From contig NC_092576.1 of NCBI RefSeq assembly GCF_037975245.1, forward strand, positions 41,544,611 to 41,608,610: a stretch of DNA of 64,000 bases. The letters run 5' to 3'. A program made the translations under genes and the position numbers. A model generated the notes under the pieces. It saw only the letters and a list, made by a program, of their open reading frames with translations. It had not been told where the DNA came from and ran no database searches. Shown in pieces: positions 1 to 64,000 of this stretch; position 1 is the first letter of the stretch; each line of letters starts with the position of its first letter. This stretch comes from Apostichopus japonicus. Taxonomy: Eukaryota; Echinodermata; Holothuroidea; Aspidochirotida; Stichopodidae.

Positions 1-187
1 TACCTCGTTCGTTTGATGAGATGCATTTTTGGGCTCCCTTTAACCGGCCCCAGGGGCCACATGCAGCAGAGCGACCACGGCAGACATCCACTTTTGGATA
101 TACTGGGTTTTTCCACAAATGTTCCAATACTCAGATATTGGTACCTCGTTCGTTTGATCAAAGTGCACTGGGCTGCCGGTCTATGTG
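1..187. repeat. Tandem repeat remnant, unit about 140 bp, running off the left edge
   Basis: The first 17 bases recur at 140-156, and the following sequence is similar (both continue to a 'gggct' run). This suggests one full and one partial unit of a tandem repeat that continues outside the window. It stops where homology with 26527 onward begins. Confidence 0.5.
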
Positions 188-717
188 TACAATAATATGA
201 CGACTGCTGAGAGTTCCATATTTGCAATATATGAGCAACTGTAAACTTTAATTATTAGTTTCTCGAAGACGTATTGCTCAAGGATTGCTCGAGTTTTTTC
301 CGCGATTTTTGTATAACAGTGATAGATTAACAATGCTAAGCGAGTCGTGGTACCAAATCTTCATACGATCTCAACTAAACCAGTAGCCCTATTGCAAGCG
401 CAATAACCAAATGAGGCCCTTCGCTTTGCTTAACAGGCCGAACAACAGTCTCTTGTATGTCAAGAAACACATACCCGATCAAAGTTGTTCAGCTTAATTT
501 AATTATTAATTAACCAGTGATCATGATGTATTTTGTGTTTTTTCGTTAGTTTAATGTATATTATAATGGTATTCTGATTTCAAAAGTCATTTTCAGATGA
601 GACGTTTTCAAACACTGACCTAGAAATGTACGAAAATATCGTTTTGTTAACTTATTTCAAGTATACTACTTAGCCAATGGAGAATGGTAATCGATGCTAC
701 AATAGTCAGACGTTGAC

Positions 718-741
718 CCCCCCCCACCCCCCCCTTGTATC
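718..741. repeat. Poly-C tract
   Basis: Two C runs split by a single A in paralogous flank copy A. Similar runs of 9 or more C occur at 2626, 7676, 13604, 14944, 17399, 34673, 38060 and 47370. Confidence 0.9.
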
Positions 742-1446
742 TTATAACACGAAACGTCAGCTTAGCGCCAGTCACATTATTTATTAATTAACACAACAAT
801 AATAAAAAGAGAGCAGTTTAAAGTTAGTCTTTCGTTTCTGCAGATATGATACGTACTGCACCGTATAAAATATTTCAGTACATTTGTTGAGCTTAGTTAA
901 TACGATCCTATGTAACCATCAACCAAACTTAAAACATACCTGGTAACTAACTCCCGATTTATGACATAAATTACTTAGCAATGTCTTGGTATCCAGTATT
1001 GTAGCTATGACGTCATTGGAGTATGACATGGGGAACCATCGATATTAAGTTTAAATGGTTGGATAGTTAAGATGGTATACTGTACTCATTGTGTCGTGTC
1101 GGTTATATTGGTTATATTCATAGCTGGCAGTGTATTTCAAAAGCCAGATACAATAACGCTTAGCTGCTTAAGAAACGGCTATTATATTCACTTGTTACGT
1201 CATAAAATGTATTAAAAGTGAATTTAAAAAAAAAAATCATTTTGAACTTATTAAAAAATGTCTATATGTTTATGATACCCATTTGTATGAATGTTTCTTG
1301 TGTTGTGTTAGAAATTTAAAAATATTGATAACTGAACACAATTAATTGTTTATATTCTTTGTCTCACTCCATGTTATTCAATTGTAAAATTTCACACTAA
1401 TTGTCAAATTTTATATTTTACTCATTAATGTCTTTCATTCCATCAG

Positions 1447-1652
1447 ATTCCTATCTATGTCCTAGCCCTGTACGAGTCATTTAGCCACGTGGATAAATGT
1501 GACGTCATCCTAAGATCAGGTCTACGACTATCAGGACTGTCATCAGTACATAATGTGTACATATATACAGAGGACGGCAGAGAAGTGACACAACAAGAGA
1601 TTGTTGATATATTGATGTATGTACAGCAGTCACACCGAATAAAAAGTATGAG
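1447..1652 (+). CDS. NLR-A exon, module segment A (206 nt)
   Basis: Follows a 'catcag' acceptor and ends before 'gtaagt'. It has the same length (206 nt) and phases (0 in, 2 out) as the NLR-B exons at 22685-22890 and 27097-27302. The encoded 68 residues share the pattern I-[PL]-I, S-F-S-[HK], [DN]-[VI]-[VI]-L-[RQ]-S-G-L-[RS]-L and G-R-E-[VML]-T with those exons. Confidence 0.9.
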
Positions 1653-3856
1653 GTAAGTATATTAAACATAGTTCACGTTTACAAGCGAACCCATTCAATA
1701 CTTGAATATTCTTTTCATTTATTATTACGGAGAAACCGTAATATGTTGCTTCAAAGTCCTTAGTTAGGGCATCCTCGAACACGTTGCTGGATACAATCAT
1801 CGGGCTCCGAATGAAATATTTATGTCAACACCATCATAGGTTAGCTTTACACGTGGTTTCGAACTAAAATATGATGCAAATATAACGCCACTGGAATAAG
1901 ATTCAAAGTAACCCCTTTATTTACGTAAGATATGTATACAATATTCTTGTTTCATACGTTTCCTCTACAGTTCAAGTATCGAGGATGAAAGTCCAAAATG
2001 GAATTCTTGAAAATGTTCGACTTTATTTTCCTTATTGGAGTTGAGACCTAAAAAGAAGCTTTTAATGTGGTTTATTTATAATGCGAGTATAAAGTAGTAA
2101 ATAACGGAAAATAACATCAACGCATAAGGCCTTTAAGAAATATATTAAGTATTGATCATCTCAGGTTTAAAGTACAGAGAAGGAATGTCAAGAAAATAAT
2201 GAAGGTGAAGAGACGGTAAGGAAACACTGACATTAATCATGGTTGGTTCTTACTGATCAATACCCGTCGTTTAACTTATAAACTTTGATAATGATCAGAA
2301 ATAAATTACAAAAGAATTGTTTAGGAAGTCTGGATATGAACTGTAATGTCAGAAGTACGGAACATTATGTCAGTTTGTATGTATTTATTCCAGAGGGAGA
2401 TAAAGCACATCGACATATTCATACCCCCAACAAAAAAAAATGTTTTTTATATCACAGGCATATTATACTACTTAATATATCGTCTCTTTCAGTGTTACTT
2501 TCTTATTGTGTCATTTAATAACAATAATTTTTTCCAAATATCAATCGAAAGTTATTGATATGGATGCACCGGATTTGTATATACAACAGGGCATTCGTTC
2601 CTCTTTTGATATCTTCATCTCATAACCCCCCCCCCCAAAAAAAAAAAAAAAAAAAAAAAAAAACAGAAAACAGAAAACAAACAAAAACAAACAAATAAGG
2701 ACAACAAGAAAAAAGTGTCAGTGCAAAGCGGATGCCACTGAATTAGTTTATTCATTAATATTTGCAGAATACATAAAACATTTGGCTTACCATTATACAA
2801 TTATTTGGACAACCATTCTACAACAATACTTTATGATATCTCAATTGGTTGAAGTTCTCAGTAACTTGGAATTAACAAGCTCATTGTTTCAATAATGCAT
2901 TGCATTCCTTTGAGCGGTAGATTACCTATCGATAAATCTACGTAGTACTGTACTATGTATATGGCATACTTCCTGAAAGACATATAACAATGACATGGGG
3001 TCCGGCTTCTAACTTTGAGCACAACTTATTTTTGTTACTTAAAAGAACGTAATACTATATGTGTGTACTTTTGTATGAGTCTTTGGCGGAAATAGCTTGC
3101 CAAATGCGTGTGCGTGGGTGCGTGTGTGTGTAGTGTGTAAGGCTGCGAGCTGCAGATAATGATGTTGCGCAGAAGAAGGTACGTTCATATTCAGACTATG
3201 TATGTTTCCATTGTCTGAGTTTACATTAGTTGAGTATCTTGAATTAAGTCTCGATGATTACGATGTCTACAGTAATCCATATTCAATGTGAATTTATTTA
3301 ACGCCATGTTGAGGAATACATTTAAGTATAAATGTATTTTAAATTGTTTCAAAATATCAATTATCATAAATGATCTTACTGTCTTTCTCATTATCCTGTA
3401 GTTTCTTCTACTGTATTCTACCTGCATCAGTTCCAGTCGGATCCATTCCTTCGGATTGGCTGGCAGAGGATGTCACAGGTATCACTTATACAAAAAATTA
3501 AATTGATTGATCGATCGGTTTAAGTAAAACTGTCATAGAACAATCAAAACGATCCGGATTACAGGATAAAGTTCAACAGTTAATATATTTAGCACATTTG
3601 GTTGTTATTTATTTCTAGTATTAGCTTTAGGGGATGGACTTAATTAAATAACGAGGGTATTACAACAATGTTAATGATGAACAATGGTACAGATCAAACA
3701 GAAATGATTCTTAGATAATTAAAATAAAAAAATATAAAAAAATTGCAATATACATGAATCAATATTATAGTTCACTTGTTTTATCAGTCATTGGAAAGTA
3801 GATTGACTGACATCAGGGTATGAATTAGATTGATTGATCTATCGGGATAATGAAGG

Positions 3857-3918
<62 letters not shown>

Positions 3919-6900
3919 ATATATATATTATTAATGAATTCAATGGAGATTTTCGCTTGAGCGTAGCATCAAACTTATCAACGGGACTTCAGCTTAGTGT
4001 TTTATAACAGTGGTAATTGTATCAGTGGATCATGGTTTATTTTATCCTGCACTAATTGTGCAAGTCATTTTTGGTAGGCGTGTCGGAAGCCTTCTTGGTT
4101 TTATCCCTATTTTAAGAGATATATATATCATGGCACCACATAGGCTCTACAATATATTACGAGTTTATATTTAAGGAAGGCGGTGTGGGTTGAGGGCGTT
4201 CGCTGCATGGCGCCCCAACTGACTGTAAACTGGTGCCATCATTATGCCACTTTGTGTATTCAACTTTATTTATCATTGATTATGCTACAAGTTGAAATAG
4301 TTACGTTCTTTATGGCATTCTGGTTTGTGGTTATTATATAAAAATTGACTCGTAAGAACTAGAATCAGAGAAAGTGTTATCAAACAATATTCACAGAACG
4401 GTTACGATTGTTATTACCTAATAGTGAAGTCAAAACTATTTTGATTTGCCATAACATAATAGTCGAACATGCACAATGATACACAACAAGATTATTTTAT
4501 TCTGGTTATATCGTCAAGAGAAATCTTGCCAACGTTATACGAAAAAAAAAAAATTGATAACCAATATTTCGACGACTCTTTCAGTGAATCTTATATTTAA
4601 AAAGAAAATAACACATTTCGAGAATCTCCCTTCGTGACCAATGAATGGGGAATATAAAAAAGACTAGTTACAGAATCGTCTTTCTGATATGCATTGCCGA
4701 TTATGAGATTATGGTAAAATGGCAAAACTAGGATCTTTCTAAATCCCTGCAAGATTTGTTTATACATTATTGTTTTGTATATTAGTACGCTGCCTTTTGA
4801 ACGGTGGTTTAGTTGAGGTTTGTCAAAACGAGGATCTCGTTTTGGAAAAAAAAATGGATGTGACGAATAATGTTCTTTGTAATCGTTGGTAGGATTGCAG
4901 GTTACTTGTAAATTAATACAAAAGTTGCTTTAATGTTTAAATCACAGAGCATGCCCTTCGAACTAAACGGGCAGGGCACCATACGTGGCTGATATCCGCT
5001 CTCGTGAGGGGTTTAAGGTAGAGGATCAGCTCTACTTTGAATTTTTTGTTTTGTTTCGTATTACGTGCTAAGATGCAAATTGGTGATATAATTTTCACAA
5101 TTTAAACTATATTTGAGAAATAATAAACCAGTTCGACTGAACGCGCGTGTGTTATACGTTGTTTTGTCACAAACCTTTTTTTTTTGGAAATTTATTATTG
5201 ATTTGCAGTTTATTAATTGGAAATGGTTCTTAATGTTTAAGTCAGTAGAACAAGCATTCTAGGATCATCATGTTAAATTTCAAATTTGGTTTCTTAAGAT
5301 GATGACTATGTTAACACTTTGAGTGTTATTTCTTTCGTTTGTGAGTGGACTGCATTTTTTAATTGGAAATTAATTGTAAAAATCTGTGTGAGATGGTGTA
5401 GGTTAGGGTTAGAAAATCCAACTAACAGCTACATTTAGCCGTTTTCTCAGCGTATATCACCAATTATATTTATGCTTATATGACATGAACTGTTTTGTTT
5501 ATTGTTGGTTTATTCTAAGAATAATAGACGCATACACACCAGTACGGTCCCCGAGAGGAATCTCTGTGGTTCGATTCCTGCATGTGCCTGATGAGTTCCA
5601 AAAAGGACGAAACCGGAAGTAAAGTGGAAGTTTTCTGTTGTATTTATCTTTAATGATTTAGTATATCTGTCATACCACTTGCTGCACTCTCAATATAATA
5701 TATATTTATATTTAAATCATCAGTTTAAACCCTTTCCTCCTCCTTGCTTGTAGTTGAGTGGTGTCCAAAAAGAATTGGTAATGACGGTTATAATCTTGAT
5801 CTTCGAACAGGTGCTTGGTTGGTGAGTATCTTTAACAATCTCCTTCAAGCGTTGGTTCCTTCCCTTAAAATATGCATAATAATACAATCCGGTAGCTAAC
5901 AACAAATATGGTGGCGCTGTAACATCATGCAAACAATGATGGTATTCGTTTCCATCAAATTCAGTAAACTATTGAGAGTTCCAAAATCCGTCAAAAATTA
6001 GCAAATCAAATGAATGCACCAATTGGTAAATATGTCATATTGAATGTTAGATGAACGACATGTTTATCTTACTAAAAATATTTTAACAAAAAGACGAAAT
6101 GATACCCGAAACATATTTTCAGCTTCTTAGATTAACAGGTAAAGTATAAAATCACAATAGACCTTTTACTGGACTTGTCATCTTAAGTTTTTTACAATGA
6201 ACAGTTTGTTATCATTTGTTCTGCTTCTGAAAGATAGAATGGCCAAATACATATTAGCACACTGTACTACAAGATATACATTGCGGAAATGATTTGGTTC
6301 GTTGTTTATTAAATATCAAATAACTTCATTACAATAAACTATTGATGAATTTAAAACTTGATACTTAATACTTGAATTCAGTGAAAATCTTTAACTGAAT
6401 TATTAAGACTTTGTAAGCTATGCATTAAATGAAACGAATCAAGCCCTAGTTTAATACTTTCCGTTTGAAAGAAAGGTTGTCATATTAATGAAATTTTATT
6501 CAGGTCATTCGTCAGACTAAATTATATAACAGAGTAGAGTCAGGTAATAGGCGATTGAGAGTCGGTTTAAACCAGAGTACTGATGAATTTGCATCATTAA
6601 CCATAAAAGTTAAACTATGCATGTTCTGCATTCTAAAATATTTGGCACTACCAATATCCTCATTTTTCGTGTTCAGTTTTTGCTTCTCAGTAGTTGGGTG
6701 GTTTGAGATGTTAGACAGAAAACAAGAAAACCGCTTTCGAAGAAGCGAGATGTTATAATACATACATAAATATTCAGTACGATTTATAGTTATCATTATG
6801 ACAAGGAGGGATTAGGGGAAATTTAGGTGAAATAACAATAAGCTGAATACGTTTCCTAAAGAGGAAGATTTCGATACATTATCTCTGTGTTATTGAGGAC

Positions 6901-9900
6901 AGCGAGGCGTGGTTCATATAGGTATTTAGTACTTACATACCGTACGTAAATCATGGTACGTGGAATGTTGGTTGCACTTGATATATACATATATTTAGAC
7001 TACGAAGAGGCATATGTGGGAGGCATAGGTTGCATACATATAAATATATACAGTTTCCTGGTAGGTACGATGTAAGAATCATTTGTAGTGGGACATAAGT
7101 TGTATATACGCAAAAATTACAGCGACATGTGCGTCGTTCAACAATGCCCATGCTCATGCACAACCGGCTCATCTCTGATACGTTTAGTATAATGCATCAT
7201 TTACAAAACTGTAAAGATTACACCTGTAAGTTAAACAAATTGACTATACCATTGGTTAATGATGAACTTTATAAAAAAAAAGCGAACTGAAGAACGACGT
7301 TGAGCATTAACATCATAGTAACCTAAAATATAATAAGTTCATCCAATGCCATAATATTAGAAGCGATCGATTGCTTCAATTTCTCTTTAAATCAGTACGA
7401 TGGTTTCCGTTTGACCAAGTCAAGGCACAGAAAAGACGTAAGTATTGCAACGTCAGTGTGAAGTGATACCATTTCATTTTAAAGTTAGCGGATTCACTAC
7501 TCGAATCCAAACGAAAGATTGGTAGCACTTTACTGATTGAAGAACATTCAGATCACCCAGTTTTATGTTTCAAAAGGTACCTTCTACACTTTAAAACCTC
7601 TACGGTTAGCATACTGAAACGCCAACTTTACGATATTGTAACAGAACTGATGCTTAAAATTGTGGTACAATCTGCCCCCCCCCCCCTACAAAAAAAAACT
7701 GAACATTCATTGAACTCTCAAATAATTGGGTTTGTTATAGGACCCCGGTCAATTTAATTGCTAGGCTTTCAGTTTGTAAATTATAGCTACTCGACTTGCA
7801 AATGGATGTTTGTTTCCTAGTTCGAAAATACCAAATTTAACAGGTGAATGTACAAAGACATAGAACCTAGGCTATCACAATACTTAGTATTTTGCGGATG
7901 ACAGAGTTTACTTGTTTTTAAAACTAATCAAAATAAATACTACTAAAATTTAATGAATATTAACTATCACTTATTAATATTCTGCAGCAACACTTTGAGG
8001 ATAATAAATGAGTATAGTTATTTCAATAAGTGGGTCTTATACATTACTCTCATCAAATAAATAATGATGTGATTGGTTCATAAGCAGCAACATGACGGAT
8101 AGGAATCAATCGTAGCGTTCAGCTTACATTATCAGATATTCTTGTAATTCTCGCTTCACTAATTCAAATCACCTTCTTAACAATTCTTTTTTGTTCTTGC
8201 AAACAACGGATTGTATAATGAAACTCCGTGTATTAAAGTATTTGATCATGTTTGGAATACATTTGCTTTCGTTATGACCTTGCAGGATGTCCTTCCATAA
8301 CATCCCGTTTGATAACAAGTTTTAAAAAATTAATATTTATTTGCAAAAGGAAACGAAAAAAAGGAGGATATTATAAGAGCGTGAACTACAATTAAAAAAC
8401 ACCTGAAACCTGTACTGAAATATTAAGGAAGAAACACTGATTACCACAGTCCACGAAGACTAGTGGTTGTTTAATGTAATTTCGATGTAATGACACTCAG
8501 AGGCGAGAACATTTGATGTGACAATCATCTTATTAGATCTTGCAATATAATGTAGCCTTTCACTCATACGGTGAATGTAAGGCAAACCCTGCAGTGATAT
8601 ACACTAGACTAATTGGACAATTGCATGTACTTCCGGGAACATTTCCATGTAAATATCAATCACACAACTATAATAAGTAATCTTACAATGCTGATGCTTT
8701 CCATACGGTAATTTGTAATTTCTTATTTCAGGTGGAAAGATTCCGAAAATATTGGAGGTAGGCTTTAATTAAAGTATATGATGTAACTTGGCGAAATGAT
8801 TATTTCCGTAAACCAACTATCGAGTGGATTTTATTAAATATTTGGAGTTTTTTAATTCTGAACAGAATGAACGATATTCATACTTAATGTAAACCAACAC
8901 CATTGCATATGCAAGATATCTTCGGACATGTCATTATGGAATTAAGTCCTATACTCAGCACCGCCTGACAATGCTTACATGCATTTGATCCCTCGTTATT
9001 TTTTTGTAGTACATCATAAACATTTCGTCTTCTCGGTAGTAAAACTGATAATTGTTGTTGTCGTAACCAACCCAGTGGTTATCTGGACACAAAAAGCTGC
9101 TTAATAGTGTTGCACACTAAACTTTTGTGAATGAAAGCTTAATTGTGTGTGACTTAATTTATCACTGAAAAATGTTAAGATGTTAACTGAGTAATGTTTC
9201 ACCAATAAGCTTTTATTATGCATTCGCTTTCATCTTATGCAATGGTACTGTGATTGGCTCATATACTACAAAACGACTGATATAAATCAATCATGGCTCA
9301 AGCCTTAATAAAGTTAAGAAAAGTCTTATATTATTTGCTTCACTAGATCTATTCGCATTCTTAACCCGTCTCCCTTGTTCTTTATGTTATAAAGTTTTTT
9401 GATCATGTTTGCAATAAATTTGCGTTCGTTATGCCCTTACCGAATGTCATTGAAAATTAATATGTAATTAAATATAGGGGAAAAGGGGACATGATTAGAG
9501 TTTGAATTCCCTAATAATAAGAACCACTGACATACACTGAATATTTTAAGTTAGAAAGAATAGTTGCAACTGTTCATGATCACTAGTGATGTTTTAATGG
9601 AATCTTACCCATTCAGTGGATGTTAGTTAAACCCTGCAGTGTTATACACTATGCTTAATGGACAATAAATGTACTTAAAAGGACAGGCTTCAATTATTGC
9701 ATATGTTCTTCTTTACTATGGTATTCTTCGCGTTTTACATAATCAAATGTTTAGCCTATGAATCAATTAACTGGGTATAAAATGGCTCACGAACGTAAAA
9801 TATATAATATGTGATTGTTTGCTTAGCGATGCGAAATATTTCTGATGACGGATATATGTTATTATCCACAGGGAATCAGAATGGCAAAAGATCCGTACGG

Positions 9901-9917
9901 CATCAGAAGGGACGTGA
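1447..9917 (+). CDS. NLR-A: 3' part of a NACHT/NLR-family gene (five exons visible)
   Basis: This is the C-terminal end of a gene paralogous to the NLR at 17938-33494. The joined coding exons are 1447-1652, 3402-3478, 5754-5821, 8732-8757 and 9872-9917. Phases run 0-2, 2-1, 1-0, 0-2, 2-stop without conflict, and each exon has AG and GT flanks. The first three exons form one C-terminal module: a helical segment with 'ESFSHVDKCDVILRSGLRL', an LRR-like strand ending 'CILPASVP', then a segment ending 'LDLRTGAWL'. A short basic tail ends at TGA 9915-9917. AATAAA signals lie at 10124-10129 and 10137-10142. The NACHT region must lie left of the window. NLR assignment rests on homology to NLR-B; the role would be cytosolic sensing, by inference. 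Confidence 0.8.
2626..2663. repeat. Poly-C/poly-A tract in an NLR-A intron
   Basis: A run of about 10 C is followed directly by about 27 A and then CAGAAAA/CAAACA-type simple repeats to about 2697. It could be simple sequence or the tail of an old retroposed element. Confidence 0.85.
3402..3478 (+). CDS. NLR-A exon, module segment B (77 nt, LRR-like strand)
   Basis: Follows 'ttatcctgtag' and ends before 'gtatca'; phase 2 in, 1 out. Encodes 'FFYCILPASVPVGSIPSDWL' plus a short acidic end. It has the same 77-nt length as the NLR-B exons at 23185 and 29141. The pattern aromatic-x-[NY]-C-x-L-P resembles an LRR strand and turn. Confidence 0.9.
3859..3929. repeat. (TA)n microsatellite in an NLR-A intron
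   Basis: About 70 bases of nearly pure TA, with two TTTA interruptions near 3903-3912. Confidence 0.95.
5545..5615 (+). ncRNA. Hammerhead-ribozyme-like motif with an overlapping Pol III B-box match
   Basis: The two core strands are present: CTGATGAG at 5588-5595 and GAAA at 5609-5612. They are separated by a short stem II (GTTCC 5595-5599 with GGAC 5605-5608, one U bulged) and an A5 loop. GAAA continues into ACCG (5612-5615), which pairs with CGGT (5545-5548) as a 4-bp stem III in type III order; the cleavage site would follow C5549. An inner stem I pairs AGGAATC (5556-5562) with GATTCCT (5573-5579) around a 10-nt loop. The part of stem I next to the core pairs poorly, so activity is uncertain. 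GGTTCGATTCC at 5568-5578 matches the tRNA/SINE B box, but I see no clear A box. It sits in an NLR-A intron and is absent from the equivalent intron at 29220-29550. Confidence 0.45.
5754..5821 (+). CDS. NLR-A exon, module segment C (68 nt)
   Basis: Follows a pyrimidine tract and 'cttgtag', and ends before 'gtgagt'; phase 1 in, 0 out. Encodes 'EWCPKRIGNDGYNLDLRTGA' followed by WL. The paralogous exon 29555-29622 has the same length and the shared 'LDLR-x-GAWL'. Confidence 0.9.
8005..9700 (+). repeat. Local duplication around the NLR-A tail exon
   Basis: About 8005-8640 and about 9180-9690 share an ordered series of phrases: 'gattggttcat/gattggctcat', 'gaatcaatc/aaatcaatcat', 'cttcactaa/cttcactag', 'cattcggtgaatg'-like and 'aaaccctgcagtg..atacacta'. 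The second copy has no recognisable tail exon. A comparable local duplication in NLR-B (about 32340-32810 with 32880-33250) does keep a second tail exon. Confidence 0.6.
8732..8757 (+). CDS. NLR-A small tail exon (26 nt)
   Basis: Follows 'cttatttcag' and ends before 'gtaggc'; phase 0 in, 2 out. Encodes VERFRKYWR with the next exon. It aligns with NLR-B exon 32788-32814 (VNRYRDKYA), and the upstream intron sequence 'ccatacggtaatttgtaa' is also shared. Confidence 0.75.
9872..9917 (+). CDS. NLR-A last coding exon
   Basis: Follows 'attatccacag'; phase 2 in. Encodes ESEWQKIRTASEGT and then TGA. The NLR-B last exon ends the same way (NRTTSEGK, stop), which supports both the frame and the stop. Two AATAAA sites about 210-225 bases downstream could serve polyadenylation. 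Confidence 0.8.
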
Positions 9918-12900
9918 TGCACTGATACTATACCAATGATGTTAGCAGGATAGTGTCAAGAGCAACTGCAAAACACCTTGCTCATTCCATGTATAATATA
10001 ATCAAATACATGCTGTTTTATCCAAGAATTGAAAAATACTGAATTAACTAAACTGTCTAAACTAAAATATTAATAAAAGTAAGAACTAAGTAGAATATTA
10101 AATAATTTGAAATATTCCACGAAAATAAATTATTACAATAAATTACTCTCTAATTGTTGTTTTTGTATATAAGCAATATCATCATGCTGCGTGACTTGTT
10201 TCAATACAAGTTTGTTTTTCACTTCCTGTGTTACGAGACCCAGATTGTTAGAATGTGTTTGTATCTAACTGACTTAAACGACTTTATTATTAATTGCCTT
10301 GCATAACTGTTTTAATTTGAGACAGTTTCAAAACACTCGAATCTTGTTGTGTCAGACACTGTAGTTGAGTGTTAGTATATAAATATAACCTATCACCTAT
10401 AGTTCACCTACCCAGATAAATAGGTTATACGATTTGCTCTTATGTTTCTTGTTTTTGGTGATTGATTTTGATGACATCAAAGTCAACTTTATATTGTATA
10501 CACGAGAATTGCTATATAAGTGCTCTTGCAATTTCATGGACCTTCTTATTTCTCAAACCTCAAATTAACTTGATCAAGTTAAGAAAATTTCCTCTGTAAT
10601 TTTGTTCAAATAAAGTAAACATTTGATTCCGAGTAATTAATTGAATGAACTCTCCTCTAGGTGTCTCGATGTACTTACATTGATATTAATTAGTGTCCGT
10701 TACATTAAAGAACGGAAGGTTGACAAATTCGAAACCTTTTAATTTCCATATTATTATTTGAAACCATACTTGGATAGTCAAAGCCAAAGCTAATAACTGC
10801 ATCTTCTTGGGATTTTCCTTATTAAATAGCATCAAAATGTTCTCAGATTCTCCTCAACCTGAATAAGATGTTATGCCAATCACACATTATGAATTGACAT
10901 TTTTCTTCTGGCTTATTCATGTTGATGATAATTGGCTTAACGAGAACGTAATTTTTCCATATAACATAGTAGTATCTTCCTGCAAATCCGTACAGACTTG
11001 TCTTGGTCCTTGTAAAATTATAAATATAAAGAACTGCTGACTTCCAATTTGTGAACGTTTTTCTTTTCTCTGTGTGTTATGTTTTGCTTTTATGTCTTCA
11101 GTGGTGCTGACAAACTTCGTTTGCTTTCACACTTTTTTTTTCACGAATTATGTTACATTTAATTTGAACTTGCAACTTTAGCATACGATTAAATTATAGG
11201 CCTATGTGTCAGGAATCACGTACTTCAAAATATTGTTGTGTTTCTGAAACTACATGTCATCATCTTTTACAGGCCTTTTAATTAACACAATTATACATAT
11301 TAATGCAGAAAACATGTACATTTGGAAAAGCATTGTACCTTAATTATTTTCATTAGCTTCTGGAACTGTAGAACATTTGTAAGATTAACACATGATACAT
11401 TCATCAAAGTTAAGTCTTCTTGTTTTTTTTTCATTGTCATAATGTTTTTTTTTTCGGCAATCGATTAATTATTTGAACTAAACAAGAACAGACAAAAAAG
11501 TGTCGTGTCGTTTACTGAATGTTGCGATTAACGTATATTTTGCCACTGATCCTTTATCTCTGTTCTGATACGTATTATATAACATTTCGAATGGTAACAA
11601 TTTATCATCAAACTAATTGATTAATCCCAAAAAGGAAAATATCTATCTCGCTGATTTCCCATTGTTTCGACAACAGCAACAAATCTTTTTCCTTTTCTAT
11701 GATATTGATTGGTGGTGAAAAAAGCGTTGCCAATATCGTCCCCGTTTTTGGGTAGTGGCGATTTTGAACTTTTGGCCAAATGAGTTATATATATTATTCT
11801 TACATATTTTGAGGATGAGAAACGATTGAACCGGGCTAGAAGTCCTAATACTGTCTATTTTTTAGTTATATTTGACTGGTTTGTGACGAATGCCCACCTA
11901 AGGCCCCCTCTCGTTTTCACGTATTGACGAATACTTTCATCATTATAACAACTCAGTTGCACAATTTGCCTTATTTCCATGCGTTTTTTTTATAACGACG
12001 AATATTGCCCTTTGGAACAAGCCGAACATTACAACCACGTCATACTGATTTGAGAACCAAATAACTGCTACTTGAAAAAAATCCAGGACTATGGAAAGGT
12101 AATATTTTTAACCTCCAAAACGGGTACTGGTAGTATACATCGACGACAGTTTGACCTTTTTCTTGCAATATATTACCATTATTAAGCAGAGAATATTATA
12201 TAACATCTAGTGTGGCTTACGTTGTGTCTCTCTTTCACCAAAATGCCAAGGATTTTTTCAATACTATTATTATACCACATATGATCTATGTAGTGCCTAC
12301 CTGGTACTCATTTTATATTGCAAAAAGGCAAAAATACACATCGGCCTTATTTAATTTAGATTACCATATACTTTTAGAAAAAGTAAATGCTGCTGCTAGA
12401 ACTGAGTTTACAAGAATGTGTAATACGATTTAACGTGATCAGAATCACGTTTTGTGTACTGTACTAAAAAGTCTCCTGCACAAATTGAACATAAATCTAA
12501 GAAATCCCCCAAAATACCGAACATAAGTTTACAGAAACTCTTTTATTTACCGTACTGCTTGATGCATTCCCTCCGAGCACTTAGAATGTTTGTTGTAGTC
12601 TGTTTGTTATATCGTTTTATGTATTAACTTTTGTAAGTGTAAATGTATTCGATATGATACCCTATCATCTTAACATTTTATCCCCTTTTATATTATTTAT
12701 TCTTCTTGTTGAGGTATTATATGACTCTTCTCTATATATTTTATATGTATACAGGAAGGGAAACAAAAAAAGGGCAGCCAAATACTATAGTAAAACTTGA
12801 AAACACTTGAACAATGGCAGAGTTGTTGCCTACTCTAAATCCAATGATTCACACGAGGTTATACATTCCGTTTAAGGGGATAGTATAATGCAAAAACTTT

Positions 12901-13129
12901 CAAAACGTTTGAAGGATACTGAGAAACTATTGTCAGAGACATTCAAGTATTACACTAACTTAAAAATGAAAAATTGCACACAATTTTCCGTAGATGGTGT
13001 CCTTCATTAGAGTTCCGACTTAACAGATTACGCAACTGGAACTATTATGTTTGCAACTGCATGTGTTCACATTTTCATCAAACCGGAATAAAATATACCA
13101 CGTGCATGCAAATACTTTGTCTAGTTGAT
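9918..13129. other. 3' flank of NLR-A, no gene recognised
   Basis: The first part aligns with the NLR-B 3' flank (for example 10400-10560 with 33990-34150, and 11490-11560 with 35090-35160). The rest, about 11600-13130, has no clear partner in this window. One short open frame (12212-12433) is listed separately. Confidence 0.6.
12212..12433 (+). other. Possible decayed reverse-transcriptase fragment
   Basis: An open frame of about 70 codons contains 'FFNTIIIPHMIYVVPTWYSF'. The pattern hydrophobic-x-P-H-x-x-Y-x-x-P-x-W resembles the region after the catalytic core of non-LTR reverse transcriptases, such as CR1/Jockey-type elements. No YxDD box, endonuclease or poly-A tail was seen nearby. It could be chance. 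Confidence 0.25.
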
Positions 13130-13690
13130 ACATTGTAGAAATTCTTGGGGGTTCTTTTTAAAATAAATACAATCAATGTACTACCCTTTCAGCTGCCGGC
13201 TCTCCTTGACCTTCCTACCCCAACATACCCCTATTAGACGCCATCCTTGTCACCCAAGAAAAACATACTAAAACACTTATATCCGCCTATTACTCATAAA
13301 AATTCCTCTATTTTATACATTGTAACCAAACGTGGGCGTTGTTTTTAAAAATTAATAAGACCAATATACCACCCCTTTAACATCATATCCCTCATCATAT
13401 CCGACTCCATCATTGCCACCCAAGAAAAACAACCCAAGAAAAACATACTAAAACATGTATGTTGATACCTGCGTATAGCCCATGCAAATTCCTTGACTCT
13501 TTCATACATTGTAGTAAACTGTGGACATTTTTTTAACATCAATAAGACCAACGTATTACCGCTTCGATTACTTCTCTCTATCTTAAGGTTATTTCAACTA
13601 ACATTCCCCCCCCCCCCTCCACCCCGCCTTTCCCCATTTGACAGTGAACTTTCACGGTGTAACCCTATGGCTACTTCACACAGTAAAGCG
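13130..13690. repeat. Tandem repeat, three diverged units of about 187 bp
   Basis: The phrase 'cattgta' plus a G-rich stretch, a T run and 'aataaga/aatacaatcaa..ta[ct]cac' recurs at 13131, 13319 and 13507. 'acccaagaaaaacatactaaaaca' recurs in two units, and part of it is locally doubled at 13421-13440. Unit spacing is about 187-188 bp. It is absent from the paralogous flank at 35200-35950. Confidence 0.75.
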
Positions 13691-15522
13691 ACGACAACTA
13701 GTCTGTGACAGGAAGAAACTTGAAAATTTAGTAACGAATGTGTGACGAATGTCTAACTTTAACTGAAAAACGACATGACAAAACGACGAATATGTTTACA
13801 CTAAAGTTACTAATTTGTTTCGATGAGCAACAAATATGCCAACTCAAAGTTCTATTTGTTATATTGAATATATTGACAACTTTCGGTAAAAAAGATCCTT
13901 TTTAAATTACGATATACTAAAGTAAAAATGTAAAAATCTTTAGAGCAAGTTTAATCAAAACTCATTTTTTGCACATTCATCACTACTTGACGATATGCGG
14001 TCTGTGTGACTAATGACACGAATGTGTTCGTATAAATGTGTATTGTATATATTATAGTGCTTAAATAAATTTTCAGAATCACAATGCATTCAGCTTATTT
14101 TTTTTATCAATTCAACATCATTGCATATAACTAATAATATGATTTATATGTCAAAATGTAAGTAGGCATATCCCCTTTAAGTACTTGTTTGGTAGTTGCC
14201 GGATTTTTCGTTCCCATAAAATCCATATTTGGTTATATGATTTTATATTTACAAGTCTTCGTGGTGTAATAAAAGAAGCAAAGTGGTGTTCTCTGGACTT
14301 TAGATACTTTTAAATGACGTTTTCTTCCCGTGCAAATAATCTTATGTTTGAGAAATGCACATAGAATGTTTCACCACGTTAACATCTCAATCATGGAAAG
14401 AGCCAGTAACTATCAGACGTTCGATCATACGATGTAAGAAACTGAACCAGATCCTTTGAAATATTTAATATCGACCATGATTCAGCCTTGTTACCTCAAG
14501 TCATCAAGCCTTATGATATATCCTGGATCTTTAGGTAAGTAACATTGAGTATACACATTAATCTGCCTCAAATTAACCTAACGTAGACAAAGATTGAGTT
14601 TTAATGGCTCTACAAAAGTCATTTTACCACAAACAAAAGCCAATGCTTTGCCTAGAAGTATGTCATATTTTGTTGAATGAGATTATCATACCAAGTGATG
14701 TGCTCTTCTTTACACGTGCAGTCTCATATGTAACCTCTGTGCCTCTTTGTTTGAGTATTCCCCTTCATCGGTACGTAAAGATCAAGTTCAGTGATGTTTC
14801 TCATCGGAAATGTTTCTGTCATCTGTGAAGCGGACACCTACGAATGGAATATACGTGTTAAAAGTGAACTTCAAGACTGGTTTCTATACGCCAGGTTATT
14901 ATTGTCTCCATATACTTCCACCCTTCTATAACACCATCTCATCCCCCCCCCCCTAACATAATACTTCACATCATATACTTGTATGCTCAAAGGACAAATT
15001 GTAAGAGCAGTAATTTTGTTTTACCTGTGTGAAGGAAGATTTAAAGATGTGAATTGTTGGTCGCTGAAAAAGGTTATTTCCCAACATGAAAGCAAGACAT
15101 CATTCCTGATGATAGAAGTATTAAACTATTGAAAGTTTATCTGATATCAACTGTCTTTGATCATAAATACACATAAAACAGGACATTAACTTCATAATAT
15201 ATTGTCGCTAGCTTTGCCGGAAAACATTTTCTTATAAATTATTGTTTGACAGAAATCCAAATCAGATTTTCAGCTACATTATCAGAGGAAGTATATATGA
15301 GTGCAGAAAATTCCCTTTAAAATAATAAAATCCAAAAATGGTTGCTGCGAACTGGAGACGTAAATGTTTTTCATTTAAGCAAATGTAGTCTGCTTCGAAA
15401 TATACAGTGGACTGTTACAGAGATCGAAGAGCTTTAACATTAAACGATGTAATCGCATGCCACAGAATACGGACAATGATCACATTCGGCTGTGGTGTGT
15501 CATATGATGTTAAGTGTCAATG

Positions 15523-17937
15523 AATTGCCTGTCTGCTACAGTTACTATGGGCGTCTTGTATACCTTATTCAGATAATATCAACTTGCCACCGCGCATCAG
15601 CTGTCTGGTTGATCAAATGTATGTAATGTTAACGGTTCCCTTTAATTTACATTACGGACGGAATTTTGAACGTATTTAATTTGATTCATATATCTTAATG
15701 GATAATTGTCATACGTATGCAGCAGGCCAATGGCTTGGGTACTTAATCGGATGAACGTGGTATGTCTTTTTAGGGATTAACAAGATTTATTACTTACAAT
15801 GAATGAAGCATTTATCCTGTCATATATACAGTTGGTTAATTGTAGGAATTGATCTGACCATAATACATTTAAAAAACAGCTGGGGGAAATTTTAAAGTGA
15901 GAAGGAGCGACACAGGTTTTGATTCTGTTTGAACTTGATGTATGTTAGTATTCGTAGGAAAGGGACTTTCCCTTGCTCTCCCGTTCATGACTTCTTTTGT
16001 TACTGCTAATATTTAGTGTTAGTAAATATTTCTGAGTTGCCTTACATTAATATCAATCTGAAAACAGATAGTCCAACGGGTGTATTTTCCATTTATACTA
16101 CTATTGTTTTCCAAAGAACTTGCTTAGCCTTGAACAAGACGACTTTCTCTGCAACAGATTTTGACGCAGATACTGTAATTCACAATCATTCAAACCAGGA
16201 TAGTAGTTTTTTTTCCATCCATATAATTGCCGCAATTCCATTCTGAACACTGATGTGATAAAATGGTCCAATTGTTACATAAGTGATGTGACAAAAGTAA
16301 AACCTCATCAAGCATTTTGAAATCCATGCGGTTTTTGCTTCTTAAGACATTTTAATGTGTGAAATGCCAACCAGACTGAATATATCAACTATCACTAGGC
16401 AGCATTGACGAAACAGTGGTGATAATACCAGTTCCATCCAGGGAAGGGACTGCCCCCTGCTCTCCCGTTCATGATCTCTTTTGTTACTGTCTATATTTAG
16501 TGTTAGTTAAACAAAAACGCATGCAGCAGGATAATGACTTGACTTGACTGAAACACCTTATTTTGTAGCATATTTACTTAACATTTTATTGTAGTGTTAA
16601 TACTTTCTATACTAATAAAATCATCTAATTTTGCATATAGATCATGTCAGCTTAATATTGCGCAATAAACCATATAATTCGTCTCATGTGTAGTTATGAG
16701 GGGTTAGAATGTTTGTTTAACGTTAGAACAATGTGTCTTCAGGTCTTAAATATCAAGCTTAAAACGTCATCCTCATTCAAAGAATTCGGTCCATAAGAAG
16801 TTCAGGACATACATTTTTGTATTGATTGTGAATCTGTTTGTTTGAACTAGGTATCATAATACAATACTTATCGGGATATCACTCGAGCCTGTTCTGTGAT
16901 ACAAAACTTAATTTAACCTCACATGATCTTTGCTAATTCCATTTTGTCAACTTTAATCGCAACAACATCAAATAAATGAAATGAACGAAAAACTTCATTT
17001 TACAAATGAACTAATTTCGTTTACATTTTTGGCCGGATTGAGGGGCTCCAAACAAAATGCTTGCAAAAACCTCAGAGTAATGTAATTGACAAAAAAAAAA
17101 ACATTTATTGCTAGGATCAGAAAGTAGTTCAATATTTCACTTTATTATTAATGTATTTTCAACAACATTGTACCCACATACCATGACCAAATTGCCTTCA
17201 TCTGACACTGATTCAAAGGAAACATTCACAGACAATGTAAACTTTGCATAAAAACACTGCATTGGGTTGCAAGTTTTCGGTAATCTTATCGGTCGTCGCC
17301 TAGCTTATGTCTTTCATGTGGTCAATATTGTGGTTTTAGTGAACATCGACCAGAAGAGCAACATAACTTTTCATTCGAAGGCAATAATTCATAAATCTCC
17401 CCCCCCCCCCTTCTACAACACTTAAGTGAAGAAATAGGTATATTCACAGAAATTCCGAAAGTTCAACCTTATCCTATCGTGTCAGTCCGAAGGTATCTCT
17501 TGTGTAAATAGAGATTCATATAAATCAGATAAAAGTTTTAGTGGTCTGATAATTTTTTATTGATATTAGTTATAGTACATGTATACTCAGTGGTCGCGTA
17601 TTAGCTTCATGCGGACGGTTAAGGTTTCTGCTGTTGTGCATATGTAGTACCATTTGCACTTCCCGTAGTGTTAGACATTTGGTTCCTAAGCATCGCTTGG
17701 TTACATTAAACCAATTGAGTATTATCTCATATTATCTCATTATTTCCAAATTACATAATGTGTAGATTAGTTTCCCCGTTTGCCAAACTGTATATCTAGC
17801 ATTATTTGTGTCATATTGGGACGAGCTTTGCAAATGAAACTAATAAAATAAAACACTTGCATCAAGGTTTTTGACGGAACATCTATGTGGTAACACATAT
17901 GTATCCGTTCACAGATCGGTGATGACAGTTCGTGAGA
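15523..17937. other. Upstream region of NLR-B, no coding exon recognised
   Basis: Old segmental homology stops near 15522. The segment has short dispersed repeats (15957-16024 resembles 16441-16508; 15714-15737 resembles 16518-16541) and a poly-C run at 17399. The NLR-B promoter and any 5' untranslated exon should lie here. I could not identify a TATA-type core with confidence. Confidence 0.5.
15957..16508 (+). repeat. Pair of short direct repeats (about 68 bp)
   Basis: 15957-16024 and 16441-16508 share 'ctctcccgttcatga', 'cttttgttactg' and 'atatttagtgttag' in order. They are probably copies of an unnamed dispersed element. Confidence 0.7.
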
Positions 17938-18124
17938 ATGGAAAACCTTAGGTCAAAGCTTGAAACATTAGATGTGGGTTCATCTGATGAACACGCCAGT
18001 GGATATGAAGAACCGTCACTATCATCATCTGCTCAAGCTGCTCAAGCTTTTGTGACGTCATCGCAGTCATTTGAAAGGCCCAAGTTTGTTGTTAGGACTG
18101 AAAATGTGAAGTCAACAGTTACAG
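17938..18124 (+). CDS. NLR-B first coding exon (62 aa, Ser/Ala-rich)
   Basis: Runs from ATG 17938 to a donor at 18125 ('acag|gtgaac'), phase 1 out. It encodes a charged start MENLRSKLETLD and a low-complexity stretch (SLSSSAQAAQAF), and ends TENVKSTVT. No CARD, DEATH or DED fold is apparent. It could be a linker downstream of an unseen effector exon. Confidence 0.75.
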
Positions 18125-21100
18125 GTGAACAAGGTTTTTTCCATGTGTTGTTTGACTCTAATGTCCATGTTCTGTCAATGGATTTATCTCTGTTACTTTT
18201 ACATTCTGATTTTTGCGCACAAGTATGTTAGAATTATTTTGATTTCTTTGTTGGAAATTATTGTTATGCGATCGAATTTTGTTATTCAGCCTTGTTTCTT
18301 AAATACTTCCACATCATAGGAACTTTCATTCATATATCAACGACAATATATTGGATAACCTTCGATAAGGCCTCCTCAAAAGAATGAAAAAGAAACTAAA
18401 TCAGAATTGAAATACAATATAAAAGGGGACATTCAATGTTATTCTACTGAATGATAAGATTAATATCTCGTTTTCACTGAACTATTAGTTTAGTATATAT
18501 TCAACAAGTAGAATACCTCCAAATATTCCGAAGTTTGCATTGATCGTAAACCTCTCACTGATCGTAAACCTTTAGGTTTCCTACACAGTCATTATTCAAT
18601 TACAGGAAGATTTGTATTTTGTCACTTGAAACCCTCTGGTAAGCACAGCAGTTTTATCTATGGTTGCACTTCTAAAGAGAGAGTTACGTTTTCCACCTTC
18701 TCGATAGACTCGCCTAAGGATTTGGATGAAGCTCCAGAACTTTAACACACGTCTTATTTGGATATTTATTTCTGCGAGCATGTACATACATGACATCATT
18801 AAATGTAACTTTCATCCGTTAATTCGATTTTTTTTTTATTTCTTCACAGACAAAAAGTCTCTTTTAATAGATGCCTTGAAAAGGCGATATAAAATACAAT
18901 ACGAAGCTATCAAACCAATACCGTACATTAAGGAGAGACTATATTGTGTAGATAAGGTATTTGTAGAAGGAGGTACAGAGTTCTATTCTGTTAGAGGAAC
19001 AGCAGATAAAGGTGAATGGGTACGTGTGAATTCTTACAGAGATATTTTCACAGATTCCCGAATTAAATCACAGCGTCGTATCATAGAAGCAGGGGCCGGG
19101 TATGGCAAGTCAACTGTAACCCTACAGCTTGCATATGATTGGTGCAACTGTGTAGAAGGTTCACCTCTGAAAGACGTAGAAATTCTGATTCTTCTCCGGT
19201 TAAGACAGCTTGGAAATGTCAAATCTATCTACAAAGCAATCAAACTGTTCTTGGTACCAGACGAACCGCGAATCAAATCAAGTGATATTAAAAATATCAT
19301 TGAAAGCTGTTCTTCTGTTGAGGTACTTCTGGACGGATATGACGAGTATCCTGGTAAGGACAAACGTACAGGAAGTGACGTAGACCGAATTATTACAAAA
19401 TATTTGTTCGAGGATTTTGACGTATCCTTAACAACCAGATACCTTCCAAAGGAATATGACAGATATAATACTAAGCTAGTAAGATTAGTTGGATTTGACG
19501 AGAAAGCACGTGATCAGTACATTCGTAAGGCTATTGCTGGAGTTAACGAAGAGATTGTTGAGGAGATTAAACGCGCTTTGAAAGCTAACCCGATACTTGA
19601 CGACTTATGTCAGGTTCCTATCTTCTTTGTTATGTTTGCTCACATGACTCACGAAAAGGAATATTTTCAAACACTCAAGTCGGTTACAGAATTATTTCGC
19701 TACATGATCAAATGTTTCCATAATCACATGAGAAAGAAATCCCTGGATATGAACACAAAGAAACACATGAGTGAGTATGACATTGAGCATACTGAACTGA
19801 GTAATGTAGCGTTTGAGGGCCTCAGTAACGAAAACCAACAACTATCATGGGGTAGGGACAAACTCGGTGAACGACTTGGTCAAGGGTTTTATGATCACTA
19901 TATCTTAGTTGGTATCTTGGTAGAGGAAGAAGTAGCTGACGTCACAAATGTAATGACCTCAGTCAAATACATACAGACGAAGACCGAAGCAAGGTTCTAT
20001 CACAAGCTGTTTTGTGAATATTTTGCATCTTTTGCATTGGTAGTTAAGGTTGCTGCTGCTAGAAATACAACTGAAGTGAAGAAAATTCTTGATAAATTAG
20101 ATCCATTCGATCTTCAATACCTGTATCGATTCAGCTGTGGGGTTGACGCTACAGTTGGGAGCAAGATAATAGAATACTTGAAGGGAAGAAAAGACTGCGA
20201 TAAGTTTGTCATACTCTGCATCCTGGAACAAACTGGAGAGATAGATGATGACATCAAGAAAAGTGTCAGAGAGATCTGCTCTAAGGTGTTTTTTCTCTCT
20301 GATAGCAACAGCAAGCTACTTCAAAGATTTTCTATTCAGCTGTTGGATATTGCGTCTAAATGTAATGTAAGTAAGACTTTATTGATGTATACGATATAAA
20401 CTGCTGCTCCCTTAGAAATGAGAGCGATACCAGTGTTTGTGTTTTAATTGCTTTTATAGTTCATTTTAACTGAATGGAATATTCCACAACAACTGAAAAT
20501 AATTAAGCTTTGTTTTCAGGCAAAAAACAAACAAACATTTATTCGACTTTCAAGTTAATCGGTAACATACGATATACACTAACATATAATAATAATGACG
20601 TTAATTAAACATTAATTTTTTGACACTTACATCTATTTAATGTAATATTCATTCATACTTTTTAGTTTTTAGTTATCGTACAACATATATTTAAACGTTT
20701 ATTTGGCGACTTATCTAAAAAAAAGCAATACATTGTTTGTTTGTTGCTGATTGTAATGCTAAGTTTTTATAGCTGAATATGTACTTAATTAAAGATATGC
20801 TGAGCCCACACCAATATTACCAACATCTGTATATGATGTGTCTGTGAAGGTAGCCAAAGAATAAACTTTACTCATTTATGTGGTAACACACAATTGCCTT
20901 AGAGCTCTCTGTCTACAACCATTTAGGTTTTATTCAGAAGTCTACAGCTTATATATCAACTCTCTATGAATACAATCCACCATGGATATCAATGTTATAT
21001 TTTGTTGACTCCCTCCAAACCAAAGTTATATTTTATATCCAAACACTTAACCTAAGTATCCTAACTGGTAAACAGTGTAACACATGAACGTTCCAGTGGT

Positions 21101-24100
21101 ATAAATGGGGAGTGCCTTCTTATGGTGTTATACACAGTGATTGTCGAATTCGTGGGTGGGCGGCAGTTGAGGAACATCTAGATATTATACATGTCAAAAT
21201 GTTAGATTGCGATGCTTTGCTGTGCGTATATAACATGGCCCTTTTAACACATTTTTAGTGGGTGGGCTATTTCTAAAAAGGGACCATCATGACAATATCT
21301 AGCGTAGCAAGACATTTTTGTTTGTCATAAATGCCTCCCAGATTGCCGGGAATAGAACTTCCCAGGCCCCGAAAGTTGCATTTAAACATTCTTCATTTTA
21401 AGATATCATGTATTAAAAATTACACTTCAAAAGCAAACATGAATTAGAACAAAAATACAAATGGTAAAATCACTTTGTAGGGGAAAACAAGATTCTACGT
21501 TAAACATGTCGCTAAAGCTAATTGAAATAACGCATACTGTCCAGGCGTTCACATTAACATAGGCCTATTTGAATTTCGGAAGTGGAAATCTCATGGACAG
21601 CTCCACCTGTCTTCGCAGGACACGGCCCTAGCCTTAGAATAAAGCCACTAAAAGCTGAGAAGGCTGTTTAGAACCCTTAGCGCTAACACGTTACTCCTTC
21701 AAACATACATATTAAGCACGATACGCATCAACACAACCATAGTGATATATATATACATTATCTTTAAGTATGGACTAAGTTAGGCTACATTAACTTAATA
21801 TAACAGCCATGTGGTGCGTAGTACCACGTAGCTGTAACTCAATAGTTATACGCAGAGTAGCCATTTCGAACGTGACACAACCGGCCAAGTTAAATCACTA
21901 TTTCAGTGGCGGGGGTGGGGGGGGGGATGTTCCCCTCACTGCGACCGGAAGAAATGGTTCAACCGGGGAATTAAGCAGGGGACAATAGAACCATTGCTAC
22001 CGGAGTAACCTCCTTCTTTTTGTAACTTGACACAACATATTAATTACCTTGCCTTCATAGGGTTACTTATATAGACCTGATTTATATTTCTAAATATGCC
22101 TAAAAATGCATCTCGACCCTTTCTACATTAATCATACGTTTTCAGTTTTCAAATTGCCCCAACACGATTTTCGTAATAAATGTGCAACGGTGATGCACTA
22201 TATACACCTTAACCAAACCTCTTCTGGGGTTTCATATTTCGCATGCCTTTAAAATATACATCATTTAACGCTATCTTAACAACATATTCTGGTTAACAAT
22301 TATGATCAAGCTCTTAACTTTGAGTCTTGAAGAGTCCATGAGAGCCCTGGACAGAAGAAACAGTCAAAAACGTGTTTTTTTTTTAAATTGTGGAAATTGT
22401 TCTATTCAGTCAATATCTTACTGCAAAATAGATATTCAATAAACATACTTATGGTTTAAACTAAATTAAACTGTTAAACATTATATAATGCGTGATCGAT
22501 TCAACGATGTATCTTCAAATGTATTCACCAATCTTTACTTCAATGTTATATTTTGTTCATCATTTAATTTATGTTTTTCCATTAACATTAACATCATAGT
22601 TATTTGATGCATACATCTTTATGCCATCTCGGTTTTATTAATTGCTTGTGTAATTGAATCATCTTTCTTTTGTTCTTCCCGCAGATCCCGATTGTTGATC
22701 TTTATCTGTTTAAATCTTTCAGCAAAGCTGATAAAGATAACATCGTCCTCCGTTCTGGTCTTTCTTTGGGTAATCTTCCTACAATATTCAAGATAAACGT
22801 AGATATAAAGGAAGGAAGAGAATTAACAGAGGAAGACGTCAAAGGTTTATTACTCTATGCAGAACAATCAAATGACTTACGTGAACTCTGGTAAGTATTA
22901 CTAACAGTGTTAGATACATGAAATGTCTGCATTATTGTTATAAGAGATCTTTGACCTGGTACATGGATCGAACAATCCGCATGGCGATGCTATAATTAAA
23001 CAGGCTGCATTATGGAAGCTATTCCGTACCCACTCGGCTCCATTCACATTCATTCAAAACACTTAACATGTCGTCGGAACACACGTCTAACTTTGCTGTA
23101 GGAGAATTATTTATTTCATGAACATTAAATATCTATGAAAGGAAAATGAACTAGAAATTTCTTCCTTTTCCTTTTCCTTTTCAGGTTCCTCAATTGTACA
23201 CTACCAGAAACAGTCCATCCAAATTATATTCCAATCAGATTAAAGACATCGAATGTTAAGGGTAATTACAAAACAATCGATATGTTTAATATATTCATAA
23301 GGTGTGAGTATAACAAAAACTTATTTCCGTGTCCTTCTGTCTCTACCAAATAATCAGTCAATAATATTACAGCGAAACAAATTTCATGTTACCGTATCGT
23401 ATATGCTCTGTAAGTTATCTGTACGAGTAATGTCATGAAAGCCATCTACCAGCTACCAATAATACGATAACATTACTGTTAGACATTCATGGTGTAGGTA
23501 TAGGTTGTATACTTTAGGTGTCATTCACTGTATTATCGATACCAACAGCTATAATTGATCAATCATTAACCAAACAAATTTATAGATTATCCTTCCTATA
23601 TATAATGATAAGGTTTATGTTATACCCGACGCACAACATAACATTACCAATCTGGTTTAAGAAAATAACTAGAAAGAGAAAATGATTACACAGTGTATGG
23701 TTGAGTTCTGAACGAGTAAGTTACATCAGAAAGCGTGCAATTTGTTTGTAAGGTAAAAGAAAAGCAATCTTTGGTCGTAGCCGTATTTACGGGAATGCCG
23801 CCTACAATATTACCATTTGTTTCTAAATAAACAGTCCTAATTTTTACTAAAAAGCTATCATGGGCTATCATGAAAAAAGTGCCATAACATGAATTAACAA
23901 CTACGACAATCTGAAATGTTATAATATATGTCAGTACTGCACTATATATACATAATTAGTGCAATATTTTACTCCTGTCCTAAGTGTATAAACACAAAAT
24001 CAATGACATTCAGCAGTTGAAACAGGGTTAAAAGAAGTACAAACCAAATCCCTTTCTTGGTTTTCCCCACGGACATTGCTACAATGGAACGATTAAAACT

Positions 24101-27100
24101 ACGAAATATTTTTTCTAAGTTTTTCTAGTTGCATAAGGACATAAGGTTGCATAAATAGTTGTAAAAAACATGCAGTCTGTTCCATGACAATGCTTTACTT
24201 ACAACACCCTGCATACATATGATACAGGAATTAATAGGAACATAAAGGCACACGTTCGTGATTGTTATTTATACAGGCTCAGTGAGGAATAATTTGTGTG
24301 ACTTATTTTTAAACCAAGTCACATGAGAATAAATTACACAAGACGTGATTACTGGGGCATGTGAATAACATTTCAAAATGTTGAAGATAGTCGTAACGTA
24401 TAACCTATTAGTTTATTCACTTACTCTGACAGTATTACAATCATAAATTGCAAGTTATAAAGATTGACACAATCACATCCAACATATATTGTCATTTTGT
24501 CATGTCCTATAATAATACTTGAACAGTATTATTGTAATCGAGCACAGTAAACGTTAGGCTAATGAGTGCGTGAAACTATCCCCTTAGTGTGTACTACACA
24601 GTAGGTCTACTTTCTTACATGTATGCCTATCGTAGGTATATTCATTTTGTATGGTCAATATGTTGCCTTACACATCAAACTTCATTCACACTAGCCGAGG
24701 CATAGTACACCAATATCCGTTAACGAGACCAAACCAGGTCAATACAACTCCGTAGCCTAGCCTATGCAGGGCATACAATACTTATTCAAGGAGCCTACTT
24801 TAGATTTGCTAGTCACATTTGTCTCTAATATGGTATTTTCAAAGTCACATATAACACTGTTTACCGTTGCAACATTTCTTGCGTGTTATGAAGTTGTAAA
24901 TTCTATTATTTCCGACCATACAGTGGTTTTTTACCCATAGGGACTTGTCGTGGAGGCGGGGACAGTTCAATTGGAATGACATCATTCTCCTCTGATTATT
25001 TTGCTAAACCACTATTACATAACATAATAAAGAAATATTGTTATTCTTTGATATTTATGATGTTAATTATTATGATCACGTTATGTTTCTTTAGACTCTG
25101 CAGGTATGTAACTATTACAACAACTAATACTGTATCAACATTCATATTGTGATAATATCTTGTCACAGAATGATGATACATGCAAATATGTTCAAACTTA
25201 AATGACACAAGAGTTTAATTAGGCCATTAGTAACATTTCCTTATAACATCTGGAGAATTCTAATCTCCCTAGCTGGTCCGCTGATTGTTGTTTAGTTTAG
25301 CAAAGATTTACCAAAATTTATAACAAATAAAATAACAAAGATGATTAATTTCGTTTACTTCTCTGTTTTGTGTGATGCATGGTTGTCATAGTTACCGCAT
25401 TTTTGATCATTTTGATCATAACACGTTCATTACAAATCTATCTTTGACCTCAGTGTCACTCCAGGATTTTGTTAAGTATACATAAACATATACATAAATA
25501 TATAATATTCTCCAACATGTATAGACCTATCTCTCCTATACAGTCTTCTCGCAAAAGTCTGGCAGTTATTTGGATCTCCATTCTGGGCAGTGGATTAAGG
25601 TAAGTGTATATGGCTATGATACACAGTGAAACCACGGTAAAATACCTCATGATGAGTCAATATCTCATATGGGTTTCGTACTTGTTTGACATATTATTTT
25701 GCAAACTTCACAGTAAGACTATTACATCTTCTCTGATGCACTCTACCGTTCCTTTTATGTAAACTAAGCTACAGTCAAATTATGAAGTCATAGAAGTGAT
25801 AACAATATAAACAGACACAAAATTCGTGATTCTTTAGTGAAGATCGTAACCATATATATCCATGTGTTAGTTCTTATCAGTGTTCATTATAGAAATTAAC
25901 TGGAACAGATTGCAAGGTATTATATTTACATCTTCATACAATAATTACCTAACGGGAAGGTCAAGGTTCATCGTGGGAGTACATGTACAATTTATATCTT
26001 ATTTATTGCCTGTGTGTAATATTAATTGTTAGGTTGATGGCGTCGATACTATCACTAAACTGTGTTCAAAAGACGTGACTATTGCTGAGAGTGACAGTCA
26101 GCCACAACAGAGGTCAACCATGCAGCTCCTGGAGAAGGCATCAAGTCATAACGTAAGTCAGTGTACAAACAGTTAAATATACAAACGTCAGCTTAACCAT
26201 AGAGCCACCGTCTACTTGAACATACCTATGGTATTATTGAAATATAAAAAAAATCAACTTCCAATTCTGCAACTAATTTGCTGGATATCAAACTGATGCA
26301 TTAACATTTACGTCTAGATGCAATTCTATTGACGAAGGGAAGTTTAGCTTTACTAAAGTTTTTTCTAATAAATCTTTGTCGCATAGTTTCATCTGCGTTT
26401 ATCGTACATTCCGTTGCAAACACCGAATGACTACATAACTAACAACATAATTATGTGTCAATTCAGAAAAGGTGTGTTTCCTTAATTCCCGGTTTTCAAA
26501 TTATATTAATATTACAAACTGTTTACAATAATATGATGACTGCTGACAGTTTCATATTTGCAATATATGAGCAATTGCAAACTTTAATTATTAATTTCAT
26601 GTAGACAATTTCTCAAGAGATGTTCGAGTTTTTTTCGCGGTTTTTGTATAACAGTGATAGGTTAACAGTGCCAAACTAGTCGTGGAACCTTATCTTCATG
26701 TGATATCGACTCAACCATTATGCCCATTGAAAGCACAGTTAACAATTTAGGCCATTTCCTTTGTTTAACAGGCCGAACAACATTCTCTTATCTGTCAAGA
26801 AACACAAACCCTGGTCATAGTTGTTCAGCTTAATTTACCTATTATTTTACCAGCTATAATGAAGCATTTTGTGTTTTTTCGTATTTTAATGGTATTCTGT
26901 TTTCAAACTCGAAAGTCTTTTTCAGACAAGACATTTTCAAACACTGACCTAGAATTGTACGAAAATATCGTTTTGCTAACTTATTTCAAGTAGCCTACTT
27001 AGTCAATAAAGAATGGTAATTACTGCTGCAATAGTCTGTCTATTTAATTCATTGCATATATAACATCGGCATCATTAATATTTTTCATTCCATCAGATTC

Positions 27101-30100
27101 TTATCAGAAGCTTGTTCCTACACCACTCATTTAGTCACGTGGTTGAGGGTGACGTCATCCTACAATCAGGTCTACGGCTACCAAGACTGTCATCAGTATA
27201 TATAATGTGCATAGAAACAGAGGGCGGCAGAGAAATGACACAACAAGAGATTGTTGATATAATGATGTATGTACAACAGTCACACACACTAGTAAGACTA
27301 TCGTAAGTATACTAGTATATGTGTCATATATCATAACTGAACGAATACTTACAGAGAAACCGTACCATGTTGCTTCAAAGTCCTTTGTTAGGATATCCTC
27401 AAACTCATTCCTTCGATATAATAATTGGGCTACGAATCAATCATCCAGTGTTCACACCATCCTGATCTAGATCGAAATCAGGCAGCTTAAACCGAGCACA
27501 GGTCAGCCTTCAACACGTGGTTTCGAACCAAATTATGCTGCAAAGTAACGCCACTGGAATAAGACTTATAGGAACCTCAGTATTTGCGTACAATATGTAT
27601 ATCAACAGCGTCCAGAATGAAATTCTTCAAAAACTGTCCACTTTCTTTTCCTTATTGGAATGGTGACCTAAAATGTAAGCTCTTAATGTGTTTTATTATT
27701 ATGCGAGTATAAAGTAGTAAATAACAGAAAATACCAAACTCAACGCAGAAAGCCTCGTTAATGGGGGAACAATACTGCTTTCTTAACTGTTCACATATTT
27801 GTAGTACACATATTTGTGCCTACAGTAATGACCTTTATCATGTCATTCATTTACGACTTCATTGAATAAAAATACCTTAAATTTCCCCGCCCTAATCCCG
27901 TTACATGTCGCCATATTAGAAGAGAGGGAGGCAGACAATTTGCGAAGTCATACATGCACCTGAGACAGTTTCTGAAAACGCGTTGCCAACTTAAATATTC
28001 ATATACAAAATGATAAACACCTTCAAAATTCGAGTAAATGTAAAATATTTATCTAATTTCGAATGATAGATGCATACGTAGGCAAAATGTAATTTTTACA
28101 TTACATTTTCGAAAAGCTGTATTTGCAAAATGACTCTCAACACATCCGAACAGTGAATTACATTGTATTCATTTGAATTCTAGACTTCGGCTTAATCACT
28201 TTCGTCTGAATATTACGTTTTTGGTTTATCCCACCTCATGTCGGGGTGATGCAGTTAATTCTAGGCAGTGATTGCCTGGGTTAATGTGTGCCTAAGTCAT
28301 ATTGAATTGCTCGAATGAACGTTACCTTTAACGACCTTTATACACAGTGTTACAGTATGTTGAGCAGTGTTACTATTACTAAGTTAATTACTTGTTACCG
28401 GTACTTCGGTTGTAACGGACATTGAACGATATTAAATATAAGCCTAGGTTACATCTCGTCTGTAAGCATAACTGAAAATCGAACGCATTTGGTCCGTAAG
28501 ATGGGTCCATGATGACTTGAGGCAGTTTCTTAAGATTTCAGATTAATATTGTCCAATTCAACCGCTGTATTAGTTTAAAAATCCGTGATAGATTAGTAGT
28601 TTCATCATATACCGTAAATGAACTTTTTTGTGTGTGCAGCGGTACTACGAGGGAATCTGCATAGTGGTAAGTCTGACTCTGCCGAGGTGCATGTGCGAAG
28701 TCATAGAAACGTTGCACCGTGGGTAATTCACACAAACATGGCCTCTTGAAGAGAGTGTGGTTGGGATTTAATGGGAAACTCATTTACGGAATGACATATG
28801 TATAAAAAATGTCCAAAACAATATAAGCATGTCCACAATAATATGACCATGTCCAAATTTATATAAACAAGACGAAACTAATCCAAGAGTGTCCAAAAAA
28901 ATAGGAGCGTGTCTAAAATAATATAAGACACGTTTTAAAAATACATTATGTCGGCATCAGTTTGTTGAGAGTGATTTTACTTGATTGTGAATAAACAGAA
29001 ACAAATTCGAGTTTTCTTCTCACCATTAATTATTTACAGGGTTTAGGGATACATTTAGTATAAAGTTATATGAAATTGTTTAAATTTGTTCATTCTCACA
29101 TCCTTTTGTTATCTTGCTGTATTTTCTCATTATCTTTTAGTTTCTACAACTGTCTACTACCTAGAACAATTCCAGTCCGATCTATTCCTTCGGCTTGGAT
29201 TTCAAAGGATATCAAAGGTATCGCCCATAAAACAAACCTTAAATTGATTGATAGATCGGTTTAAATAATTCTACAGTATAGTACATGTCGTTGTTATTTT
29301 TTTTCCAGTATTGGCTTTATGCGATGAAAAGATTTATATTACGGGAGTCGTAATATAATATCGTAATATAATCGATCCGTCCCGTCCCGTCCTGTCCCGT
29401 CCGCCCGCCCGTCCTTCCATCCATCCATCCATATATGTAATTTATGTCAGTATATATGTCATACAACTTGTTAGACATATATTATCTATATACATATTTA
29501 TATATTTATATTTAAATTATCAGTTTAAAGCTTCTCCCTTCTTCTTGTTTGTAGTTAAGTGGTCTCCATGTGGATTTGATGATAGCGAATACGTTCTTGA
29601 TCTTCGAAAAGGTGCTTGGTTGGTGAGTTTCTGAACAATGTCATTCAATCGTTGGTTCCTTCCCACTAGGAATAGATGCATAATATAATCTAGTAGCTAG
29701 CAGCATATATACTGACGTAGTAACATGCAAATAATACTGGTATACGTTCCCTTCAAATTAAGTAAACTATTGAAAGTTCCAAAATCCGTCAGAAATTGAA
29801 ATAAAAAAGATGAACCAATTGGTAACTTTTGATATTCAATGTTAAAAGAACGGCATGTTTATTTCACTTATAGAAATTCATTGCTTTTTTAGCTAAATTT
29901 ACTTTGTAATTTAAAACATATTATAATATAAGTGCTAACAGCTCTTAACTGAACAATGTCACTGGTGTAACTAAATGTTTCAATGGTTGAAACCTTAATG
30001 TATTTTTTAGTCAGAATGAACATACTGACACAGAGCCACGAAAAGAAACAGAACTGATCAATTACATCTTGTGGAAATGAAATTGTCATTACTTACTGCT

Positions 30101-33100
30101 TTGACTTCATTCTAATTGTTTGATATGACTTCATTTCTTATATCATTTATTGCAGAAAGAAACCGTTGTTAATTTTGTTCTCTAATACGTCACGATGCGA
30201 TAAACCCGAATAATAAATATGGCTCAAACTCAGTTTAGAATGACATCTGCTTAAACAGCTTCATAGAACACAAGACAGAACATTAAACACGTTGTTTATG
30301 AAAAAGACCAAATATCACCCGAAATAAGTACATTTAATTTCTAGGATTAATAAATGAAGTATAAAGTCACATCATTCCTCTTCTAGACTTATCATAGCAA
30401 GTTTCTTACAAGTAACAGTATGTTATCATTTATTCTGCTTCTGAATGATAGAATGACCAAATGCATATTAGCACAACGTATAACAAGGTAAACATTACGG
30501 ATATTTTTTAGTCGGTTTGATATAGAATCAAATAACTCGATTACAATAAATTACAACTATTGGAGAAATTTAAACTATATTAATTAATACTCTATCACAT
30601 TGAACATCTTTAACTGAGAAATTATACTTTATATTAAAACGGAACAAGCCCTAGTCTAATACTTTTGTTTGATTTTTTTAAATCTTTAATGAGTTGTTAT
30701 TCGGAATTATTCGTAGAAATCACGTAATATATTGTATTCGGTTTAAACACAGAGTACCGATGGATTAGAAAATTATTGCCCATGAAGATTAAACAATGTT
30801 CTGCATTCTAAAATAATTGACTCTACCAATGTCCTAATTTTTCGTGTCCTGGAACAAAAACCATACTTTTTGCTCTTTGGTTTCGTTTGTCTGTAGTTGG
30901 TGGTTTTAAGATGTTAGGTAGAAAACAAGAACACCTCTTTCTAAGAAGAGTGAGAGACTTAATATTTATATTTTAGACCAGTGGCAGATATTTAGTAAGA
31001 TTTATGGTTATAATAATGACTTATGATGACAAAAATGTAAGTGAAATAACAATAAGCTTAATACTTTTTGTAAGGATGGACATTTTTTCTTTAAACAGAT
31101 GCATTATCTCAGCTTTGTTGAAAATAACAAAGCATAGTGGGATAAAGGTTGTACCAGATGGATATATTTAGACTATGAAGGAGCATATTTTTACAATGCA
31201 GGTTAATTGAACTATAATTTCAGTGTTCCTCATGTCCAGCTGGTCTTATTAAGTATATACGGTTTTGTACTGGGAAATTTCTATACGCAAAATGAGTCAA
31301 GACATGTACGTCCCTCAACATTGCCCATGGGCATGATCATGCACAAACGGCTCATCTCTAATTCTTTGAGTACAATCCATCTTTCATACAAGTGTAAAGA
31401 TAACATATGTATGCTTTAAGAATTGACTAACACGTTGCTTTAATGATGGCATTTATCAATAATAACGAACGAACAGTAGGCCGCTACTAATTTTTCTTAC
31501 TAGGCCTTGACCTGAAATCACTTAGAATATTATAATAGAATGTATAGTTCGTCAAATGCACACATTTTAAAGTACTTAATTTGTAAGTGATCAAAACGGC
31601 TGTCTTTTCTCTTTACATCAGCACAATGATGTCCATTTGACCGTTTTTGAGTACTACGTACAAGTAAGTATTACAAGTATATCACAGTATAGTGTTACCA
31701 TTTCATACAAATCTCTTAAAGCTAACGGCTCGAATCCAAACGGAAGTGTAGCAGAACTTTTACTGAAGAATACACCAGTGCATGTCTGAATAACGTACCT
31801 ACTAATGGTTAAATAACCATGTGCTAGTAATATGAAACTATACCTTCACTACCTTAGTCACAGAACTGATGATATATATTACGGTATAAATATTTAGAAT
31901 GTTGTGTGGATGAAAGAGTTTACTTGTCTTTGAAACCAGATAAATATGTACCAATATTACAATTATTATTTTACAACATCAACTTGAAGATGAGTGCCGT
32001 TAGATCAAGGAGTTGGTCATACACAATACTCTCATCATATACAATGGTTCTGTGATTGGCTCATATGCAACAACATGACTGATAGGAATCAATCATAGTT
32101 CCAGCCTGGATTATCAGTTATTCTTGTAACCTTCGCTTACTGACTCAAATCACCTTCTTAACCCCTATTTCCTTGTGTTTTGCAGCAAAATTTAACCTAA
32201 ACATCGTATTATTAAAGTTTCAAATCACGTTTATTTTTTTTCAGGATAACATAATTGTATAGCGTTTACTACTTTTAAATTGAAATGTATTTGCAAGCAA
32301 ACATTTGCAAGGACAACTATTAGAGCATAACTTCAAGTACAAATAATCGAAAACATGTACTAAACATATAAAGGAAGACACTTTAATAACTACGGTTCAC
32401 AAATGCTAGTAGATGTTCAATGGAATTGCGATGTATATTCACAACGACGGTAGCAGAAAGTGAATATAAATTTGTAATATGGAGGCTCTACGCAGAGGGT
32501 TAAAATTAAGAGGCGAGAAACATTCAAATTAACAACGACATTACCATATTTATCTGAGCTTTGATGTGAAAATCATATGATTATATCTGGCAACATAATT
32601 TAGTCTATCATCCTTACAGTGAATATAAGTCAATCCCTGCATCGATATACACTATGCTATATGAACAATCAAATGTAATTCAGCACATCTCTATCTAAAT
32701 ATTATCTCAAAAGTAACTAAGAAAGCTTTCACTATTATTAGCTTTCTATCCGGTAATTTGTAAAATGTCTATTCTATCTTGTTTCAGGTGAACAGATACC
32801 GAGACAAATATGCGGTAGGCTTCAAGTAATTTGTGCTTTCTTCTCTAATGAAGTAGTATTTTGCGTTTTAAATTTAATCAAATGATTAGAGCATGAACTG
32901 AAAGTTAAAAGAACTGCAAACATGCAGTTTACATTTGAGGGAAAAACTAATAATAACCACGACCAAAGAAGAGTAGTAGATGTTTAATGGAATTTTGATA
33001 TACATTCACAACGACTGTAGCAGAGAACATAATTTAGTCTCTCATTCCATACAGTGAATATAATTCAAATTCTGTTTTGATATACACTAGGCTATATTAA

Positions 33101-33494
33101 AAATCACTTGTATTTAGGCACATCTCCATGTAAATACTATCTAACAAGTATTCTAAGAAATCTTAAAAGGCTAATATATTTCCATACGGTAAGTTGTAAG
33201 GTGTCTATTCTATCTTCTTTTAGATAATAATAATGCTAAGAAATGCTGAGGTAGGTTTCAAGTGCTTCCGATTTACTTCTTTAATGAAGTATTTTTTGCG
33301 TTTACATTTAATCAAAGCAAATAATTAACCATGGATGAAATTAAATGTGAATGAGAGGTCCCAATAACGTATAAGATATAAAAACTCAGTGAGTAATTGC
33401 TGAGCGATGCAAAATATTTATGATGACAAATATCTGACATTATCTACAGAGAGACCAAATGAACAAGAACCGTACGACATCGGAAGGGAAGTGA
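17938..33494 (+). CDS. NLR-B: NACHT-domain NLR-like receptor, 12 coding exons, about 870 aa
   Basis: Joined exons: 17938-18124, 18850-20366, 22685-22890, 23185-23261, 25544-25599, 26033-26152, 27097-27302, 29141-29217, 29555-29622, 32788-32814, 33224-33250 and 33450-33494. They total 2613 nt with all phases in register. Residues 1-62 are a Ser/Ala-rich linker with no death-fold domain. Residues 63-568 hold NACHT, winged helix and HD2-like regions. Residues 569-681 and 682-838 are two C-terminal modules with an LRR-like strand, and 839-870 a basic tail. NACHT proteins are cytosolic STAND ATPases that oligomerise on ligand sensing; an immune role here is inferred. ATG 17938 was chosen because its frame is closed by TGA 17920-17922 after the nearest acceptor (AG 17913-17914). 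An upstream exon with another start cannot be excluded. No AATAAA was seen within 200 bases of the stop. Confidence 0.85.
18850..20366 (+). CDS. NLR-B NACHT-WH-HD2 exon (506 aa in one exon)
   Basis: Acceptor 'ttcttcacag' at 18840-18849 and donor 'gtaagt' from 20367; phase 1 in, 0 out. Residues 63-142 carry the pre-NACHT pattern seen in many invertebrate NACHT proteins (Y-x-x-I-x-P-x-P-[YW], then V-D-K-V-F-V-E). Walker A is GAGYGKST (144-151) and Walker B is LLDGYDE (222-228). The sensor-1-like stretch is 'VSLTTRY' (254-260), and the helical NPILDDLCQVPIFF follows. The winged-helix/HD2 signature 'FYHKLFCEYFA' resembles the NLR F-x-H-x-x-x-Q-E-[FY]-[FL]-A motif. Nucleotide-binding residues look intact. 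The large single NACHT exon is typical of expanded NLR families. The end (ICSKVFFLSDSNS to ASKCN) is related to the 40-aa exon at 26033, so it is also the first piece of a repeat module. Confidence 0.93.
20367..22684 (+). other. NLR-B intron 2, containing the left edge of the 11.6-kb repeat at 20830
   Basis: Non-coding between two well-supported exons. Bases up to 20829 are unique in the window; from 20830 the sequence is also found from 52406 onward. Read on the minus strand, 20830-20880 supplies a pyrimidine-rich acceptor-like stretch (ending TTCACAG). In the second copy this sits next to a truncated Ig exon. Confidence 0.85.
22685..22890 (+). CDS. NLR-B module 1, segment A (206 nt)
   Basis: Acceptor 'ttcttcccgcag', donor 'gtaagt'; phase 0 in, 2 out. 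Encodes the A segment starting IPIVDLYLFKSF with the conserved 'VLRSGLSL' and 'GRELTEEDV', ending NDLREL. It continues the NACHT exon directly. Confidence 0.9.
23185..23261 (+). CDS. NLR-B module 1, segment B (77 nt, LRR-like strand)
   Basis: Preceded by a strong tract of CTTTTC repeats ending 'ttttcag'; donor GTAATT. With the preceding residues it reads L-R-E-L-W-F-L-N-C-T-L-P, an LRR-like strand and turn, followed by 'ETVHPNYIPIRLK'. Phase 2 in, 1 out. Confidence 0.88.
25544..25599 (+). CDS. NLR-B module 1, segment C (56 nt)
   Basis: Acceptor 'cctatacag', donor 'gtaagt'; phase 1 in, 0 out. Encodes FSQKSGSYLDLHSGQWIK, whose Y-L-D-L-x-x-G-x-W core matches the other C exons. It is 12 nt shorter than C exons 5754 and 29555, so it lacks four residues before the core. 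Confidence 0.85.
26033..26152 (+). CDS. NLR-B module 2, segment D (40 aa)
   Basis: Acceptor 'aattgttag', donor 'gtaagt'; phase 0 at both ends. The sequence (LCSKDVTIAES, then TMQLLEKASSHN) is a diverged copy of the NACHT exon end (ICSKVFFLSDS, then SIQLLDIASKCN). This shows that the modules arose by duplicating a block that began inside the NACHT exon. Confidence 0.87.
27097..27302 (+). CDS. NLR-B module 2, segment A (206 nt)
   Basis: Acceptor 'ttccatcag', donor 'gtaagt'; phase 0 in, 2 out. It is closest to NLR-A exon 1447-1652: both share 'SFSHV', 'DVIL', 'SGLRL', 'LSSV' and 'MYVQQSH'. It contains in-frame Met codons but is internal. Confidence 0.9.
28809..28929. repeat. 20-bp minisatellite, six degenerate units, in an NLR-B intron
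   Basis: Units of the form '[ag]tgtccaaaa-aatata-ag' start about every 20 bp (28809, 28829, 28849, 28869, 28888, 28908). The copy lies at 60385-60505. Confidence 0.75.
29141..29217 (+). CDS. NLR-B module 2, segment B (77 nt, LRR-like strand)
   Basis: Acceptor 'tatcttttag', donor GTATCG; phase 2 in, 1 out. Encodes 'FYNCLLPRTIPVRSIPSAWI' and a short end KDIK. It is nearly collinear with NLR-A exon 3402-3478. Confidence 0.9.
29375..29432. repeat. CCCGT/CCAT simple repeats in an NLR-B intron
   Basis: A run of (T)CCCG pentamers passes into GCCC and then CCAT units. It is unusually GC-rich for the region. The copy lies at about 60951-61008. Confidence 0.85.
29555..29622 (+). CDS. NLR-B module 2, segment C (68 nt)
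   Basis: Acceptor 'gtttgtag', donor 'gtgagt'; phase 1 in, 0 out. Encodes KWSPCGFDDSEYVLDLRKGA and then WL, matching NLR-A exon 5754-5821. Confidence 0.9.
32788..32814 (+). CDS. NLR-B small tail exon 1 (27 nt)
   Basis: Acceptor 'cttgtttcag', donor GTAGGC; phase 0 at both ends. Encodes VNRYRDKYA, related to NLR-A exon 8732-8757. It is one base longer than the NLR-A exon, so the reading phase of the following exon changes. Confidence 0.7.
33224..33250 (+). CDS. NLR-B small tail exon 2 (27 nt, duplicate of tail exon 1)
   Basis: The surrounding intron repeats the flank of 32788 ('ccatacggtaa', 'tgtctattctatctt'), with 'ttttag' before it and 'gtaggt' after it. Encodes IIIMLRNAE, phase 0 at both ends, so it can be used or skipped without a frame change. 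Confidence 0.6.
33450..33494 (+). CDS. NLR-B last coding exon
   Basis: Acceptor 'ttatctacag'; phase 0. Encodes RDQMNKNRTTSEGK and then TGA 33492-33494, homologous to the NLR-A end KIRTASEGT. The longer open frame across this site (33407-33667) is in a different frame and is not the gene. Confidence 0.75.
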   Translation, partial: RDQMNKNRTTSEGK

Positions 33495-36400
33495 TTTTCC
33501 GAAACTATACCAAGGATGTTGACAGGAAAATGCCAAAAACAACTGCAAACGGCCTTGCTTATTTCATGTTTTATTCAATCATATACATTCTGTTTCATCC
33601 TATCAATGAAAATATTATATATTATATATTATTATATATATATATATTAATGTACTATAATATCTAAACAAACAGTAAAGAAATAGGGTATTAAATGATA
33701 TAGCTGAAAATAATCCACGAAATGTATTCTTACCATATGTTATGCTCTCGGATCAGATGTTGCACTAAATTAAAAAAAAAAGTTAGGGATCGCAACTTGG
33801 CTCGATTAACGATCTTTCTTGCCTTCCTGCGTGGCATGACATAATGTAACTATGTACTTTATAAACAATTGCAATGAGTAACTATTTCGTTTATTTGCGA
33901 CGGTTTCAAACACCTTAAGGAACCTATATCTACAGTTTCTAAATACTCAAAGCTTCCCGAGTCAAACTCTGCCGTTGCGTGTGTATATAAGTATCACTAA
34001 TCACCGATAGTTCACATACCCATAGGAACATGTAAGACGATTTGCATTTATGTTTCTTGTTTTCGGTGATTGATTATTAGGACATCAACATCAACTCCAT
34101 ATTTTATAAAAGAGAAATGTTATATAAGTGCTCTTGCAATATCATGGACCTTCGTATTCCACAATCTAAGATTAAAATTCAACTTAAGAAACATTCCGTT
34201 ATGATTGTGTTTAAGAAACGTGAAGATTTAATAAGTAATTTAATGAGATTTAATGAGTAAGTAATGCATAGCGTTCCGTTGTAAAAAAAAAACTGCAGTT
34301 ATTTGGTGTTAATCACATGAACGTAGAAGGTTGAACAGTTCGCAAACTTCCATATTATTATTTGAAATCATACTTGAATAGTCAAAGCCATAGCTAAGAA
34401 CTGCACCTTCTTAGGATTTTCCTTATTTAATAGCATCAACATGTTCCTCAGATTCTCCTAAAACTAAATAACAAAAATGTTATGCCAATCATACAAAATA
34501 GGTGTTTGCATTAGTCTTCAGTTTTAATCATGTTGTCGGTAGTTGGCTCCCTGATAAGTTTTAATCTACGCTATCAGAATAGTATCTTCCTGCAATAAGT
34601 ACAAAGACTTGTCTTGGTCCTTGTGTAATGATAGGTAAGTATAACAAACTGTTAACTGCCAATCTGTGAACGCCCCCCCCCCCCCCCGCCGCAAGCTTTG
34701 TTCTGCTTCTATGTCCTGCATGATGGCTACAATCTTAGTTAGCCATTACACTCTTTTCACGAAATTTGTCTCATTCAATTCATATTCGCAACGTTACCAT
34801 AAAAATGAATTACATGTGTCAGTAAGCATGTATTTGAAACTTCTGTTATGTTTCTGAACTTTCAATTTTCTTGTACAGGACTTCAATACTAACAAATAAT
34901 ACATAATAATACAGAAAACAAATTTGTAAACCATCGTCGCTTGATTTGATTTCGTTAATTATCTGAAGCTTTAATCCTTTTTTAGATTCACAATGATGCA
35001 TTTATCAAAATCAAGTCTTTCTATGTTTTCGTTGTTGTTTTACGTTTTCGAGAATCAAATAAGTCCCTATTTGAGTATTTTAAACTGTTAAGAAACAAAC
35101 GTGTCTTGTCGTTTAATGAATGATGATGTTAAGGTATATTTAGCCATCGATACAGTGTCTTTGTTTTGCAGACAACACTGCTAACTTCAGTTATATAGTA
35201 CATGCACAATCATTTTACCTTAAGGGGCTTTAAAATTATTATAATAATGTTGCATTTTGTAATTCTTTAGAGACCCCAAATAGGGACTTATTTTTTGTAT
35301 TGCTCGTCGTTTGTTAAAAGTAATGAAGCAAAGTGTGATTGCTCTTGAAAATTAAGAAGAAACACAAAACTTTGAAATATTCTAATAGAGATGTATGTGA
35401 TGTATTGTTACTGTTTCTCTGGTTTTAGAATACCTTATTTATGTATGTTATGTTTATTGTACACAGTGGAATGGTATACACATATTAGTCTGCATGGCTT
35501 AACCTTAACTTGTAATGGAATAACCGGGCAGAACAATCTACGTGATTCAAGTCGCAAACTGTTCTCTATGGTAACAAAGTTTATATTTACACTATACCGT
35601 CAAATTACAGGTTATATAGACAGTTCTGCACACACCAAGACTTCAAGAGTGTACTTTTCAAGATTCTTTTCTGATAGAATTTATAAGAGACAAATGGAGA
35701 TTTGAGTGTGTTCAAAAACAGAATATCTAGGTTTTAATTATAATCAAAGTCATTGAATTATCAGCAAAGAAAGAAAGAAAAATAGTAGGGAATCACTGAT
35801 TTCCCATAATTGATATCAGTAACAAAATCGATTTACTTTTGATGATATTACTTGATGGTTTAAGTATACTTTCCAATGAGTTGGCTGTGTGAGTAATTAC
35901 AATAATGCGTACGTACTAATGAGAAATATACATTTTCATAATATGTATATACATTTTCAGAATCAGAATGCATTCAACTTGTTTCTTTTAGCAATGTAAC
36001 ATCATTTCATACTGTAACCGAAATTTACGTAGTAGTTTAACTTTACAGAGTTTTTTTGTACCATGTATTTACTGTTTTAAGCATAAAGTAATGTTGTAAT
36101 TCTTTGCTGGGAGATCTCAGTTATCCTTCTAAGTTGCTAACTATGACGTTAGCAATCGTGCACCTGGCCTTTATTCGATTAGTGGGGCTTTCCGGTCTCC
36201 GGAATAGTGGTGACCGGAACTCAGAGGCGGTGTTCTTTGAAGTAGTACATTCTCGAACGCGTAAACATAGGCCATCGGCCATTCAGGCCAATACTGAAGG
36301 AGCTGATGTTAACGTGCAGCGTGGCGCTCTTTGTCAAAATATCGTACAAGAAGTTGGTATATTTCTAATACCACGGCATCGTGTCGTAACTGTTCGTAGA

Positions 36401-38752
36401 CTTGTTAGTGCTCAAAATATTATTTAATATATTTGTGAGTCGTATGAATTGTTAGCCAACTGCGCTATTGTACTGAGGGAGATTACGCCCGGTTTTTTAG
36501 GAGTAACGTTATAGACCGATTGTCAACATTTACGTTACTCAGTAGCGCTCTGAACTGCGTAAAACTGTATGCACGTATGTAAAGATCAGTGCTTTGCTGT
36601 GAATGGTTTTATTTCAGTTAGTCCTAAGAAGCAACATTAGTGCAGTTGTCCTAGTTCAGCTTACATAAAGGAAGCTAGGTTAACTGATGCGCATTACGGC
36701 CATTTAGTCGGCCATTTACGCTGCGTTTGGCCCAGTGTTGGGGAATTGCGTTAACTGTAACGTTCTGCGTAATGCAATACTTTATGACCATTGCGTGCAA
36801 AAGAAGTCTTGAATAAACGGTACCACTGTTCCACGGGCACTTGAATATCTTCTCCATTGCTTTTTTTGTTGTTGTTGTCGAGTCTCTCTTTTGCCAACCC
36901 CAGCTTCAACAATTGCCACACTAGACAGGGAAGTGTCGTGACAATATTATGACCAAAATGGTTTATATGCCAAAATGTAAGTAGGCATATCCCCTTTAAG
37001 CACTTCTTTGGCAGTTGCCGGATTGTTCATTCCCATGACATTATCTTCCCTTTAAAGTAATATGATGTTTGAGAAATGCACATAGAATATTTCACCACAT
37101 TAACATCTCAATCATCGGGTGAGCCAGTGACTATCAGACGTACGATAATACAATGTAATAACTGAACTATTTCCTTTGAAATCTTTAATATCGACCATGA
37201 TTTTACTTTAGAGAACCTTAAACGTGGCTTCAGTGTGCTTGTTAAGCGTATCCTTGGCCTTCTTTTCAACGAAAGTGTTAAGAAAAGAGATCTCTTTGTT
37301 TCGTAACTTTGACCTTCAACTTGCCTTGTTAGTATTTTAAACTGCGTTGGGCTTATAGGAAATTGTTTGTAGGAAATTGCGTTGGGCTTATAAGTCTATA
37401 GTCCTTGCAACAACAGACAAACGTTTTCCACGGGGAGTCTACCACACGGAAAATGACTTTGTGACGAGAGTTGTTCCACTCTGACGTTATCAATACGGAA
37501 TTTCAAGCATATTATGTAGTGGCTTACTGTGTATTTTGGTTACATTTTCCAAGCGAGCGGTTTCAGTCAAACAGAAAGCGGTTAGCTTAAAAATCGAATA
37601 TTAGAGAGTTTTGAGGTTACTGAATGATAAAAATTGTCTTTGATCCATGCCTTCGTTATTCCTTTACTCTGCCTCTAATTAACCTAGCGTAGACAAAGGT
37701 TGATTTTTAAAGGCCTCACCAAAGTCATTTAAGCTACACACAAGACAATGCCCGGTATTAACCAATATTTTGTTGAATGAGATTATCGTATCAAGTGCTG
37801 TGCCTCTTCTCCACAATACTCAAAGTCCTTGCTACTCCACGTGTAGACTCATATGTGACCTCAGTATCTCTCTCTTGAGTATTCCCCTTCATCGGTACGT
37901 AAAGATCAAGTAGAGTGCTGTTTCGCATCGGAAATGTCTCTGTCATCTGTGCACCGGACACCTAAGGATGGAATATAAGTGTTTAAAAGTAAACTTCAAG
38001 ACTGTCATCTATACGCCAGGTAAAGACTGTCTTCATATACTCCCAACCTTCTATAACACCACCCCCCCCCCCCTAACATAATACTTCATATCATATACGT
38101 CGTATGCTCAATGAGAAGAAACTAGTTAAAGAATCAATTTTGTTTTACCTGTGTTAAGGAGGATTTTAAGGTGTCAATTGTTGGTCGCAAAGAAGGATTT
38201 GTTTCCCAACATGAAAGCAAGACATCATTCCTGATGATAGAAGTATATATAAAACTATTGAAGATTCATCTGATATCAACTGTCTTTGTTTATAAATACA
38301 CGTAAACAGATTATTGACTTCATAGTCTTTAGTCGCTAGCTTTTACGGAAAACCTTTTCTTATAAATTATTGTTTGACAGAAATCAAAGCTGAAACATAT
38401 GTCAGGGTTACAGATTTTCAGCTACATATTAGAGGAAAACAAATATGAGGGCAGAAAGTTCCCTAAAAAGAATAAAATACAAAATGGTCGCTGCGTACTG
38501 GAGACGGAAATGTTTTTCATTTAAACAAATGTAGTCTGCTTCGCAATACACAGTGGACTGTAACAGAGATCGAAGAGCGTTAACATTAGGCGATGTAATC
38601 GCATGCCACCGGATACGGACAATGACCCCATTCGGCTGTAGTGTGTCATATGATGTTAAGTCTCAACACCGTTGATTGATTGCTTCCAATGGAATTGCGT
38701 CGAGAAAAGTATCCGTACATTTACATTCGCTGGAATCATTTCAGTCACTCAC
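33495..38752. other. Convergent intergenic region between NLR-B and the minus-strand pseudokinase gene
   Basis: No coding exon was recognised. It should hold the NLR-B 3' UTR and the undetected 3' end of the minus-strand gene. It contains poly-C runs (34673, 38060), TA-rich sequence at 33610-33660, and an insertion relative to copy A at about 36012-36955. It is otherwise collinear with copy A downstream of NLR-A. Confidence 0.6.
36012..36955. mobile_element. Insertion of about 0.9 kb relative to the paralogous flank
   Basis: Copy A reads continuously from 'cattgcatataactaata' to 'tttatatgtcaaaatg' (14117-14158). In copy B about 0.9 kb lies between the equivalent points. The insert is richer in GC than its surroundings. 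It contains an imperfect inverted repeat: 'tgcgcattacgg' near 36689 and 'tgcgtaatgcaat' near 36766. No terminal repeats or target-site duplication were firmly identified. A 107-codon frame inside (36104-36427) matches no family I know. Confidence 0.4.
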
Positions 38753-52417
<13,665 letters not shown>

Positions 52418-54260
52418 CTGTGAAGGTAGCCAAAGAATAAACTTTACTCATTTATGTGGTAACACACAATTGCCTTAGAGCTCTCTGTCTACAACCATTT
52501 AGGTTTTATTCAGAAGTCTACAGCTTATATATCAACTCTCTATGAATACAATCCACCATGGATATCAATGTTATATTTTGTTGACTCCCTCCAAACCAAA
52601 GTTATATTTTATATCCAAACACTTAACCTAAGTATCCTAACTGGTAAACAGTGTAACACATGAACGTTCCAGTGGTATAAATGGGGAGTGCCTTCTTATG
52701 GTGTTATACACAGTGATTGTCGAATTCGTGGGTGGGCGGCAGTTGAGGAACATCTAGATATTATACATGTCAAAATGTTAGATTGCGATGCTTTGCTGTG
52801 CGTATATAACATGGCCCTTTTAACACATTTTTAGTGGGTGGGCTATTTCTAAAAAGGGACCATCATGACAATATCTAGCGTAGCAAGACATTTTTGTTTG
52901 TCATAAATGCCTCCCAGATTGCCGGGAATAGAACTTCCCAGGCCCCGAAAGTTGCATTTAAACATTCTTCATTTTAAGATATCATGTATTAAAAATTACA
53001 CTTCAAAAGCAAACATGAATTAGAACAAAAATACAAATGGTAAAATCACTTTGTAGGGGAAAACAAGATTCTACGTTAAACATGTCGCTAAAGCTAATTG
53101 AAATAACGCATACTGTCCAGGCGTTCACATTAACATAGGCCTATTTGAATTTCGGAAGTGGAAATCTCATGGACAGCTCCACCTGTCTTCGCAGGACACG
53201 GCCCTAGCCTTAGAATAAAGCCACTAAAAGCTGAGAAGGCTGTTTAGAACCCTTAGCGCTAACACGTTACTCCTTCAAACATACATATTAAGCACGATAC
53301 GCATCAACACAACCATAGTGATATATATATACATTATCTTTAAGTATGGACTAAGTTAGGCTACATTAACTTAATATAACAGCCATGTGGTGCGTAGTAC
53401 CACGTAGCTGTAACTCAATAGTTATACGCAGAGTAGCCATTTCGAACGTGACACAACCGGCCAAGTTAAATCACTATTTCAGTGGCGGGGGTGGGGGGGG
53501 GGATGTTCCCCTCACTGCGACCGGAAGAAATGGTTCAACCGGGGAATTAAGCAGGGGACAATAGAACCATTGCTACCGGAGTAACCTCCTTCTTTTTGTA
53601 ACTTGACACAACATATTAATTACCTTGCCTTCATAGGGTTACTTATATAGACCTGATTTATATTTCTAAATATGCCTAAAAATGCATCTCGACCCTTTCT
53701 ACATTAATCATACGTTTTCAGTTTTCAAATTGCCCCAACACGATTTTCGTAATAAATGTGCAACGGTGATGCACTATATACACCTTAACCAAACCTCTTC
53801 TGGGGTTTCATATTTCGCATGCCTTTAAAATATACATCATTTAACGCTATCTTAACAACATATTCTGGTTAACAATTATGATCAAGCTCTTAACTTTGAG
53901 TCTTGAAGAGTCCATGAGAGCCCTGGACAGAAGAAACAGTCAAAAACGTGTTTTTTTTTTAAATTGTGGAAATTGTTCTATTCAGTCAATATCTTACTGC
54001 AAAATAGATATTCAATAAACATACTTATGGTTTAAACTAAATTAAACTGTTAAACATTATATAATGCGTGATCGATTCAACGATGTATCTTCAAATGTAT
54101 TCACCAATCTTTACTTCAATGTTATATTTTGTTCATCATTTAATTTATGTTTTTCCATTAACATTAACATCATAGTTATTTGATGCATACATCTTTATGC
54201 CATCTCGGTTTTATTAATTGCTTGTGTAATTGAATCATCTTTCTTTTGTTCTTCCCGCAG

Positions 54261-57200
54261 ATCCCGATTGTTGATCTTTATCTGTTTAAATCTTTCAGCA
54301 AAGCTGATAAAGATAACATCGTCCTCCGTTCTGGTCTTTCTTTGGGTAATCTTCCTACAATATTCAAGATAAACGTAGATATAAAGGAAGGAAGAGAATT
54401 AACAGAGGAAGACGTCAAAGGTTTATTACTCTATGCAGAACAATCAAATGACTTACGTGAACTCTGGTAAGTATTACTAACAGTGTTAGATACATGAAAT
54501 GTCTGCATTATTGTTATAAGAGATCTTTGACCTGGTACATGGATCGAACAATCCGCATGGCGATGCTATAATTAAACAGGCTGCATTATGGAAGCTATTC
54601 CGTACCCACTCGGCTCCATTCACATTCATTCAAAACACTTAACATGTCGTCGGAACACACGTCTAACTTTGCTGTAGGAGAATTATTTATTTCATGAACA
54701 TTAAATATCTATGAAAGGAAAATGAACTAGAAATTTCTTCCTTTTCCTTTTCCTTTTCAGGTTCCTCAATTGTACACTACCAGAAACAGTCCATCCAAAT
54801 TATATTCCAATCAGATTAAAGACATCGAATGTTAAGGGTAATTACAAAACAATCGATATGTTTAATATATTCATAAGGTGTGAGTATAACAAAAACTTAT
54901 TTCCGTGTCCTTCTGTCTCTACCAAATAATCAGTCAATAATATTACAGCGAAACAAATTTCATGTTACCGTATCGTATATGCTCTGTAAGTTATCTGTAC
55001 GAGTAATGTCATGAAAGCCATCTACCAGCTACCAATAATACGATAACATTACTGTTAGACATTCATGGTGTAGGTATAGGTTGTATACTTTAGGTGTCAT
55101 TCACTGTATTATCGATACCAACAGCTATAATTGATCAATCATTAACCAAACAAATTTATAGATTATCCTTCCTATATATAATGATAAGGTTTATGTTATA
55201 CCCGACGCACAACATAACATTACCAATCTGGTTTAAGAAAATAACTAGAAAGAGAAAATGATTACACAGTGTATGGTTGAGTTCTGAACGAGTAAGTTAC
55301 ATCAGAAAGCGTGCAATTTGTTTGTAAGGTAAAAGAAAAGCAATCTTTGGTCGTAGCCGTATTTACGGGAATGCCGCCTACAATATTACCATTTGTTTCT
55401 AAATAAACAGTCCTAATTTTTACTAAAAAGCTATCATGGGCTATCATGAAAAAAGTGCCATAACATGAATTAACAACTACGACAATCTGAAATGTTATAA
55501 TATATGTCAGTACTGCACTATATATACATAATTAGTGCAATATTTTACTCCTGTCCTAAGTGTATAAACACAAAATCAATGACATTCAGCAGTTGAAACA
55601 GGGTTAAAAGAAGTACAAACCAAATCCCTTTCTTGGTTTTCCCCACGGACATTGCTACAATGGAACGATTAAAACTACGAAATATTTTTTCTAAGTTTTT
55701 CTAGTTGCATAAGGACATAAGGTTGCATAAATAGTTGTAAAAAACATGCAGTCTGTTCCATGACAATGCTTTACTTACAACACCCTGCATACATATGATA
55801 CAGGAATTAATAGGAACATAAAGGCACACGTTCGTGATTGTTATTTATACAGGCTCAGTGAGGAATAATTTGTGTGACTTATTTTTAAACCAAGTCACAT
55901 GAGAATAAATTACACAAGACGTGATTACTGGGGCATGTGAATAACATTTCAAAATGTTGAAGATAGTCGTAACGTATAACCTATTAGTTTATTCACTTAC
56001 TCTGACAGTATTACAATCATAAATTGCAAGTTATAAAGATTGACACAATCACATCCAACATATATTGTCATTTTGTCATGTCCTATAATAATACTTGAAC
56101 AGTATTATTGTAATCGAGCACAGTAAACGTTAGGCTAATGAGTGCGTGAAACTATCCCCTTAGTGTGTACTACACAGTAGGTCTACTTTCTTACATGTAT
56201 GCCTATCGTAGGTATATTCATTTTGTATGGTCAATATGTTGCCTTACACATCAAACTTCATTCACACTAGCCGAGGCATAGTACACCAATATCCGTTAAC
56301 GAGACCAAACCAGGTCAATACAACTCCGTAGCCTAGCCTATGCAGGGCATACAATACTTATTCAAGGAGCCTACTTTAGATTTGCTAGTCACATTTGTCT
56401 CTAATATGGTATTTTCAAAGTCACATATAACACTGTTTACCGTTGCAACATTTCTTGCGTGTTATGAAGTTGTAAATTCTATTATTTCCGACCATACAGT
56501 GGTTTTTTACCCATAGGGACTTGTCGTGGAGGCGGGGACAGTTCAATTGGAATGACATCATTCTCCTCTGATTATTTTGCTAAACCACTATTACATAACA
56601 TAATAAAGAAATATTGTTATTCTTTGATATTTATGATGTTAATTATTATGATCACGTTATGTTTCTTTAGACTCTGCAGGTATGTAACTATTACAACAAC
56701 TAATACTGTATCAACATTCATATTGTGATAATATCTTGTCACAGAATGATGATACATGCAAATATGTTCAAACTTAAATGACACAAGAGTTTAATTAGGC
56801 CATTAGTAACATTTCCTTATAACATCTGGAGAATTCTAATCTCCCTAGCTGGTCCGCTGATTGTTGTTTAGTTTAGCAAAGATTTACCAAAATTTATAAC
56901 AAATAAAATAACAAAGATGATTAATTTCGTTTACTTCTCTGTTTTGTGTGATGCATGGTTGTCATAGTTACCGCATTTTTGATCATTTTGATCATAACAC
57001 GTTCATTACAAATCTATCTTTGACCTCAGTGTCACTCCAGGATTTTGTTAAGTATACATAAACATATACATAAATATATAATATTCTCCAACATGTATAG
57101 ACCTATCTCTCCTATACAGTCTTCTCGCAAAAGTCTGGCAGTTATTTGGATCTCCATTCTGGGCAGTGGATTAAGGTAAGTGTATATGGCTATGATACAC

Positions 57201-60200
57201 AGTGAAACCACGGTAAAATACCTCATGATGAGTCAATATCTCATATGGGTTTCGTACTTGTTTGACATATTATTTTGCAAACTTCACAGTAAGACTATTA
57301 CATCTTCTCTGATGCACTCTACCGTTCCTTTTATGTAAACTAAGCTACAGTCAAATTATGAAGTCATAGAAGTGATAACAATATAAACAGACACAAAATT
57401 CGTGATTCTTTAGTGAAGATCGTAACCATATATATCCATGTGTTAGTTCTTATCAGTGTTCATTATAGAAATTAACTGGAACAGATTGCAAGGTATTATA
57501 TTTACATCTTCATACAATAATTACCTAACGGGAAGGTCAAGGTTCATCGTGGGAGTACATGTACAATTTATATCTTATTTATTGCCTGTGTGTAATATTA
57601 ATTGTTAGGTTGATGGCGTCGATACTATCACTAAACTGTGTTCAAAAGACGTGACTATTGCTGAGAGTGACAGTCAGCCACAACAGAGGTCAACCATGCA
57701 GCTCCTGGAGAAGGCATCAAGTCATAACGTAAGTCAGTGTACAAACAGTTAAATATACAAACGTCAGCTTAACCATAGAGCCACCGTCTACTTGAACATA
57801 CCTATGGTATTATTGAAATATAAAAAAAATCAACTTCCAATTCTGCAACTAATTTGCTGGATATCAAACTGATGCATTAACATTTACGTCTAGATGCAAT
57901 TCTATTGACGAAGGGAAGTTTAGCTTTACTAAAGTTTTTTCTAATAAATCTTTGTCGCATAGTTTCATCTGCGTTTATCGTACATTCCGTTGCAAACACC
58001 GAATGACTACATAACTAACAACATAATTATGTGTCAATTCAGAAAAGGTGTGTTTCCTTAATTCCCGGTTTTCAAATTATATTAATATTACAAACTGTTT
58101 ACAATAATATGATGACTGCTGACAGTTTCATATTTGCAATATATGAGCAATTGCAAACTTTAATTATTAATTTCATGTAGACAATTTCTCAAGAGATGTT
58201 CGAGTTTTTTTCGCGGTTTTTGTATAACAGTGATAGGTTAACAGTGCCAAACTAGTCGTGGAACCTTATCTTCATGTGATATCGACTCAACCATTATGCC
58301 CATTGAAAGCACAGTTAACAATTTAGGCCATTTCCTTTGTTTAACAGGCCGAACAACATTCTCTTATCTGTCAAGAAACACAAACCCTGGTCATAGTTGT
58401 TCAGCTTAATTTACCTATTATTTTACCAGCTATAATGAAGCATTTTGTGTTTTTTCGTATTTTAATGGTATTCTGTTTTCAAACTCGAAAGTCTTTTTCA
58501 GACAAGACATTTTCAAACACTGACCTAGAATTGTACGAAAATATCGTTTTGCTAACTTATTTCAAGTAGCCTACTTAGTCAATAAAGAATGGTAATTACT
58601 GCTGCAATAGTCTGTCTATTTAATTCATTGCATATATAACATCGGCATCATTAATATTTTTCATTCCATCAGATTCTTATCAGAAGCTTGTTCCTACACC
58701 ACTCATTTAGTCACGTGGTTGAGGGTGACGTCATCCTACAATCAGGTCTACGGCTACCAAGACTGTCATCAGTATATATAATGTGCATAGAAACAGAGGG
58801 CGGCAGAGAAATGACACAACAAGAGATTGTTGATATAATGATGTATGTACAACAGTCACACACACTAGTAAGACTATCGTAAGTATACTAGTATATGTGT
58901 CATATATCATAACTGAACGAATACTTACAGAGAAACCGTACCATGTTGCTTCAAAGTCCTTTGTTAGGATATCCTCAAACTCATTCCTTCGATATAATAA
59001 TTGGGCTACGAATCAATCATCCAGTGTTCACACCATCCTGATCTAGATCGAAATCAGGCAGCTTAAACCGAGCACAGGTCAGCCTTCAACACGTGGTTTC
59101 GAACCAAATTATGCTGCAAAGTAACGCCACTGGAATAAGACTTATAGGAACCTCAGTATTTGCGTACAATATGTATATCAACAGCGTCCAGAATGAAATT
59201 CTTCAAAAACTGTCCACTTTCTTTTCCTTATTGGAATGGTGACCTAAAATGTAAGCTCTTAATGTGTTTTATTATTATGCGAGTATAAAGTAGTAAATAA
59301 CAGAAAATACCAAACTCAACGCAGAAAGCCTCGTTAATGGGGGAACAATACTGCTTTCTTAACTGTTCACATATTTGTAGTACACATATTTGTGCCTACA
59401 GTAATGACCTTTATCATGTCATTCATTTACGACTTCATTGAATAAAAATACCTTAAATTTCCCCGCCCTAATCCCGTTACATGTCGCCATATTAGAAGAG
59501 AGGGAGGCAGACAATTTGCGAAGTCATACATGCACCTGAGACAGTTTCTGAAAACGCGTTGCCAACTTAAATATTCATATACAAAATGATAAACACCTTC
59601 AAAATTCGAGTAAATGTAAAATATTTATCTAATTTCGAATGATAGATGCATACGTAGGCAAAATGTAATTTTTACATTACATTTTCGAAAAGCTGTATTT
59701 GCAAAATGACTCTCAACACATCCGAACAGTGAATTACATTGTATTCATTTGAATTCTAGACTTCGGCTTAATCACTTTCGTCTGAATATTACGTTTTTGG
59801 TTTATCCCACCTCATGTCGGGGTGATGCAGTTAATTCTAGGCAGTGATTGCCTGGGTTAATGTGTGCCTAAGTCATATTGAATTGCTCGAATGAACGTTA
59901 CCTTTAACGACCTTTATACACAGTGTTACAGTATGTTGAGCAGTGTTACTATTACTAAGTTAATTACTTGTTACCGGTACTTCGGTTGTAACGGACATTG
60001 AACGATATTAAATATAAGCCTAGGTTACATCTCGTCTGTAAGCATAACTGAAAATCGAACGCATTTGGTCCGTAAGATGGGTCCATGATGACTTGAGGCA
60101 GTTTCTTAAGATTTCAGATTAATATTGTCCAATTCAACCGCTGTATTAGTTTAAAAATCCGTGATAGATTAGTAGTTTCATCATATACCGTAAATGAACT

Positions 60201-61198
60201 TTTTTGTGTGTGCAGCGGTACTACGAGGGAATCTGCATAGTGGTAAGTCTGACTCTGCCGAGGTGCATGTGCGAAGTCATAGAAACGTTGCACCGTGGGT
60301 AATTCACACAAACATGGCCTCTTGAAGAGAGTGTGGTTGGGATTTAATGGGAAACTCATTTACGGAATGACATATGTATAAAAAATGTCCAAAACAATAT
60401 AAGCATGTCCACAATAATATGACCATGTCCAAATTTATATAAACAAGACGAAACTAATCCAAGAGTGTCCAAAAAAATAGGAGCGTGTCTAAAATAATAT
60501 AAGACACGTTTTAAAAATACATTATGTCGGCATCAGTTTGTTGAGAGTGATTTTACTTGATTGTGAATAAACAGAAACAAATTCGAGTTTTCTTCTCACC
60601 ATTAATTATTTACAGGGTTTAGGGATACATTTAGTATAAAGTTATATGAAATTGTTTAAATTTGTTCATTCTCACATCCTTTTGTTATCTTGCTGTATTT
60701 TCTCATTATCTTTTAGTTTCTACAACTGTCTACTACCTAGAACAATTCCAGTCCGATCTATTCCTTCGGCTTGGATTTCAAAGGATATCAAAGGTATCGC
60801 CCATAAAACAAACCTTAAATTGATTGATAGATCGGTTTAAATAATTCTACAGTATAGTACATGTCGTTGTTATTTTTTTTCCAGTATTGGCTTTATGCGA
60901 TGAAAAGATTTATATTACGGGAGTCGTAATATAATATCGTAATATAATCGATCCGTCCCGTCCCGTCCTGTCCCGTCCGCCCGCCCGTCCTTCCATCCAT
61001 CCATCCATATATGTAATTTATGTCAGTATATATGTCATACAACTTGTTAGACATATATTATCTATATACATATTTATATATTTATATTTAAATTATCAGT
61101 TTAAAGCTTCTCCCTTCTTCTTGTTTGTAGTTAAGTGGTCTCCATGTGGATTTGATGATAGCGAATACGTTCTTGATCTTCGAAAAGGTGCTTGGTTG
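54261..61198 (+). CDS. Headless copy of the NLR-B C-terminal modules (seven exons, no NACHT)
   Basis: Exons 54261-54466 (A), 54761-54837 (B), 57120-57175 (C), 57609-57728 (D), 58673-58878 (A), 60717-60793 (B) and 61131-61198 (C) repeat those of NLR-B exactly, splice sites included. No NACHT exon precedes them: upstream is the minus-strand Ig gene. The tail exons should lie beyond 64000. It may be untranscribed, or join upstream NLR-B transcripts by skipping the NLR-B tail, since the last C exon ends and the first A exon begins in phase 0. It may also not exist, if the repeat is an assembly error. Confidence 0.8.
60385..60505. repeat. 20-bp minisatellite (second copy)
   Basis: Same array as 28809-28929, with no difference seen. 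A fast-changing array that is unchanged between copies favours a very recent event or an artefact. Confidence 0.75.
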
Positions 61199-64000
61199 GT
61201 GAGTTTCTGAACAATGTCATTCAATCGTTGGTTCCTTCCCACTAGGAATAGATGCATAATATAATCTAGTAGCTAGCAGCATATATACTGACGTAGTAAC
61301 ATGCAAATAATACTGGTATACGTTCCCTTCAAATTAAGTAAACTATTGAAAGTTCCAAAATCCGTCAGAAATTGAAATAAAAAAGATGAACCAATTGGTA
61401 ACTTTTGATATTCAATGTTAAAAGAACGGCATGTTTATTTCACTTATAGAAATTCATTGCTTTTTTAGCTAAATTTACTTTGTAATTTAAAACATATTAT
61501 AATATAAGTGCTAACAGCTCTTAACTGAACAATGTCACTGGTGTAACTAAATGTTTCAATGGTTGAAACCTTAATGTATTTTTTAGTCAGAATGAACATA
61601 CTGACACAGAGCCACGAAAAGAAACAGAACTGATCAATTACATCTTGTGGAAATGAAATTGTCATTACTTACTGCTTTGACTTCATTCTAATTGTTTGAT
61701 ATGACTTCATTTCTTATATCATTTATTGCAGAAAGAAACCGTTGTTAATTTTGTTCTCTAATACGTCACGATGCGATAAACCCGAATAATAAATATGGCT
61801 CAAACTCAGTTTAGAATGACATCTGCTTAAACAGCTTCATAGAACACAAGACAGAACATTAAACACGTTGTTTATGAAAAAGACCAAATATCACCCGAAA
61901 TAAGTACATTTAATTTCTAGGATTAATAAATGAAGTATAAAGTCACATCATTCCTCTTCTAGACTTATCATAGCAAGTTTCTTACAAGTAACAGTATGTT
62001 ATCATTTATTCTGCTTCTGAATGATAGAATGACCAAATGCATATTAGCACAACGTATAACAAGGTAAACATTACGGATATTTTTTAGTCGGTTTGATATA
62101 GAATCAAATAACTCGATTACAATAAATTACAACTATTGGAGAAATTTAAACTATATTAATTAATACTCTATCACATTGAACATCTTTAACTGAGAAATTA
62201 TACTTTATATTAAAACGGAACAAGCCCTAGTCTAATACTTTTGTTTGATTTTTTTAAATCTTTAATGAGTTGTTATTCGGAATTATTCGTAGAAATCACG
62301 TAATATATTGTATTCGGTTTAAACACAGAGTACCGATGGATTAGAAAATTATTGCCCATGAAGATTAAACAATGTTCTGCATTCTAAAATAATTGACTCT
62401 ACCAATGTCCTAATTTTTCGTGTCCTGGAACAAAAACCATACTTTTTGCTCTTTGGTTTCGTTTGTCTGTAGTTGGTGGTTTTAAGATGTTAGGTAGAAA
62501 ACAAGAACACCTCTTTCTAAGAAGAGTGAGAGACTTAATATTTATATTTTAGACCAGTGGCAGATATTTAGTAAGATTTATGGTTATAATAATGACTTAT
62601 GATGACAAAAATGTAAGTGAAATAACAATAAGCTTAATACTTTTTGTAAGGATGGACATTTTTTCTTTAAACAGATGCATTATCTCAGCTTTGTTGAAAA
62701 TAACAAAGCATAGTGGGATAAAGGTTGTACCAGATGGATATATTTAGACTATGAAGGAGCATATTTTTACAATGCAGGTTAATTGAACTATAATTTCAGT
62801 GTTCCTCATGTCCAGCTGGTCTTATTAAGTATATACGGTTTTGTACTGGGAAATTTCTATACGCAAAATGAGTCAAGACATGTACGTCCCTCAACATTGC
62901 CCATGGGCATGATCATGCACAAACGGCTCATCTCTAATTCTTTGAGTACAATCCATCTTTCATACAAGTGTAAAGATAACATATGTATGCTTTAAGAATT
63001 GACTAACACGTTGCTTTAATGATGGCATTTATCAATAATAACGAACGAACAGTAGGCCGCTACTAATTTTTCTTACTAGGCCTTGACCTGAAATCACTTA
63101 GAATATTATAATAGAATGTATAGTTCGTCAAATGCACACATTTTAAAGTACTTAATTTGTAAGTGATCAAAACGGCTGTCTTTTCTCTTTACATCAGCAC
63201 AATGATGTCCATTTGACCGTTTTTGAGTACTACGTACAAGTAAGTATTACAAGTATATCACAGTATAGTGTTACCATTTCATACAAATCTCTTAAAGCTA
63301 ACGGCTCGAATCCAAACGGAAGTGTAGCAGAACTTTTACTGAAGAATACACCAGTGCATGTCTGAATAACGTACCTACTAATGGTTAAATAACCATGTGC
63401 TAGTAATATGAAACTATACCTTCACTACCTTAGTCACAGAACTGATGATATATATTACGGTATAAATATTTAGAATGTTGTGTGGATGAAAGAGTTTACT
63501 TGTCTTTGAAACCAGATAAATATGTACCAATATTACAATTATTATTTTACAACATCAACTTGAAGATGAGTGCCGTTAGATCAAGGAGTTGGTCATACAC
63601 AATACTCTCATCATATACAATGGTTCTGTGATTGGCTCATATGCAACAACATGACTGATAGGAATCAATCATAGTTCCAGCCTGGATTATCAGTTATTCT
63701 TGTAACCTTCGCTTACTGACTCAAATCACCTTCTTAACCCCTATTTCCTTGTGTTTTGCAGCAAAATTTAACCTAAACATCGTATTATTAAAGTTTCAAA
63801 TCACGTTTATTTTTTTTCAGGATAACATAATTGTATAGCGTTTACTACTTTTAAATTGAAATGTATTTGCAAGCAAACATTTGCAAGGACAACTATTAGA
63901 GCATAACTTCAAGTACAAATAATCGAAAACATGTACTAAACATATAAAGGAAGACACTTTAATAACTACGGTTCACAAATGCTAGTAGATGTTCAATGGA
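61199..64000. other. Intron sequence of the headless NLR copy, up to the window edge
   Basis: Matches 29623-32424. No exon was seen. The open frame 62783-62995 duplicates that at 31207-31419 and lies in an intron. Confidence 0.7.

What the first reader, a model, noticed from the sequence alone, without database searches (positions are those of the whole stretch)
20830..64000. Apparently perfect 11.6-kb direct repeat at an exact 31,576-bp offset
20830-32424 and 52406-64000 agree at every landmark without indels, including a minisatellite and homopolymer runs that normally drift fast. This means either a very recent tandem duplication of a 31.6-kb unit holding an NLR 3' half plus an Ig-pseudokinase gene, or a false duplication in assembly. 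Both matter to anyone counting immune genes here.
Basis: partly seen in the sequence, partly recalled or inferred. Interest (0 to 1): 0.75.

Follow-up and report, generated by a model that had tools for sequence, protein, structure and literature searches.

The report
Recent tandem duplication inside immune-gene cluster
A 31.6-kb stretch of an animal chromosome appears twice in a row and almost letter for letter, most likely a very recent tandem duplication that copies two immune-type genes only in part, so it adds broken copies rather than new working genes; an assembly error is less likely but not excluded.

Summary
Copy 1 is window 20830-52404, one extra A follows at 52405, and copy 2 runs from 52406 to 83978, past the window's end. 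Removing one TA unit from a microsatellite of copy 1 makes the copies identical. No N lies in the 264 kb read.

Both outer borders are ancestral: paralogues run through the left one, and an Ig reading frame with a paralogue runs through the right one. Only 52405/52406 is a new join, with one added base, no shared bases and no homology between the breakpoints. That fits a recent end-joined or replication-born tandem duplication, not recombination between repeats.

The unit starts after a NACHT exon and ends inside the first coding exon of an Ig-pseudokinase gene. So the extra copies are partial: a NACHT gene without its NACHT exon, and an Ig gene without start codon, signal peptide and half of Ig domain 1. 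NACHT counts do not change.

Reads are not held, so misassembly or a circular or somatic source is not excluded; several features speak against the usual false-duplication classes. Real duplication: 0.68. Ordinary in kind, low interest.

The parts
20830..52404 (+). Copy 1 of the duplicated unit, 31,575 bp
   Evidence: identical to copy 2 except one TA unit
52405..52405 (+). One added base (A) at the new join between copy 1 and copy 2 (junction B)
   Evidence: in the 200-bp junction query, bases 1-99 match the copy 2 end, bases 101-200 match the copy 1 start, base 100 matches neither
52406..64000 (+). Copy 2 of the unit, part inside the window; continues to window coordinate 83978 (G000:C16:41628588), 31,573 bp in all
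20829..20830 (.). Junction A, left border of copy 1: ancestral sequence, inside the stretch between the NACHT exon and its next downstream exon
   Evidence: paralogue at C16:41338000-41346500 (L029) runs through it at 96.9 %, L003 at 97.0 %, L030 at 82 %
18843..20396 (+). NACHT exon of the NLR-type gene, outside the unit and not duplicated
   Evidence: Pfam NACHT E 7.1e-06, 26.4 bits (cut-off 26.7)
22658..22891 (+). Conserved exon downstream of the NACHT exon, inside the unit; second copy at 54234-54467
   Evidence: homologues follow the NACHT exon by 1.7-3.9 kb in three neighbouring genes
27079..27303 (+). Diverged relative of the same exon type, inside the unit; second copy at 58655-58879
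52227..52451 (-). Reading frame across junction B: C-terminal half of Ig domain 1 fused to 15 residues read from the start of copy 2
47453..48932 (-). Further Ig exons (48429-48932 and 47453-47833) of the copy-1 Ig-pseudokinase gene
   Evidence: C2-set_2 30.1 bits for 47453-47833 (cut-off 21); 18.2 bits for 48429-48932
39566..42228 (-). Kinase-like exons: 42031-42228, 40271-40435 (HPG for HRD, DFC for DFG), 39566-39685
   Evidence: motifs read by eye
43083..43144 (+). (TA)31 array, (TA)30 in copy 2: the only difference between the copies

Best explanation
A real, very recent head-to-tail duplication of a 31.6-kb segment at the end of a tandem NLR-gene cluster. Shown: the segment from inside the NACHT gene (just past its NACHT exon) to inside the first coding exon of an oppositely oriented Ig-pseudokinase gene is present twice; both outer borders are the old arrangement and only the middle join is new, carrying one added base and no shared bases. 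Inferred: a break or a replication-fork switch joined the right end of the segment to its left end by non-homologous joining. Consequence, read from the sequence: copy 1 keeps a complete left gene (NACHT plus downstream exons) but an Ig gene without its first about 50 residues (start codon, signal peptide, half of Ig domain 1); copy 2 keeps the Ig gene whole with its right flank but only the downstream exons of the NACHT gene. So the two old genes each survive once, and the extra material is two truncated copies facing away from the join.
For: Unit borders and near-identity. No N in 264,000 bases. Junction A ancestral in three paralogous loci. Junction C ancestral: Ig frame continues across 83978/83979 to a Met plus signal-peptide-like start, and the paralogue L033 reads alike across it (aligned by eye). 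Junction B as a whole occurs once in the genome, its halves at A and C (40-mers of A, B and C once each in 264 kb). A join with no overlap and an added base is not what overlapping contig ends give, and 22 % of 644 fly CNV breakpoints have inserted or deleted bases without microhomology (PMC4056370, passages; mostly much smaller events). Neither copy carries substitutions, which speaks against both haplotype-type and error-type false duplication as defined in PMC9516828 (passages). The locus duplicates often: 11 of 83 scored NACHT matches lie in 438 kb on one strand.
Against: No reads are held: depth and spanning reads are untested. A 31.6-kb unit may be longer than the reads used, so even a true junction need not prove two tandem copies in one molecule. 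Assemblers have made false duplications by using the same reads more than once (PMC10172123, passages). Exact identity is also what such an artefact gives; the one TA step could be a stutter error. Two NACHT matches on C12 with equal scores (32031007 and 32526312) may be a further near-identical pair in this assembly; the search meant to test them did not complete.
Confidence: 0.68

Rival explanations
1. False duplication in the assembly: one real 31.6-kb segment written twice by a misjoin or by reuse of the same reads.
For: The copies are identical but for one TA unit. Such errors are known in long-read assemblies (PMC9516828, PMC10172123; passages). The unit ends cut genes at arbitrary places.
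Against: [quoted passage not shown] No haplotype differences and no scattered errors. The join has no shared bases and one extra base, so a read or chimera with that join must have been used. It is the only pair over 99 % among 45 pairs longer than 800 bp in 264 kb; the next is 97.1 %.
Confidence: 0.22
2. A real junction but not a fixed germline tandem pair: a 31.6-kb extrachromosomal circle, a somatic or a heterozygous duplication whose junction reads were threaded into the chromosome by the assembler.
For: A circle cut from 20830-52404 would carry the same junction B; the sequence alone cannot tell the two apart (inference).
Against: No positive evidence; the TA difference would need a second event or an error.
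Confidence: 0.08
3. An older duplication kept identical by gene conversion, or unequal crossing-over between homologous repeats (NAHR).
For: Older duplications surround it: 184-15520 against 26520-38666 at 68-86 %, and paralogues at 82-97 %.
Against: No homology between the two breakpoint regions of 600 bp (best 17 bp at 88 %). None of the old paralogy borders coincides with 20830. Conversion tracts that cover a whole 31.6-kb unit to both ends are unlikely (inference).
Confidence: 0.02

Closest known systems
Simple tandem duplications (copy-number variants) with non-homologous breakpoints, as in fly and human CNV surveys (PMC4056370, passages seen)
   Same: Head-to-tail copy, single new join, one added base, no homology at the ends
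   Different: Much larger (31.6 kb) than most of that fly set; known here from an assembly only, not from reads or a population
Copy-number variation of large animal NLR families, zebrafish (PMC11192531, abstract and outline seen)
   Same: Large, clustered NACHT family with recent copies
   Different: Here the NACHT exon itself is not copied; no population data; species unnamed
False duplications in assemblies (PMC9516828, passages seen)
   Same: Partial gene copies side by side on one scaffold
   Different: No gap, no haplotype differences, no error load, an added base at the join
Sponge receptor tyrosine kinases with Ig-like domains (Geodia; recalled, only a search listing seen)
   Same: Ig-type exons, a possible membrane segment and kinase-like exons in one gene region
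   Different: HRD and DFG motifs are changed here; the host taxon was not identified

Membership tests
Tandem duplication | Two head-to-tail copies with one new join between them | tested here: met
Tandem duplication | Both outer borders keep the pre-duplication arrangement | tested here: met
   Left. Right: (the paralogue part right of the border aligned by eye)
Tandem duplication | Both copies present in DNA of the organism (depth, spanning reads) | not testable with these tools
   no reads held
Heterotype false duplication | Copies differ like two haplotypes | tested here: not met
   equal after removal of one TA unit; the heterozygosity of the animal is unknown
Homotype false duplication | Sequencing-error differences in one copy | tested here: not met
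   only one TA step, which could itself be an error
False duplication (both kinds) | Gap between copies | tested here: not met
   0 N in 264,000 bases; a filled gap cannot be seen
False duplication (both kinds) | Half or lower read depth, discordant reads | not testable with these tools
   no reads held
Duplication by NAHR | Homologous sequence at both breakpoints | tested here: not met
   best 17 bp at 88 % between 600-bp regions
NLR gene | NACHT domain | tested here: inconclusive
   E 7.1e-06 but 26.4 bits against a cut-off of 26.7; 83 scored relatives in the genome
NLR gene | Leucine-rich repeats downstream | tested here: inconclusive
   no Pfam family at E 0.1 in three + frames of 20830-32424, read with X at stops, which lowers sensitivity for short exons
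Receptor pseudokinase with Ig domains | Ig domains | tested here: met
   C2-set_2 above cut-off for 47453-47833; the other two Ig exons weak
Receptor pseudokinase with Ig domains | Kinase fold with catalytic motifs lost | tested here: met
   PK_Tyr_Ser-Thr 38.5 bits (cut-off 23.1); HPG and DFC read by eye; the N-lobe was not identified and exons were not checked by transcripts

The most novel reading that the evidence does not exclude
The new join makes a new gene rather than a dead one: junction B supplies an in-frame Met and 15 residues (52451-52407, - strand) to the headless Ig-pseudokinase, giving a version without a signal peptide that would stay inside the cell, driven from sequence of the NACHT gene's intron and divergent from a NACHT-less copy of the NLR-type gene. 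A decoy or regulator pair born this recently would show an immune gene being made.
Probability: 0.05. Interest if true: 0.5.

Novelty: new member of a known kind. Interest (0 to 1): 0.25.

Why it matters
If real, it is a base-resolved, very young duplication in a fast-changing immune-gene cluster: with no substitutions in 31,573 bp the 95 % upper limit on divergence is 9.5e-5, or at most about 4,750 to 47,500 generations for assumed rates of 1e-8 to 1e-9. It shows how such clusters gain gene fragments. For gene counting the effect is small and specific: one extra headless Ig-pseudokinase model and one extra NACHT-less model, and no extra NACHT. If an artefact, it is a warning for this assembly.

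Tried and rejected
Origin in a virus or bacterium: a 38-base piece gave 0 matches in viral contigs and genome contigs (that search says it may leave out the window's own genome). No Rfam family at gathering score and no tRNA in the window. PDB sequence search of the NACHT ORF gave one weak hit, an NLR family protein, E 0.65.

The Ig region L034 next to the third Ig paralogue was fetched to define exons; it gave one match to the known Ig exon (E 0.001), three weaker ones, and a NACHT-exon match, so it was of little use.

Other perfect duplications in the assembly: an Ig pair on C12 with equal scores turned out 95 % alike, so not a second perfect case. A NACHT pair on C12 with equal scores stays untested. 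A wider survey of the genome was not possible. The species was not identified. Kinase-exon searches of the genome did not complete.

Chance, deletion of a third copy and NAHR were considered and rejected.

Full report
Observation. The window holds no N. The window's own genome is held: 671.6 Mb in 35 contigs, with the window at C16:41544611-41608610. I read 100 kb on each side. Copy 1 is 20830-52404 (31,575 bp), base 52405 is an added A, and copy 2 is 52406-83978 in window numbering (31,573 bp). The only difference is one unit in a (TA)n array, 31 against 30; copy 1 without that unit equals copy 2. The unit includes 18 homopolymers of 8 or more bases, the longest 17, and all are the same in both copies. 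There is no N in the 264,000 bases.

Which joins are old. Left border (junction A): a paralogous locus 220 kb to the left runs straight through 20829/20830 at about 97 % (L029 over 15670-22247 at 96.9 %, L003 over 19335-23734 at 97.0 %), and a more distant one does so at 82 % (L030). Right border (junction C): on the minus strand the reading frame of an Ig exon runs through 83978/83979 to an upstream Met at 84127 with a signal-peptide-like stretch. A third Ig paralogue (L033) reads alike on both sides of that place; I aligned this part by eye. Its DNA hit is 71 % over 153 bases inside the unit, and its protein hit is 59 %. The middle join (junction B) as a 200-bp query has one full match in the genome; four other places match only one half, two of them exactly, at A and at C. 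The first 2,001 bases of the unit have two full matches at 100 % and one at 96 %. The last 2,000 bases have two at 100 % and one short 71 % hit.

How it arose. The ends that were joined share no base at the join, one A was added, and the 600-bp regions around the two breakpoints have no homology beyond a 17-bp match at 88 %. This excludes homologous recombination between repeats as far as those regions go and fits end joining or replication-fork switching. Joins with inserted or deleted bases and no microhomology made up 143 of 644 breakpoints (22 %) in a fly survey, of mostly much smaller events (PMC4056370, passages). With no substitution in 31,573 bp, divergence is below 9.5e-5 at 95 %; for assumed rates of 1e-8 to 1e-9 the event is younger than about 4,750 to 47,500 generations. 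Gene conversion could make it look younger.

Genes. The NACHT exon at 18843-20396 (Pfam NACHT 7.1e-06, 0.3 bit under the cut-off) lies left of the unit. The exon at 22658-22891 follows NACHT exons at 1.7 to 3.9 kb in three neighbouring genes and is duplicated. No Pfam LRR was found in 20830-32424. On the other strand lies an Ig gene: Ig exons at 52227 up to the join, 48429-48932 and 47453-47833, and kinase-like exons at 42031-42228 (weak), 40271-40435 and 39566-39685 (PK_Tyr_Ser-Thr 38.5 bits). HRD reads HPG and DFG reads DFC (by eye), so pseudokinase is a fair name. The exon structure is not checked by transcripts. In copy 1 the join removes about 50 codons from the start of this gene (149 bases); the frame happens to stay open into copy 2 for 15 residues with a Met. 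In a genome search with that fused frame, the other 21 of 22 matches all begin at residue 11 or later. So each old gene survives once, and the extra copies are headless.

Surroundings. The 607 NACHT candidates of the genome gave 83 scored matches; 11 of these lie at C16:41127582-41565006, all on the plus strand, 33 to 61 kb apart, and 4 of the 11 hold stops. The duplication sits at the right end of this cluster. Older paralogy inside the window, 184-15520 against 26520-38666 at 68-86 %, shows earlier rounds. Among 45 self-matches over 800 bp in 264 kb, the pair studied is the only one above 99 %; the next is 97.1 %.

Real or artefact. Published marks of false duplication are low or half depth, gaps between copies, discordant reads and haplotype-specific k-mers (PMC9516828, passages). 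Depth and reads cannot be tested here. The testable marks are absent: no gap, no haplotype-like differences, no error load. A join without overlap and with an added base also needs at least one read that carried it. Against this, long-read assemblers have duplicated tens of megabases by reusing reads (PMC10172123, passages), and exact identity is what that gives. A possible second pair of near-identical NACHT loci on C12 could not be tested, while a similar-looking Ig pair on C12 is only 95 % alike. I put a real chromosomal duplication at 0.68, an artefact at 0.22, a circle or somatic or heterozygous source at 0.08.

Novelty. Recent partial tandem duplications in clustered immune-gene families are a known kind; zebrafish NLR genes vary widely in copy number (PMC11192531, abstract), and close NLRX pairs are reported in the sponge Dysidea avara (PMC12909245, passages). 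Whether this very case is in print was not searched. The added value is the base-level anatomy and the correction that no NACHT domain is gained.

Noticed in passing
window 184-15520 and 26520-38666: Older collinear paralogy, 68-86 % identical pieces, from an earlier round of duplication in the same cluster.
   Followed up: partly
G000:C16:41302410 and 41424255 (+), outside the window: Relatives of the Ig exon lie about 4.3 kb upstream of, and on the same strand as, two NACHT exons (41306711, 41428519), so Ig and NACHT genes are interleaved in the cluster.
   Followed up: no
G000:C12:32031007 and 32526312: Two NACHT matches 495 kb apart with the same score; possibly another near-identical duplication in this assembly.
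   Followed up: partly
window 21154-21670: Dispersed repeat: bases about 325-840 of the unit match many places on other contigs; not at a breakpoint.
   Followed up: no
window 40816-41361: Two tandem copies of a 278-bp unit, 87 % alike, within the Ig-pseudokinase gene.
   Followed up: no
G000:C17, C7, C12, C22: Many further intact NACHT exons at 67-70 % identity, dozens of them on C17:6.0-9.6 Mb: a very large NLR-type family.
   Followed up: no
L040, bases about 846-1012: A short repeat that matches itself on both strands at many genome places, so a palindromic element, near an Ig exon on C12.
   Followed up: no
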